A DNA stretch of 54,593 bases from Sedimenticola sp. (GTDB taxonomy: Bacteria > Pseudomonadota > Gammaproteobacteria > Chromatiales > Chromatiaceae): positions 1 to 54,593 of the forward strand of contig DRKS01000075.1 of the NCBI GenBank assembly GCA_011051655.1, given 5' to 3'. The position numbers and the translations under genes are program-made. Below, in pieces: positions 1 through 54,593 of this stretch. The stretch's first letter is position 1. Every line of letters starts with the position of its first letter. Below the pieces are notes generated by a model. It saw only the letters and a list, made by a program, of their open reading frames with translations. It had not been told where the DNA came from and made no database searches.

Positions 1-142
1 CCCGGCGATGTCGGAGAGCCAAAAAATACGCAAATCCCCATCCTGGCAAGCGCGTTGGCACGAGGAAGGGGCTCTCGGGGCGTCTCGGCCACATCCCGGC
101 GCTAAAAAATGTCGAAGTCTAATAATCGGTGAGCGATGCGGG

Positions 143-313
143 CTAAAGTCACTCCGCAGCGCGGCGAACGCCCGGCCAGGGAAGGCCGGGCCGGGGCCGA
201 TTCAAACCGCCAATGCAGCGCCAGGGACGGCAAGCGCAGAGTAAAATCAAAGCGCCGGATGCAGCCCAAGGCGACCGGAGTGACCTAAAGTCACTCCGCA
301 GCGCGGCGAACGC
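143..313. repeat. 29-bp perfect direct repeat with hairpin
   Basis: The 29-bp sequence at 143-171 (beginning ctaaagtcactccgcagcgc) recurs identically at 285-313, spaced by 113 bp. The second copy is preceded by a 9-bp inverted half: cggagtgac at 276-284 pairs with gtcactccg at 290-298, leaving a five-base loop. No function is apparent. It could be part of a dispersed intergenic repeat family. Confidence 0.8.
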
Positions 314-369
314 ATGTTTAAGCCACCGTTAATCAATGACGCCGCCTCCAGTTAATGGCATATCGCACC

Positions 370-434
370 GTAGGAGCGGCGCCTCGCCGCGATGAATCGG
401 CCCTGGCATTATCGCGGCGAGGCGCCGCTCCTAC
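370..434. repeat. REP-like palindrome, 24-bp perfect inverted repeat
   Basis: Positions 370-393 (gtaggagcggcgcctcgccg...) and 411-434 are perfect reverse complements separated by 17 bases. The core GTAGGAGCGGC resembles REP palindromes dispersed in many gammaproteobacteria, and a relative with core GTGGGAGCGGC lies at 44719-44776 between ubiU and ubiV. REP elements are mobilised by RAYT (TnpA-REP) transposases. None is in this window. Confidence 0.85.
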
Positions 435-566
435 CACCTCTTCACGCCAGGCTTCGTGGGATCGATTCCGCCGGGGTCAAAGTCAGCGTTTCCATCCTGC
501 TAATTGGGCTATGCTGAGTTCAATGGATCCCAAAGCATGAATGATAAGAGTTGCTAGAATAAGTTT

Positions 567-1775
567 GTGCTTGGCGAAGACATCATCAGTTATCTCATTG
601 CCTTCGGGACGGCGGTATTGCTGCTGTGGTTTCTGCGCCGGGTGGCCTTTCGTATAGACCTGCTGGATCAGCCGGATGAGCGCAAGGACCACCATGGCGC
701 CGTGCCGCTCATCGGCGGGCTGGCCATGTTTCTGGCCTTCAGTTTTGCGGCGCTGACGCTGGCTGCGCCCATTGCGCATCTCAGAAGCTTCTTTATGGCG
801 TCGGCCCTGCTGGTGGTGGTCGGCGTCTCGGATGACCTGCATGAACTCTCTTCCGGCGCCCGCTTCCTCGCCCAGATTGCCGCGGCCCTGCTGATGGCGC
901 TGCACGGCGGTGTCGTGCTCCGCGACCTCGGGGCCATCGGGCCGCAAGGGGGCATGGCGGTATTGGGTGACTGGTCCGTGCCCTTGACGGTATTCGCCAC
1001 GGTCGGCGTCATCAACGCCCTCAACATGTCCGATGGCATCGATGGCCTGGCGGGTTCTCTGAGCCTGATGACGGCGCTTTCATTGGCGCTCATCGCCTGG
1101 ATTGGGGGCGATGTTGGCGCGGTGCGTATCCTGTTGCTGCTGGCCGCGGTCATTGTGGCCTTCCTGTTGTTCAACCTGAGGTCCGGCCGGAGGCGCGCCC
1201 TGGTCTTCATGGGGGACGCCGGCAGCATGTTCCTCGGCTTTGTGCTGGCCTGGTTTTTCATCCATCTGTCCCAGGGCGGGGAGCGCCTCATGACACCGGC
1301 CACGGCGCTGTGGATCTTCGCCGTGCCGCTCATCGATACCGTCAGCCAGATGCTGCGGCGGATATTGAAAGGACGCTCCCCCTTTTCGGCGGATCGAGGC
1401 CATTTCCACCACATCCTCATGCTGGCCGGATTCAGCCCGAGGCAGACCCTGGGGATCATCCTTGCGGTAACGGCCGTCACCACGCTCATCGGCCTGGGGG
1501 GGCTCTACGGTGGTGTCCCAGAGGCTGTGATGTTCTACGGATTTCTCGGGCTTTTCGCGCTCTATTTCCTAACGATCATGCGGGCCTGGAAGCTGAGGCG
1601 GTTCATCCGGCGCTCGATCTCCCGGAGGAAGAAGGTTCCGGACCAGCGTTTCGAGGGCGATCGCAGGCGGCCGGGAGCCGGTAGCTGTAAAAACAGGGAT
1701 GACCGGCGTGGCGCCATACCCGATCGGCGTGTCGGGGTGGCGGATCGGCGGATGCCGCGCAATTCAGAAGAATGA
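567..1775 (+). CDS. wecA: WecA-like undecaprenyl-phosphate sugar-1-P transferase
   Basis: Integral membrane enzyme that transfers a sugar-1-phosphate (GlcNAc-1-P in the type member) from a UDP-sugar to undecaprenyl phosphate, the first step of O-antigen or exopolysaccharide repeat-unit assembly. The family signatures are all visible: DQPDERKDHHG near residue 35, GVSDDLHE near 90, NALNMSDGIDGLAG near 150, GDAGSMFLG near 217 and HFHHI near 280, among about ten hydrophobic helices. The chosen start is a GTG at 567; no good upstream ATG exists and the ribosome site is weak. The last ~50 residues are an arginine/aspartate-rich cytoplasmic tail with repeated DRR motifs, longer than in typical WecA. 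Together with gmd and fcl it marks a polysaccharide locus. The exact sugar is unknown. Confidence 0.85.
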   Translation: MLGEDIISYLIAFGTAVLLLWFLRRVAFRIDLLDQPDERKDHHGAVPLIGGLAMFLAFSFAALTLAAPIAHLRSFFMASALLVVVGVSDDLHELSSGARFLAQIAAALLMALHGGVVLRDLGAIGPQGGMAVLGDWSVPLTVFATVGVINALNMSDGIDGLAGSLSLMTALSLALIAWIGGDVGAVRILLLLAAVIVAFLLFNLRSGRRRALVFMGDAGSMFLGFVLAWFFIHLSQGGERLMTPATALWIFAVPLIDTVSQMLRRILKGRSPFSADRGHFHHILMLAGFSPRQTLGIILAVTAVTTLIGLGGLYGGVPEAVMFYGFLGLFALYFLTIMRAWKLRRFIRRSISRRKKVPDQRFEGDRRRPGAGSCKNRDDRRGAIPDRRVGVADRRMPRNSEE

Positions 1776-1827
1776 TCCCAATGAGACAGTGCTATTGGGC
1801 CGTCAAATCGAATCTGGGTTTTGGCCG

Positions 1828-2709
1828 CTATTTGTGCGTGCCGTCATTGGGGCATACCCCGGCATCCTCCATCAACATGCCGCACATGGAATCCAGCCTT
1901 TCAAATCCAGAGGGATATTCGACCAGCTTTATCGGAATATCTTCAACCAGCCGGGACATCATCCGTAATCTATGTTCTTCCAGACCAAGCGCGGCTGGCG
2001 CGTCACCTATGAGACTATGTTTTAACAGTTGGATAATGGCTTCGCTTGGGGCCAATGTTCTTATTGTTATATTGCGACTGCTTGGGCCTCTGCTGAGCAG
2101 ATAGAGTGATGATAGCGCGGTAGGGTGTTCACAGATGCTCAAGTGATTTTGCGTGGTTATGTTAATCCGGCGTTTCTCGAATTTTTCATGGACCCTTGGC
2201 AGTTCCTCGAACTGTCGCCCGTTCATCAATGCATGAGCCGTGCCTGGCCATAGACGCAGAGAGTGGGATCCCGGATAGACTCGCCACCCCTTTGCGTGAC
2301 GATAAAGAGGCAGCATGTCGTCGGCGACGAGGGACATTCCATATTGCATTAGGCGAAGTGTGGTGGTTGATTTTCCCGTCTGGCTGGAGGCAATGAGACC
2401 GATCGTATGATGGTCGTCGGATAAGAGGCTGGCATGGAGGCATGGTGTTCCTTTTAGTTCCAGCCAGAATGCCAATCCTATTCCATGCAGATAATGTTCA
2501 AAACCGGTTCCCCCAGTGTGCCAATAGACCTTCACTGAATTTCCGCCGGGGTAAAGAAAAAAACCTTTTCCCTGGCATTCTATCTCCAATGCGAGACAGT
2601 CTTTTGTTAGACGATAAAGATTGTAGGCCGTTCGATAACGGGCGCCTGTATCTTGATAGGTCCAGATGGGGGTTGTTGAAATGTGGGGGGGAGCATCCAG
2701 TTGCTCCAC
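1828..2709 (-). CDS. HPr-kinase-like protein of the lasso-peptide cluster (K)
   Basis: 293-residue protein with an HPr kinase/phosphorylase-type P-loop near residue 118 (IASSQTGKSTTTLRL), followed by the typical VADDMLPLY segment. Homologues in RiPP clusters include kinases that phosphorylate the C-terminal serine of lasso precursors (established for the paeninodin and thermobacillan systems). Here the gene lies just downstream of the precursor and cyclase genes on the same strand, so a role in tailoring or in handling the peptide is likely. The predicted precursor ends in valine, so the classical C-terminal Ser target is absent; an internal Ser or a different role must be considered. The start is a GTG with no clear ribosome site and may be wrong. 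Confidence 0.75.
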   Translation of the reverse strand: MEQLDAPPHISTTPIWTYQDTGARYRTAYNLYRLTKDCLALEIECQGKGFFLYPGGNSVKVYWHTGGTGFEHYLHGIGLAFWLELKGTPCLHASLLSDDHHTIGLIASSQTGKSTTTLRLMQYGMSLVADDMLPLYRHAKGWRVYPGSHSLRLWPGTAHALMNGRQFEELPRVHEKFEKRRINITTQNHLSICEHPTALSSLYLLSRGPSSRNITIRTLAPSEAIIQLLKHSLIGDAPAALGLEEHRLRMMSRLVEDIPIKLVEYPSGFERLDSMCGMLMEDAGVCPNDGTHK

Positions 2710-2854
2710 TATGAGGGTTGAATGTGAATACCGGGCCTTATGTCCGGTGGCGGTTTCACTTCCAGGAACAAGGTCGACACCATACAGCGTATCGATATTT
2801 GAATCCTCGGTTAAAGTCTTTCAAGTATTGTGCGCGAATGTCTTGGAAGCTAAA

Positions 2855-3019
2855 TCAAACCGGCAATACCGGATGTGATTTTGCCGCTTGACTCTCGTCG
2901 GCTTTGCTGCCGGCGCCGCCCGCCGTTATATCCGCGAGCTTTCCTGCACGGACCAGTTTAGGCGCTTGATAGGAGAGCTTGCCGACTTCCTTCCGCTCAT
3001 TGCTTTCGAAGGTGCTCAT
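2855..3019 (-). CDS. Lasso peptide precursor (A)
   Basis: 54-residue peptide. Its leader carries the exact pattern YxxPxLxxxGxxxxxT (Y17, P20, L22, G26, T32) that the RRE of lasso systems recognises. With Thr at the usual -2 position, the core would be residues 34-54, starting GGAGSKADE and ending SHPVLPV (21 residues). Asp41 (core position 8) or Glu42 (position 9) could form the macrolactam with Gly34. The ATG at 3019 is preceded by a strong AGGAGG seven bases upstream and overlaps the 3' end of the cyclase gene by 23 nt, which favours this start over a longer in-frame extension. The tail lacks aromatic residues; Lys, His and Leu are the only bulky plug candidates. The assignment rests on the leader pattern plus neighbouring C, B1, B2 and exporter genes. 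Confidence 0.85.
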   Translation of the reverse strand: MSTFESNERKEVGKLSYQAPKLVRAGKLADITAGGAGSKADESQAAKSHPVLPV

Positions 3020-4925
3020 TAGATTTTCCTCCTGGCGGGGAGCAAGTTTTAATGGAGTCACCGATGTGTCCATTTGCAACCAGCCAGTTTGCTGCAACCA
3101 TAGGGTATTGTAGGTCATAGGGAACACAAGGATCAAGGTTGGCAAATGCAGCCTCGAATTCATTAATTAGTAATTTATCGTCTATCAGGCCTTTTTGATG
3201 CAGCTTTGAATCAATCAGAGTTGCATAGATAGCATCTTTCCTCGTTTTCATTGCCTTGCCGAAGTATACGTCGAAGAAAGTCTTTTCTTTCCTCCATCGC
3301 ACGGAATCCGGAAGCAGGCCGTCAGTGGCTTGCCGCAGCAGCCACTTTGGGTATTCGCCCCTGGTCCACAGGTCCGGGGGAATGGCGAATGCGAATTCAA
3401 CGATACGGCGATCGAAAAAAGGGTGGCGAACCTCTATGCCATAGGGGGATGAAGAGTGAAGGTGGCTTCTGGCGATGCCTGGTGTTCTGCTTTCGGTCAG
3501 GGTGTGGTACATGCTGCGGCGCATTGGATCCCGGAATGGTGAGGCCGGGGGCTTGCGCCGGGCCAAGTTTAATCGTTCGGCCGTTGACGCCGGAAACCAC
3601 TCCGGGATGAACCGCTTTGGGGAAGGGCGCAATATTGCCCGGATTGCGGATTTTAATTTCTGTGGGATCAGGGGGCTGACGAACAGGCTGAAGAGCGTAT
3701 GTAACAGCGGCAGCTTTTTTTTGCGGCAATAGTCGATTACTTCCCGGATGGCGGCGATGTCGCCTCGCGAAAGTCGATTGGCATATGCAAAGCCGTTTCC
3801 CCAGGTTACTTCATCCCCGCCGTTGCCGGTCAGCAGTACGCGGACACCGATTTTACTTGCGGCCTTTGCCTGATGGGCCATAACCGGATTGATGATGAGG
3901 GCCGGATGCTCAGGGGTAGGCCGGTAGCTGAAGGGGTAGCGATTTGCGCCGGCTTCGGTCATATCGATATCGATGCATTCGAGATCGAGATGCCTGACAA
4001 CCGCCCGAACATAGGGCGATTCGTCACAGGAGGGCTCTCCCGAATAGTGATGAAAGAAACTCACCATACGTTTGCCGCCGGCTTTTAAGTTGCGACTGGC
4101 GATCGCGGTGATTGTTGTCGAGTCCATGCCGCCGCTTAGTTCGGTAGCATAGACGGTGCTGTTGCTCCTGAGCCGCGCCAAAACACTTTGTTGGAGCAGG
4201 TGGGTAAGGTGCTCAGTATATTCATCGATCCGGTTGTAACGGATGCGAAATGCCGGATCAAGATTCCAGTAACGGCTGATGATGCCATGCCCGTTGCACC
4301 AACTGAGTGCATGGGCGGCGGGTATACGATGGATATCCTGAAACATGGACTGGTCCGGAAGCGGGTTGCCCAGAATCCAGGAGGCCAGCGCTGTCTCATC
4401 GAGTCTCGGTGTTATCGCCGGGTGCTGAAGGATCTGCTGTGCATCTGTTGCAATACAGAGGACCCCGTTCCCTGCCGAATAGTGGAGCGCCCGCAGGCCG
4501 AAGGGATCCACGGCGGCAAAAAAGAGATTTTGATGCCGGTCCCGGACTACGAATGCAAAATCACCGAGCAGTCTGGCGGGGCATCTGTTTCCCCACTTCA
4601 TATAGGCGGCGAGTATCAGATCGCCATCGGTCAGGGTTTCGTGGCGGCTCAGTTCTTCTTTCAATGCCTGTTGCAACTCCTCCCGGTTGTCGATTCTGGC
4701 ATCGGCTATCAGGGCGTAACGGCCACAGGGGGAGGAGAGCGGGAAGGACTCCCGTTCTGATTCAGGGGTGCAGTTAAGGGCGAGATGAACGAAGCCCGTG
4801 CCGTCAAGCAGATGGATTGATTTTCCGTCCGGGCCCAAATGTGCGCAGGGGCGGGCCATGGTATCGAGTATTTCCCGGGAGACGGGGGCTGAGTCCGTGT
4901 GATGGACGACGGCGAGTGCGCTCAT
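2997..4925 (-). CDS. Lasso cyclase, asparagine-synthetase-B-like (C)
   Basis: 642-residue homologue of glutamine-hydrolysing asparagine synthetase. The C-terminal synthetase domain has the ATP pyrophosphatase motif LSGGMDSTT near residue 262 and GNGGDEVTWG near 365. The N-terminal glutaminase-like domain keeps the fold-type sequence GDFAFVVRD but begins Met-Ser-Ala, so it lacks the Cys2 nucleophile and cannot use glutamine. That combination is typical of lasso macrolactam synthetases (McjC type), which adenylate an Asp/Glu side chain and close the ring on the core N-terminus. The 3' end overlaps the start of the precursor gene. The alternative, an exosortase-associated amidotransferase, usually keeps the nucleophile Cys and is less likely here given the flanking RRE and protease genes. 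Confidence 0.85.
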   Translation of the reverse strand: MSALAVVHHTDSAPVSREILDTMARPCAHLGPDGKSIHLLDGTGFVHLALNCTPESERESFPLSSPCGRYALIADARIDNREELQQALKEELSRHETLTDGDLILAAYMKWGNRCPARLLGDFAFVVRDRHQNLFFAAVDPFGLRALHYSAGNGVLCIATDAQQILQHPAITPRLDETALASWILGNPLPDQSMFQDIHRIPAAHALSWCNGHGIISRYWNLDPAFRIRYNRIDEYTEHLTHLLQQSVLARLRSNSTVYATELSGGMDSTTITAIASRNLKAGGKRMVSFFHHYSGEPSCDESPYVRAVVRHLDLECIDIDMTEAGANRYPFSYRPTPEHPALIINPVMAHQAKAASKIGVRVLLTGNGGDEVTWGNGFAYANRLSRGDIAAIREVIDYCRKKKLPLLHTLFSLFVSPLIPQKLKSAIRAILRPSPKRFIPEWFPASTAERLNLARRKPPASPFRDPMRRSMYHTLTESRTPGIARSHLHSSSPYGIEVRHPFFDRRIVEFAFAIPPDLWTRGEYPKWLLRQATDGLLPDSVRWRKEKTFFDVYFGKAMKTRKDAIYATLIDSKLHQKGLIDDKLLINEFEAAFANLDPCVPYDLQYPMVAANWLVANGHIGDSIKTCSPPGGKSNEHLRKQ

Positions 4926-5325
4926 GGATTGCCTGCGGTGGTGGGTGATGTTGCTTGCATGCTCCGGTGGTGGCTATCAGGCATGCCGGCCCACGCATAG
5001 TGTAGCATTGACGCGGTTATGGCCGCCTGAGAACAACGGCCCCTGGTTGCAGCTATAACATTGAGGCGCTTTGTGAAAACCGGGGTATATTGGCCTGAGG
5101 GATATTGGCCAGAGCGGCCGTAAACTAAGCTGACACTTGTTCTGTTGCTCAAATAATTGGCTAACTTTTTGAAATACTGTTATTTTTGCCCTGTGTTGGC
5201 AAGGGGGCAGGGACTCTTGTTCCTTTTTTAGCGGCCTGTAGTGTCAGTTTTTTTTACACCCTGCACAAGGCAGGAAATGCCTGTTTGCGTAACTCATTGT
5301 ATTTAAAGCTAAAAAAATAGATGGA
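4926..5325. other. Divergent intergenic region
   Basis: About 400 bases between the minus-strand cyclase gene and the plus-strand PEP-CTERM gene, so it should hold both promoters. A 76-codon frame on the minus strand has no motif and is not called. I see no convincing sigma-70 or sigma-54 box; a short hairpin (aggca/tgcct) occurs near 5269-5283. Confidence 0.5.
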
Positions 5326-6093
5326 ATGAGAATTGCAAGATATAACATCAGATACACAAATGATTTTTGGATGTGCGCAATGACATTTAACAGAGTGGTT
5401 TTGGCGATTACGGGGTTACTGTTTCTGGAGCAGGTTCATGCAACAGCTATCCCAAGCCCGCCGACAGTTTCTTTTGATGATTCTGCCTCCACCTCCATCA
5501 TAGGTGTAACGAACTTTGTCGTTACCGGTGCGGATATGACCGGTATGAGCGTTGATGTCGCGGGTGTTGGCATTAATGAATCTACATCTTGGGCGGCGAC
5601 GGGGGTGGGCACGGGCGGTGCTAGCGGTACCGGCTGGAGCCTGACAGAGTCAAATGACACCTTTGGTGGGAAATGGGAGTTATCCATTGATTTAGGTGCC
5701 AATGTTCTGATACAGACGATAACGTTTGATGGATTACCGGGGGATATCGTGTTTGATATGTATCATACGGACCCCTTTGATGATTCCTTTACGGCTGAGG
5801 GTACCCCTGGCTCTGGGGCGGGCCTGACATATTCAGACTTTGGCGGTACTAGCTATGATGTAAAGTTTCAGAATCAGCTTTATGTGGGGGCAAATGCAGC
5901 GGTTGGTGATATCTGGGGGACCATGGTCATCGACTTTGGAGATGGTATAAACAAGGGTGAAATCACTTTCTATCAGGATACGGATAGAATCGGAGTCAAC
6001 GTTCCCGAGCCGGGATCCATTGCGCTTCTGGGTGGAGGGCTTATGATGATGGGATTTATGCGCCGTCGCCGGAAGATGGCCGAGTCAGTGTAG
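5326..6093 (+). CDS. PEP-CTERM sorting-domain surface protein
   Basis: About 255 residues, with an N-terminal signal peptide (hydrophobic run VVLAITGLLFL, best starting at the internal Met at 5380), a Gly/Asp/Thr-rich beta-type body, and a C-terminal VPEPGSIALLGGGLMMM helix followed by RRRRK. This is the tripartite PEP-CTERM signal that exosortases cleave to release or anchor exported proteins in EPS-producing bacteria. No exosortase is in the window. The start could be 5326, 5371 or 5380; only the last gives a compact signal peptide. It is transcribed opposite to the lasso genes on both sides and is followed by a strong terminator, so it is an independent unit inserted within that cluster. 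Body function unknown. Confidence 0.85.
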   Translation: MRIARYNIRYTNDFWMCAMTFNRVVLAITGLLFLEQVHATAIPSPPTVSFDDSASTSIIGVTNFVVTGADMTGMSVDVAGVGINESTSWAATGVGTGGASGTGWSLTESNDTFGGKWELSIDLGANVLIQTITFDGLPGDIVFDMYHTDPFDDSFTAEGTPGSGAGLTYSDFGGTSYDVKFQNQLYVGANAAVGDIWGTMVIDFGDGINKGEITFYQDTDRIGVNVPEPGSIALLGGGLMMMGFMRRRRKMAESV

Positions 6094-6116
6094 AATAAAG
6101 CCAGGGGTTGAAAAAC

Positions 6117-6145
6117 AAAGGCGGCCGAACGGCCGCCTTTTTTTT
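6117..6145 (+). terminator. Rho-independent terminator after the PEP-CTERM gene
   Basis: A GC-rich stem (aaggcggcc / ggccgcctt) with a four-base loop is followed by eight T on the plus strand, 24 bases past the stop codon. The minus strand also has a T-rich flank, so it may also insulate the B1-B2 transcript arriving from the other side. Confidence 0.85.
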
Positions 6146-6228
6146 GCTGAAGGGAAAGCGGTGCAAGTGGCGACTCGATGTTCGGTCTATCCTTACAAAT
6201 TTTGCTCCTCGTGCCCTCTGTTTCTTCG

Positions 6229-6708
6229 CTAAACCGATTCGACCGATGGTCCCTCTATTCTTTGCAGCAGTTCTTCGGTAAGCACCGGTAGCAATGCGTA
6301 TTGCGATGCAACAGCGGGTGCATCGTTGATTACGATTCCACCGCATTCAACCCAGGCGTGGGCGTTGATTTTGGTGTTGTCCTTGTTGACGCCGATGCGC
6401 AGTACGGAGGCGATGCCTCTTCGCCCCAACAGTCTTTTCAGGCCCAGGCTGCGCCGCAGGCAGGTTGGCTTGCGTGGGTGGTGGTTGGCGGCCGCATCAA
6501 GGAGCCGGACCAGGCGGTTGATGTCATGGCTGCTGCCGGGGGCCGTATCGGAGCCGGTGTCCCGGGGGGTGCCCAGCCAGGATTTCCACCACCGGTAGGG
6601 GAGGAAGCTGACGACAAAGTCAATCCAGGAAAGGGTCAGCCAGGCCTCCGCCAGTATCCCCCAGTCCCCCGTGGAAAGGGAGCGGGCGCGCTGGAGCTTA
6701 TGCTTCAT
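6229..6708 (-). CDS. Lasso leader peptidase, transglutaminase-like (B2)
   Basis: 159-residue protein of the transglutaminase-like family typical of McjB C-terminal domains. It carries the catalytic Cys in TCLRRSLGLKRLL near residue 82 and the His in NAHAWVECGG near residue 116, followed by an Asp-containing segment (INDAPAV). In lasso pathways this cysteine protease removes the leader peptide after the RRE delivers the precursor. The gene overlaps the upstream RRE gene by 11 nt (6698-6708), so the two are co-translated. Length and residues match split B1/B2 systems, as opposed to fused B proteins. It is separated from C, A and K by the PEP-CTERM gene. Confidence 0.85.
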   Translation of the reverse strand: MKHKLQRARSLSTGDWGILAEAWLTLSWIDFVVSFLPYRWWKSWLGTPRDTGSDTAPGSSHDINRLVRLLDAAANHHPRKPTCLRRSLGLKRLLGRRGIASVLRIGVNKDNTKINAHAWVECGGIVINDAPAVASQYALLPVLTEELLQRIEGPSVESV

Positions 6709-6967
6709 CCCGGGTGGCCAGTCCCTGCTCTCTCATCTCTTCCAGCAGGTTGTTAAGATCGGAATAGGCCTGGTCGAAGGCCACGTCGTACTCTTCGGTG
6801 ATCTTGGCGGCGACCGCCTCGGGGTCGGGTTCTTCCTGGAAGAGCCGGATCATGCGGGTTCCGACGCCATCCAGCGTAAAGTACTCGCCGCTGTCCAGGT
6901 TGAGAATGACGGTTTCATCTCCCACCTCCTGCAACAGGGCCTGCGGTTTGATCTTGTAGGTCGCCAT
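6698..6967 (-). CDS. RiPP recognition element, PqqD-like (B1)
   Basis: 89-residue PqqD-type RRE: a three-strand beta sheet segment (VILNLDSGEYFTLDGVGTR near residues 20-38) and helices with the family pattern of a LEEM-type C-terminal helix. It binds the leader peptide and presents the precursor to B2 and C. The start at 6967 (MATYKIKP) is chosen over an upstream in-frame Met because the upstream codons come from a 7-bp tandem repeat. It overlaps the B2 gene by 11 nt. Confidence 0.85.
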   Translation of the reverse strand: MATYKIKPQALLQEVGDETVILNLDSGEYFTLDGVGTRMIRLFQEEPDPEAVAAKITEEYDVAFDQAYSDLNNLLEEMREQGLATRDEA

Positions 6968-6988
6968 GAGGCTATTTTGGCACAATTT

Positions 6989-7023
6989 GACAACTGACAA
7001 CTGACAACTGACAACTGACAACT
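6989..7023. repeat. 7-bp tandem repeat, five units
   Basis: GACAACT is repeated five times without interruption, followed by a partial unit. It lies in the 61-bp gap between the exporter stop and the RRE start, so unit-number changes would alter the leader of the B1-B2 message but not a protein frame. Confidence 0.9.
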
Positions 7024-7028
7024 AATAA

Positions 7029-8705
7029 CTACGCCCCATGCACCTGGCCGTTTTCCAGGTGTATGATCCGGTCCGCCAGGGCCAGGCTGGCCGGGCGGTG
7101 GGTGATGAGGATGAGGGTGCGCTGGTGCAGCAGGTGGTGGCACTCCCGGATAAATTCCTTTTCCCCCTCCGGGTCGAACATGGCCGTGGCCTCGTCCAGG
7201 ATCAGGATAGGCGGGTTTTTCAGCAGCGCCCGGGCCAGGGCGATGCGTTGCCTTTGGCCCCCCGACAGCCGTATTCCCTGGTCGCCGATGAGGGTGTCGA
7301 AGCCCTCCGGCAACCGTTCGATGAACCCGAGGGCGCGGGCCGCCCTGGCCGCGGCGATGATCCGGTCGGAACCGGCATCGGGATCGCCATAGCCGATATT
7401 GTCCGCCACCGAGCTGTTGAACAGCAGCACATGCTGGGGGACCAGGCCGATGCGGCGGCGCAGGCTTGGGAGGGAGACCCCGCGGATGTCGGTGCCGTCG
7501 ATCAGGATGCGCCCCTGTTGGGGGTCGGCGAAGCGCATCAGCAGGTGGGCGAGGGTGCTCTTGCCGGCGCCGTTGGCCCCGGTCACCGCCACCGTCTCGC
7601 CGGCGCGGATGTCCAGGTCCAGCCCCCGGAGAATGTCCTTCTGGCCGGGGTAGTGGAAATGGATGTTCTCGAAGCGGATATCGCCTTTGACCGGCGCCAT
7701 CCCGGGATGGTTTTCGTCCGCGGGCTCCGGCTCGGTGGCGAAGACCTCGATGAGACGCTCGCCGGCGCCGCGGGCGTTCTGGATCTGGCCGTAGACGCCG
7801 GCCAGGCTGCCGATGGGCCTTGTCAGCAACAGGCCGTAAAGCAGCAGGCTGACCATGTCCGCCGCCGTCAGCGCGCCCGCGGCCAGGCGGCTGGCGCCCA
7901 GCCAGAGCAGCAGCACGATACCGCTGCCGGCCAGGAAGTGGATGCAGGGGGAGAGCATGGACTGGAGGCGCAGGTAGCGGGTGGTCAGGGTCAGCAGGTC
8001 CCGGTGCCGGGCCTGGTGGCGGGACGACTCCTCCGGCTCCCTGGCGAAGGCCTTGATGATGGGCAGCATGGTGAGGTTTTCCTCGACCCGGGCCAGCGTG
8101 GCCGCGTGCTCCTTGGACAGCCGGGTGGAGAGGGGGCGGATTCGGCGCCCGAGCAGTTTGATGGCCAGTACGAACAGGGGGGTCAGCAGGGCGGCCAGCG
8201 CGGCGATGCCGGGATCGATGCTGAACATCAGCACCAGTGCGCCGCAGAAGGTCAGCGCCAGCGGCAGCAGGCTGACCAGGGTGCCGGTTACGAATTGGGC
8301 GAGGATGCCGGCGTCGTGGGTCAGCAGCGACAGGACCTCGCCGCGGCGCTGGCGATGATGATAGCCGAGGGGCAGCGCCTGCAGGTGGTCGTAGAGCCGG
8401 GTGCGCAGCCGGGTGAGCATGCGCGCCCCGGTTGCCGCCATGAGGTAGCTGTTGCCGAAGCGGAACAGGCTCTGCAGGGCCAGCAGCCCCAGCCACAGCA
8501 GCAGGATGGTCTTGAAGTCCGGCCGGTGGCCGCTTCCTGCCTCCAGCAATGCGCTGGTGAATCGCCCGGCGAGCCAGGGGCCGGCCAGGGCGGTCAGGCT
8601 CTCGCCCAGCATCAGGAGACAGGCCGCCAGCAGGGTGGTCCGGTAGGGTGTGACCTGGCCGATCAGGGTCCTGAAGCCGAGTGGCGCTGTCTTTTTGTTT
8701 TCCAT
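7029..8705 (-). CDS. ABC exporter of the lasso cluster (D), MsbA-type
   Basis: 558-residue half-transporter with an N-terminal six-helix transmembrane domain (about residues 15-310) and a C-terminal nucleotide-binding domain. Motifs are complete: Walker A GANGAGKST near residue 376, signature LSGGQRQRIALARALL near 477, Walker B ILILDEATAMFD near 497 and the H-loop ITHRPAS. In lasso clusters such exporters secrete the mature peptide and give self-immunity. It is first in the minus-strand unit, 61 bp upstream of B1, and diverges from gmd with only about 60 bp between. A lipid or polysaccharide flippase role cannot be excluded because the flanking genes make surface glycans. Confidence 0.8.
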   Translation of the reverse strand: MENKKTAPLGFRTLIGQVTPYRTTLLAACLLMLGESLTALAGPWLAGRFTSALLEAGSGHRPDFKTILLLWLGLLALQSLFRFGNSYLMAATGARMLTRLRTRLYDHLQALPLGYHHRQRRGEVLSLLTHDAGILAQFVTGTLVSLLPLALTFCGALVLMFSIDPGIAALAALLTPLFVLAIKLLGRRIRPLSTRLSKEHAATLARVEENLTMLPIIKAFAREPEESSRHQARHRDLLTLTTRYLRLQSMLSPCIHFLAGSGIVLLLWLGASRLAAGALTAADMVSLLLYGLLLTRPIGSLAGVYGQIQNARGAGERLIEVFATEPEPADENHPGMAPVKGDIRFENIHFHYPGQKDILRGLDLDIRAGETVAVTGANGAGKSTLAHLLMRFADPQQGRILIDGTDIRGVSLPSLRRRIGLVPQHVLLFNSSVADNIGYGDPDAGSDRIIAAARAARALGFIERLPEGFDTLIGDQGIRLSGGQRQRIALARALLKNPPILILDEATAMFDPEGEKEFIRECHHLLHQRTLILITHRPASLALADRIIHLENGQVHGA

Positions 8706-8766
8706 CCGGGGTGCATCAGCCTAGAATGATCAACCATGTAGCCATTGCATTCTAACGAGACCGGGA

Positions 8767-9882
8767 ATGAAAAAGACAGCACTGATCACCGGCGTCACCG
8801 GGCAGGATGGGGCCTATCTGGCGGAGTTTCTGCTGGAGAAGGGCTATGAGGTCCATGGCATCAAGCGCCGCTCCTCCCTGTTCAACACTGACCGCATCGA
8901 CCATCTCTATCAGGATCCCCACCAGCCGGAGCGGGATTTCATCCTGCACTACGGCGATATGACCGACTCCTCCAGCCTAGTGCGCGTCATCCAGCAGGTC
9001 CGGCCGGATGAGCTCTACAACCTGGCGGCGCAGAGCCACGTGGCGGTCTCCTTCGAGGAGCCCGAGTATACGGCCAATGCGGACGCCCTCGGTGCCCTGA
9101 GGCTGCTGGAGGCCCTGCGCATTCTCGGCCTGGAGAAAAAGACCCGCTTTTACCAGGCCTCCACCTCGGAGCTGTTCGGCAAGGTTCGGGAGACGCCGCA
9201 AAAGGAGACCACCCCCTTCTATCCGCGCTCGCCCTACGGGGTGGCCAAGCTGTATGCCTACTGGATCACGGTAAACTACCGCGAGGCCTACGGCATGTAC
9301 GCCTGCAACGGCATCCTGTTCAACCATGAATCCCCCATACGCGGGGAGACCTTCGTGACCCGCAAGATCACCCGCGCCCTGGCCCGCATCAGCCTGGGCC
9401 TGCAGGAGTGCCTCTATCTGGGGAACCTGGATGCACGGCGTGACTGGGGGCACGCCAGGGACTATATCGAAATGCAGTGGCTGATGTTGCAGCAGGAGGC
9501 GCCGGAGGATTTCGTGATCGCCACCGGCATCCAGCACTCGGTGCGGGATTTCGTTGTGGCCGCGGCCGCGGAGCTGGGCATCGGCCTGGACTGGAAGGGG
9601 AGGGGGGAGCAGGAGGTCGGTGTCGTCGCCTCGGTGCGGAAGGAGGCATGCGGCCTCGAACCGGGCGCCGTCATCGTAAGGATTGACCCGCGCTACTACC
9701 GCCCGGCGGAAGTGGAGACCCTGCTCGGCGACCCCGCCAGGGCCAGGGAGAAACTCGGTTGGCAGCCGCGCATCGGCTTCAGTGAACTGGTGGCCGAAAT
9801 GGCCCGCGAGGATCTCGAACTGGCGCAAAAGGATGCGCTGTGCCGGCGGGAGGGTTTTCGCACCTTTGAGCGGAATGAGTAG
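8767..9882 (+). CDS. gmd: GDP-mannose 4,6-dehydratase
   Basis: 371-residue short-chain dehydrogenase/reductase-type enzyme that converts GDP-D-mannose to GDP-4-keto-6-deoxy-mannose. It shows the NADP-binding motif [15 protein letters not shown] at the N-terminus, [13 protein letters not shown], the Thr/Ser-Glu region [10 protein letters not shown] near residue 134 and the catalytic YGVAKLYAY. Length is as in the family. The next gene, fcl, overlaps it by eight bases (ATGAGTAG), so the pair makes GDP-L-fucose for a surface polysaccharide. The start is the ATG at 8767 with nearby purine-rich sequence. Confidence 0.95.
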
Positions 9883-10849
9883 TCCTCGGTCCTCGATCTA
9901 TGTCGCCGGCCATCGCGGCATGGTCGGCTCCGCCATTATGCGGCGCCTGCGGCAGGCCGGGCATGAAAACATAATCACCCGCAGCCATGACGAACTGGAC
10001 CTGACCGATCAGCAGGCGGTGCGGGCATTCTTTGCGCAGGAGAGGCCCGACTGTGTCTTCCTCGCCGCCGCCCGTGTCGGCGGCATCCATGCGAACAACA
10101 GCTATCCGGCGGAGTTCATCTACCAGAACCTCATGATCGAGGCCAATGTCATCGACGCGGCCTGGCGGACGGGGGTGGACCGGCTGCTGTTTCTGGGCAG
10201 TTCCTGTATCTATCCCCGCCTGGCGGAGCAGCCCATGACCGAGGCCGCGTTGCTTACCGGTCCCCTGGAGCCCACCAACGAGCCCTATGCCCTGGCCAAG
10301 ATCGCCGGGATCAAACTGTGCGAATCCTACAATCGCCAGTACGGCACCCATTACCGCTCGGTAATGCCCACCAATCTCTATGGCCCGGGGGACAACTTCG
10401 ACCTTGAAAACAGCCACGTGATCCCGGCGCTGCTGCGTAAATTCCATGATGCAAAAATGAAAGGCGAGGCCGGCGTCGAGGTCTGGGGCAGCGGCAGCCC
10501 CCGCCGGGAGTTTCTGTATGTGGACGATATGGCCGATGCCTGCCTGTTCGTAATGGGCCTGGAGGACGAGGCCTATGAGGCCGTGACCGGGCCCATGCGA
10601 TCACACCTGAACGTTGGTACGGGCGAGGATATTAGCATCCGTGAATTGGCGAAAATGATAAGCGAAGTGGTGGGTTATGAAGGGGAGATCCGGTTCGACC
10701 CGGGCAAGCCCGACGGCGCGCCCCGCAAGCTGTTGAACGTCGACCGCCTGCGCGGGCTGGGGTGGGAGGCGAAAACCGGCCTGCGGGAAGGCCTGGCCCG
10801 GACCTATGACTGGTTTGCGCGCCGGGACCGGCCGGCGCGGGGCTGCTGA
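9875..10849 (+). CDS. fcl: GDP-L-fucose synthase
   Basis: 324-residue epimerase/reductase (WcaG family) that completes GDP-L-fucose synthesis from the Gmd product. The N-terminal Rossmann motif is [24 protein letters not shown] near residue 108 and the catalytic [12 protein letters not shown] near 135 are intact, as is the [10 protein letters not shown] loop. The start at 9875 overlaps the gmd stop in an ATGAGTAG arrangement; longer upstream frames merely read gmd out of phase. It converges with the DUF4124 gene, with seven bases between. Confidence 0.95.
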
Positions 10850-10856
10850 GGCAGCC

Positions 10857-11309
10857 TCATTTACAGTACTCTTCGATCTGCTTCCGCGCGGTTTCGATTT
10901 TTTTCTGCCGCTCTTGTTCGGGCAGGCGCACATAGTTTCCATCCGGGGTCTTCCAGCGGGCGCGGGACAGTTCTATGAGTCTCTTGAGATTGCCCCGCGC
11001 CGCGGCGCAGTTGTTCTCCCGCCTCGCCTGCTCTTTCCGTTGCTTCTGCGCCTCTTCCTTTTTCAGGGCCCGGTCCTCCCGCAGGTCCTCCAGCCGCTGG
11101 CGTTGCCGGTCGAGCCTGCGCCGGGCCTCTTCCGGTGAGACTGCCGGTGGAGGCGGCGGCTTTATTTCGCTGGCCCGCCCCGATTTGGGCGGGCTCTGGG
11201 AATAGACGGTGACGCCGTTCTCGTCCACCCAGCGATAGGTTTTAGCCGCCGCCGGCCAGCCGACCAGGAGGCCGATGGCGGCAAGGGCATGGATGCTGAT
11301 TCTGGTCAT
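10857..11309 (-). CDS. DUF4124 domain periplasmic protein
   Basis: 150 residues with a signal peptide (AALAAIG-like run ending PAAAKT) followed by the DUF4124 signature YRWVDENGVTVYSQ near residue 25. The middle is a long charged alpha-helical or coiled-coil segment rich in Arg, Glu and Lys. Two cysteines remain after the signal peptide. DUF4124 proteins are small exported proteins of unknown function common in proteobacteria. The gene converges on fcl and is probably unrelated to the cytochrome genes that follow. Confidence 0.8.
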   Translation of the reverse strand: MTRISIHALAAIGLLVGWPAAAKTYRWVDENGVTVYSQSPPKSGRASEIKPPPPPAVSPEEARRRLDRQRQRLEDLREDRALKKEEAQKQRKEQARRENNCAAARGNLKRLIELSRARWKTPDGNYVRLPEQERQKKIETARKQIEEYCK

Positions 11310-11523
11310 GGGGGTGTTTTGGAATAAAGGGACCGGGTCAGTCTTAATTATGGGCGAGCATGGGAGGATGACAAGTCGCGGTTTGAAATCGGCACCCGGG
11401 GGCGGGAGGCGCTAAGTGCTTGGATCTGGCCAATAATCGGTGATTTTTCTTTCTCCTTTCGTTTTTATCCTCTATCCTTTATTCCTTCAGGTAATTCGAT
11501 ATCGTAAGTTGGTGGAGTAGAAA

Positions 11524-12630
11524 GTGGGTATGCCAATGAATTATTCAGATTGCAGGGCGCTCCTTCATGGCTGGCGTTGGGGTATTATGGCGCTGGCGGT
11601 CGGAATCCTGGGGCTTGCGGGCTGCGATACAGCGCCCAAAAAACCGAAGAAAGAGCCTGTCGATATAGTATGGCCGGCGCCCCCGGAACAGCCCAGGATC
11701 CGTTATTTGGCGTCCTATCGGGGGCAGGTTGATTTTGCGGTCACTGATGATCTTCGGGCGAAACTGTTTGGCATAGAAGTGCAGGGGATTCACCTCGCGA
11801 AGCCGTATGGTGTGGCGGTGAACCCGGATGGCAGCAAAATGTATGTGACGGATGCCAAGGTTGGCGGGGTCGTGGTGTTTGATTTTAAGAAAAAGAAGGT
11901 TTCCATGATGCCGACTGATGCCATGGGCGCGGTAAGATCACCGGTTGAGGTGCGCGTCGACAGCCGTGGGCGTGTCTATGTGACTGATGGCTTTGGACAT
12001 AAACTGAACGTCTATGCTCCAAATGGAAAAACATTGTTTTCCATCGGCGGTGCTCAGCGCATAAAACGGCCAACCGGACTGGCGTTGGATGAGGCGCGTA
12101 ATCAGTTGTACGTAAGCGATACCCCCAATCACCGTGTCCTGACCTATGATCTGAATGGGAATTTCATTCGTGAGATAGGGGGGCGAGGCAATGATCCCGG
12201 CAAGTTCAACTTCCCCATCAACCTTGCGGTGGATAAGAACAACGGCCGGCTTTATGTGACAGACAGTGGCAACTTCAGGATACAGGCCTTTTCCCCGGAG
12301 GGTGAATATGTGACGGAGTTTGGCCAAATTGGTGACAGCTTTGGAAGTTTTGCCCGGCCAAAAGGGGTTGGCGTGGACAGTGAGGGCCATATTTATGTGC
12401 TGGACGCCGCCTTCAGTAATCTCCAGATTTTCAATGATGAAGGCAGGCTGCTTTTGTTTGTAGGCGCCTTGGGGCGTGGGCCGGGATTTTTCTGGCTGCC
12501 TGCGGGGATTTATATCGATTCCAGGGACCGGATTTATGTGGCGGATTCCATAAATCAGCGGATCCAGGTGTTTCAATACTTGAAAGAAGGGGAAGGAATC
12601 TCCCAGAAATCCAAGCAAGATATGCATTGA
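11524..12630 (+). CDS. NHL-repeat beta-propeller lipoprotein
   Basis: About 368 residues. A lipobox (LGLAGC near residue 34) ends the signal sequence, so the protein is lipid-anchored. The mature part begins with a VWPAPPEQPRIRYLAS segment and then about six NHL repeats (patterns such as VDSRGRVYVTDGFGHK and LYVTDSGNFRIQAFSPEGE), predicted to form a six-bladed propeller. It is a close paralogue of the protein at 28982-30034: both share the VWPxxPxxPRIRY start and the end FW.PAG.YID.....VADS. The start may be GTG 11524, ATG 11530 or ATG 11536. Genes for NHL proteins recur next to multiheme cytochromes in EET clusters; a docking or scaffold role is inferred. It opens the EET island and precedes the four-haem cytochrome by about 165 bp. 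Confidence 0.85.
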   Translation: MGMPMNYSDCRALLHGWRWGIMALAVGILGLAGCDTAPKKPKKEPVDIVWPAPPEQPRIRYLASYRGQVDFAVTDDLRAKLFGIEVQGIHLAKPYGVAVNPDGSKMYVTDAKVGGVVVFDFKKKKVSMMPTDAMGAVRSPVEVRVDSRGRVYVTDGFGHKLNVYAPNGKTLFSIGGAQRIKRPTGLALDEARNQLYVSDTPNHRVLTYDLNGNFIREIGGRGNDPGKFNFPINLAVDKNNGRLYVTDSGNFRIQAFSPEGEYVTEFGQIGDSFGSFARPKGVGVDSEGHIYVLDAAFSNLQIFNDEGRLLLFVGALGRGPGFFWLPAGIYIDSRDRIYVADSINQRIQVFQYLKEGEGISQKSKQDMH

Positions 12631-12795
12631 ACTGCTTGAAAAAACAATTAGATAGCGACTTTCCTGGAAGAAAGCCAAGGGGAGAAAATTCTAGCGAAAA
12701 CCTAAGCTGCGTGCTAAAGTAAGGGGCAAGATCAGCCTTAGTTGGCGCGTAGTAGGTTAGGTTGATGTACCTTATTCTGTTATAAACGGAGGGCT

Positions 12796-13533
12796 ATGAT
12801 GCGAAATTATCAATCTTCACTGGCTTTAGGAGGCATGGCGATTGCGCTCTCGGTGCTTGGCACGGCCCATGCGGGTATTGCGAATACCAAGCACAATCTG
12901 TCTACCTCGCATATTGGCTCATCGCGGTTTTATACGGATACGACCGAGATATGCCTTTTCTGTCATACCCCTCATATGACGGTGGCCAAGAGTGATAATA
13001 TTCCATTGTGGAATCACCAGATCAGCTCTACCGTCTCCACTTACGGCACCTATACCAGCGGCTCCTTCAATGGCGCGGGAACCATACACGATGTGGGTGG
13101 CGCCACTTCCCCGGCTAACGCAACGGTAACCAATCTTTGCCTCTCATGCCATGACGGTACGACAGCGGTCAATGCCCTCTATAATGCCTCGAATCTGTCC
13201 GGCAATGTGAATCCAAGCGTTGCAGGTAATACCCCGGCTGACGGCAAACTGGGTGCAACCTGGGCCTCGAATTTGGGCACTGACCTCACCAACGATCATC
13301 CGGTCAATTTTACCTACGATAATGCATTGTTTGCGGCCGATGGGGACTTGCATGATCCGCAGGACACCGCGGGTACGGGCTTGGGCGGGCCGAAGCTGTT
13401 TAACGGTACGGTTCAGTGTGCCTCCTGCCATGATCCGCATATTGACTATAGTGGCGCCAACAGTGCACAAACGCCATTCCTGCGCGTTGCCATCACAGGC
13501 AGTACCTTGTGTCTGAAGTGCCACAACAAGTAA
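12796..13533 (+). CDS. Secreted tetrahaem cytochrome c (doubled-CXXCH family)
   Basis: 245 residues with a signal peptide ending GTAHA. Four CXXCH motifs are present: CLFCH, CLSCH, CASCH and CLKCH. The N-terminal signature TKHNLSTS followed by EICLFCHTPH and PLWN, and the LTNDHPVNFTY block, are shared with the proteins at 26160 and 30031, making a paralogous family. From memory the pattern and haem number recall OmcE-type cytochromes that polymerise into extracellular filaments in Geobacter; this needs structural comparison. GGAGGG lies just before the ATG. A strong terminator follows, so this is the end of a transcription unit with the NHL gene. Confidence 0.9.
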   Translation: MMRNYQSSLALGGMAIALSVLGTAHAGIANTKHNLSTSHIGSSRFYTDTTEICLFCHTPHMTVAKSDNIPLWNHQISSTVSTYGTYTSGSFNGAGTIHDVGGATSPANATVTNLCLSCHDGTTAVNALYNASNLSGNVNPSVAGNTPADGKLGATWASNLGTDLTNDHPVNFTYDNALFAADGDLHDPQDTAGTGLGGPKLFNGTVQCASCHDPHIDYSGANSAQTPFLRVAITGSTLCLKCHNK

Positions 13534-13564
13534 AAACTCACCCGTAAGGGCCTGAGGCCGATGA

Positions 13565-13597
13565 AGAGGGGGGGCAGCAATGCCCCCTCTTTTTTTA
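13565..13597 (+). terminator. Rho-independent terminator after the tetrahaem gene
   Basis: Stem agaggggg / ccccctct with a ten-base loop is followed by seven T, about 30 bases past the stop codon at 13533. This separates the NHL-tetrahaem pair from the barrel operon. Confidence 0.85.
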
Positions 13598-13782
13598 TGT
13601 GCCGGAGAGTCTGTCCGGGGCAGGGCCGCCGGCGGGAATAACCTTGATTTCCCAGCCCTTTTCCTTTGTAAAGCCTATAAAGTACAATTCCAACGTTATG
13701 CTGTTGTAAATTGCGCATTCTCAGCCGGGATAAAAATAAAAAGCTTTATTTTTCTCAATGCTGCCGAAGGAGGAAAATTTCC

Positions 13783-13908
13783 GTGAAATCAGACATCGGG
13801 TGGGGCGGGGTTCGCCTGAGTGATAGGAACGGCAGCACTGAGAATAAGATTAATCTTGCGAGGGTGGTCTTGGCCCCTTTGAGCCAGATTTTCTACGGAT
13901 TCCCATGA
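13783..13908 (+). CDS. Putative 41-residue leader ORF coupled to the barrel gene
   Basis: A GTG at 13783 follows AAGGAGGA by nine bases, the strongest ribosome site in this stretch, and opens a 41-codon frame ending FYGFP-stop. Its stop TGA overlaps the barrel ATG in an ATGA arrangement (13905-13908). The barrel gene itself has only a weak site (tacgga), so translation may reach it by coupling from this small ORF. The peptide has no recognised domain. It may be a regulatory leader, or chance. It lies in the 371-base stretch between 13534 and 13904, which otherwise holds only the terminator. Confidence 0.45.
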   Translation: MKSDIGWGGVRLSDRNGSTENKINLARVVLAPLSQIFYGFP

Positions 13909-15662
13909 GATATGCCGGCAAACCGGTGCTTGTCGTGCTGGTGTTCCTATTTTGTGTGGTTGTTTTTTTTCCTGCGTTCGCTTCGCTTCGGGATTACGGG
14001 ATCTATATGTCTGGCATAAACGGCTCTACGGCGCTGCGGCTTGAGGATAAGATACGCAAGACCAATGGCGTTAAAACAAAGGTCAGGAGATGGGTCTCGC
14101 GCACCAACGCTAGGACCAAAGGGTTTATCTGGGATCCGCGTTTTATGAATTTTGAGGGCGGCCTATCCTATTTGACCAATAAAAGTGAGACTGACAGCGG
14201 CGATGTGGACAGTTCGACCCTTGGATTCAATGTAGCAGCCACCCTTTTTCCAAGATGGCGCTACCCTTACCGGCCAATCAATCTGTTCGCCAACAGATCC
14301 ATGAGTACAGTGGACGCTATTGATGGGGATACCCAGGAGATAACCAGCACGCTTTTTGGCGTGCGCTGGGGGCTTAGCCATAAGCTGTTTGGGCGGATAC
14401 GCACATCTTATGATGGGCAACTGCTGGAGTCGACGGGTGGTCTGGCTGATCGGGACGAGTTGCGACAGCGCTTTAAAGTCAGAGCGAACAGGGAATTTCG
14501 CAAGGGCCAATGGGGGGAATCAAAATTAAACTATGGCTACGAATTTGAATACTGGGATGCAAAGCAGGAAAATACTTCCTTCCTGCAAAATTATTTATTT
14601 GCCCGCAATTTTACAAGATTTGGACAAAGGACAGAATTGGCGACCGATGCCAGTTTCTATCAGCGCACCAACGACACGGGAGGGTCCGGAAACAGGGATG
14701 ATGATTCAATATTCTTCTCGGCATCCGCAAAGCTGGACATCAACCAAACTGATAACTTCCATCATTTCTATCGGCTGGGGATGAGCCGGAATGATTCATT
14801 TGGTGTGGTAACCACGAATTATAATGAGGCGGCGGGGCTTCGATATGATTATCGGCATACCTTTGATAAACAGTGGCATGGTTTGGTCACGTCCAATGCG
14901 ACGGCCTCATTCTCACAGAGTTCGCCGGGTGATTCAGCTTCACGGGGGGATGCAAATGTTACCGGCACCCTAAATTATGGGAATACCTTTGGTGATTTTT
15001 TAGTCAACGGCAGTTACGTATTGGGGGTATCCTCGCCTGTTTGGGATAGTTACAACAGTGACCGGGGTTCCACTATCAGCCAATTGGCAACCATCCGGTA
15101 CAGGCGCCAAAACAATCCCTTATATGCGGACATGGCGCGTCTGGAGCTTGCCTCGACCTATGGTTATTACGAAACCCAGATGTATTCTCTGCGTTATGAG
15201 GTAACCAGTGCGCTTACGGGCAAGGACTGGCTGGAAGGCCGCTTGAATCACAGGATACGCCGCTCGGATAACGGCGACACAACAAGCAGTATTTCGGCGC
15301 GGGGCTGGTGGAACCACCGCTTCAGCAGCGTCAGTGAGGGGCGGATACAAATAGAGAGCCTGCTCAGCTCTACGGAGGATCGGGACCAGATGCGCAATGC
15401 TTTGGAAACGAGATATCGGACCAGGCTTTTCAGGCGCCGGAATCTGTACTTCTATATGCGGTTTCGCTGGGAGCAATTTTCTGAAGATGATCAGCCCGAT
15501 TCGGACAGGATGAGCGGAGCAGGAGGCTTGGTTTACGCCATTGGTAAGTTCCGGGCCACCCTGGATTATTACTACAGCAGTTTTGATAAGGGAAATGAGG
15601 CTAAAACGACGGATCAGCAAATCATGCTTGAGCTTAGACGTTCTTTTTCTCTGCGGCTGTAG
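13905..15662 (+). CDS. Outer-membrane beta-barrel of a porin-cytochrome conduit
   Basis: 585 residues with a strong signal peptide (VLVVLVFLFCVVVFFPAFA) and then a body of alternating amphipathic segments rich in Tyr, Phe, Arg, Asp, Ser and Thr, ending SFSLRL, all typical of a large outer-membrane beta-barrel. No haem motifs. In porin-cytochrome systems (MtrB, OmbB and the barrel of the ANME-partner conduits) such a barrel sheathes a multiheme cytochrome through the outer membrane. I cannot see direct homology to MtrB; the role is inferred from the surrounding multihaem genes. It is followed at 41 bp by the PQQ-type propeller. Start ATG 13905 overlaps the small upstream ORF. Confidence 0.8.
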   Translation: MRYAGKPVLVVLVFLFCVVVFFPAFASLRDYGIYMSGINGSTALRLEDKIRKTNGVKTKVRRWVSRTNARTKGFIWDPRFMNFEGGLSYLTNKSETDSGDVDSSTLGFNVAATLFPRWRYPYRPINLFANRSMSTVDAIDGDTQEITSTLFGVRWGLSHKLFGRIRTSYDGQLLESTGGLADRDELRQRFKVRANREFRKGQWGESKLNYGYEFEYWDAKQENTSFLQNYLFARNFTRFGQRTELATDASFYQRTNDTGGSGNRDDDSIFFSASAKLDINQTDNFHHFYRLGMSRNDSFGVVTTNYNEAAGLRYDYRHTFDKQWHGLVTSNATASFSQSSPGDSASRGDANVTGTLNYGNTFGDFLVNGSYVLGVSSPVWDSYNSDRGSTISQLATIRYRRQNNPLYADMARLELASTYGYYETQMYSLRYEVTSALTGKDWLEGRLNHRIRRSDNGDTTSSISARGWWNHRFSSVSEGRIQIESLLSSTEDRDQMRNALETRYRTRLFRRRNLYFYMRFRWEQFSEDDQPDSDRMSGAGGLVYAIGKFRATLDYYYSSFDKGNEAKTTDQQIMLELRRSFSLRL

Positions 15663-15703
15663 CATTAGAACCCTTCACGGATTGCTAAGATTGGATTGAA
15701 AAA

Positions 15704-16816
15704 ATGCAATATGCCAGACAGTATCTGCCCCCCTTGCTATTAGTGGTGTTGATGGCATTGGGGGCAGGGGCCCCTGCCGCAGACTGGCCAATGCTTGGCG
15801 GTGGGCCACAGCACCAGTCACACAGCAGTGATCCCGTTCCACTGAATCCGGAAGCAAAGTGGCAAGTAAAAGCCGCCCGGCGATTTTACGCCTCCCCCTT
15901 GGTGGTGGGGCAGCATGTTTATGTGGCGGCGCGAGGAAAACGCATCAAAGCGCTTGATGTCAAGGATGGATCGCTGGTATGGGAAACCTCTCTGGGAGGG
16001 ACCGTCTCTGCCACGCCGGCCATATCCGGGGATATCCTTGTTGCGGGTGCAAAAGATGGCGTTGTCACCGCTCTTAACAGGGTGAGTGGCGAAATCAAAT
16101 GGCAGTTGAAAACCGGCGGAAAGGTGCTTTCTCCGCCAGTCATTCTTGATGGTGTCGTCTTTGTCGGCTCCAATGATTTGTTTCTCTATGCCATTGATCT
16201 TGCTACCGGCAAGGTCCGCTGGCGCTATCTCGCCAAGGATTACAAGTACGGGGGCCTCTATGCGTCACCCGCGGTTGATGCCAAGCGGGTGTATATCGGT
16301 GGAAAAAATGGTGTTATGCATGCCATGGCCAGGGACTCGGGGCGTCCCAGCTGGAAAGCGGCGCTCGGCTCCTCGATCTATGCTGCGGCACTCATCGATG
16401 GAGACCGTCTCTATGTGGGCTCTTATGACCGGCACCTCTATGCTTTACGGACGAAAGACGGAGGAATTTTGTGGAAGGTGGAGCTGGATGATTGGCCCCA
16501 GGGGTCGCCCGTATTGTTGGATGGAGTGCTATATATCGCAAGCCGCAGTGGCATTTTGTACGGAATAGATGCTGGCAGAGGTACTGTCATGTGGCAATTG
16601 GACCTGGAGGAAGGGCTGCGCCATAGTCCTGTGCTGGGCTCTAACGGCATAGGCGTGATTGGCACGACAGGAGGCCGGTTGCTGGGAATTGACCTGAAAA
16701 AGCAGGAAATCCTGTGGGAAAGAGAGGTAGAAGGCGGGGTTTTTGGGTCAGTCGCTCTATCGGCGTATGGTCTGGTTGCCGTTACATTGGATGGGATTGT
16801 GGTTCTGATGCACTAA
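15704..16816 (+). CDS. PQQ-type beta-propeller exported protein
   Basis: 370 residues with a signal peptide ending APAADWPM, followed by about seven PQQ-like (Trp-docking) propeller repeats. Examples are the ALDVKDGSLVWETSLGG, ALNRVSGEIKWQLKTGG and AIDLATGKVRWRY segments at regular ~40-residue spacing. It resembles BamB/YncE-like scaffold propellers more than a full quinoprotein dehydrogenase: it is short, and no calcium-binding or vicinal-Cys features of PQQ enzymes are seen. It lies between the barrel and the octahaem cytochrome genes, so a periplasmic assembly or docking role for the conduit is plausible. A catalytic quinoprotein cannot be excluded. Confidence 0.8.
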   Translation: MQYARQYLPPLLLVVLMALGAGAPAADWPMLGGGPQHQSHSSDPVPLNPEAKWQVKAARRFYASPLVVGQHVYVAARGKRIKALDVKDGSLVWETSLGGTVSATPAISGDILVAGAKDGVVTALNRVSGEIKWQLKTGGKVLSPPVILDGVVFVGSNDLFLYAIDLATGKVRWRYLAKDYKYGGLYASPAVDAKRVYIGGKNGVMHAMARDSGRPSWKAALGSSIYAAALIDGDRLYVGSYDRHLYALRTKDGGILWKVELDDWPQGSPVLLDGVLYIASRSGILYGIDAGRGTVMWQLDLEEGLRHSPVLGSNGIGVIGTTGGRLLGIDLKKQEILWEREVEGGVFGSVALSAYGLVAVTLDGIVVLMH

Positions 16817-17108
16817 GGATGGCGGCGGGACCGGCCTGTGGCAGAGCGGTGCATCGGGCAACGGCAGGTATAGCGTAACAGTCTGATTTCACAGTCGAAT
16901 AGGCTGTACGCCCATATCTTTTTACGATTCCCCTCGCAAATTTCCTATAGCTAGACGGATCAAAAGCTTGTATCATGCGCCGCAATTCCGCACGGCCCCT
17001 GTGGTAATGAGAGGCGGCTTTTTGATAAACGTGTGTTGATCGGCCATAAAATCAAACAGTTATGGGCTGCATCGACATAAAAGGCGGTTGTTCAAAATAC
17101 GGGGAAGA

Positions 17109-18125
17109 ATGGTGAAGGTTCGCCTTTTGGCCGCAGCACTGATCGGGCTTGCCGGATTCACTCATTCGGTAGCCGTGGCTGCTTCTGATGGCGGGCCCTA
17201 CACTGCCGAGGCGTTGTTGGAAAATCCGGATAAGATCCTGTCCCTGCTGGCTGAGGGGGTGATCGAATTCGAGCAGGTTCCAAATCCCCATTGGCGGACC
17301 GATGCCTGCAATGCCTGCCATATGGGGGCGGCGGCAGCGGGGGGAAAGATGCCGCCGCTTCGGACTGAGGATATTGACGGGCTCTGTGGCAACTGTCACG
17401 ACCCTTCCATGGTGGCCGAGTATATCCATGCTGTCGGCATGGAGCCGCCGGATGAGTTCCTGGACCGTATGCCGGATGATTTTTTGGCGGCGCTGGAGCG
17501 CGGGGGGCAGGTGATAACGTGCATCATGTGTCACGATCTGCCGCTTCAGTGTGAAGAGAAGCGATTCCCGCAGCAGGAGATCAACCCCTTTTTCTTTCGG
17601 GGTGGCCCCTACACAGAGCGTACGGATTTGTGTTTCAACTGCCACGATCCGGAAGATTATGAAAGGTACAACCCTCATGATCAGGTCACGGATGAAGGGG
17701 AACTGGATACGGAGCAATGCTTTTTTTGCCATAACACCACGCCGAACCGCACCGTGGTGCGCAGCATCGACGATGTCAGCTTCAATGTGGCGGAAGAGTT
17801 GGAGAAGCTCTGCACAGGATGCCATCCGTACCAGCCTCATCCGGGGGGCTCATGGTTCAGTTCCACGGGCAACAGGGAAGGCGGGGGACCAAACCATTTA
17901 AAGGTTCCGCCGGAAAAGATCCGGCGGCGTATGGAAAAAATGGTTAGAGAAACCGGTGCTGTGATGCCGCTCGAGCCTGAAACGGGCCGCATTTTCTGCG
18001 CCACTTGTCATAACCCCCATGAGCGGGGAGTGCAGTATTACCCGCGGGCCGATGTGGGCGCAGACGGTTACAAGCGTCTGCGGCGGGGAAAATTTGAAAT
18101 ATGCATGGCCTGTCATGATCTTTAG
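17109..18125 (+). CDS. Periplasmic octahaem cytochrome c
   Basis: 338 residues from ATG 17109, chosen because GGGGAAGA precedes it and a compact signal peptide follows (VRLLAAALIGLAGF..AVAA); a TTG at 17088 is in frame but unlikely. Eight CXXCH motifs: CNACH, CGNCH, CIMCH, CFNCH, CFFCH, CTGCH, CATCH and CMACH. No membrane anchor is visible, so it should be a soluble periplasmic protein or an outer-membrane-conduit partner. It is the first of a run of inner-membrane and periplasmic electron-transfer genes (17-21.7 kb) and is 28 bp ahead of the anchored cytochrome gene. It does not look like octahaem tetrathionate reductase or hydroxylamine oxidoreductase: the catalytic motifs are not seen. Confidence 0.85.
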   Translation: MVKVRLLAAALIGLAGFTHSVAVAASDGGPYTAEALLENPDKILSLLAEGVIEFEQVPNPHWRTDACNACHMGAAAAGGKMPPLRTEDIDGLCGNCHDPSMVAEYIHAVGMEPPDEFLDRMPDDFLAALERGGQVITCIMCHDLPLQCEEKRFPQQEINPFFFRGGPYTERTDLCFNCHDPEDYERYNPHDQVTDEGELDTEQCFFCHNTTPNRTVVRSIDDVSFNVAEELEKLCTGCHPYQPHPGGSWFSSTGNREGGGPNHLKVPPEKIRRRMEKMVRETGAVMPLEPETGRIFCATCHNPHERGVQYYPRADVGADGYKRLRRGKFEICMACHDL

Positions 18126-18153
18126 CGGCCGGCAAGTGTTACGACAATAAACA

Positions 18154-19266
18154 ATGGTATTGCCCATGATTAGAATAAGGTTGATGGTGTGCGTCTTTTT
18201 GGTCGCCTTCAGTCTGCCCTCGATATCCTTGGCATTCGTGGATGACGAGGCTTGTTTGATGTGTCACAAGTACCCAAAGATGGGGCGGGTCACCGAAGAG
18301 GGGTTTCAGAAGGCATATTACGTAATGCCGGAGGTGTTTTCGAAAACCGTGCATCGCAACGTGCCCTGCCGCGATTGCCATTATTACATCAAGGAACTGC
18401 CCCATCGTCCGGTGACGGAAGGTGTGCGCTGCGACCGGGAATGCCATTCGATCAAAAATCCATCGACCGGCAAGCCCTTCAGCCATAAACCCATCTATGA
18501 CACCTTCAAGAAGAGCGTCCATGGGCGCGAAAAAATCGAGACGGGCCTGGATAACGACAAACCTTATTGCATCACCTGTCACACCAACCCTCTCTACAAC
18601 GAGGCGGAAGAAGCCCCACCCAAGCGCATCATCGACCGCTGCGTGGTTTGTCATGAAGATTCAAAATTCGCAAACAAATGGTACAACCACACCAGCCGCC
18701 GTATCCGGGAGGTAAGGCGCAGTTCCCAGGAAATCATTGCCCTGTGTTCCCGTTGTCACGCCGATGAAGAGATGCTGGAGCGGCATAAAGAAGCGGCCGA
18801 CAAAGAAGGGAGGGAGATCGGCGCGAAGTACGTTATCGCTGCCGAATCATACAATAAAAGTTTTCATGGCAAAGTGACCAAGTATGGTAACAGCGAGGCG
18901 GCCAACTGCCTGAACTGTCACGCCTCGCCAGAAAACTACTATATGAGCGTCCATGAGTTGAGGCCTTCCCGGGACCCGCTGTCGCCTGTCAACAAGAACA
19001 ATCGGGTAAAGACCTGCAGACAGTGTCACAAGACCGCCGATGAGAATTATGCGGCCATCGACCCCCATCCCACCCATGAGAAGGAACTCAACAAGTTCAA
19101 TTATTACGCTGAGATAATCTATGGCATCGTGGGTGATGCCGCGCTGATAGCCCTGGTAGGCATGGCGCTGTTCGAAACCATTGGGCGCAAGCGTGACGGA
19201 ATTGCCTGGGTGTTGCGCAATGGTACGACCTGGCGCCGCCGTAGCCGCCGGCGCCGTAAAAAGTAA
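18154..19266 (+). CDS. Membrane-anchored octahaem cytochrome c with one CX3CH
   Basis: 370 residues: signal peptide (LMVCVFLVAFSLPSISLA), a periplasmic cytochrome domain, and a C-terminal transmembrane helix (about residues 317-340, IVGDAALIALVGMALFE) followed by a very basic cytoplasmic tail (RRRSRRRRKK). Seven canonical motifs are present (CLMCH, CRDCH, CITCH, CVVCH, CSRCH, CLNCH, CRQCH), plus CDRECH, a CX3CH site near residue 93. The layout (N-out, C-anchor) and position next to a cytochrome b gene fit a quinol-dehydrogenase module that passes electrons to periplasmic cytochromes. Alternative start at ATG 18166. It differs from NapC/NirT, which have an N-terminal anchor. Confidence 0.85.
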   Translation: MVLPMIRIRLMVCVFLVAFSLPSISLAFVDDEACLMCHKYPKMGRVTEEGFQKAYYVMPEVFSKTVHRNVPCRDCHYYIKELPHRPVTEGVRCDRECHSIKNPSTGKPFSHKPIYDTFKKSVHGREKIETGLDNDKPYCITCHTNPLYNEAEEAPPKRIIDRCVVCHEDSKFANKWYNHTSRRIREVRRSSQEIIALCSRCHADEEMLERHKEAADKEGREIGAKYVIAAESYNKSFHGKVTKYGNSEAANCLNCHASPENYYMSVHELRPSRDPLSPVNKNNRVKTCRQCHKTADENYAAIDPHPTHEKELNKFNYYAEIIYGIVGDAALIALVGMALFETIGRKRDGIAWVLRNGTTWRRRSRRRRKK

Positions 19267-19359
19267 CTGAATTATTGAAGATATCGGGGCATTTATGTCC
19301 TGGTGCCGTGGTCATGAAACAACCATGACTGCAAACAAACCAAGAGGACAACACGAGAC

Positions 19360-20397
19360 ATGAAGCTGTCCAAAGATGCAACTGCGGTGCTGAGTAAGTT
19401 TCTGCGCCAATACAAGGTTCCGGTGGAAGATGTAAACGACCTGGAAGAGGTCGTTGCCATGATGCCGGATGACAGAAAAGAGATATATAAGAATGTGCAG
19501 TCAAATCCCGTGGGCGATTTGTTCCGCTATTCCATTCATATCCGCATTCAGCATTTGCTGACGTTCACCACCTTTTTGCTGCTGGCCTTTACCGGGTTGC
19601 CGATCCACTACAACGATGCCTTCTGGGCGGTGCCTTTCAATAGTGTGCTTGGCGGCGTGGAGGTGACCCGCGTAATTCACCGCACCTTGGCGACGGTGAT
19701 GGTGCTGTCCATGGTCTATCACCTGATGACCATTATCGGTGGTACTCTGCAAAAAATGGCCGCGGGCAAGTTTGATGTCAGGCGCAGCATCCTGCCGTTG
19801 CTGAAGGACGCCTCCGATTTTATGGCCGACATGTCCTATTTCGCAGGCGGGCGGGAAAACCGCCCTGAAATGGACAAATTCATGTATAAGCAAAAAATCC
19901 ATTATTTTGCCGCTGCCTTTGGCAACACGGTGATGGTGGTGTCGGGATCGAGCTTTCTGTTTCCGGAGTTCTGGAACAGCGTGTTGCCGGCGGCATACGC
20001 CTCTCATTTTCAGGAAATGATGCGCCTGTCTCATCCCCACGAGGCCCTGCTCGCCTTATTGGTGATTGCATTCTGGCACTGGTACAACGTGCATCTGGCG
20101 CCTGGACGATTTCCTATGCAGTGGACATTTCTTACCGGCAAACTGACCCGGGAACATCAGATCGAGGAGCACTTTTTGGAATATTTGCGTGACCTGGCCT
20201 CATTGCCGCAGGAGCGCCAGTATCTCCGCGAGAACCTGGTCAACAAGGGGCTGGTTTCCAGCACCAGGGACATGGATGCCAGGCAGAATATCGTATTTGA
20301 AGAATACCGCCGGTGGGTTGCGGACCAGGCGGCAAGAGAGGCGGAACTGGCGGAAGGCGAAGGCGTGGGCGAGCTGGTGGAAGACTCTCAAACATGA
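19360..20397 (+). CDS. Di-haem cytochrome b, quinol-oxidising membrane subunit
   Basis: 345 residues with an N-terminal soluble segment of ~55 residues and then four or five transmembrane helices. Histidines are placed as in formate-dehydrogenase-gamma/cytochrome b561-type proteins: IRIQHLLTF near residue 64, VIHRTLATV near 107, VYHLMTII near 121, and HPHEALL with FWHWYNVHLA near 230-245. These are likely axial ligands of two b haems. A charged ~80-residue cytoplasmic tail follows. It should be the quinone-reactive subunit of the module encoded by its neighbours. The set resembles the Cbc complexes of Geobacter in gene content. A 38-residue membrane peptide overlaps its stop codon. Confidence 0.85.
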   Translation: MKLSKDATAVLSKFLRQYKVPVEDVNDLEEVVAMMPDDRKEIYKNVQSNPVGDLFRYSIHIRIQHLLTFTTFLLLAFTGLPIHYNDAFWAVPFNSVLGGVEVTRVIHRTLATVMVLSMVYHLMTIIGGTLQKMAAGKFDVRRSILPLLKDASDFMADMSYFAGGRENRPEMDKFMYKQKIHYFAAAFGNTVMVVSGSSFLFPEFWNSVLPAAYASHFQEMMRLSHPHEALLALLVIAFWHWYNVHLAPGRFPMQWTFLTGKLTREHQIEEHFLEYLRDLASLPQERQYLRENLVNKGLVSSTRDMDARQNIVFEEYRRWVADQAAREAELAEGEGVGELVEDSQT

Positions 20398-20510
20398 TGT
20401 CCGGATTGACAAAAGGGCAAAGGCTCATTGCCTATGGCTCACTCATCTTTGTCTTGCTCTGGACCGTATTCGGGATTTTCGCCATCTGGCTCATGGTTTT
20501 CGAAGGCTGA
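20394..20510 (+). CDS. 38-residue single-helix membrane peptide
   Basis: The ATGATG at 20394 overlaps the cytochrome b stop codon (ATGA). It encodes a 38-residue peptide: a short basic start (MMSGLTKGQR) and one hydrophobic helix (LIAYGSLIFVLLWTVFGIFA), ending WLMVFEG. GGTGGAAG lies upstream within the b gene. Small single-helix subunits are common in respiratory membrane complexes, where they stabilise cytochrome b. Translational coupling and placement argue that this is a genuine subunit and not chance. No homologue is known to me. Confidence 0.7.
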   Translation: MMSGLTKGQRLIAYGSLIFVLLWTVFGIFAIWLMVFEG

Positions 20511-20579
20511 CGCGACATTGCGAGGTCTGCAGAGTCCTCGGCTAATAACAATCACACTTTAAATTCAAGGTTTCTAGGT

Positions 20580-21665
20580 ATGGTTGAAACAGTACAACTC
20601 GATGCCATTTTTATCGTGCTGGCGGTGACGCTGTTTGTGTTCTTCTTGATTGCCGTGTTGGTTATCATAGACCACAAAGCGAAGATTCCAGGGGCGGAAA
20701 CGGCGGATCTCTTCAGTGTTTCAGGGATAAGACGCAATCACCCCGTATGGGCGTGGATGGTATCGGTCTTCCTGTGGTTCATCATCTGCAGTCTCCTGGT
20801 GATTGTTTCTTACAACCTGTTGTCTCACTTTTTTGTGAAGGAAGAGTCTACAGAACGGAGTTTTCTGGAGAAGGTTGATAAGGAAGGCCAGCTTGAGCGG
20901 ATCCGGCACTTCCATAACTCCCCGAAAGAGGCGGCCTATTCAAAGGGGAAACAACCGGTCTGCTTCTACTGTCATGGTGAGTTCCCCCATGCAAAAAGAC
21001 CCATGGTGCGCACCTTGTTGAATATGCACACCCAGTTTGTAGGCTGCATGACCTGCCATGCGGACAATAAGAAAATTCCGGAAGAAGAGCTGACTTTCCG
21101 GTGGCTCAACTATTCCGGCATCGATGTCAAAGGTCCTCCCTATGGTACCGCCTATGATGAGGAGACCGGTGATCTGATCAAGACCGATGACCTCCATTCC
21201 AAGATCGTCGCCTATCGCAGAAAGGCCAATGGAGAGGAGGAACTGCTGGAGATCACTGAGGATGCGCCGGAGGCGGCGGAATTCATTGCCATGCGCGGTC
21301 AACTCACCACTCAGCAACAGGGAGCGGTGAAAAAGATGTTTCACACCATCGTCAACCCCATTGGCCGCTTTTGTACACGGTGTCATGTGGTGGACGAGGG
21401 TAAAGGCTATCTTCCATTCCGCGAACTTGGGTTTTCCGAAGCCAGGGCGCTCGGCCTGACCAATCTCAATATTGCCGGGCTGGTGCAAAAATATAAAAAA
21501 TTCTACATGGAACTCGTATTCCTGGGTAAGGAAACCGATGAGGATACCAAGACCCTGGTGGGAGAGGAGGTCGATATCCCGGTCACGGACGAAATGAAGG
21601 ACGATCCGCGTGCATGGTGGCGCAAGTCCGGTGAACAAGAGAACGCGGAAGGTGGCTGGGAGTAA
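20580..21665 (+). CDS. Membrane-anchored trihaem cytochrome c
   Basis: 361 residues with two N-terminal transmembrane helices (about residues 8-30 and 58-85) and a periplasmic domain with three CXXCH motifs: CFYCH near 130, CMTCH near 160 and CTRCH near 280. The long spacing between motifs 2 and 3 contains a non-haem, Glu-rich insert. The C-terminus is acidic. With the cytochrome b, the 38-residue peptide and the C-anchored octahaem protein it probably forms one inner-membrane complex. The first three bases before the ATG follow a short AG-rich site. A strong terminator lies 25 bp past the stop, ending this operon. Confidence 0.8.
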   Translation: MVETVQLDAIFIVLAVTLFVFFLIAVLVIIDHKAKIPGAETADLFSVSGIRRNHPVWAWMVSVFLWFIICSLLVIVSYNLLSHFFVKEESTERSFLEKVDKEGQLERIRHFHNSPKEAAYSKGKQPVCFYCHGEFPHAKRPMVRTLLNMHTQFVGCMTCHADNKKIPEEELTFRWLNYSGIDVKGPPYGTAYDEETGDLIKTDDLHSKIVAYRRKANGEEELLEITEDAPEAAEFIAMRGQLTTQQQGAVKKMFHTIVNPIGRFCTRCHVVDEGKGYLPFRELGFSEARALGLTNLNIAGLVQKYKKFYMELVFLGKETDEDTKTLVGEEVDIPVTDEMKDDPRAWWRKSGEQENAEGGWE

Positions 21666-21690
21666 GTTGCCCTGAGGATGGCCAATGCAG

Positions 21691-21722
21691 AGGGGGTGGA
21701 TCGGAAAAATCCACCCCCTTTT
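21691..21722 (+). terminator. Rho-independent terminator after the inner-membrane module
   Basis: Perfect 11-bp stem agggggtggat / atccaccccct with a seven-base loop, followed by TTTT. It divides the inner-membrane module from the NHL/24-haem pair. Confidence 0.85.
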
Positions 21723-21801
21723 CATTTGGGTGCTAGAATCGTGATATCTTTACGTTTCCAGTTACTAACCAACTTCTTGAATATCTTGGAGGTTCCCCGA
21801 T

Positions 21802-22746
21802 TTGAGTCAGAGAAATCGGTTCCCTGGAACCAGGCTGGCAATCCTTGTCGTTTTGCTGCTGTCCGCCTGCAGCATCGCCCTTGCCAAAGAGGGTATTCCC
21901 TTGGGCAAGGCGGAACACCTGTTTGACCTGGATAAGGGGCCAGACGGCCCTTTGTCGTTGCCTTCCGATATCGCCATTGCCAAGGACAACCGCATCTATG
22001 TGGTGGATGGAGGGCATCACCGGGTGCTGGCCTATGGGCCGGAGGGCGACTATCTGTTTACGATTGGCAAGCGGGGCCGGGCCAAGGGCGAGTTTATGGG
22101 GCCGCTTGGGATCGGGGTGGATAACGCAGGGCTGGTCTATGTCGCCGATAAGGACAATCACCGGGTCCAGGTGTTCGATCGCGATGGGGCATATAAATTC
22201 GATTTTGGTATCCGGGGGAAAAACGCCAAGCCCGGAAGCCCCATTGACGTGGCGGTCAGTTCAAAGACCGGGTTGATCTTTGTCACGGAGAATACGCAAC
22301 ACCGGATCCTGGTGTTTGATACCGACGGCACCCTGCTGGGCGGCTGGGGCAAGGAAGGGGTCCAGCGGAAACAGTTCCGTTATCCCGGCACCCTGATCGT
22401 ACGCGATGGGAATGTCTATATCGTTGATATTCTGAACACGGTGGTCAAAATCTTTGACGAGCGGGGGCAGTACCAGTACAAGGTCGGGGAGTGGGGGGTG
22501 TTGCCCGGCCAGTTTTATCGCCCAAAAGGGGTTGCGGTTGACAGCCATGGCTGGATTTACGTAACGGACAGCTACATGGATGTGGTGGAGGTTTTCAACA
22601 GCAAGTACGAGTTTACTCATGTGCTTGCTTCCGGTGACCAAAAGCACAAGTTTTTTGCGCCCGCCGGCATAGCGGTAGACAGCAGGGACAGGTTGTATGT
22701 GGCCGAAATGCTGGGGAACAAGGTCTCTGTATTCAAGCTGCGTTGA
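21802..22746 (+). CDS. NHL-repeat beta-propeller exported protein
   Basis: 314 residues starting at TTG 21802; this start is fixed by GGAGG at 21788-21792. The N-terminal export signal has a possible lipobox (LLLSAC), so lipid anchoring is possible. Six NHL repeats follow, e.g. IYVVDGGHHRVLAYGPEGD, LVYVADKDNHRVQVFDRDG and IYVTDSYMDVVEVFN. The stop lies two bases before the ATG of the 24-haem cytochrome, so the two are co-translated. This is a divergent member of the NHL group at 11524 and 28982, lacking their VWP..RIRY N-terminal segment. A chaperone, docking or surface-adhesion role for the partner cytochrome is inferred from the repeated pairing. Confidence 0.85.
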   Translation: MSQRNRFPGTRLAILVVLLLSACSIALAKEGIPLGKAEHLFDLDKGPDGPLSLPSDIAIAKDNRIYVVDGGHHRVLAYGPEGDYLFTIGKRGRAKGEFMGPLGIGVDNAGLVYVADKDNHRVQVFDRDGAYKFDFGIRGKNAKPGSPIDVAVSSKTGLIFVTENTQHRILVFDTDGTLLGGWGKEGVQRKQFRYPGTLIVRDGNVYIVDILNTVVKIFDERGQYQYKVGEWGVLPGQFYRPKGVAVDSHGWIYVTDSYMDVVEVFNSKYEFTHVLASGDQKHKFFAPAGIAVDSRDRLYVAEMLGNKVSVFKLR

Positions 22747-22748
22747 TC

Positions 22749-25700
22749 ATGCCTGCCCGTTATCTGGTTGTTGTCATTTTTCTTCTGGCGGGATTCCTGT
22801 TCCAGGTCGATGACGCCCAGGCCCGCCGTATTGCGGCAAAGCGTGAATGCTCCATTTGCCACATCATGTGGCTGGATGATTTTCAACGCACGGACGTCAC
22901 CACCCTCATCCCCTATGATCCCAAGCCCGTGGTGGACACGGGAAAGCAGGACGTGGTCAGTGAAGAGCGCAACTGTTTTTCCTGTCATGACGGCTTTGTC
23001 CTCGATTCCCGCTTTGTCTGGCAGAACAAAAAGTACTCTCATCCGGTGGGTGTCAAGCCATCGGAAAAGGTCAGCCTGCCAACCGGCAATGAAGACCAAA
23101 TGCGTCCCGAGGAAAATCTTTTTCCGCTCAATAACGACGGAAAGGTTTATTGCGGCACCTGCCACAGCGCCCATGGCGTCAACTGGAAACAGAAAGAGTC
23201 CCCGGTCTTTCTGCGGGCGAAGAATATCGAATCGAGCTTCTGTCTGAACTGTCACCGGAATCGGAGCACCGGCCCGAAGGGAGGGAATCATCCGATTCAT
23301 AAGAAGCTGGAAAATATCCCGGCCGAATTGCTGGAGGCTGGCTCAAAGTTCGGCAAGGATGGTGCTGTGATCTGCCAGTCCTGTCACCGCATCCATGGCG
23401 GCAGGGGCGAAAAGGTGCTGGTGGCCTCGAACGAGAATTCCGCCCTCTGTGGAAAGTGCCATAGCGACCGTTATGCCAAGGACAAGACAGAATCCACCCG
23501 CATGGGCACCCACCCGGTCAATATCGTTTCAAAGACCGTTGAGATTCCCGAAGAGATAACAAAAAAAGGGGGCAAGCTGGGAAAGAATGGAGAAATCATT
23601 TGCCAGACCTGCCACCGGCCGCACCTGGCTGAAAAGGATGCCGCCATCCTGGTGAAGCGGAATGAGGATTCCGCCCTATGCCAGACCTGTCATATAAGGG
23701 AAAGGCCGGTGAAACACTCCAAGCACAATATTGCCCTGGAGGACAAAGGCGACAAGAACATCCGGGGGCAGGAGGTTGGCAAGACAGGGGTTTGCAGCGC
23801 ATGTCATGTGCCCCATGGGGGGAAGGGGCCCAGAATGTGGGCCAGGACGCCTGGAAAGGGGCCGGAAATCGTCTCGAGGCTTTGTTTGAGTTGCCACAGC
23901 AAGGGTAAGATCGCGGAACACAAACAGGTCGGGCCGATCAGCCATCCGCTGGGCCGCGCATTGTCCCGCCTGGAGCAGCCGGCGCGCCTGCCCGGCTTTA
24001 CCAAGGAAGGCCTGAAAAAGACGGGTGGCAAGGGCCGGGTGTCCTGCGCCAGTTGCCACAACCCCCACCAGTGGGACCCGGATGATCCTGGGAAGGCCTC
24101 GAAGCCGGGGGATCCCAGCGATGCGGGCAACCGTTTTCTGCGCATTGCCAATGATGGCCCCAGGGCCAACCTGTGCCGGGCCTGCCACAGAGAAAAGGGC
24201 GGGGTTCGTGGAACCAAGCATGATGGCGCCAACATGGATGCCCTGGCCAAGGCCGGGAATGGCGCCCCAGGGTTGTGCAAGACCTGTCATCTGGTGCATA
24301 AGGGCAAGGGGCCGCGGCTGTGGGCGCGCAAACCCATGCCTGGGGTGGATCCGGTCTCCTCCATCTGCCTGAGCTGCCATAACGAGAAGGGCCTGGGGAA
24401 GAAAAAGACTATTGGTGAACACAGCCATCCCGTGGCGGCGCCAATTGCCAATCTTGGCATCACCGCAGGGCCTGATGGATGGGCCACTGATGCGAAGAAA
24501 AATCCCGGGAAAAGTATAAAAAATCAAACCATCAAGCCATTGCCAATCTATGATGACAAGGGCCGGCGGGTCTATAAGGATGGCCGGGTGACCTGTGCAA
24601 GCTGTCATGACCCGCACCGCTGGTCGGCGGCTCCAACGCCCGTCAAGGGGGCGGCGTTGACGGCCGAGGGTGACGGGAAAACAAGCTTCCTGCGTATACC
24701 GAATGGCCGGAAAGGAGAGCTCTGCGCCAACTGCCATTTTGATAAGAGGCCGGTTGCCTTATCGAAGCACAATCTGGCGATTACGGCGCCGGCCGAGAAA
24801 AACCTGGTCGGGCAGGTGGCGAAGGATGTCGCCGTCTGTAATAACTGCCATGTCCCCCACAATGCCGGGGGGGCAAAGCTGTGGGCCAGGCAGTATGGGG
24901 CAGGCGGAGACAAGGCCGAGTCCATGTGCCGGGACTGCCATCGCAAAGGCGGCATCGCCCAGAAAAAATTGACCGGGGACATCAGTCATCCGCTGCAGGC
25001 GGACATCAAGGCCGTTGGCGGAAGAACCAGGTTGCCCCTTTTCAATAAGGATGGGGCGCGCAAGGGTGCAAAAGCAGGGGGACGGGTCAGTTGTCCTTCC
25101 TGCCACAACCCCCACCAGTGGGATCCGTTGGACCCCGCCAGCACGGCCGGCGCGGATGCAAAGGCCGAAGGCGATGCGGGCACCAGCTTTCTGCGTATTC
25201 CGGCTGCGCCGGCGGGGGATCTCTGTGCCGATTGCCATCGGGCCCAGCGTTTTATAAAGGATACCGATCACGACCTCAGGATAACGGCGCCGGATGCCAA
25301 GAATTCACATGGCCAGACGGTGCAGGAATCCGGTGTCTGTCAGCAGTGTCACAGTGTGCACAATGCGGAGCAGGCGTTGCGTCTTTGGGGGCGTAAGCCA
25401 GGCGAGGGCCAGGATCCGAATGAAAGGATGTGCCGGGGTTGCCATGGTAAAGGAAGGGTGGCGGAACGGAAGATCCCGGTAAAGAAGAACCACCCGGCCA
25501 AGGTTCAGGCCCAGAACCTGAGGCGCAGGGCGCGCCGCGGACCGGTCCGGGGATATACCCCGCTTTTTGACGATCAGGGAAGGGTCGCCAACACGGGGGT
25601 TATTTCCTGCCCCACCTGCCATAATCCGCACCGGTGGAGCCCGGTGGTCATGGAATACGGTCCCGGAGAGAATGTCGAGGGAAGCGCGCGCAACAGCTTC

Positions 25701-25817
25701 TTGCGTAATCGCAGTAAGTTGGCGCTCTGCTCAAACTGTCACGGCATGGATGCCTTGTTTCGGTACAAGTATTTCCATGGCGAGTCGTCGCGCAAAAAGC
25801 ACCAGCTTTACCGTTGA
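22749..25817 (+). CDS. 24-haem c-type cytochrome with tandem four-haem repeats
   Basis: 1022 residues with a signal peptide (YLVVVIFLLAGFLF..AQA) and 24 CXXCH motifs. From about residue 310, four tandem repeats of ~165-180 residues each carry four haems. Landmarks recur in order: a KH-containing haem site, C..CH.xH with GKGPR.WAR, CLSCH-type with SHPL, and SC.SCHNPHQWDP then FLRI. Before them a two-haem unit is duplicated (ICQSCHRIHGG and ICQTCHRPHLA blocks). No transmembrane anchor, so it is periplasmic, conduit-spanning or surface-exposed. The ATG at 22749 is preferred over a TTG at 22743. The modular pattern suggests growth by internal duplication. It is the best candidate for the long conductive cytochrome of a conduit (OetA-like by analogy). 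Confidence 0.9.
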   Translation: MPARYLVVVIFLLAGFLFQVDDAQARRIAAKRECSICHIMWLDDFQRTDVTTLIPYDPKPVVDTGKQDVVSEERNCFSCHDGFVLDSRFVWQNKKYSHPVGVKPSEKVSLPTGNEDQMRPEENLFPLNNDGKVYCGTCHSAHGVNWKQKESPVFLRAKNIESSFCLNCHRNRSTGPKGGNHPIHKKLENIPAELLEAGSKFGKDGAVICQSCHRIHGGRGEKVLVASNENSALCGKCHSDRYAKDKTESTRMGTHPVNIVSKTVEIPEEITKKGGKLGKNGEIICQTCHRPHLAEKDAAILVKRNEDSALCQTCHIRERPVKHSKHNIALEDKGDKNIRGQEVGKTGVCSACHVPHGGKGPRMWARTPGKGPEIVSRLCLSCHSKGKIAEHKQVGPISHPLGRALSRLEQPARLPGFTKEGLKKTGGKGRVSCASCHNPHQWDPDDPGKASKPGDPSDAGNRFLRIANDGPRANLCRACHREKGGVRGTKHDGANMDALAKAGNGAPGLCKTCHLVHKGKGPRLWARKPMPGVDPVSSICLSCHNEKGLGKKKTIGEHSHPVAAPIANLGITAGPDGWATDAKKNPGKSIKNQTIKPLPIYDDKGRRVYKDGRVTCASCHDPHRWSAAPTPVKGAALTAEGDGKTSFLRIPNGRKGELCANCHFDKRPVALSKHNLAITAPAEKNLVGQVAKDVAVCNNCHVPHNAGGAKLWARQYGAGGDKAESMCRDCHRKGGIAQKKLTGDISHPLQADIKAVGGRTRLPLFNKDGARKGAKAGGRVSCPSCHNPHQWDPLDPASTAGADAKAEGDAGTSFLRIPAAPAGDLCADCHRAQRFIKDTDHDLRITAPDAKNSHGQTVQESGVCQQCHSVHNAEQALRLWGRKPGEGQDPNERMCRGCHGKGRVAERKIPVKKNHPAKVQAQNLRRRARRGPVRGYTPLFDDQGRVANTGVISCPTCHNPHRWSPVVMEYGPGENVEGSARNSFLRNRSKLALCSNCHGMDALFRYKYFHGESSRKKHQLYR

Positions 25818-26159
25818 TTCGGGCCGTTCGGGGTGATACCGCCTGGCGCGGCGGACCGGGAAGGCATATGAAAACAGGAAGTAAAGGTGTGATTCTGGGA
25901 ACAGATCTCCTTGAATGCCCGGCAATTTTTCAATTGGCATGCCATAATTGACCAAAGAGGTACGGTTTATTTGCCGCCGGCATCTGGCTGGCGGGATTAT
26001 AGAAAATAAAATCCCGGAGGAGTGAAGGCTGGTTCCGGCGGCTGCAAAAGTTGAAAGCCTGCCGGGCTTATGGTGTATTGTGCGTTTACGAAGGCGCTGG
26101 TGGCTCACCACCCAGGATGTGGGTTGCAGCCATAACAGGGCGATCAGATCTGAATACAG
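25818..26159 (+). other. Intergenic region without a supported gene
   Basis: 342 bases between the 24-haem and 5-haem genes. Short frames on both strands show no motif. No strong terminator hairpin or palindrome was found; the region probably contains the promoter of the 5-haem gene. Confidence 0.5.
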
Positions 26160-26906
26160 ATGGCATCTAGACTACACATCATCGGGGCAGGACTCCTGGG
26201 GCTTGCGGCCCAGGCGGCGGCCGCGGGTACCATCGTAGGATCAAAACACGATTTGAGCACTTCCGGCTACTACGCTGCCCTGGCTTCCGCCAGCACCTCG
26301 GATGAGATCTGCATATTCTGCCATACGCCCCACGGCTTCAATGATGATCTGGATAATGACGGCGTCCAGGACCAGAAAAGCACCACCCGGGCCCCGGCCC
26401 CCCTTTGGAACCGCCGCATCACCCCCGGCATGGGGACGTTCACGGTCTATTCCAGCCCCACTTTGAATACCACCTGTGATGCGACGCCCAGCCCCATCTC
26501 GCTGGTTTGCCTGAGTTGTCATGATGAAGGCCTCGCGGGTGCCGGCGCGGGAGGTGTGGTGGACGGGACCGATATGCATAATCTGGTCAACGATTCCAAC
26601 AGGGGCAATGCGGAACCAAACTGCGGTGCCTGCCATCCGGATGGTGGTGAGTTGCCGGGGACCTGGTGGCAGATTGGCCCTGATCTGTCCAATGACCATC
26701 CCGTTTCCATGACCTACCCGACGGCGGCCGAAGACCCGGGCTTCAATATTCCCCCAAGCCTGGTGACGGGCTGGTCGGATGTAAAACTGTTCTACGGCCG
26801 TGTGGAGTGTCCCAGCTGCCACAATCCCCATGATCCGACGAATGCGCCTTTTCTGCGCAAGACCCTGGATGACAGCTCGCTTTGCATAACCTGTCACCAA
26901 AAGTAG
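26160..26906 (+). CDS. Secreted pentahaem cytochrome c (doubled-CXXCH family)
   Basis: 248 residues with a signal peptide (IIGAGLLGLAAQAAAAG). Five CXXCH motifs: CIFCH, CLSCH, CGACH, CPSCH and CITCH. It shares with the 12796 and 30031 products the SKHDLST start, EICIFCHTPH, PLWN, LSNDHPVSMTY and the FLRK..CITCHQK end. An extra haem (CGACH) is inserted between motifs 2 and 3 relative to the four-haem paralogue. It ends ten bases before the convergent GT-C gene. Probably extracellular; filament formation is a hypothesis based on family resemblance. Confidence 0.9.
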   Translation: MASRLHIIGAGLLGLAAQAAAAGTIVGSKHDLSTSGYYAALASASTSDEICIFCHTPHGFNDDLDNDGVQDQKSTTRAPAPLWNRRITPGMGTFTVYSSPTLNTTCDATPSPISLVCLSCHDEGLAGAGAGGVVDGTDMHNLVNDSNRGNAEPNCGACHPDGGELPGTWWQIGPDLSNDHPVSMTYPTAAEDPGFNIPPSLVTGWSDVKLFYGRVECPSCHNPHDPTNAPFLRKTLDDSSLCITCHQK

Positions 26907-26916
26907 CCTTTTAGCA

Positions 26917-28710
26917 CTATTTCTGCCGGGGCGAGCATTTTCCGCCTGGCGCATCGTACTCCTCGGCGAGGTGTTCTCTGACCGCCTGCCGGTCTTTTTC
27001 ATTTTTTTCCAGTTGCAGGAACCGGTCCCAGTGGGCTCTGGCCTTGAGGCATTCGTTGAGATGCTCATAGGTCACGGCAATATTCCAGTGGTAGGTGCTG
27101 ACCCATGGCATGCGCTTGACAGAGTGGCGGAACATCTTCAGGGCCTCCCGGTAGCGGCCCTTTTTCACCATGAGTTCTCCCCAGTGATTCATAAGGCTGG
27201 CCCTGGCGCCGGCCTGGGCAAAGCTGCGGCTGAAGTATTGTCCGGCCTCATCGAGGCGGCCGCGGTCCATCAGGGTTATTCCAAGGGTTTCGAGGGAGTA
27301 GGGTTCGTCCGGGTCTAGCTGCAGGGCGCGCCGGGCCATTGAGGCGGCCAGCGCCAGGCGGCCTTCCTCCACATAGGCCATGGCGAGGGTTCCCAATGTG
27401 CGGGCGGAGTCCGGCGCATTCCGCAAGGCCGATTCGTAGAGGCTGAGACGGTTGCGCCAGTCCGGCACCCGCTGTAAGGTCGATGCCAGGCAGGCGATAA
27501 CGAAGAGGGCGGCCAGTCCGCCGGTTACCCGGGCGAAGGTCCGGCCCCGCCGGGCCGCGGCTGCGAGGCAGAGACTCAAGAGCCCCGCCAGCCCCGCCAG
27601 GGGCAGATACATGCGGTGCTCGAAAATGATCTCCAGGGGGATGGCCGTGCTTTCGATGGCCAGGGTTGCGGGAACCCACAGCATGCAGAATCCCCACAGG
27701 CGGGCGTTCTGTTTCAGCAACAGCCGGACACCCGCCCCTGTCCAAAGGAACACGGCGGCGATGGCGATGAAGGTGGAGAAGGGCCGGAACAACCCGGTGG
27801 ATATGCTGAAGCTGTGCTCGATGGAGAAGCGTTCCGGCAGGGGCCAGAGTATTTGTGAAATATGGAACAGCACGACCCGCGGCTGGGTCAACAGGCGCTC
27901 GGCGAGGGTGAAATCGCGAAAGGCGAACCCCGGCAGGGCGTAACGGGAGAGCGGTCCGGCCCCGCTTGCCAGGTCCGCCACCACGAGCATTCCAAGAAGT
28001 GGGGGCAGGGAGAGCCAGAAATAGTCGAGGCGGCCCCGTATCAGCGGCTTGTTGTGCCGGCACAGGCCGTACTCGGCCAGCAGCAGCAGGAGAGGGGTGA
28101 CCCAGGCGTTTTCCTTGCTGAGGGCGCCGCACAGGGCGGCAAGGCCGCAAAGAATGAACCAGAAGGCATTTCCTTTGGAGGCCAGCCGGCCTTGCGCATA
28201 GCTCCAGACCGACAACAGGGTGAAGAATGCCGCCATGGACGCCATACGCTGAACGATATAGGTCACCCCTTGAATCTGAATAGGGTGGACCGCCCAGAAT
28301 GCGGCCCCCAAAAATGCGCACCACAGGCCGTGGTTGCTCAGCCGTCCCAGGAATTGGCGCAGCATGAGGGTCAACAGGGCGAACACCATCAGGGCGGCGG
28401 CGGCATGTATCCCCATATTGGTCCATTGGAAGGCCGCCGGATCTCCGCCTCCCCGCCACCAGTCCAGGGCGAAGGTGATGCTTGGCAGCGGCCTTGTGGG
28501 GGAAAAGGCTTCCCGCCCGGCATTGATCAGCCCGGACAGCGTCAGCTTGTCAAGCCATATGGGAGCGTGCTGGACGATATTATGAAAATCGTCCAGGTGA
28601 TAGCCGTTGGCGGGGGCCTCATGGTAGGCGCTGAAGGTGAGGACGAGAAGCGCCGCCACGGCCAGCAGCATGTTGGTCCGGCTGGCGGCGCCGGCCGCCG
28701 CGGCAATCAT
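26917..28710 (-). CDS. GT-C-type membrane glycosyltransferase with TPR domain
   Basis: About 597 residues: ten or more transmembrane helices, an early periplasmic loop with the acidic motif HLDDFHN near residue 40 (GT-C enzymes use such acidic pairs), then a C-terminal TPR domain of 4-5 repeats (e.g. TLGTLAMAYVEEGRLALAAS near 440). The layout matches bacterial relatives of TMTC/PMT O-mannosyltransferases. The ATG at 28710 is preferred over the preceding TTG. It lies tail to tail with the pentahaem gene and diverges from an NHL-cytochrome pair, so it may glycosylate a secreted cytochrome. That target is inference; surface polysaccharide is an alternative. Confidence 0.75.
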   Translation of the reverse strand: MIAAAAGAASRTNMLLAVAALLVLTFSAYHEAPANGYHLDDFHNIVQHAPIWLDKLTLSGLINAGREAFSPTRPLPSITFALDWWRGGGDPAAFQWTNMGIHAAAALMVFALLTLMLRQFLGRLSNHGLWCAFLGAAFWAVHPIQIQGVTYIVQRMASMAAFFTLLSVWSYAQGRLASKGNAFWFILCGLAALCGALSKENAWVTPLLLLLAEYGLCRHNKPLIRGRLDYFWLSLPPLLGMLVVADLASGAGPLSRYALPGFAFRDFTLAERLLTQPRVVLFHISQILWPLPERFSIEHSFSISTGLFRPFSTFIAIAAVFLWTGAGVRLLLKQNARLWGFCMLWVPATLAIESTAIPLEIIFEHRMYLPLAGLAGLLSLCLAAAARRGRTFARVTGGLAALFVIACLASTLQRVPDWRNRLSLYESALRNAPDSARTLGTLAMAYVEEGRLALAASMARRALQLDPDEPYSLETLGITLMDRGRLDEAGQYFSRSFAQAGARASLMNHWGELMVKKGRYREALKMFRHSVKRMPWVSTYHWNIAVTYEHLNECLKARAHWDRFLQLEKNEKDRQAVREHLAEEYDAPGGKCSPRQK

Positions 28711-28820
28711 CAAAGGTCCCCCTGCCGGTCTGGATCTGGCCTGTCTGTCATTGTAGCTGTCGGCTTGAGGGGATATTTGAAGCGGTCGGCTGCCCGTGTC
28801 AGCGGTTCAGGACGGTTAAT

Positions 28821-28836
28821 GAATAGTGTACTATTC
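28821..28836. promoter_or_regulatory. 16-bp operator-like palindrome
   Basis: GAATAGT and ACTATTC flank a two-base centre in the 271-bp gap between the divergent GT-C and NHL genes. The symmetry and position suggest a binding site for a dimeric regulator acting on one or both promoters. No regulator gene is in the window. Confidence 0.4.
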
Positions 28837-28981
28837 TAATTCACTAATGCCCTGTTTATAACTCAATGCGGCTAAAGAATCCCTGTTTCGGGACGAGTAA
28901 ATGATGACTGGGTTTTTTTCTGTCGTTCAAGGCGTGGCGGGCCGCGGCAGAGCGGGATTGGCGTTACTACGAGGGGTGCAG

Positions 28982-30034
28982 ATGACTGATTTACGCCTGC
29001 TGCTCATGTTGGCCATGCTTATTCTGCTGGCGCCCGGCATGACGGTTGCGGCCGGGCAGACCGGATTCGATGAAGAGGACGCTGCAGAGTTGGTGTGGCC
29101 TCCCAAGCCCCTGCCGCCGCGCATTCGCTATGTGGGTTCCATTGCAGGCCCGGACGATGTTGAGTCCGAAGAGGGAAAAGGCTTCTGGCAAAGGTTTTGG
29201 GAAGCGATCCACGGCGCGGAACAGGAGAACCAGATCAAGCCCATGGCCTTGGCGGTGGATAGCAAGGGAAGGCTGGGCGTGGCGGATCCCGCCGGAAAAC
29301 GGGTGCACATCTATGATCAGCGGAAAGGGGAATACTCTGTAATAGATGAGGCGGATGTACCCCTCTCCCTGCCAATTGGCCTGGCGGTGGATGCCAAGGA
29401 TAATCTTTATGTATCGGACGGCGAGCTGAGGAAGATTGCCGTTTTTTCCCCCAAGGGGGATTACATCCGGTCCATTGGAGGTCCCGGCCAGCTCAAGCGC
29501 CCAACGAGCATCAGCCTGGATCCGTCCCGGCGCCTGCTCTATGTGGTGGATACGCCGGCCCATAATGTCAAGGTGTTCAACCTGATCAACGGTGCTTTGA
29601 TCAGAACCATCGGGGAGCGGGGCAGGGAGGATGGTGAATTCAATTTCCCCACCTACTCTGCGGTTGATAATACCGGCCGGCTGTACATCAATGACACCCT
29701 GAACGGGCGTATACAGATGTTCGATCCAGCCGGCAATTTCATCGGCAAATTCGGGAAATATGGCGATGGTTCAGGGGACTTTTCCACCCCAAAGGGCGTG
29801 GCGGTGGACAGCGATGGCAATATTTACGTGGCGGATGCGGGGTTTGACAATCTTCAGATCTTTGATGACCAGGGGCGTCTGCTGTTGTTTCTTGGCGTAA
29901 CGGGGCAGGCCCCCGGCGAGTTCTGGATGCCGGCGGGATTGTACATCGACGGGCATGACCGGCTCTATGTGGCCGATTCCTACAACAGGCGAATACAGAT
30001 CTTCCAGTATCTGAAGGCGGGTGAGAAACAATGA
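28982..30034 (+). CDS. NHL-repeat beta-propeller exported protein
   Basis: 350 residues from ATG 28982, chosen because GAGGGG lies a few bases upstream and a signal peptide follows at once (LLLMLAMLILLAPGMTVAAG). The mature protein starts with ELVWPPKPLPPRIRYVGS and contains about six NHL blades (e.g. NLYVSDGELRKIAVFSPKGD and IYVADAGFDNLQIFDDQGR). It is a paralogue of the 11524 lipoprotein but seems to lack a lipobox. Its last codons overlap the 11-haem gene in an ATGA arrangement, so production of the two is coupled. Confidence 0.85.
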   Translation: MTDLRLLLMLAMLILLAPGMTVAAGQTGFDEEDAAELVWPPKPLPPRIRYVGSIAGPDDVESEEGKGFWQRFWEAIHGAEQENQIKPMALAVDSKGRLGVADPAGKRVHIYDQRKGEYSVIDEADVPLSLPIGLAVDAKDNLYVSDGELRKIAVFSPKGDYIRSIGGPGQLKRPTSISLDPSRRLLYVVDTPAHNVKVFNLINGALIRTIGERGREDGEFNFPTYSAVDNTGRLYINDTLNGRIQMFDPAGNFIGKFGKYGDGSGDFSTPKGVAVDSDGNIYVADAGFDNLQIFDDQGRLLLFLGVTGQAPGEFWMPAGLYIDGHDRLYVADSYNRRIQIFQYLKAGEKQ

Positions 30035-32151
30035 GGCTGTGGCGTCTTTGCTCATTGGGGTTGCTGATGGCCGGCCTGCTGCTTGGCGGCGGGGCGGCGG
30101 TTGCAAGCATCACCACCACCAAGCACAACCTTTCCTCCGACAACCCCGGCACCTACAGGGCGACGGCCGAGCAGAGAATCTGCCTCATGTGCCATACGCC
30201 TCATAATGCCAATCCGGCGGGCCCCCTGTGGAATCACACCCTGTCGGGAGCGACTTATACCCCTTACAGCAGCAGCACGCTCAATGCCCAGCCGGGGCAG
30301 CCTACGGGCGCCTCGAAGCTCTGCCTCTCCTGCCATGACGGCACCGTCGCTGTCGGCAGCGTGTACAACATGCCCGGCGCCTATGAAGAATGGCTTGCGC
30401 CCGGCGTATACAGATACTCCGGCACCATTGTCGGCCTGGAAGAAACCATCGCCAGCAGCGCCCTGCTCGGCATCGACCTGAGGGACGATCATCCCATTTC
30501 CTTTCTTTTCGACAGCACCCTCGCCAGTTATAGCGGGGAGTTCTTCTCGCCATCGACCCTGGACGGGCCCTCGGGGATGGGGGTCAAGCTGGACCAGAAC
30601 GGCGAGTTGCAGTGCACCAGCTGTCATGAGCCGCACAGCAGCGAGAATCCAAAGTTCTTGCGCGTCGCCTACCAGGACGGCGGGGGATTCGGCTCCCCCC
30701 TTTGCCGGACCTGCCATAACAAGAATGGTTGGGATACCAGCAAGCACCGGATTTCCAAGGCCGTCTGGAACGGTGCGGATACCAATCCCTGGCATGTGGA
30801 GGGGCAGAATCTTGCCAACGACTCCGTCAATTCCACCCCCAAGGCCAATGCCTGTGAGAATTGCCACGATCCCCATGCCGGCGGCGGCGGTGAACGTTTG
30901 CTGAAACGCGACGGGGAGCAGAGGCTCTGTCTGGCCTGCCACGGCGGGACCGGGCTGGAGGGCAATGTATCGGATGCGACGGATCCCACCTTCAATATCG
31001 AAAGGTCCCTGAACAAGCTGTATCCACATCCCGTCCTCGACACCGCCTACGATGGGCGGCACAGGCCCAAGCGGGGAGACGTGACGACCAACTACAAGGT
31101 GCGCGAAGATCCGGACAACCTGGCCGGGGCCAACCGTCATGTGAAGTGCCAGGACTGCCACAACCCCCATGCGGTGCAGCCCGGAGTATCGCCGAATCCC
31201 GAGGATGACACCGTCACCGACAACACATCCTCGGCGGCGTCCAATGTGCTCAATCTGGTGTGGGGGGTCTCGCCTTCCTGGCCGAGCGCCTGGTCCGAAG
31301 TGTACCGTTCCGCCTATACCGAGGTCGATGACATCCTGTACCAGTACCAGCTTTGCCTGAAGTGCCATTCCGATTATGCCTTCGATACCATAGCCAACGG
31401 CACTTCCAATATCCCCGACAGCTATGCCTACCCGGGTCCGGGGATCTATAAGCTGACGGACCAGGGCAAGGAGTTCAATCCCAACAACCCCTCCTATCAT
31501 CCGGTGACGGAGTTCGCGGGGAAGAACGACTTTAAAATGACCGTGAGTGGCACTGTCTACGATTATTCCAGTTCACTGCTGAAAGGCTTTACCCCCAACA
31601 GCACCATGACCTGCGCGGATTGCCACTCGGATCCCGACACCCTGGCCGGAACGGGCCCGAAGGGCCCCCACGGCAGCGACAACTGGCCCATCCTGATCGC
31701 CCCCTATGATGAGACCACCGGGCAGTCCGGAACCTGGGACACCCATCTCTGCTTCAGGTGCCATGACAAGAATGTATATACCTACGCCGGCGGCACTACG
31801 TCTGAATGGTGGCGGACCGGCTACAGTGGCAGCGGCATGGGAGGCCGAAAAAATCTGCATGCTTTTCATAATTACCGCAGGAATGCTCCCTGCATGACCT
31901 GCCACTCGGCCGTGCCCCACGGCATGAAACGCCGCGCCCTGTTGATCTACGGCCACAGCCCCAGCACGGATGCCGGCGCCGATCCTGAACCCTACAATGC
32001 CCAGAGCCGGCGTGTGCCTGTCACCGGTTCCAACGGCGCCGACTACGGCATCCCCTCCGCCCGTGATGTTGACGCGGTGCAAAGCGGCAACTGGTCGAAG
32101 AGCTACTGTCACAGCACGGGGGTGGGCGTAGGTTGCGCTATGGGAATGTAG
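30031..32151 (+). CDS. Secreted 11-haem cytochrome c
   Basis: 706 residues with a signal peptide (LGLLMAGLLLGGGAAVAS) and 11 CXXCH motifs: CLMCH, CLSCH, CTSCH, CRTCH, CENCH, CLACH, CQDCH, CLKCH, CADCH, CFRCH and CMTCH. The first ~230 residues are homologous to the 4- and 5-haem proteins (TTKHNLSS, ICLMCHTPH, PLWNH, LRDDHPISF, CHEPH...FLRV). The remaining ~480 residues add seven haems in a different arrangement. Thus it is a fusion of the family domain with a second multihaem domain. Start overlaps the NHL gene; the 3' end overlaps the start region of resB. Probably extracellular or an outer-face reductase. Confidence 0.9.
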   Translation: MRLWRLCSLGLLMAGLLLGGGAAVASITTTKHNLSSDNPGTYRATAEQRICLMCHTPHNANPAGPLWNHTLSGATYTPYSSSTLNAQPGQPTGASKLCLSCHDGTVAVGSVYNMPGAYEEWLAPGVYRYSGTIVGLEETIASSALLGIDLRDDHPISFLFDSTLASYSGEFFSPSTLDGPSGMGVKLDQNGELQCTSCHEPHSSENPKFLRVAYQDGGGFGSPLCRTCHNKNGWDTSKHRISKAVWNGADTNPWHVEGQNLANDSVNSTPKANACENCHDPHAGGGGERLLKRDGEQRLCLACHGGTGLEGNVSDATDPTFNIERSLNKLYPHPVLDTAYDGRHRPKRGDVTTNYKVREDPDNLAGANRHVKCQDCHNPHAVQPGVSPNPEDDTVTDNTSSAASNVLNLVWGVSPSWPSAWSEVYRSAYTEVDDILYQYQLCLKCHSDYAFDTIANGTSNIPDSYAYPGPGIYKLTDQGKEFNPNNPSYHPVTEFAGKNDFKMTVSGTVYDYSSSLLKGFTPNSTMTCADCHSDPDTLAGTGPKGPHGSDNWPILIAPYDETTGQSGTWDTHLCFRCHDKNVYTYAGGTTSEWWRTGYSGSGMGGRKNLHAFHNYRRNAPCMTCHSAVPHGMKRRALLIYGHSPSTDAGADPEPYNAQSRRVPVTGSNGADYGIPSARDVDAVQSGNWSKSYCHSTGVGVGCAMGM

Positions 32152-33452
32152 CTGGTGCGACGGTGCTTGGAATCACGTGGCGCCTGCTCGCCTCCCATAA
32201 CCTTGCCCTGGTGCTGCTGGCCCTGCTGACCCTTGCGGTGGCCGCCGGCGGCACCCTGCCCCAGATCGGCAGGCTGTCCTCAAGTGAACTCACCGCCTGG
32301 TACAATGATTGGCCCGCCCTGGCCGCCTGGCTGGATTTTTTCGACCTCTCCCGGGTGTTCGGTTCGGGCTGGTTTCTCGCTCTGTGCCTGGCCCTGCTGG
32401 TCAACATGGCGGCGGGTATGGTGGTTTGCGTCAGCCGCCGCTATGGCCGTTACCGGGGGCGCGCCGCCGTGACGCACCGCCTTCGGGGAGCAGGTCCCCT
32501 GCCCGCCACGCCGCCCCCCTTGTTCGAACCCCCCGGGGCCGGGCCGGTCCGGCCGGGCTGCAGGGCGCGGGGCGTGGCGGGGCTGTGGGGTATTCCCCTG
32601 TTTCACGCCGGCATCGCCCTGATCGTCCTGGGAGGCCTGTGGAGCAGTTGGGTGGGCTATGGCGCCCACCTTGAGCTGGCCGAAGGCGAGCCGTATTCGG
32701 GCGGACGGGGGAAGCTGGTGCCGGATCGCGGCGATCTCCCCCCCTTCGAGTTCGGCGTATCACTGCGCCTGGACCGGGTGCATCTGGAGGTTGCCGGGGG
32801 CAAATACCTGCGGGAGCTCCAGGCCCATTTCTCCATCCAGGAGGAGGGTGGTCCGGTCGAGCAGGCCCTGCTGGAGACCAACCGTCCCCTGGCCGTGGGG
32901 GCCTACCGCCTGTATCCCGACAACACCATGGGCTACAGCGCCGTCTTTGACCGCATCCGGCCGGACGGGCGCAGGCGCCGCCTGTACATCAATTTCCCCG
33001 TATCGCTTCCCCAATGGGAGCGTCCGCCGCCCCTGTCCCGCAGCACCCTGGTGGAGCTGGACGGCGTGCCGCTGTATTACCGGATGACGCTCAAGGCCGG
33101 CGCCAGGCCGGCCCTCGACCTCGGCGTGAGGCGGGCCGGCGAGCTGGTGTTCGAGGGTGAACTGCTCCCCGGCTCGGAGGCTGACCTGGGGCCTTACCGG
33201 CTGGTCTTTCGCGGTGTGGCGCCCTGGCTGGGCTTTTATCTGACCTCGGACCGCCCCATGCTGCTGGTGTTCGCCGGCTTTGTGCTCACCCTGGGGGGCT
33301 TTTTTCTGCACCTGGTGATTCGCTTTCGCCGGGTCGAGATGCTGACCACGCCGGAGGGCTGGGAGGTCCGCGCCTGGGTGATGCGTGGCGATTGGCGCTT
33401 CGGGGAGCAATGGGATCTCTGGCGGGGCCAACTGGAAACCGGCGCCAAATGA
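32133..33452 (+). CDS. resB: ResB/Ccs1 cytochrome c maturation protein (System II)
   Basis: About 439 residues. The N-terminal helices have the ResB signature (LASHNLALVLLALLTLAVAAG followed by TLPQIGRLSS), then a second and third helix, a large periplasmic domain of beta character, and a final helix near residue 375 (LLVFAGFVLTLGGFFLHLVI). With CcsA/ResC it transports and attaches haem to CXXCH motifs. The start may be TTG 32133 (overlapping the 11-haem gene) or GTG 32163. At 439 residues it is shorter than some family members. It overlaps the next gene, ccsA-type, at ATGA. Confidence 0.85.
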   Translation: MRYGNVAGATVLGITWRLLASHNLALVLLALLTLAVAAGGTLPQIGRLSSSELTAWYNDWPALAAWLDFFDLSRVFGSGWFLALCLALLVNMAAGMVVCVSRRYGRYRGRAAVTHRLRGAGPLPATPPPLFEPPGAGPVRPGCRARGVAGLWGIPLFHAGIALIVLGGLWSSWVGYGAHLELAEGEPYSGGRGKLVPDRGDLPPFEFGVSLRLDRVHLEVAGGKYLRELQAHFSIQEEGGPVEQALLETNRPLAVGAYRLYPDNTMGYSAVFDRIRPDGRRRRLYINFPVSLPQWERPPPLSRSTLVELDGVPLYYRMTLKAGARPALDLGVRRAGELVFEGELLPGSEADLGPYRLVFRGVAPWLGFYLTSDRPMLLVFAGFVLTLGGFFLHLVIRFRRVEMLTTPEGWEVRAWVMRGDWRFGEQWDLWRGQLETGAK

Positions 33453-34216
33453 ATACCGTGCCCTTGCTCCAGGGGGCCGCCGCGGCTGCCTACCTCGGGG
33501 CGGCCGGCCTGTTGGGCGCCGGATCCCGCCGGCGCCGGTTGGCCGCCGCGGGCGTCGTGCTGGCGGCAGGCGGTTTCTGCGTGCATCTGTTTGTCTTGGT
33601 TTGGCGCTGGCTGGAAATCGGCAAGCTTCCCATCGTCACCCGCTATGAAGACATGACGGTGGATGCCCTGGCGGTGGCGGGGGTCTATCTGCTGGCCCAA
33701 TGGCGCCGGCCGTTGCTGCGTCCGGCGGGAATAGGGGTGCTGCCCCTGGCGGCGGCCGCCTTGAGTGCCGCCTTGTGGTACAACCTGGGCAGCTTTCCCT
33801 GGACACCTGCCCTGCGCACCAATTGGCTGGTGATCCACTCCCAGTTGAACAGCCTGGCCATCGGCATCGCCACCCTCACCGCGGCCGCTTCGCTGTTGCC
33901 CCAGGGTGATGAGAAGACCAGGATAGTGGGCCGCCTGCTGGCCTGGACCTTTTTCCTGTGGACGGCGATGGTGGCCGCCGGCTCCTACTGGGCGAGCCTG
34001 GCGTGGGGGCGCTATTGGGGCTGGGATCCCATTGAAAGCTGGTCCCTCGTGACCCTGCTGGGCTATGCCTTCGTTCTGCACCTGCGGCTCAAACCCGCCT
34101 GGCGGGGGCGCGGCGGCGACCTGCTGGGGCTGGTCCCCTATGCCATGATGCTGTTTACCACCTATGGGCTGTTGCTGGTCATGAGAAGCGTCCACGGCCG
34201 CTACCTCTTCCTGTAG
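33449..34216 (+). CDS. ccsA: CcsA/ResC haem handling protein (System II)
   Basis: 255 residues and about eight hydrophobic helices. The haem-handling WWD motif is intact (WGRYWGWDPIESWSL near residue 192), and conserved histidines occur at CVHLF near 48, VIHSQLN near 130 and near VLHLRL. This is the partner of ResB in System II cytochrome c biogenesis. The start overlaps the resB stop (ATGA at 33449-33452), so both are co-translated. Its presence inside a multihaem gene island suggests a maturation system dedicated to these cytochromes, as with NrfI/CcsBA variants elsewhere; many gammaproteobacteria use System I (Ccm) instead. Confidence 0.85.
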   Translation: MNTVPLLQGAAAAAYLGAAGLLGAGSRRRRLAAAGVVLAAGGFCVHLFVLVWRWLEIGKLPIVTRYEDMTVDALAVAGVYLLAQWRRPLLRPAGIGVLPLAAAALSAALWYNLGSFPWTPALRTNWLVIHSQLNSLAIGIATLTAAASLLPQGDEKTRIVGRLLAWTFFLWTAMVAAGSYWASLAWGRYWGWDPIESWSLVTLLGYAFVLHLRLKPAWRGRGGDLLGLVPYAMMLFTTYGLLLVMRSVHGRYLFL

Positions 34217-34373
34217 GGAAACACGCCCGCGCAGGCACCGCGGGGCGGCGCCCGATTTGACAGTCAAGTTATTCTCCAGGCTACCGATCTACCAGGGCAT
34301 ATGGGCAGTGCGGGCTGATTTGCCGCATGTTAACATTCAACATTTTTTTGCGGCGGGTTTCAGGAGCTTGAGA

Positions 34374-35066
34374 ATGGCGGTGCAGACTTTGAACAGTCAA
34401 TCGTGGGGTGTGGTTTTGGTGGCGGCATTGATGGCCTCTTCGCTGGGGGGCTGTGACCGGGGCCCCGGGGAGGAAGCAAAGGCTCCCGCCTCAGGCGGTG
34501 AAACGAAAGCCCCGGGGGTGATTAGCGGGACCGAGCAACTGCCGCCAGGCCACCCGCCGCTCGAGGGCCTGCAGGCGCCCGCCCCCCTCGGCGGGAATAT
34601 GCCCGCCGATCATCCGCCCCTGCCCGGGGCGGCGGACGGCGCCCAGCCGCGCCCGGCCGACGAGCCCGATCATCCTCCGAGCTCGGGCAAGGAGCTCGAT
34701 GTCTCCATACCTGATGGGGTCGAGGGGAAGTGGTCTGCCGTGAAGCTGGAAGTGACCATGCCCGATGGCGGCAAACAGGAGATCCGGGCCGTTTTGGGTG
34801 AGGAAACTCAATTGGCCGACAGCGGTCTGACCTTACGCGCCGAGATATTCCTGCCCTCGTACATCAGTGACTTCAAGACCATCACGAGCGCCTCGAATGA
34901 TCTTGTCAATCCGGCGGTAAAGGTCCGGCTGATGGAAAGTCAGAAAGACGTGGCGGTGGGTTGGCTGTTCCAGAATCTGCCCGAGTTCAACAGCTTCGAA
35001 AGCGACAGGGTGGAGCTTCGGTTATTATCGGCCGAGGGCGCCGAAACGGCCGGGGACAGCCGGTAA
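34374..35066 (+). CDS. DUF2155 lipoprotein
   Basis: 230 residues from ATG 34374 (AGGAG upstream). Lipobox SSLGGC near residue 27. A Pro/Gly-rich linker follows with three HPP units (PPGHPPLEG, PADHPPLPG, PDHPPSSG), then a C-terminal DUF2155-like domain (about residues 120-220, including SGLTLRAEIFLPSYISDF). DUF2155 proteins are exported proteins of unknown function with no catalytic motif I can see. Location between the maturation genes and a large secreted unknown suggests an accessory to the cytochrome system. Confidence 0.75.
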   Translation: MAVQTLNSQSWGVVLVAALMASSLGGCDRGPGEEAKAPASGGETKAPGVISGTEQLPPGHPPLEGLQAPAPLGGNMPADHPPLPGAADGAQPRPADEPDHPPSSGKELDVSIPDGVEGKWSAVKLEVTMPDGGKQEIRAVLGEETQLADSGLTLRAEIFLPSYISDFKTITSASNDLVNPAVKVRLMESQKDVAVGWLFQNLPEFNSFESDRVELRLLSAEGAETAGDSR

Positions 35067-35101
35067 CTCCAGATCAGATATCATCCAGGGTTGATAGATT
35101 T

Positions 35102-36856
35102 ATGAAGAAACCTTATCAGGCCTTGTTGTCCATACTGTTTTTTTTCCTTTTGGCGGGATTTCTGACCGGGGTGCAGGCCGCCCCAAAGGCAAAGTCCGTT
35201 GATCAGGATCCCGGCGTGCTCTCTATCCGGCTGCAACGGTCGCTGCTCGGATACGACGTGAATATGCTGGAGAAGCACGTCATCGACTTCTATTTTTCGC
35301 CCGTGCACGCCATGTCGGTATACCGGGAGTTGTTGCAATGGGCCGGGGCCAATCCCAAGGAAAAGGCGGTGCGGGATGATGTTGTCGCCATGGTGCGTGA
35401 AGGCATGGTGGCGGTAATACGTGATTCCGGGGCCGGACTGGCGCTGCCCGGCTGGGATGGTCCGGGGCAGCCGATCAGCATGGCCTACGCCTTGAGCCTG
35501 CCGCGCTATGCCCAAAAACCTGATTTCAACAACCCGGCAACGCTGAAATGGAGACGCAGCGACGGGGATAAAAGGGTGGTGACCCCGGGTTCCATCGGCC
35601 AGTCCATGGCGGCAAAGGCGCTGTTGATTCGTATCGACCGGTCTGAAGCGGGGAAGAGGAACGCCCCTCTCTTTCTGGCCTCCGTCCTCCAGGAGCTGGA
35701 GATATTGAGCAGCAGGCTGTTTCTGAAAGACCGCCTGGGGCCCGTCGCCAAGGGAGGCCATGTGCCGGAAATCATGGAGCCGGACGGCAAGGGGGGCTGG
35801 AAGGTCCTGGATCCGGCAAGCCGCCTGCCTTCACAGGCGTTCCTGTTGCAGGGGCTTTCACATCTCTACGGCTTGCTTTCAGCGAACGGCGTTATCAAGC
35901 CATTGCTTGGCGGCGGCAAGGTGCGGGGCAGAGAGTTGAAAGACTGGCTTGGGCTGACGCGCCGCACGCTGGATACGGTCTACGCATCCCTGATAGAGCG
36001 CCATTTTGATCCGGCTTCCGGCAGCTTTGCGAGTCACTACCAGCATGACAAAGGTCCAGGCGACCGCATTATGCTGGAGGATGCGAGTTACGTCGTCGGC
36101 GCCCTGGATGCGTTGCTCCACGTGTTGCCCGATAAGGATCCGCTGCACAAATCCGCACGCAGGCATCTCCTTTCGCAGGCCGGGTATATCAGGAAAATGC
36201 TGGGTTCGGGCAAACCCATTCCGCGGGGTTTCCTGCTGAAAAACGGGGCCCGCTTACGCAGCCTGATGCGGGATTTTTCCTATCCCGTCGCCGCCATGTC
36301 GGTGATGCTCACGGCGGAGGAAACCGCGGGTGACGGCAGTTACCGCGAAGTTGCGGCGAGGCTGTATGAATCTGAACACCCCGTTTTCTGGTCCAGGGAG
36401 AATGGTATCTATCGCGCGGCGGCGGGCGTAAAGGTATCGGCCTATGACGGCCTCTTCTTCAGCTCCGTTATGAGATGGTTGCGCCATATGGATCTGGTGT
36501 TTCCGGACAAAGACGATTTTGCCAAGCGCAGCCGTGATTTTATCCAGGTGGTATTGAAGGATGGGGGACTGCTCCAGAGCGAAGGTCCCGGCACGGGTGA
36601 GCCGAGATCGCTGGAGGATTTCATTCAAAAGGAGATCCCGGCCCTTGTGGAGAGGCTGGCGAAAACCGATGCCACGGAGCATGCCGCCCCTATTGACAAA
36701 TTTGTCAAGGATGCGGCCGATCAGGATAAGGACGGTGTTCCCGGATGCCGCTTTGGCGGCGGCGCCTATGGGGCTGCTCCGGTTATCATTATGCAGATCG
36801 GCGTGAACACATCATTTGCCTCGACGCCAGGCGGCCGCCCGGCATATGGTTTCTGA
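35102..36856 (+). CDS. Large secreted protein of unknown function
   Basis: 584 residues from ATG 35102, with a signal peptide (ALLSILFFFLLAGFLTGVQA). The rest is a helix-rich soluble protein with no CXXCH motif and only a single cysteine, near the C-terminus (DGVPGCRFGG). Repeated helical pairs with aromatic residues (e.g. GSFASHYQHD, MLEDASYVVGALDALL, FSYPVAAMSVMLTAEE) recall an alpha/alpha toroid, but I cannot assign a family. A DQDKDGVPG segment might bind calcium. It follows the DUF2155 gene by 35 bp and precedes a monohaem cytochrome, so it likely serves the EET island. Confidence 0.75.
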   Translation: MKKPYQALLSILFFFLLAGFLTGVQAAPKAKSVDQDPGVLSIRLQRSLLGYDVNMLEKHVIDFYFSPVHAMSVYRELLQWAGANPKEKAVRDDVVAMVREGMVAVIRDSGAGLALPGWDGPGQPISMAYALSLPRYAQKPDFNNPATLKWRRSDGDKRVVTPGSIGQSMAAKALLIRIDRSEAGKRNAPLFLASVLQELEILSSRLFLKDRLGPVAKGGHVPEIMEPDGKGGWKVLDPASRLPSQAFLLQGLSHLYGLLSANGVIKPLLGGGKVRGRELKDWLGLTRRTLDTVYASLIERHFDPASGSFASHYQHDKGPGDRIMLEDASYVVGALDALLHVLPDKDPLHKSARRHLLSQAGYIRKMLGSGKPIPRGFLLKNGARLRSLMRDFSYPVAAMSVMLTAEETAGDGSYREVAARLYESEHPVFWSRENGIYRAAAGVKVSAYDGLFFSSVMRWLRHMDLVFPDKDDFAKRSRDFIQVVLKDGGLLQSEGPGTGEPRSLEDFIQKEIPALVERLAKTDATEHAAPIDKFVKDAADQDKDGVPGCRFGGGAYGAAPVIIMQIGVNTSFASTPGGRPAYGF

Positions 36857-36911
36857 AACATTGATAGATGCTTCAGCCGGGTGGATAAACCCACTCGGCA
36901 GGGGGGATAAA

Positions 36912-37349
36912 ATGAAACGATGGTTATTGCTTGTTATGGCGGCATATCCTTTGGTGTGGAGCGGTCTTGCCGTGTCCAGCAGTGAGTTCGGCGATCCCGC
37001 CCGGGGCCGGGCGTTTTATTCTCAGCGCTGCGTCATGTGCCATGGATCGGACGGCCGCGGGCAAAATGGCATGGCCCCGAACTTTTTTGAAGAGTGGCAC
37101 CGGCTGACCAAAACGGATGAGGAACTGGCGGAGAACATCCGCAACGACTTCCGCACCCCGGAAAGATTCTACACCGCCGGCAGTTGTCCTCCCCATCGTT
37201 TCAATGATGAGGATATGGAGGATCTTCTGGCCTATCTGCGCCGGCTGACGGAGAACCGGCCGTCTGACTCTTTTGGATTCGACCGGCGGAATGATCTGGG
37301 CCGGCCGGATGATTTCGGCCGACCGGATGATTTCGGCCGTCCCTTCTGA
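36912..37349 (+). CDS. Monohaem class I cytochrome c with repeat tail
   Basis: 145 residues from ATG 36912 (AGGGGGG upstream; earlier in-frame Met codons lack this). Signal peptide, then a class I cytochrome domain with a single CVMCH near residue 42 and a likely distal ligand in the C-terminal half; its closing helix reads DMEDLLAYLRRL. The tail is unusual: two and a half copies of GRPDDF (DLGRPDDFGRPDDFGRPF), mirrored by an 18-bp tandem repeat in the DNA. It could be a small electron shuttle. Confidence 0.85.
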   Translation: MKRWLLLVMAAYPLVWSGLAVSSSEFGDPARGRAFYSQRCVMCHGSDGRGQNGMAPNFFEEWHRLTKTDEELAENIRNDFRTPERFYTAGSCPPHRFNDEDMEDLLAYLRRLTENRPSDSFGFDRRNDLGRPDDFGRPDDFGRPF

Positions 37350-37378
37350 TGTAGTCTCCCCTCACCGCAACAAGGGCC

Positions 37379-38845
37379 GTGGAAAATATCAAGTCTGCGT
37401 TGCCCGAGTGGCTCGCCAAGCGCTGGGAACCCATAGTCACCCTGGCGCTTGGCGTTTATTTTATCGCCCGGCTGTTCTATTTCGCCATGGGCATCGTTCC
37501 GGATCTGCCGCCGGATGAACACACCCATGTAGGACTCATCCGGCTCTACGCCGCCGCAAGTCCGCTGTTTATCACTGATACGCCGGCGTCGTTTCAGTTT
37601 GGTTTGGTCTCGTCCGTCCCCTACCTCTATCACTACCTCATGGGGGCGGCGAGTGCGCTCACGGGCAACGACAGCTATCTGACCCTGCGTCTGTTCAATA
37701 TTCCGTTGGCCTTCTTGTTCCTGGTGGTTGCATACCGTCTTGCGCGTGAAGTCACGGCTAATCCGCTCGCCCGCATCTTGTTCTTTGTCATGCTCACCAA
37801 CACCCTCATGTCCAGTTTTTTATGGGCCTCGGTCAACTATGACAATCTGGTCAATCTTCTGGCGCTGTTATCGGTTTATTTTCTGGTGCGGCTGCTCTCT
37901 AGGGGCGCCACGACTTCATGCCTGTTGTTTCTGATCTGCATGGGGTTGGGGGCCCTGACCAAGGCCTCCTTTCTGCCTCTGGCGCTTCTGCTGATCCTGG
38001 TCTGGTTGACCGCGCGCAACAGGCTGTTGAAATCTGATTTCATATCACTCAGACAGCAAGTCATGGCAGGCAACAAACCCGTGATCGCCCTGCTGGTCCT
38101 GCTCGCCGGCTGCCTGTCCGCAAACCTGCTTCTGTATGGGAACAACATCGTCCGTTATGGACAAATCAAACCGGGCTGCAGCCAGGTTCTGGACCTGAAG
38201 AGTTGCATGGCCAACCGCATCTTTGCGCGGGGCTGGGTGCTGTCTCAGTATCGGGACAATAAGATTACCTTTGAGCAGGCCTGGAATATGGCCGGCCGTA
38301 TCTGGCATGCCGGTGACAGAGAGGCCACGCGGGTCATGCTGCAGAATGAACGGATGTTCAGGCTGAAAAAACCGGAGACCCTGAACTTCTATGATTATCT
38401 GAATGTTGTGTGGAATCAGGAGTTGAAGCCATCCATCTTCGGCATACTGGCGCATCGCTCAATGCTGCGTTCATCAGCAGAGCTTACTGCATATAACCTT
38501 ATTTTATTGGCTGGAATTATTTTCTTTATCAGGAATATCCGATTCGACCAACGGGACAGGGCATGGGGGATATTTGCCTTTGTTTGCCTGGGGTATTTTA
38601 TGTTGCTCTTGGCCTTTCACCATTATCCCGGTTACCTGGTGACGCACAATGTCTCCCTGGGAACACAAGGGAGATACTTGTTTGTCGTTATTGCGCCGGC
38701 GTATCTCTTGCTGTCTGAATTTCTATTGCGCAAGCTCAAAAAATGGATGCAGGTCCTGGTGGTAATACTGGTGGGATTCGTATTTATCAACGGAGATTTC
38801 CCTTATTTCCTGGAACATGTGCCGGCGTCCTGGCGCACGCAGTGA
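37379..38845 (+). CDS. GT-C/DUF2142-like polytopic membrane protein
   Basis: 488 residues with about ten transmembrane helices. The first periplasmic loop holds PDLPPDEHTHVGL near residue 46, reminiscent of the acidic motif of DUF2142 and PMT-type GT-C glycosyltransferases that use polyprenyl-linked sugars. No TPR domain. The start is a GTG at 37379 with AAGGG close upstream. It may act on a surface or secreted product of the island, together with the other GT-C protein at 26917-28710. Substrate unknown. Confidence 0.65.
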   Translation: MENIKSALPEWLAKRWEPIVTLALGVYFIARLFYFAMGIVPDLPPDEHTHVGLIRLYAAASPLFITDTPASFQFGLVSSVPYLYHYLMGAASALTGNDSYLTLRLFNIPLAFLFLVVAYRLAREVTANPLARILFFVMLTNTLMSSFLWASVNYDNLVNLLALLSVYFLVRLLSRGATTSCLLFLICMGLGALTKASFLPLALLLILVWLTARNRLLKSDFISLRQQVMAGNKPVIALLVLLAGCLSANLLLYGNNIVRYGQIKPGCSQVLDLKSCMANRIFARGWVLSQYRDNKITFEQAWNMAGRIWHAGDREATRVMLQNERMFRLKKPETLNFYDYLNVVWNQELKPSIFGILAHRSMLRSSAELTAYNLILLAGIIFFIRNIRFDQRDRAWGIFAFVCLGYFMLLLAFHHYPGYLVTHNVSLGTQGRYLFVVIAPAYLLLSEFLLRKLKKWMQVLVVILVGFVFINGDFPYFLEHVPASWRTQ

Positions 38846-39345
38846 AACAGCCTCGCCGGCTGGTGGTGAGGCGGCGTGTGAATTGCCCTGATTTTTCAGC
38901 CTGTTTTTCCCAATATCACAGTAGAGACCCGATGGGTTTTGGCCGCCGGAACCGGGTATGGTGCCGGTTTGGAATAGTTGACTGCCCAGCTTGGTCATGA
39001 TAGAAGGATTGACGTGGATCAAAGGCTTGCTGTGCAAATAGTGTTGAGATCGGCACCGGTAGGAGTACATAGCCGGTTGGTTGATTGGGCTTGACCACAG
39101 GCCGATTGTTGGCCAGGGGCATGGATGGCCCGGTTATGTGCCTGATAATAATAGCAATTGATGCCCGTGGCGCGGCCCAAGGCGGTGAACATGGTTGAGG
39201 AGGAGGCCATGTTGGGCGGGAGTGCCGGTTATTGCAATGCTTTTTATTCGCCATCCTTCAGGAATGAATTCGATTTCAGCGGTATACATTGGGATTCAGG
39301 ATGCCGGGATTTAAGTTGGGCGAAACAATAACGAGAGGAAATACA
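38846..39345. other. Gene-free stretch, possibly degenerate
   Basis: About 500 bases without a supportable gene. Two minus-strand frames (38723-39070 and 39019-39210) read into each other with a frame shift and have fairly normal composition, so a decayed coding sequence or insertion remnant is possible. I recognise no domain. The triheme gene that follows has its own AGAGGAAA ribosome site. Confidence 0.4.
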
Positions 39346-39696
39346 ATGGTCCGTAAAAGCTTGTTAGTCATGTCGTTGGCATTGGTCTTTATCCTCGGCG
39401 GAGCCTCGAACGCTTTTGCCCGGGAATATGCCGACATCTATATGGATTCTACCCGCGACAGCATGGAAAAGGCTGATGTCAAAGCAGTACTGTTTCCTCA
39501 TTGGTTTCATCGCATTCGGTTCAAATGCAAGGTGTGCCATGAAGATATCTTCAAAATGAAAAGGGGGAGCAACAATATCTCTATGCGCCGGATCATGGAA
39601 GGTGAGGCCTGCGGCGTTTGCCATAATGGCCAGATTGCGTGGGAGGCCCTCTATTGCGAGCGCTGCCATTCTACAGAATTTGAGCCAAGGCAGTAG
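39346..39696 (+). CDS. Periplasmic trihaem c7-type cytochrome
   Basis: 116 residues from ATG 39346 (GAGAGGAAA upstream). Signal peptide ending NAFA. The c7-type triheme domain shows FPHWFHRIRFKCKVCHEDIF, EACGVCHNG and CERCH (three CXXCH) plus histidines suited for bis-His ligation. It is the smallest of three tandem paralogues (39346, 39709, 40591) that share the FPH...C..CH...M..I..G..CG.CH...C.RCH layout. These should shuttle electrons across the periplasm. Confidence 0.9.
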   Translation: MVRKSLLVMSLALVFILGGASNAFAREYADIYMDSTRDSMEKADVKAVLFPHWFHRIRFKCKVCHEDIFKMKRGSNNISMRRIMEGEACGVCHNGQIAWEALYCERCHSTEFEPRQ

Positions 39697-39708
39697 GAGG
39701 ATGACATA

Positions 39709-40572
39709 ATGAAAATAAACAAGACATGTACGGGGCTCTTTCCGATTGCTGTGCTGCTGCTTCCTCTGGCCCTTGTCAGTTGTAAAGCCGCAGACACCCA
39801 GGTTCAACCGCAGTCATCGACTGAAGCCGGGGCTTCCGCCACCGCCAAAAAGGCGCCGGCACCCAAAAAGGCCGCCGAGCCGAAGAAGCCGGCAACCACG
39901 GTAACGAAACTGGCGAAGGCACAGGTACAGCCGGACAAGGCGCCGGCGCCCGCAGCCGGTCCCGCGCCGGCGAAGGTTGCCGCCGCACCGCCACCGTCAC
40001 CACCGCCAAGCCCCAAAAAGCCCAAGGCGGCACCGAAAAAAGCCAAATCCCCCTATGGGCCGGATGATCCCCGGAGTTCGATCTATCTGAGTATCACCGG
40101 CAAAATGGCGGGCATGGGGGACCCGAATAAAGCGGTGTCGGATGCGTATCGCATCGGAATGGGCGAGCACCCTGAGGCCCTGGCCAGCGCGGCCCTGCCA
40201 AAGGACAAGTTTGGCCTGATCGACTGGATCGCCCTGGTGGATCAAAAAATCATCGATCCAAAAGAGTCGCTGAAGCCCGGGGCCCCGGTAATACCCCCGT
40301 TCGACATGAATGTTCTCATCCCGGCCAAAGGGGATTTCGTCAATGACGTACTTTTCCCTCATAAGGCCCATACCTATTGGCTCAAGTGCGAAAACTGCCA
40401 TACCGGCATTTTCATCATGGCCAAGGGCAAGAACAACATGACCATGCAGGGTATCACCAAGGGCAAGTGGTGTGGCAGGTGTCATGGCAAGGTTTCCTTC
40501 CCATTGACCGATTGCGCCCGCTGCCATAATTCACCCAAGAAAGGTTCGGGACAGGCCGTAACCAAGAAATAG
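39709..40572 (+). CDS. Trihaem c7-type lipoprotein with long flexible linker
   Basis: 287 residues. Lipobox LALVSC near residue 25, then about 90 residues of Ala/Pro/Lys-rich linker (e.g. PAPKKAAEPKKPATT), a middle domain (PKDKFGLIDWIALVDQ near 165) and a C-terminal triheme domain with CENCH, CGRCH and CARCH. AGGAGG precedes the ATG. The TonB-like linker could let a lipid-anchored haem domain reach across the periplasm. The middle domain is shared with the next gene's product (PKDRFGMVNWTKAVTD), not with the first paralogue. Confidence 0.88.
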   Translation: MKINKTCTGLFPIAVLLLPLALVSCKAADTQVQPQSSTEAGASATAKKAPAPKKAAEPKKPATTVTKLAKAQVQPDKAPAPAAGPAPAKVAAAPPPSPPPSPKKPKAAPKKAKSPYGPDDPRSSIYLSITGKMAGMGDPNKAVSDAYRIGMGEHPEALASAALPKDKFGLIDWIALVDQKIIDPKESLKPGAPVIPPFDMNVLIPAKGDFVNDVLFPHKAHTYWLKCENCHTGIFIMAKGKNNMTMQGITKGKWCGRCHGKVSFPLTDCARCHNSPKKGSGQAVTKK

Positions 40573-40590
40573 CTGTGAGAGTAGTACACC

Positions 40591-41268
40591 ATGCCCCTTG
40601 AAAGGTCTGGGGCCGCAAGAAAAGCGTTTTTCCTGGGACGCTTGGCATTCATAACACTGCTCTGTTGGCAGTCGCAGCAAACGTACGCGGAGGCGCCCGA
40701 AAATTCGGGCGCCTCCGCGCCTGTCTGCGCCAAGGAATTGAAGTCTCACTGTAATGCCACCCAGGAACAGATGCTGCGGGAGCTTCTGCGGGAACTCAAA
40801 ATCTTCAGCACCCCCGGCTATCTCAGTCCTTTTAAAGGAGAAGGCGGGATTATAGGGGATGCGCCCGCCCTCGAATTGTTGCCGAAGGACAGGTTCGGCA
40901 TGGTGAATTGGACAAAGGCCGTGACCGACGGCCTGATCCGGCCCAGGGACAACCTGGCGGGAGAGCCGGAGGAACCCTATGAAGGGTTTTATGACAACAT
41001 CATCCTGTTTCAGGCCAACGTCTTTCTAATGGCCGATGTGGCCTTCCCCCATGGCATGCATACCTATTGGATCAGCTGTGACAGTTGCCACCCCGAGCCC
41101 TTCAAGAAAAAAATAGGGAGCACCACCGGCATGAACATGAAGGGGATAGAGCAGGGAAAATGGTGCGGCAAATGCCATGGCAAGGTCTCTTTTCCCGCCA
41201 GCACCTACATGAACTGCCGACGCTGCCACTCGATTACCAAGGAATCGCTGAGCAAGGAGCCTTATTGA
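40591..41268 (+). CDS. Periplasmic trihaem c7-type cytochrome with middle domain
   Basis: 225 residues. N-terminal export signal (LAFITLLCWQSQQTYA), a short helical segment, the PKDRFG...W middle domain near residue 97, and the triheme domain with CDSCH, CGKCH and CRRCH at the C-terminus. Paralogue of the preceding lipoprotein but without lipobox-plus-linker. The DNA just after the signal peptide holds a perfect 16-bp inverted repeat. A terminator follows the stop. Confidence 0.88.
   Translation: MPLERSGAARKAFFLGRLAFITLLCWQSQQTYAEAPENSGASAPVCAKELKSHCNATQEQMLRELLRELKIFSTPGYLSPFKGEGGIIGDAPALELLPKDRFGMVNWTKAVTDGLIRPRDNLAGEPEEPYEGFYDNIILFQANVFLMADVAFPHGMHTYWISCDSCHPEPFKKKIGSTTGMNMKGIEQGKWCGKCHGKVSFPASTYMNCRRCHSITKESLSKEPY
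40686..40719 (+). repeat. Perfect 16-bp hairpin inside the triheme coding region
   Basis: Positions 40686-40701 and 40704-40719 are exact reverse complements with a two-base loop (arms begin cgcggaggcgcccgaa). It lies at the signal peptide/mature junction of the 40591 gene. Such a GC-rich stem could slow ribosomes or act as an attenuator. Confidence 0.85.
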
Positions 41269-41270
41269 AC

Positions 41271-41297
41271 GAAGGGCGCAAGAAGCGCCCTTCTGTC
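41271..41297 (+). terminator. Terminator-like hairpin ending the EET island
   Basis: Stem gaagggcgc / gcgcccttc with loop aagaa directly after the 41268 stop. The T run is poor (tgtct), so efficiency is uncertain. It lies between convergent genes and may serve both. Confidence 0.6.
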
Positions 41298-41314
41298 TCC
41301 CATGTATTGGCGGC

Positions 41315-42220
41315 CTATTTGAGGGGCATGGCGGTCCGCTCCCATTTGAAGTGGCCTTCGTCCCGGTTCCATGACCAGAATACCTTGGTCACCTTCCCGC
41401 CGATCCTTTCCTTCTCGATGAAGCCGAGGAGCCGGCTGTCGAATCCATAGGTGCGGTTGTCGGCGAGGACGAAATAGGCGCCGGTCGGAACCTGTTCCGG
41501 ACCGAAATGGCTGATTTCGTCATACATGGCGCCGGTCCTCGTCGGTTCCTCAAAAGAGGCATAGGGTTCGTCCAGCTTCTTGCCGTTGATGAAGACGCCC
41601 TTCTCATTGATCTCCGCGACATCTCCGGGCAGACCGATGATCCGGCCGATGAGCTGGCTGCTTTTCAGATTTGTCAGTGAATCCTTTTCCTCATCCCTGA
41701 ACTCGATCAGGGCAATATCCCCCCTTCCCGGGGAGGCCATTTTATTGACCAGGACGATATCGTGTCTCAGTATCGTCGGGCTCATGCCGGGGGAGGAGAT
41801 GAAATAGGCCCGGACAATATGCTTGCCGGCGATCTGATCCATGAGGGGGTTGACCGTAACGACGAGGGTCAGAAAGACCGCCGTATAGACCCAGCCCCGG
41901 TTGAACCACTGGAGGCGGTAGTCCTTGGGCTGTTTTCGGGCCAGGCGGTAGGCGTCAAGGGCGATGACGGCGACGCCGATAAAAGGGACCGCCAGAAAAA
42001 CGGCGCTGACCCTGCTGTCCACGAACATAAAGGCGACAGCGGCCAGCCAGGACAGAACGATAAGGGTTATATAGAGGACGACTCCCCGCACCAGATATCC
42101 GGCATAGTGATGTCCCAGCCCGGGGCATATGGACAGCAACAGCGCCGCCACGGGTATGCGCGGGCTGACAGCCCCTTCTTCGTCACTTGCTTGTGCCTCG
42201 TTTGTCAAATCTATACTCAC
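41315..42220 (-). CDS. Signal-peptidase-I-like protein lacking the catalytic dyad
   Basis: 301 residues: an N-terminal domain with about four transmembrane helices, then an S26-type domain from ~residue 135. The family blocks are visible: FISSPGMSPTILRHD, GRGDIALIEF, LIGRIIGLPGD and LADNRTYGFDSRLLGF. In E. coli Lep the nucleophile Ser90 precedes the Met of SGSMxPT and Lys145 is in YIKRxVGLPGD. Here the aligned residues are Gly in both (PGMSPT and LIGRIIG). The protein is thus probably not an active peptidase of the usual kind, or uses other residues. The extra N-terminal membrane domain is also atypical. It converges on the triheme operon. Confidence 0.75.
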   Translation of the reverse strand: MSIDLTNEAQASDEEGAVSPRIPVAALLLSICPGLGHHYAGYLVRGVVLYITLIVLSWLAAVAFMFVDSRVSAVFLAVPFIGVAVIALDAYRLARKQPKDYRLQWFNRGWVYTAVFLTLVVTVNPLMDQIAGKHIVRAYFISSPGMSPTILRHDIVLVNKMASPGRGDIALIEFRDEEKDSLTNLKSSQLIGRIIGLPGDVAEINEKGVFINGKKLDEPYASFEEPTRTGAMYDEISHFGPEQVPTGAYFVLADNRTYGFDSRLLGFIEKERIGGKVTKVFWSWNRDEGHFKWERTAMPLK

Positions 42221-42693
42221 TGTTTGTTACCTTTGCTCAAGTTGTGTCTTATCTGTTCGGGGCCAGAGTCATGGCGGTCCGGACATTCCGTCGCCGGCCG
42301 GGGTTGCATGGCAAATACCCGTCTCCGGATGCGGTTATTCAGGCGCGCATAATGGTCGACCTGTGCGCCGATGTCCAGACCTTGTCCCAAAATCCGTGAT
42401 TGATTGTGGATACAAAGTGCAAGATATTGGTTTCACAGTGCTTTAAAAAAACCTGGCTTCACCCATAGGTTAAGCAGGCATTTTTTTGAAGTGCCGTGGA
42501 ATCAAGAGCTTGTGCCATGTGCCATAGTCAATCGCGGATCTCGGGTTGTCCTCTGATGGGGAAATATGGGGCATAATCGGTTATCATTAGGGCCTCTTTC
42601 CCGGCGGCGCGCTTGCGTTTGCGGCCGGACCATATTCATGAATCGCTGTTTCCGTCCGCTCATGCCCCCCATAGAAACCCCGCGAGAGACCTG
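42221..42693. other. Intergenic region
   Basis: About 470 bases between the divergent signal-peptidase-like and yhcC genes. Presumably promoters for both; I found no clear boxes, palindromes or small genes. Confidence 0.45.
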
Positions 42694-43665
42694 ATGGCGC
42701 TGCCGGATTACGTCAATACCTTTGGCCAGGATCTGCTGCGCCGTTATGGCCGGCGGGTGCACAAGCTGGCCATCAACGCCGGCTTCACCTGTCCCAACCG
42801 GGACGGCAGCAAGGGGCGGGGGGGCTGCAGCTTCTGCAACAACGCCTCCTTCAACCCCAATGCGCGCGAGGCGCCATCGGTGGCGGAGCAGATCGAGGCC
42901 GGCCGCAGGGTGATTGCGCGGCGGACGGGGGCGAAGCGCTTCATCGCCTACTTTCAGGCCTATACCAATACCTACGCCGATGTCGAGTATCTGGCCCGGC
43001 TGTATGACGAGGCGGTGGCGGAACCGGACGTGGTGGGGCTTTCAGTGGGCACCCGTCCCGACTGTGTGCCGGATCAGGTGCTCGATCTGCTGGCCGATTA
43101 TCAGGCCAGGGGCTATGAGGTCTGGCTGGAGCTCGGCCTCCAGTCGGCCTTCGACGCCTCCCTGGACCGGGTAAACCGCGGCCACGGCTTCGGTGAATAC
43201 CGCCAGGCGGTGCGCGCCGCCAGGCTGCGCGGCCTGGCGGTCTGCACCCATTTGATCATCGGCCTGCCCGGAGAGGAGCGCTGGCATGCCCTGGAGAGCC
43301 TGGAGCGGGTGCTGGAACTGGGGGTCGATGGGCTCAAGCTGCACCCCCTGCACGTGGTGAAAGGGACCCTGCTGGCCAACCAGTGGCGCGACGGCGAGTA
43401 CCAGACCCTGGGGTTCGGGGACTATCTCGCCATCGCCGCCGACATGATCGAGCGCACACCCCGGGATGTGGTCTACCACCGGGTCACCGGCACCTGCTCC
43501 CCGGATATCCTGCTGGCGCCCGGCTGGTGCGCCAAAAAGTGGGCGGTGCTGAACGGCATCGAAAATGAGCTGCGGGCCCGGCGGAGCGCCCAGGGTGCGT
43601 TAACCTCTTGCCGTCGGGGCGACAACCCCGTAACCTTGCAACCTTTTTCTCAGAATTGCGTGTGA
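42694..43665 (+). CDS. yhcC: YhcC-family radical SAM protein
   Basis: 323 residues from ATG 42694; the start matches the family N-terminus (YVNTFGQDLLRRYG). The [4Fe-4S] cluster cysteines are in TCPNRDGSKGRGGCSFCNN near residues 32-46, i.e. the C-x-C-x2-C arrangement of the TIGR01212 family. GLSVGTRPDC near 117 and THLIIGLPGE near 190 are typical too. The E. coli homologue's substrate is not firmly established. The stop lies three bases before ubiU, so the genes are co-transcribed. Confidence 0.9.
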   Translation: MALPDYVNTFGQDLLRRYGRRVHKLAINAGFTCPNRDGSKGRGGCSFCNNASFNPNAREAPSVAEQIEAGRRVIARRTGAKRFIAYFQAYTNTYADVEYLARLYDEAVAEPDVVGLSVGTRPDCVPDQVLDLLADYQARGYEVWLELGLQSAFDASLDRVNRGHGFGEYRQAVRAARLRGLAVCTHLIIGLPGEERWHALESLERVLELGVDGLKLHPLHVVKGTLLANQWRDGEYQTLGFGDYLAIAADMIERTPRDVVYHRVTGTCSPDILLAPGWCAKKWAVLNGIENELRARRSAQGALTSCRRGDNPVTLQPFSQNCV

Positions 43666-43668
43666 ACT

Positions 43669-44664
43669 ATGGAACTCGTCTGTCCTGCTGGCAATCTGCC
43701 CTCCCTCAAGGCGGCCGTTGATAACGGCGCCGACGCCGTCTATTTCGGTTTTCGTGATGACACCAACGCCCGGCATTTCGCCGGCCTGAATTTCGGGCCG
43801 GACAAGATGATCGAGGGCATCCGTTACGCCCATGAAAAGGGCGTACGGGCCTTTCTGGCCCTTAACACCTTCCCGCAGCCGAGCGGCTGGGAGCGCTGGC
43901 GGGATGCCGTGGACCGGGCCGCGGAGATGGGCGTCGACGCCCTCATCGGCGCGGATATCGGGGTGCTCGACTATGCCTCCAGCCGCTGGCCCGATCTGAA
44001 CCTGCATCTGTCGGTGCAGGGTTCCGCCACCAACTACGAGGCCATCCGCTTCTTTCACGAGAATTTCGGCATCCGCCGGGTGGTGGTGCCGCGGGTGCTT
44101 TCCCTGTCCCAGGTGAAGCATGTGGTGGAGAACAGCCCGGTGGACGTGGAGGTGTTCGGCTTCGGCAGTCTCTGCGTCATGGTGGAGGGGCGCTGCCTGC
44201 TGTCGTCCTACGCCACCGGCGATTCCCCCAACACCTTCGGCGCCTGCTCCCCGGCCAGCGCCGTGGAGTGGCGGGAGACCGACGAGGGCCTGGAGACCCG
44301 GCTGGGGGGCATTCTCATCGAGCGCGTGGGCAAGGGGGAGAATGCGGGGTATCCCACCATCTGCAAGGCCCGGTTCGAGGTGGAGGGCAACACCTATCAC
44401 GCCATCGAGGAGCCCACCAGCCTCAACACCATGGAACTGCTGCCCGAACTGCAAAAGGCGGGCATCGCCGCGGTGAAGATCGAGGGCCGCCAGCGCAGTC
44501 CCGTATACGTGAAACAGGTCACCCGGGTATGGCGCGCCGCCCTGGACGCCTGCAAGCGCGACCCGGAGCATTTCAAGCCCAAGACCGAGTGGCTGGCCGA
44601 ACTGGGCAAGGTCTCGGAAGGCACCCAGACCACCTTCGGCGCCTATCACCGCCCCTGGCAATAA
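43669..44664 (+). CDS. ubiU: UbiU, O2-independent ubiquinone hydroxylation (U32 family)
   Basis: 331-residue peptidase-U32-family protein. Four cysteines at positions matching [4Fe-4S] binding in UbiU occur in GSLC, GRC, GAC and TICK (about residues 168-231). The N-terminus ELVCPAGNLPSLKAAVDNGADA is family-typical. UbiU and UbiV form a complex that hydroxylates ubiquinone precursors without O2, supplying quinone for anaerobic respiration. ubiV follows after a 218-bp gap containing a REP-like palindrome, and ubiT lies beyond. Confidence 0.95.
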   Translation: MELVCPAGNLPSLKAAVDNGADAVYFGFRDDTNARHFAGLNFGPDKMIEGIRYAHEKGVRAFLALNTFPQPSGWERWRDAVDRAAEMGVDALIGADIGVLDYASSRWPDLNLHLSVQGSATNYEAIRFFHENFGIRRVVVPRVLSLSQVKHVVENSPVDVEVFGFGSLCVMVEGRCLLSSYATGDSPNTFGACSPASAVEWRETDEGLETRLGGILIERVGKGENAGYPTICKARFEVEGNTYHAIEEPTSLNTMELLPELQKAGIAAVKIEGRQRSPVYVKQVTRVWRAALDACKRDPEHFKPKTEWLAELGKVSEGTQTTFGAYHRPWQ

Positions 44665-44718
44665 GGGACGGTTTTCAGTTGGCGTTCATCCGGAAACCAT
44701 GTGCAAAATCCTTCGTGG

Positions 44719-44776
44719 CTGAAGCCGCTCCCACAACCCACGGAATTTACGGCTTATTTTGTGGGAGCGGCTTCAG
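44719..44776. repeat. REP-like palindrome between ubiU and ubiV
   Basis: Arms 44719-44735 (ctgaagccgctcccaca) and 44760-44776 are perfect 17-bp inverted repeats with a 24-base spacer; weak pairing continues outward (cttcg/cgaag). It shares the G-T-R-GGAGCGGC core with 370-434. It may act as a 3' stabiliser of ubiU mRNA. Confidence 0.85.
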
Positions 44777-44882
44777 TTGCGAAGAGAAAGGTCCCCTTTC
44801 TGGATGATCTCTGGCCGGGTGCCAGATTACCGGGCGGCAGGCCGTCCGGGTACTGCATGTTTGAGACTACAGATCGAGTATT

Positions 44883-45794
44883 ATGAGTACACAACCGAAA
44901 CTATCACTTGGTCCCATCCTCTATTTCTGGTCCAGGGACAAGACCCTGGAATTCTACGAGCGCATCGCCCAAACGCCGGTGGATATCGTCTATCTGGGGG
45001 AGGTGGTATGCTCCAAGCGCGCCGTGGTCCGGTTCGGCGACTGGATGGAGATCGGCGAGCGCCTGGCGGCGGCGGGCAAGGAGGTGCTGCTTTCCACCAT
45101 GACCCTGCTGGAGGCGGAGTCGGAATTGAAAATGATGCGCCGCATCTGCGAGAACGGCAGATTCATGGTGGAGGCCAACGACCTGGGGGCCCTGCACATG
45201 CTGGATGGCCGTCCCTTCGTCACCGGTCCCAGCGTGAATGTCTACAACCAGCGCACCCTGGCCAGGCTGGCGAAGCTGGGCCTGCGCCGCTGGACCTATC
45301 CGGTTGAACTGTCGCACGACACCCTGGCGGATATGCAGGACGAGCGCCCCGAGGGGGTGGAGACGGAGGTCTTCGCCTACGGCCGCCTGCCCCTGGCCTA
45401 TTCCGCCCGCTGTTTCACCGCCCGGGCCCACAATCTCCCCAAGGACGATTGTGATTACAAGTGCGGCGAGTATCCGGACGGCCTGACCCTGTCCGCCCAG
45501 GACCAGACCCGCTTCCTGGCCCTGAACGGCATCCAGACCCAGTCGGCCCATACCTTCAATCTGCTGTCAGAGCTGGACGAGCTGCGCGCCCTCGGTGTGG
45601 ATGTGCTGCGCATCAGTCCCCAGGCGGAGCACACGGAGGAGATCATCGGGATATTTCACCGCTGCCTGACGGGGGAGGAGAACCCCCGGGACGGCGCGGC
45701 GCGGCTGAATGAACTCATGCCCATCGGGCCCTGCGACGGCTACTGGCACGGGAAGCCCGGCATCGATGCCGGCACGCTGGATCAGTACCGCTAG
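44883..45794 (+). CDS. ubiV: UbiV, O2-independent ubiquinone hydroxylation (U32 family)
   Basis: 303-residue U32-family partner of UbiU. The cluster-binding cysteines fit UbiV: EVVCSKR near residue 41 and SARCFTARAHN...CDYKC near 176-195. The motif ILYFWSRDKTLEFYE at the start is typical. The 3' end overlaps the convergent ubiT by four bases. Confidence 0.95.
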   Translation: MSTQPKLSLGPILYFWSRDKTLEFYERIAQTPVDIVYLGEVVCSKRAVVRFGDWMEIGERLAAAGKEVLLSTMTLLEAESELKMMRRICENGRFMVEANDLGALHMLDGRPFVTGPSVNVYNQRTLARLAKLGLRRWTYPVELSHDTLADMQDERPEGVETEVFAYGRLPLAYSARCFTARAHNLPKDDCDYKCGEYPDGLTLSAQDQTRFLALNGIQTQSAHTFNLLSELDELRALGVDVLRISPQAEHTEEIIGIFHRCLTGEENPRDGAARLNELMPIGPCDGYWHGKPGIDAGTLDQYR

Positions 45795-46279
45795 CCGAAC
45801 CGGCCCATGACGGTGGTGGCGCCGTCCAGCACCTTCACCAGCCTGGAGGTCCAGGGGCCTTCCAGCTCCAGGGCGTCCAGGAAATTCTTCATGTAGAGCC
45901 CCAGCTCGGTGTCGCCGCCGAGGCGCAGCCGGCGGTTGAAGAACAGGGTGTCGGCATCCTCGCGGCGGGTGGCCAGCAGCAGGAAGTCGTAGACGGTGCC
46001 CTCGATGCTGAGGTCATGGGGCCGCCGCCCGAGGGCCACCCGCAGCCTGCCGTTTTTCAGGGTGAGCCGGTAGCGCAGCCCCGCGTCCCGCACCCGCACC
46101 AGCATGATCTTGCCATCCAGGAAGTCCATTTCGCCCTCCCGCAGGGCCGTGGCGAAGACCCGGTTCAGGAGCGAGACCAGCACGGTGCTGTGGGCCGCCA
46201 CGGGGATCAGGCCCAGCGGCCAGGCCAGGGGCCGGGGCAGGGTGGGTGAGGGAGGAAGGGTCGGGTTGCCGGTATTCAT
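45791..46279 (-). CDS. ubiT: UbiT, SCP2-domain ubiquinone accessory protein
   Basis: 162-residue SCP2 sterol-carrier-type protein, the third component of anaerobic ubiquinone synthesis (YhbT homologue), thought to bind and deliver hydrophobic intermediates. Typical blocks: LDGKIMLVRVRDAGLRYRL near residue 56, DLSIEGTVYDFLLLATRRED near 92 and FFNRRLRLGGDTELGLYMKN near 115. It converges with ubiV; the three genes remain together but not in a single operon. Confidence 0.9.
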   Translation of the reverse strand: MNTGNPTLPPSPTLPRPLAWPLGLIPVAAHSTVLVSLLNRVFATALREGEMDFLDGKIMLVRVRDAGLRYRLTLKNGRLRVALGRRPHDLSIEGTVYDFLLLATRREDADTLFFNRRLRLGGDTELGLYMKNFLDALELEGPWTSRLVKVLDGATTVMGRFG

Positions 46280-46374
46280 AGGGGCGGAATTCTGGCACAG
46301 GTCCGGCTTTCATTTCAATAAACGGCCGGCGGAAACTTTATTGCCTTGGGCCCGACCTGCCCGGGGCATTCCGG

Positions 46375-46540
46375 TTAACCCGCATTTCTCACCAGGATTT
46401 GGATTTTTGGGGCAAGCTGGCGAAGCAGGTTGGACGATCGGCCGCTGAAGCATAGCCGTAGCTATGATTCAAGGCTGATCGTTCAAGATGCGAAGCCAGA
46501 TTGTTCCAAAAACCAAATCCTGGTGAGAAATGCGGGTTAA
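46375..46540. repeat. 166-bp imperfect palindrome upstream of yadG
   Basis: The outer arms 46375-46410 and 46506-46540 match over 35 bp with one inserted base (both begin ttaacccgcatttctcacca on opposite strands). Pairing continues imperfectly inward to a centre near catagccgtagctatg. The whole element lies in the 298-bp gap between divergent ubiT and yadG. The shape suggests a non-autonomous mobile repeat or a large RNA hairpin. Confidence 0.85.
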
Positions 46541-46577
46541 AATACCGCTCCATTCAACCGAGGTATCGTCGAACCCC

Positions 46578-47513
46578 ATGACCGCTTTGTCCATCCGCAA
46601 TCTCCGCAAGACCTACGCCAACGGCGTCGAGGCCCTGAAGGGTATCGACCTGGACGTGGAACAGGGGGATTTCTTCGCCCTGCTGGGGCCGAACGGGGCG
46701 GGCAAGTCCACTGCCATCGGCATCGTCTGTTCCCTGGTGAACAAGAGCGGTGGCAGCGTGCGGGTCTTCGGCCACGACCTGGATACGGACCCGGCGGCGG
46801 TGAAGCGCTGCATCGGGCTGGTGCCCCAGGAGTTCAACTTCAACCAGTTCGAGCCCCTGGAGGAGATCGTGGCCAATCAGGCCGGCTATTACGGGGTCGA
46901 GCGCGGGGAGGCCTTCCGTCGCGCCGGGGAGTGCCTGCGGCAACTGGATCTCTGGGACAAGCGCCGGACCATCGCCCGCGCCCTTTCCGGCGGCATGAAG
47001 CGCCGGCTGATGATCGCCCGCGCCCTGGCCCACCGGCCGCGGCTGCTGATCCTGGACGAGCCAACCGCGGGGGTGGACATCGAGATCCGCTACGCCATGT
47101 GGGATCTCCTGCGGGAGATCAACGGCCAGGGCACCACCATTATCCTCACCACCCACTACCTGGAGGAGGCGGAGCGCCTGTGCCGCCATATCGCCATTAT
47201 CAACCACGGCGAGATCATCGAACACTCGAGCCTCTCCCGGTTCCTCGACAAGCTGCGCACCGAGACCTTCGAGCTGAATCTGCGGGAAAGACTGGTGGAA
47301 CTGCCGGGACAAGCCATGGGCGGCTATGCCCTGCAACGCCTGGATGATCTGACGCTGGAGGTGGATGTGCCCAAGGGGCAGAGCGTCAACGGTCTGTTCA
47401 AGATCCTGTCGGACAACGGTATCGAGGTGATCGGGATGCGCAGCAAGCACAACCGGCTGGAGCAGTTGTTCATGGATATGGTGAAGGGCGCCCACGGCGG
47501 GAATGGCGGATGA
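46578..47513 (+). CDS. yadG: YadG-like ABC transporter ATP-binding protein
   Basis: 311 residues from ATG 46578 (MTALSIRNLRK); a longer in-frame start would run into the palindrome. Walker A GPNGAGKST near residue 39, signature LSGGMKRR near 143, Walker B LLILDEPTAGVD near 163, H-loop TTHYLEEAE. The Met in the signature and the C-terminal extension fit the ABC-2 exporter (DRA/YadG) group. It overlaps yadH by ATGA. Substrate unknown. Confidence 0.88.
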   Translation: MTALSIRNLRKTYANGVEALKGIDLDVEQGDFFALLGPNGAGKSTAIGIVCSLVNKSGGSVRVFGHDLDTDPAAVKRCIGLVPQEFNFNQFEPLEEIVANQAGYYGVERGEAFRRAGECLRQLDLWDKRRTIARALSGGMKRRLMIARALAHRPRLLILDEPTAGVDIEIRYAMWDLLREINGQGTTIILTTHYLEEAERLCRHIAIINHGEIIEHSSLSRFLDKLRTETFELNLRERLVELPGQAMGGYALQRLDDLTLEVDVPKGQSVNGLFKILSDNGIEVIGMRSKHNRLEQLFMDMVKGAHGGNGG

Positions 47514-48286
47514 ACCAGGCTTCTCTCAACCGCATCGCCTTCCAGACCATCCTCACCAAGGAGATACTGCGCTTCATGCGCATCTGGGTGCAGACGGTGG
47601 TCCCGCCCGGCATCACCACGGCGCTTTATTTCGTCATCTTCGGCGCCCTCATCGGGGAGCGCATCGGCGAGATGGGCGGCTACCGCTACATGGAATTCAT
47701 CGTGCCCGGCCTGATCCTGATGTCGGTGATCACCAGCTCCTACGCCAACGTGGTCTCTTCGTTCTACTTCAGCAAGTTCGGGCACCATGTCGAGGAACTG
47801 CTGATCTCCCCCGTTCCCAACTGGGTGATCCTGGCGGGCTATGTGGGCGGCGGCGTCGCGCGGGGGGTGGTGGTGGGCATTGTCGTCACCCTGGTGTCCC
47901 TGTTTTTTGCCGACGTCGGCATCCACAGCTACCTGCTGACCCTCGCCATATTCGTGCTGACCTCCGTGCTTTTCGCCCTGGCCGGGTTCATCAACGCCAT
48001 CTTCGCCAAGAGCTTTGACGATATCTCCATCGTGCCCACCTTCGTGCTCACCCCCCTGACCTACCTGGGCGGGGTCTTCTACTCCATCCAACTGCTGCCC
48101 GAGTTCTGGCAACAGGTCTCCCTCGCCAACCCAGTGCTCTACATGGTGAACGCCTTCCGCTACGGCATCCTCGGCGTGTCGGATATCAGCCTGGGCGTGG
48201 CCTTCGGCATCATCCTGCTGTTCATCTCGGTGCTGACCATCTTCAGCCTGAGCCTGCTGCGGCGGGGGGTGGGGATAAAAAACTAG
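47510..48286 (+). CDS. yadH: YadH-like ABC-2 permease
   Basis: 258 residues with six predicted helices and the ABC-2 motif region TYLGGVFYSIQLLPEFWQQV near 190. It pairs with yadG to form an exporter. The last residues read GIKN, and the TAG stop is the first triplet of the terminal-repeat element starting at 48284. Confidence 0.88.
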   Translation: MNQASLNRIAFQTILTKEILRFMRIWVQTVVPPGITTALYFVIFGALIGERIGEMGGYRYMEFIVPGLILMSVITSSYANVVSSFYFSKFGHHVEELLISPVPNWVILAGYVGGGVARGVVVGIVVTLVSLFFADVGIHSYLLTLAIFVLTSVLFALAGFINAIFAKSFDDISIVPTFVLTPLTYLGGVFYSIQLLPEFWQQVSLANPVLYMVNAFRYGILGVSDISLGVAFGIILLFISVLTIFSLSLLRRGVGIKN

Positions 48287-48471
48287 TACTTCATCAATTT
48301 TATAAATTAGGATTGGTAAAAGATAAATATTAACCGCAGAGGACGCAGAGATTCGCAGAGATTTTTATTTATTATCAATAAGCTGGCTGGCATTTCATTT
48401 CTCTGCGCAGCTTTGCGTCCTCTGCGGTTAAATGTTTTTGTGTCCTAAATTATCAGGTTGACAGAGTACTA
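48284..48471. mobile_element. 188-bp terminal-repeat element (MITE-like)
   Basis: Bounded by inverted termini of 29 bp that match at 22 positions (both read TAGTACT..., ending TTAGGA). Inside, a second inverted repeat (48331-48362 with 48400-48430; arms taaccgcagaggacgca) forms a long stem. The TAG at each end serves as stop codon for the adjoining yadH (plus) and the EAL protein (minus). A half-visible relative starts at 54454. No transposase is encoded. Confidence 0.75.
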
Positions 48472-50193
48472 GCCGGCCAGGCCGGTCCCACAGTCTGCGG
48501 AGCATGTTTGTTTGAGCGTTGGTTCCTCGATGCCGAAACCCTGGGCGTAATCGATACCCAGCCGTTTCAGCGACCGCAGGGTCAGGTCGTTCTCCACCTG
48601 CCCGGCAATGGTCCGGATGCCCAGCCTGTGGCCGATATTGTTTATCGACTCGATCATGGCGAAGCTTACCGGGTCGTCGGTCATGTTGCACACCAGGCCG
48701 CCGAATATCTTCAGGTAGTCCACGGGAAGCTTTTTCAGGCAGTGGAAGGGCAGCAGCCCTTCGCCGAGGCCGTCCAGGGTGAAGCGGAAGCCCTCGGCCT
48801 TGAGCTGGGTGATGAAACCCGCCGTCCGGTAGAGATCGGACATGGCGGCCGCTTCGTTGATTTCGAAACAAATCTGGTTTGCCGAAAGCGAAAACCCAAT
48901 GAGTTGTTCTTTGATGAAACCCGGCAGGCTGTCGTCGGACAGGGATTGCTTGGAGATGTTGATGGCGTAGCATTGCCCCCTTGCATCCCCGCCTTTGCCG
49001 GAAATGCCACGGAAGGCGGTTTGAATCACCCAGCGGTCGATGGCCGTTATCAGACCGCAGCGTTCGGCGGTCGGCAGGAAGGCGGCGGGGGGCAGGATCT
49101 CCCCCCCGGGATTACGCAGGCGCAGCAGGAATTCATAATATATCGGGGTGGTGTGCCCCTCGCCCAGGCTGATGACCGGCTGGAGGCCAAGGCGGAAGCG
49201 ATTATGTTCGATCGCCTCTCTCAACTCCTGCGCATGATTGACCGGGAGGCAGCGCCGGGGCTGCCCGGCGCCGTTCCCGCGGTAGATCGCCACCTGGTTC
49301 TGGCCCTTTCTCTTGGCCTGGTAACAGGCATTGTCCGCCTGCGCCAGCAGTTGGGCCGCGGTCTCCGCCTTGTCGGCATCGACCTCGGCCAGGCCGACGC
49401 AGGCCCCTATCCGGAAGCTGCGCTCTCCCACGGAGAACTGGAACTCACTGATGCTGGAAATGAGCTTGCGGACGATCTGGACGGCCTGTTCCAGGGGGCA
49501 GTTGTCCAGCAGGAGGGCGAATTCGTCACCGCCAAGCCGCGCCAGCGTATCCCTGTCACGCAACTGCTCCAGCAACCGGTATGAAATCTGTTTCAGCAGC
49601 CGGTCGCCGGCGGCATGGCCGACGGTATCGTTGACGATTTTGAATTGATCCAGGTCCAGGCAGCCCAGGATGTAACGGCCGCCATGCTCCTGGTTGCCTT
49701 TCAGGGCATTGTGCAGCCGCCGTTCGAATTCCAGCCGGTTTACCAGCCCGGTCAATGCATCGTGGGTGGCGTGGTGCCTCATCTTTTGGGCCAGGCGGCG
49801 CTCCCGGGAGATGTCCTTGAAGACGATTGCCGCCCCCGTGATGTCCCCATCCGGGTGCATGTGCGGGACAACCGATACCCGGATGGGAATGCTGTTTCCC
49901 GAGCGGTCGCGCAGCAGGGTGCGGCCAATGGTCGCCGCCACCTGTCCCTTGGCCAGGCATTGGGTCACAAGCTCGATGGCGGGCTCCCCGCTCCGTTCAT
50001 CGAGCAGATCGAAAACCCTGGTCAGGGGCTGACCCTGGGCCTCGTCCCTCGGCCAGCCGGTCAACAGCTCGGCCAGGGGATTCATATGATAGATGCGGCA
50101 TTCCGTATCGATGGAGATCAGCGCATCACTGTTGGATTGAAGCAGGGGACGCCGGCCAGGCGCTTTGCCGGTGTCACCGTTCGACATGGTCAT
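48469..50193 (-). CDS. PAS-GGDEF-EAL protein with degenerate EAL domain
   Basis: 574 residues: PAS sensor (about 20-135), GGDEF domain (about 145-305; LARLGGDEFALLLD intact, so diguanylate cyclase activity is possible) and an EAL-type domain (325-560). The EAL signature reads YYEFLLRL; the DDFG-type motif is LDGLGEG (second Asp lost), the KIDG motif is KIFG (Asp lost), and AExVE reads AGQVE (Glu lost). These residues bind metal or catalyse c-di-GMP hydrolysis, so the EAL part is probably only a binding or regulatory domain. No signal peptide or helices: cytoplasmic. Confidence 0.88.
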   Translation of the reverse strand: MTMSNGDTGKAPGRRPLLQSNSDALISIDTECRIYHMNPLAELLTGWPRDEAQGQPLTRVFDLLDERSGEPAIELVTQCLAKGQVAATIGRTLLRDRSGNSIPIRVSVVPHMHPDGDITGAAIVFKDISRERRLAQKMRHHATHDALTGLVNRLEFERRLHNALKGNQEHGGRYILGCLDLDQFKIVNDTVGHAAGDRLLKQISYRLLEQLRDRDTLARLGGDEFALLLDNCPLEQAVQIVRKLISSISEFQFSVGERSFRIGACVGLAEVDADKAETAAQLLAQADNACYQAKRKGQNQVAIYRGNGAGQPRRCLPVNHAQELREAIEHNRFRLGLQPVISLGEGHTTPIYYEFLLRLRNPGGEILPPAAFLPTAERCGLITAIDRWVIQTAFRGISGKGGDARGQCYAINISKQSLSDDSLPGFIKEQLIGFSLSANQICFEINEAAAMSDLYRTAGFITQLKAEGFRFTLDGLGEGLLPFHCLKKLPVDYLKIFGGLVCNMTDDPVSFAMIESINNIGHRLGIRTIAGQVENDLTLRSLKRLGIDYAQGFGIEEPTLKQTCSADCGTGLAG

Positions 50194-50588
50194 GCGCGCC
50201 CGGCAACCTTTTCAGGGTGATGTCGCGGAATGCGCAGCCCGCTCAAGCCATGGGGAACTCGATGCTGACAATGAGGGGAGGCCGCTTTGTGGTCCACTGC
50301 CGTACAGCTCAACTGCTATCTCCCGGATATTCCTGCGGAGGTTCCTCCCTTGGTGGCAGCATGTCTGCTTCCAGCAATGAGGCCGCGATATCCATTTTTT
50401 ATAATGGAGGGGTTGGGTTTTATCCTTGGAAAGGCATTTTATCTCATTTCGGCATGGGGGTTGACAGGTTTTTCCGCCCGGCTTGGGAATTAAAGGCATA
50501 ATATTTGAGGGCCGATCCATGGGCGCGGTTTGCTATTATGCCGGGTAAGGGCTTGCTCATGGCCCGCGCCACACCCTGGATTGGAAGA
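50194..50588 (+). other. Intergenic region
   Basis: 395 bases between the divergent GGDEF-EAL and arfB genes. Frames are short and without motif; no strong hairpin or palindrome stands out. It should include both promoters. Confidence 0.45.
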
Positions 50589-50999
50589 ATGCTCAAGATC
50601 ACCAGCCAAATCGGCATCCCCGATGCCGAAATAGAAATCAGCGCCATACGGGCGCAGGGTGCTGGCGGTCAAAACGTCAACAAGGTCTCCAGCGCTATTC
50701 ACCTGCGTTTTGATATCAGGGCCTCCTCCCTCCCGGCCATCTGCAAACAGCGCCTGCTGAGACTGAAAGACCGGCGCCTCAGCAAGGATGGCGTCATTAT
50801 CATCAAGGCCCAGCAGTACCGCAGCCAGGAGATGAACCGGGAAGAGGCGCTGCAGCGGCTGCGATCAATGATCCAGGAGGCCCTGTCGAGACCCAAAAAA
50901 CGCATACCCACAAAGCCCACGCGGGCATCCCGGGAGCGGCGGTTGGAGCGTAAAATCAAACACGGCCGCACCAAGGCGTTGCGCGCAAGGGTGTATTGA
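50589..50999 (+). CDS. arfB: Peptidyl-tRNA hydrolase ArfB, ribosome rescue
   Basis: 136 residues from ATG 50589. The GGQ motif is intact ([19 protein letters not shown] near residue 20-40) and the C-terminal tail is strongly basic ([20 protein letters not shown]), which enters the mRNA channel of stalled ribosomes. The upstream in-frame Met codons lack family homology. GGAAGA precedes the start. It is a single housekeeping gene between the signalling protein and the cytochrome fusions. Confidence 0.92.
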
Positions 51000-51088
51000 C
51001 CTGGATGAGGGGCTTTTCCTTGACACTGGCGCCACTGCTGAAGCAGAATGGAACCCCTTGATTTTTCTCCATTTGTGGATCCAATCCA

Positions 51089-52201
51089 ATGCCGTCCCCA
51101 GTTCCTTCGCTAGCGGGAAAGACCCTCAGGCCGTTTGAAACGGTGGCTTTTCCCTTTCTGTGGTTCCTCCTGGTTTTGGCCCCGGTCACGGTGGCGCTGG
51201 CCGAAGGCCATGGGGGTGACCGCGGCGCCGCCGATATATTTCCCGATATCCAACGTGAGCAGATTGCGGAATATTTCGAAACCGGCGTGCCAAATTGTGC
51301 TTTGTGCCACGCCCAGGAAAGACGTCCCGCCATTGATTACTCCAATGACCCTGAGTGCCTGCGGTGCCACAATGCGGACTACAGCCAGCGCTTTCTGGAT
51401 ATCGATTCACGCTACAAGGTCCCGCTGGAGGATATGACCTACCGGGTCGCACTGGCCGGGCCGCCGGACAAGCCGGCGGCGGCGCAACCGGAGCGTCCGG
51501 CTGAAAAGCAGGGCACGCCGGAGGATATGGTGCTGGTGCCCGCCGGCGAATTCATCATGGGCACCAATGACTGGTGGCCGAAGTCGGGGCCGGAGCATAA
51601 GCGGTATTTGCCGGACTACTTCATAGACAAGTATGAAGTGACGAATGCCAAGTATAAGGAATTCGTGCAGGCCACGGGGCATCGTCTGCCGGATCATTGG
51701 GTGACGCACAATAACGATATCCCAAAGGGCGAAGAGGACTTCCCCGTCGTTTTTGTAAGCTGGAGGGATGCGCACGATTATTGCGAGTGGGCGGGCAAGC
51801 GTCTGCCGACGGAATTCGAATGGGAGAAGGCCGCCAGGGGCACCGATGGCAGGGTGTTTCCCTGGGGCAATGAGTTCGATAAAAACAAGGGAAATACGCC
51901 CCAATACGGCCACGGCCGGACAATGAAGGTCGGATCCTTCGAGAATGGCAAAAGCCCCTATGGCCTCTACGACATGGCGGGCAACGTCTTCGAGTGGACG
52001 GCAAGCTGGTATAAGGCCTATCCTGGAAACACCCACAAGGATCCGAACGAAGGTGAAATTTACCGGGTGGTCAAGGGCGGTTCCTGGTATGACTGCACCT
52101 ATTACAGGTGCGGCATCAGCGCCCCAACCTATAACCGCATTTTCTTTCACCCCATGACGAAGAACTTCAGCTTCGGCTTTCGCTGTGCGAAGGATCCCTG
52201 A
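51089..52201 (+). CDS. Dihaem cytochrome c fused to FGE-sulfatase domain
   Basis: 370 residues: signal peptide (LWFLLVLAPVTVALA), a short haem domain with CALCH and CLRCH near residues 70-95, and a formylglycine-generating-enzyme-like (SUMF1) domain from about 150 to the end. FGE-like landmarks: EFIMGTNDWW, FIDKYEVTNAKYKEF, RLPTEFEWEKAARGTDGR, PYGLYDMAGNVFEW and FSFGFRCA. GGSWYDCTYYRCG contains a Cys pair with four residues between, like FGE active-site cysteines, but shifted by one. Whether it generates formylglycine or only has the C-type-lectin-like fold is unknown. A similar fusion follows 18 bp downstream. Confidence 0.85.
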   Translation: MPSPVPSLAGKTLRPFETVAFPFLWFLLVLAPVTVALAEGHGGDRGAADIFPDIQREQIAEYFETGVPNCALCHAQERRPAIDYSNDPECLRCHNADYSQRFLDIDSRYKVPLEDMTYRVALAGPPDKPAAAQPERPAEKQGTPEDMVLVPAGEFIMGTNDWWPKSGPEHKRYLPDYFIDKYEVTNAKYKEFVQATGHRLPDHWVTHNNDIPKGEEDFPVVFVSWRDAHDYCEWAGKRLPTEFEWEKAARGTDGRVFPWGNEFDKNKGNTPQYGHGRTMKVGSFENGKSPYGLYDMAGNVFEWTASWYKAYPGNTHKDPNEGEIYRVVKGGSWYDCTYYRCGISAPTYNRIFFHPMTKNFSFGFRCAKDP

Positions 52202-52219
52202 GGAAGCCCTGGTCAATCC

Positions 52220-53506
52220 ATGTCGATGAACGAGGTTAGCCGTTTGAAAACGCCCTTTTCGTGGATGGCTGTCAGTTGCCTGTCCATTCTTACAGCATCG
52301 CTCTTGCTTTTCAGCCAGAACGCGAGCGCCGCCGAGACCGTCCAGTCGCGCTCCCGGAGCGGCAAAATCGATCTGAGAAACGGCAAGGCCATCTATACCA
52401 AGTACTGTTTTTACTGTCACGGAAGGAAAGGGCGGGGAGACGGCGCCATCGGCATTGCGGTAAAACCCAAGCCCATCGACTTCGTCCATGACGTGGAAAG
52501 AATGAGCCGGCCGGATGAGGAACTGATGAAGTCGATTGAAAACGGCATCATCAAAGACACCAAGTCCCGTCTGTACATGCCGCCATGGCGGGAGGTGTTG
52601 AACGAGACCGAGCGCTGGAATGTGCTTGCCTATGTGCGGCTGCTGGCGAAGGGCGAAGACAACATCGAAATCGGCGAGGCCGATATGCAAGGGCTGCCGA
52701 AAAGCGAAAAGGAAACCGAAGGCGTCCGCCAGCCTTCCGGATCCCCGGCCGCGGCAGCCGCGGTCAGGGCGCTGCCCGGGCCGCAAGGCATGGTCTATAT
52801 TCCGGAAGGCGAGTTCATTATGGGGACCGACAAGGTCGACGTGGAGGCCATGGGCCTCCGTTTTGGAAGCGCGCCCTATTACATGAATGAAAAGCCCCAG
52901 CGAAGGGTCTGGCTGAAGGGCTACTATATCGATAAGTATGAAGTGACCAACAGGGCCTACCAGGAATTCGTTGACGCCATGAAGGGGCGGGTGAGGGTCG
53001 CGCCGCTGGGCTACTGGAAAAACGGCGTTTATCCTGAAGGCGAGGGAGACTACCCTGTTCATTCCGTCCATTGGTATGCGGCCCAGGCCTATTGCCGCTG
53101 GAGAGGCAAGAGGCTGCCGACGGAAGCGGAGTGGGAAAAGGCCGCGCGAGGCATAGATGGCAGGGAGTACCCCTGGGGCAACGAATACAGCCGCGACCGT
53201 GCGAACAACCAATCCAACTTTGGCGGACCCATTGCCGTCGGGAAGTATGAGAACGGCAAAAGCCCCTACGGTCTTTATGACATGGCGGGAAACGTGGCGG
53301 AATGGGTCGAGGACTGGTACAAGCCATACCCCGGCGGGGAGGGATACAAGGATCCGAAATACGGCGAACAGTACAAAGTGGTGAGAGGCGGCGGCTGGGG
53401 CGGCATGGGCCATTATAATCTGCCGCTCTATTACTCCACCTCTCACCGGGAAAAAGGGAAGCCCACCGAGGGATATCGTGATGTCGGCTTCCGATGCGCC
53501 AAGTAA
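52220..53506 (+). CDS. Monohaem cytochrome c fused to FGE-sulfatase domain
   Basis: 428 residues: signal peptide (SCLSILTASLLLFSQNASA), a class I cytochrome domain with one CFYCH near residue 65 (KYCFYCHGRKGRGDG; possible distal Met in RLYMPPWREV), a linker, and a C-terminal FGE-sulfatase domain from ~190 (EFIMGTD, YIDKYEVTNRAYQEF, RLPTEAEWEKAARG, SPYGLYDMAGNVAEW, GFRCAK). The region equivalent to the Cys pair reads RGGGWGGMGHYN, without cysteines, so classical FGE chemistry is unlikely. It is paired with the dihaem fusion and followed at once by an M14 peptidase gene. Confidence 0.85.
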   Translation: MSMNEVSRLKTPFSWMAVSCLSILTASLLLFSQNASAAETVQSRSRSGKIDLRNGKAIYTKYCFYCHGRKGRGDGAIGIAVKPKPIDFVHDVERMSRPDEELMKSIENGIIKDTKSRLYMPPWREVLNETERWNVLAYVRLLAKGEDNIEIGEADMQGLPKSEKETEGVRQPSGSPAAAAAVRALPGPQGMVYIPEGEFIMGTDKVDVEAMGLRFGSAPYYMNEKPQRRVWLKGYYIDKYEVTNRAYQEFVDAMKGRVRVAPLGYWKNGVYPEGEGDYPVHSVHWYAAQAYCRWRGKRLPTEAEWEKAARGIDGREYPWGNEYSRDRANNQSNFGGPIAVGKYENGKSPYGLYDMAGNVAEWVEDWYKPYPGGEGYKDPKYGEQYKVVRGGGWGGMGHYNLPLYYSTSHREKGKPTEGYRDVGFRCAK

Positions 53507-53526
53507 GGCCGGCCCGGGGGAGGCGG

Positions 53527-54456
53527 GTGACTAAGGCGTATGCCGTTGCCCTGGCGTTGGCGCTGGCTGCGAATGCCGGCGCCGCCAATGATAAGCACAA
53601 GGAGGAAGACGCAGAAACCGCCCGGCAGGCGTGTTTGCAGATTGCGGCGCGGCTTGCTTCCGTCCGTTCGAGTGATTGCGCGGGCCGCGGGCTTCGGGCC
53701 ACGGGTGATTATTCCGTAAAGGGCAGACCCATACTGGAAAAGATCTATCCCCCGGTTTTTCCCCGAAAACCCCAGGCCCGCGTGCTCCTGCTGGGAGGCA
53801 TTCATGGCGATGAACTCAGCTCGGTCAGCATTGTATTCAAATGGATGCGCATCCTCGATAAGTATCACTCCGGCCTGTTTCATTGGAAGGTCGTTCCGGC
53901 GCTCAACCCGGACGGCCTGCTGCGAAGGAACGCGCAGCGCACCAATGCCAACGGGGTGGATCTGAACCGCAACTTCCCCACCCCGGACTGGAAAAAGCGG
54001 GCCCTGGGAGATTACTGGATAAGGCGCACGGGCCGCAGCCCGCGGCGTTATCCGGGGCCGGCGCCGTTGAGCGAACCCGAAGCCTACTGGCTGGCCAAGG
54101 AGATTGAGAGATTCCGTCCCGATGTTATCGTTTCCGTCCATGCCCCCTATGGGGTGGTGGATTTCGACGGGCCGCCACATGGTCCCAAGAGGCTGGGGCG
54201 GCTCCACCTCAATCTGCTGGGAACCTATCCGGGATCACTGGGTAATTATGCAGGCGTGCAAATGAATATCCCGGTGGTGACCATTGAGCTGAAGCACGCC
54301 GGAATCATGCCGAAGGAAAGAGAGATCCGGCGGATATGGGTGGACTTGGTGAGGTGGATAAAAAGGAATATCCCAAAGGATACGCCGCCCGTGTACACGG
54401 GCCTGCAGGCCTATATGAAAGACCTGGAAGATCGTAAGGAATCGCGTAAAAACTAG
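53527..54456 (+). CDS. M14-family zinc carboxypeptidase-like protein
   Basis: 309 residues from GTG 53527, chosen because GGGGGAGG lies just upstream and a signal peptide follows (AVALALALAANAGAAN); an in-frame ATG at 53494 overlaps the previous gene. Zinc and catalytic residues are intact: GGIHGDE near residue 88, NPDG, GVDLNRNFP near 141, VSVHAP near 201 and VTIELKHAG near 246. These fit MpaA-like or related peptidases that trim cell-wall peptides; substrate unknown. The stop TAG belongs to a second terminal-repeat element. Confidence 0.85.
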   Translation: MTKAYAVALALALAANAGAANDKHKEEDAETARQACLQIAARLASVRSSDCAGRGLRATGDYSVKGRPILEKIYPPVFPRKPQARVLLLGGIHGDELSSVSIVFKWMRILDKYHSGLFHWKVVPALNPDGLLRRNAQRTNANGVDLNRNFPTPDWKKRALGDYWIRRTGRSPRRYPGPAPLSEPEAYWLAKEIERFRPDVIVSVHAPYGVVDFDGPPHGPKRLGRLHLNLLGTYPGSLGNYAGVQMNIPVVTIELKHAGIMPKEREIRRIWVDLVRWIKRNIPKDTPPVYTGLQAYMKDLEDRKESRKN

Positions 54457-54593
54457 TACTCCGTCAAGGTGATAACTTGGGATGCAGCCAGCCGGAAAGC
54501 GGTTAGCTGCTAGGCGCGCGACCGCAGGACTAGCAGCGCTAATTCAAGGGAGCGCAACAACGCAGATGACCGCTTTCCGGCTGGCCCGAAGGG
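54454..54593. mobile_element. Partial terminal-repeat element at window end
   Basis: Starts at the stop codon of the M14 gene with the same 29-bp terminus as 48284-48471 (24 of 29 positions match its right end). The interior differs: a perfect 17-bp inverted repeat (54487-54503 with 54569-54585) encloses a smaller stem (gctgctag 54506-54513 with ctagcagc 54530-54537). The other end lies outside the window. The preceding context AAAAAC is identical to that before 48284. Confidence 0.65.

Follow-up and report, generated by a model that had tools for sequence, protein, structure and literature searches.

A Uet-like porin-cytochrome gene cluster with OmcE homologues and a candidate quinone module in Sedimenticola sp.

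Gene content of the region

The window analysed is a stretch of 54,593 nucleotides from Sedimenticola sp., and the genes described here lie between positions 11524 and 41268, all on the plus strand with one exception. The open reading frames of the 22 plus-strand genes contain 72 CXXCH motifs, against a mean of 0.13 and a maximum of 2 in 500 shuffles of their residues. In gene order the motifs number 4, 8, 7, 3, 24, 5, 11, 1, 3, 3 and 3 per gene, which gives eleven cytochromes. Pfam recognizes three NHL proteins, one PQQ/BamB-type propeller, a b561-type cytochrome b, the System II genes ResB and CcsA, and three trihaem proteins of the c7 type. An earlier note on this DNA had claimed 72 CXXCH motifs plus one CX3CH, eleven cytochromes, the same propellers, a cytochrome b and System II genes; the recount, the per-gene counts, the Pfam matches and the retention of the CX3CH motif in relatives bear this out. 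It had also counted two GT-C proteins. The gene at 37379-38845 does encode a GT-C type glycosyltransferase (PMT_2, E 6e-10), but the product of the one at 26917-28713, on the minus strand, is a TPR-repeat protein with multiple helices, for which neither Pfam nor NCBIfam gives a glycosyltransferase match; a 42% relative adjoins the c4 gene in locus L044.

ResB (32133-33452; Pfam ResB, 3e-25) and CcsA (33392-34216; Cytochrom_C_asm, 1e-16) belong to System II cytochrome c maturation and, because CcmF is encoded elsewhere in the same genome, represent a second maturation system. Two conserved proteins with no assigned function follow at 34257-35066 (34-38% relatives in three named loci) and 34961-36856 (38-39% relatives, likewise in three named loci); the true start of each may be further in, and neither has a match in Pfam or NCBIfam. 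A monohaem cytochrome c, c1, lies at 36816-37349 (Cytochrom_C, 5e-11). A U32-family protein at 43669-44664 would fit the mention in the earlier note of ubiquinone genes nearby.

The putative outer-membrane core

The region begins with NHL1 (11524-12630; Pfam NHL, 5e-37), an NHL-repeat propeller with a lipobox-like start (LAGC, residue 31) and a 53% counterpart in the same place in a Thiobacillus MAG. The tetrahaem cytochrome c4 (12796-13533) is followed by a putative outer-membrane porin, which we refer to as the barrel (13905-15662), and by a PQQ/BamB-type propeller (15704-16816; PQQ_2, 3e-46) whose 46-50% relatives adjoin the barrel. Further downstream, NHL3 (28901-30034; Pfam NHL, 4e-30) overlaps by 4 bases the gene for the undecahaem cytochrome c11 (30031-32151). 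The trihaem c7-type carriers are set apart from this core, about 7 kb downstream of c11: tri1 (39289-39696; Cytochrome_C7, 2e-14), tri2, which has a lipobox-like start (39709-40572; 1e-11), and tri3 (40591-41268; 7e-11).

With its 11 CXXCH motifs, c11 aligns with 13 relatives from the same class (14 sequences), and haem motifs are shared among them. A match to c11 (E 1e-10) was found in 37 of 274 genomes of the source organism's class, so that finding such a system in a proteobacterium, which the earlier note had remarked on for a likely gammaproteobacterium, is no surprise in itself. In the genome-collection search made with the c11 alignment, where counts of relatives are to be read as 'at least', the closest named relatives among the matches listed were Thiobacillus and Sulfurimicrobium MAGs. 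The order of the core genes is collinear in the Thiobacillus MAG, on whose contig no trihaem genes were found.

A Pfam scan of the barrel gave no match, and its family profile had none in the PDB up to E 1. A scan of the genome collection with the barrel alone as query found nothing, and a search of 38 genomes, its own included, found it only in its own; among 14 chosen genomes, 5 gave matches with E-values of at most 1e-33. The family profile was built by iteration and may have drifted. Of the 80 named loci that were kept, 60 have an open reading frame adjoining c11 that matches it, as do 34 of the 40 among them that are at least 20 kb long. In a strand-periodicity test, itself a weak one, the barrel gave 21 peaks (300 shuffles: mean 14.7, sd 2.5, maximum 22). 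The recurrence of the family beside c11, together with this periodicity, suggests a porin, and lends weak support to a barrel topology.

This recurrence also bears on whether there is a conduit here at all. The cytochromes could instead store electrons in the periplasm or act as soluble enzymes, with the barrel being an unrelated porin, and several of the proteins are weakly similar, below the cut-offs, to NrfB, NrfH and octahaem families; as no catalytic family exceeded its cut-off in the scans made and the barrel family adjoins c11 in most of the loci whose length would allow it to be seen there, we consider this very improbable.

A candidate quinone/24-haem module

Between the PQQ-type propeller and c11 lie six genes that form a module accompanying c11. 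The first, c8 (17088-18125), encodes an octahaem cytochrome with a signal-like N-terminus, 8 CXXCH motifs and 37-57% relatives that also have 8. The second, c8b (18154-19266), encodes an 8-haem cytochrome (7 CXXCH and one CX3CH) with a predicted C-terminal membrane anchor (hydropathy, residues 321-339). All 18 aligned sequences, the one from the window among them, retain every motif residue, those of the CX3CH motif (C93-xxx-C97-H98) included; in distant rows the last motif is CX4CH. The third, cytb (19360-20397), encodes an FdnI-like cytochrome b with a putative quinone site. Its only PDB match is 1KQF_C (E 3e-5), its similarity to the formate dehydrogenase gamma family (E 1e-11) is below the cut-off, and a plain hydropathy scan marked one helix only; seven histidines are present in 17 of 17 sequences. 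Next is c3TM (20580-21665), a trihaem cytochrome with N-terminal helices predicted from hydropathy and 3 CXXCH motifs that are kept in 15 of 15 sequences. The propeller NHL2 (21802-22746; Pfam NHL, 5e-33) and the 24-haem cytochrome c24 (22743-25817) complete the module. The 24 CXXCH motifs of c24 are matched in number in its 44-56% relatives. Comparison of c24 with itself by BLAST gave no repeat pairs, and its repeat pattern rests on the spacing of the haem motifs; we regard it as a putative periplasmic wire.

The cytb gene is found in 8 of the 274 genomes of the class, all 8 of which have a c11 match, and in 6 of them the two lie on the same contig within about 11 kb. Proteins of the c24 type also occur in four genomes outside this set. 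On the tree, the count of module carriers leaves out L047, L079, L094, L111 and L121. In the stretches of the L047 genome that were examined there is only a divergent module (c8b, 38%).

Homology to OmcE

Three of the cytochromes are, in whole or in part, homologous to OmcE, the nanowire protein of Geobacter sulfurreducens (PDB 7TFS): c4 (E 4e-32, residues 7-245), c5, a pentahaem cytochrome at 26160-26906 (E 2e-28), and the N-terminal part of c11 (E 8e-27, residues 8-231). The likeness covers nearly the whole length of c4 and c5 and the first 231 residues of c11; unlike OmcE, c11 has seven further haems and c5 one extra. Four histidines outside the haem motifs are nearly invariant in the family (77, 77, 78 and 78 of 78 rows), and c4 combines whole-length tetrahaem homology with the full set of distal histidines.

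It is from this homology alone that a filament is deduced. The alternative is that the conduit is real but that c4 and c5 act as single terminal surface cytochromes and do not polymerize, the OmcE-like domain of c11 being a shared fold only. Polymerization does not follow from homology, each of the four conserved histidines might bind a haem within its own chain, and c5 has its additional haem motif. Against this, OmcE requires a haem ligand from the neighbouring subunit, according to the available description of its structure, and the whole histidine set is kept in the family. We would place this alternative only just short of an even chance.

Comparison with known systems

The Uet cluster (uetABCDEFGHIJ) has been described in Tenderiales and also in Gallionella, and comprises genes for a tetrahaem and an undecahaem cytochrome, a barrel, three trihaem proteins and two NHL proteins. 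All of these kinds have counterparts in the region, namely the tetrahaem c4, the undecahaem c11, the barrel, the three trihaem proteins of the c7 type and the NHL propellers. The families of c4 (UetA-like) and the barrel (UetC-like) match those of L036 and L043, two loci ordered as in Uet, and tri1-3 match the trihaem proteins of the same loci (UetD, E and G). NHL proteins corresponding to UetH and I are present, and c11 is UetJ-like as judged from its 13 relatives within the class rather than from the Tenderia sequence. A prolyl isomerase (UetB) is encoded in both L036 and L043, the latter having the same order as Uet with the isomerase included, whereas no rotamase match was found among the genes of the region scanned with Pfam. 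The region also differs from the published Uet gene set in the position of the trihaem genes, apart from the core, and in having the six-gene module, c5, the PQQ-type propeller and a third NHL protein. Judged by its gene set, the block belongs with the Uet porin-cytochrome clusters as a variant without their prolyl isomerase.

The earlier note had drawn a parallel with the Oet conduit. There is good support for its reading of the block as a porin-cytochrome system for extracellular electron transfer, but the gene set matches Uet rather than Oet. As described in sulfate-reducing partners of ANME, Oet has a core pair of 16-haem and 26-haem cytochromes, a porin (OetI) and an isomerase; the largest cytochromes here have 24 and 11 haems. 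This distinction is drawn from the description of Oet and not from the OetI sequence. The porin-cytochrome logic and the beta-propeller proteins are common to both, and SEEP-SRB1 is reported to have a further operon, encoding OmcX-related cytochromes of 11 or 12 haems, which may speak for the parallel. An assignment to Mtr/Mto was rejected, TIGR03508 (DmsE-type decahaem MtrA/MtoA) scoring 40.5 bits with c11 and 71.6 bits with c24 against a cut-off of 192.2.

PCC3, known from Sideroxydans, Leptothrix and others, resembles the region in that it combines a barrel with a 21-27-haem periplasmic cytochrome and a b-type protein of the inner membrane. That protein is described as carrying two WX3HX13H motifs and SGXXG; cytb has neither, and a scan for them found one HX13H. 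In other respects PCC3 was compared by description only, as were CbcL and CbcBA of Geobacter, which link b- and c-type haems from quinone to periplasmic cytochromes; the region would use three separate proteins for this.

For Geoalkalibacter, an OmcE homologue has been reported in one locus together with a quinol cytochrome and two NHL proteins. In the available text of the openly licensed literature on OmcE and on Uet/undecahaem systems, we found no link between the two. The OmcE homology of c4, c5 and c11 and the six-gene module accompanying c11 both appear to go beyond that literature.

Proposed electron path

By way of extracellular electron paths, cells can exchange electrons with minerals or electrodes. 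Taken together, the data suggest that the region probably encodes a Uet-like trans-envelope electron conduit with its own inner-membrane quinone module, and the block appears to encode a whole path from the inner membrane to the outside, a relative of a nanowire protein included. Drawn in one order, although electrons could move either way, the chain would run from quinone through the b/c module and the 24-haem protein to c11 in the barrel and on to an OmcE-like filament. The FdnI-like cytb, with the membrane-anchored c8b (8-haem) and c3TM (trihaem), would exchange electrons with the quinone pool; c8 and c24, aided by the small trihaem carriers, would carry them across the periplasm; and c11, in or at the barrel, would pass them through the outer membrane. 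Outside, c4 and perhaps c5 may make up or terminate a cytochrome filament in contact with the OmcE-like domain of c11. Maturation of the cytochromes would fall to ResB and CcsA, and the propellers probably help assembly. The module is a candidate inner-membrane partner for the Uet conduit.

With a relative of OmcE, a conduit cytochrome bearing an OmcE-like domain, a barrel and a quinone module in one block, the join between a cytochrome nanowire and the cell becomes a concrete interface. We tentatively suggest, while rating it well under an even chance, that c11 is the base of a filament: an OmcE-type domain fused to a seven-haem stem in the barrel, from which the filament would grow through the ligand-sharing contact otherwise made between subunits. 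With the quinone module and the 24-haem wire, haems would then form a single path, without a break, between the quinone pool and the tip of the filament.

Direction of electron flow

That the direction of flow is not readable from the sequence, as the earlier note held, is still the case after searches for lifestyle genes. The same conduit could work outwards, organic matter being respired and electrons passing from quinol to a solid or extracellular acceptor. No RuBisCO match was found in the genome, which is 95.8% complete, nor any DsrA above the cut-off, and reduction of Fe(III) oxide is the role of OmcE itself. A cave metagenome study argues likewise about clusters of this kind in MAGs that have no carbon fixation, citing the case of a manganese reducer with an undecahaem cytochrome. 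The search for carbon fixation covered RuBisCO only, however, and Uet has been described in a cathode-oxidizing organism; we give outward flow somewhat less than an even chance. With inward flow, Fe(II), another mineral or a cathode would supply electrons to the quinone pool, from which they would pass to oxygen or to nitrogen oxides; this, too, falls a little way below an even chance. The absence of a RuBisCO match stands against it; in its favour, Uet in Tenderiales and Gallionella has been proposed to serve electron uptake. The genome, moreover, has COX1-family genes (4 matches). Thiobacillus and Sulfurimicrobium, the source of the closest named relatives among the matches listed, are genera of lithotrophs.

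Gene content and likeness to Uet

The island (11524-41268) comprises 22 plus-strand genes and one minus-strand gene (26917-28713). CXXCH occurs 72 times in the plus-strand genes; when their residues are shuffled, the expected number is 0.13. This bears out the count of 72 in the earlier note. Pfam matches among the island genes were to NHL, PQQ/BamB-type, cytochrome b, ResB, CcsA, monohaem and c7 proteins; there was no Pfam match for the barrel (a putative porin, 13905-15662) or for the genes at 34257 and 34961. Parts of the island are probably operons, because the gene pairs NHL2-c24, NHL3-c11, c11-ResB and ResB-CcsA overlap (NHL1 to NHL3 are NHL propellers; c4 to c24 are cytochromes named by haem count). 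Outside the island, two adjoining proteins at 51089-53506 combine FGE-sulfatase (formylglycine-enzyme-like) domains with CXXCH motifs; one of them also has a cbb3-type cytochrome domain.

A Gallionellaceae pangenome study describes, among the parts of the undecahaem porin-cytochrome cluster Uet, an undecahaem (UetJ), a tetrahaem (UetA) and trihaem (UetDEG) cytochromes, an isomerase (UetB), NHL proteins (UetHI) and a barrel (UetC) (PMC10734462), and the gene names uetABCDEFGHIJ are given for Tenderiales in a review (PMC12575090). Locus L043 has the order c4, isomerase (Pfam PPIC), barrel family, two trihaem proteins, another protein, trihaem, two NHL and c11, followed by ResB and CcsA. The window lacks two of these parts, the isomerase and a protein at the UetF position, and has all the others. 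Because these two are missing, the island is, as judged from gene content, Uet-like: a variant rather than a strict member.

Relatives of c11 and of the island

At E 1e-10, c11 has a match in 37 of the 274 genomes of the window's class, a count that includes partial matches and c4-type paralogues. At least 569 places were confirmed, and the 80 best of them served for locus comparison. Within these 80, c11 has 11 CXXCH in 75 loci and 10 in five, and no locus lacks an NHL gene of the NHL1/NHL3 type. The barrel family is present in 60/80 and a c4-type protein in 51/80, many loci being incomplete at their ends; among the 40 loci of at least 20 kb the figures are 34/40 and 35/40. Starting from the window and five relatives, the barrel profile picked up 21 additional ORFs in its first pass (E 0.01); after iteration it reached 84 rows, duplicates included.

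By record title, the four best of these 80 places belong to Ca. Polarisedimenticolaceae, Sulfurimicrobium (two) and Thiobacillus. In three of the four, the genes at 34257, 34961 and 36816 occur together. The Thiobacillus contig has the same order as the window, NHL1-c4-barrel-PQQ-c8-c8b-cytb-c3TM-NHL2-c24-NHL3-c11-ResB-CcsA, but without c5 and the minus-strand gene. (Here c8b has seven CXXCH and one CX3CH, cytb is an FdnI-like cytochrome b at 19360-20397 and c3TM is a trihaem cytochrome with N-terminal helices.) The Sulfurimicrobium contigs have these core genes in a partly changed order, with a divergent second c8b-cytb-c3TM set in between. The Polarisedimenticolaceae stretches have relatives of the barrel, c4, c5, NHL and c11, and the module of c8, c8b, cytb, c3TM, NHL2 and c24 (the putative quinone module) in divergent form only (c8b 38%). 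A divergent c8b-cytb-c3TM set lies near the main module in L048, L049/L138, L134, L140, L031 and L152; its c8b has six CXXCH, and the last motif is CX4CH in the aligned rows.

The putative quinone module

The six genes of the quinone module recur as a group across loci. The only PDB match of cytb is FdnI (3e-5). Its identity to ten near relatives ranges from 65 to 74%, and seven of its histidines, two of them 13 residues apart, are identical in 17/17 sequences. At E 1e-40, cytb is found in 8/274 class genomes, the window's included, all eight of which have a c11 match. In six the two share a contig and lie about 11 kb apart or less; in G233 and G121 they are on different contigs.

The c11 tree (95 rows, quick IQ-TREE, SH-aLRT support only) carries labels that include Thermodesulfobacteriota, Nitrospirota, Verrucomicrobiota, Planctomycetota, Bacteroidota and Myxococcota. 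The window falls in a clade of six rows (support 99), five of them module carriers. Other carriers are found in a group of 12 rows apart from this clade and at L090. The count took in 14 carriers and 39 non-carriers and excluded 42 rows; on this basis the carrier state needs four changes, three of them forced by strongly supported branches. These three may represent one gain and two losses, and would then be compatible with a history without transfer of the module. In another c11 group (L056, L070, L071, L083 and L088; four of five labelled Myxococcota) the gene row is PQQ-type propeller, 4-haem c8-like, NHL, c11, 4-haem and 6-haem proteins.

In c24 the haem spacing 38/30/54/43 is repeated about four times. 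Of six relatives with 18 haems, five lack stretches that contain six motifs. The c24 type is possibly a wire of variable length. At E 1e-25, 12/274 class genomes have a protein of this type, and four of the 12 are not among the eight with cytb. A further 24-haem protein, with 38% identity to c24, is encoded in the window's own genome (contig 77, L177:10770-13793); G233 (L178) has a protein similar to it, adjoined by NHL, c8 and PQQ-type relatives.

OmcE-like cytochromes

In PDB searches, a profile built from c11 with 13 relatives matches the Geobacter nanowire protein OmcE (7TFS, 6e-53), 9YUQ (3e-38) and, weakly, OmcS (1e-5). Single-sequence searches also find 7TFS with c4 (4e-32, residues 7-245), c5 (2e-28, residues 13-248) and c11 (8e-27, residues 8-231). 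Histidines were counted in three window sequences aligned with 75 c4-type proteins, which came from 66 loci and were selected by similarity above 70 bits. Only four outside CXXCH reach 99% of the 78 rows (H33 and H60, 77/78; H168 and H215, 78/78; c4 numbering), the next best reaching 71%, and all four align with OmcE histidines in the c4-7TFS alignment. In OmcE itself, one haem ligand comes from the neighbouring subunit. Since four haems need four non-motif ligands, c4, c5 and the c11 domain each have the full predicted ligand set.

OmcE is reported to be heavily glycosylated (PMC9473688), and we speculate that this might explain the presence of the GT-C (PMT_2) gene at 37379. In another genome, a TPR and glycosyltransferase family 41 protein (L039:12596-14782) lies directly upstream of c11; with this PMT_2 gene of the window, it hints at glycosylation genes near c11. 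An OmcE homologue, two NHL proteins and a quinol cytochrome have already been reported in one Geoalkalibacter locus (PMC12016550).

Maturation and electron direction

Because the genome also encodes System I CcmF, ResB/CcsA beside c11 is an additional cytochrome c maturation system, perhaps a dedicated one. There is no RuBisCO match in the genome (estimated 95.8% complete), and DsrA has one weak match far below the cut-off (56 vs 393 bits). There are four COX1-family and five molybdopterin-enzyme matches. This gene content leans away from Calvin-cycle autotrophy and would be compatible with both electron uptake and export, in agreement with the earlier view that the direction cannot be read from sequence. 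Elsewhere in the genome, one protein (contig 44, L156:11598-13190) combines an ExtP/cytochrome-b6-like with an HdrA2-like iron-sulfur part, neither similarity reaching its cut-off, and a cytochrome b with ExtP/b6 similarity below cut-off (contig 3, L164:5625-8198) adjoins an octahaem cytochrome weakly like hydrazine dehydrogenase.
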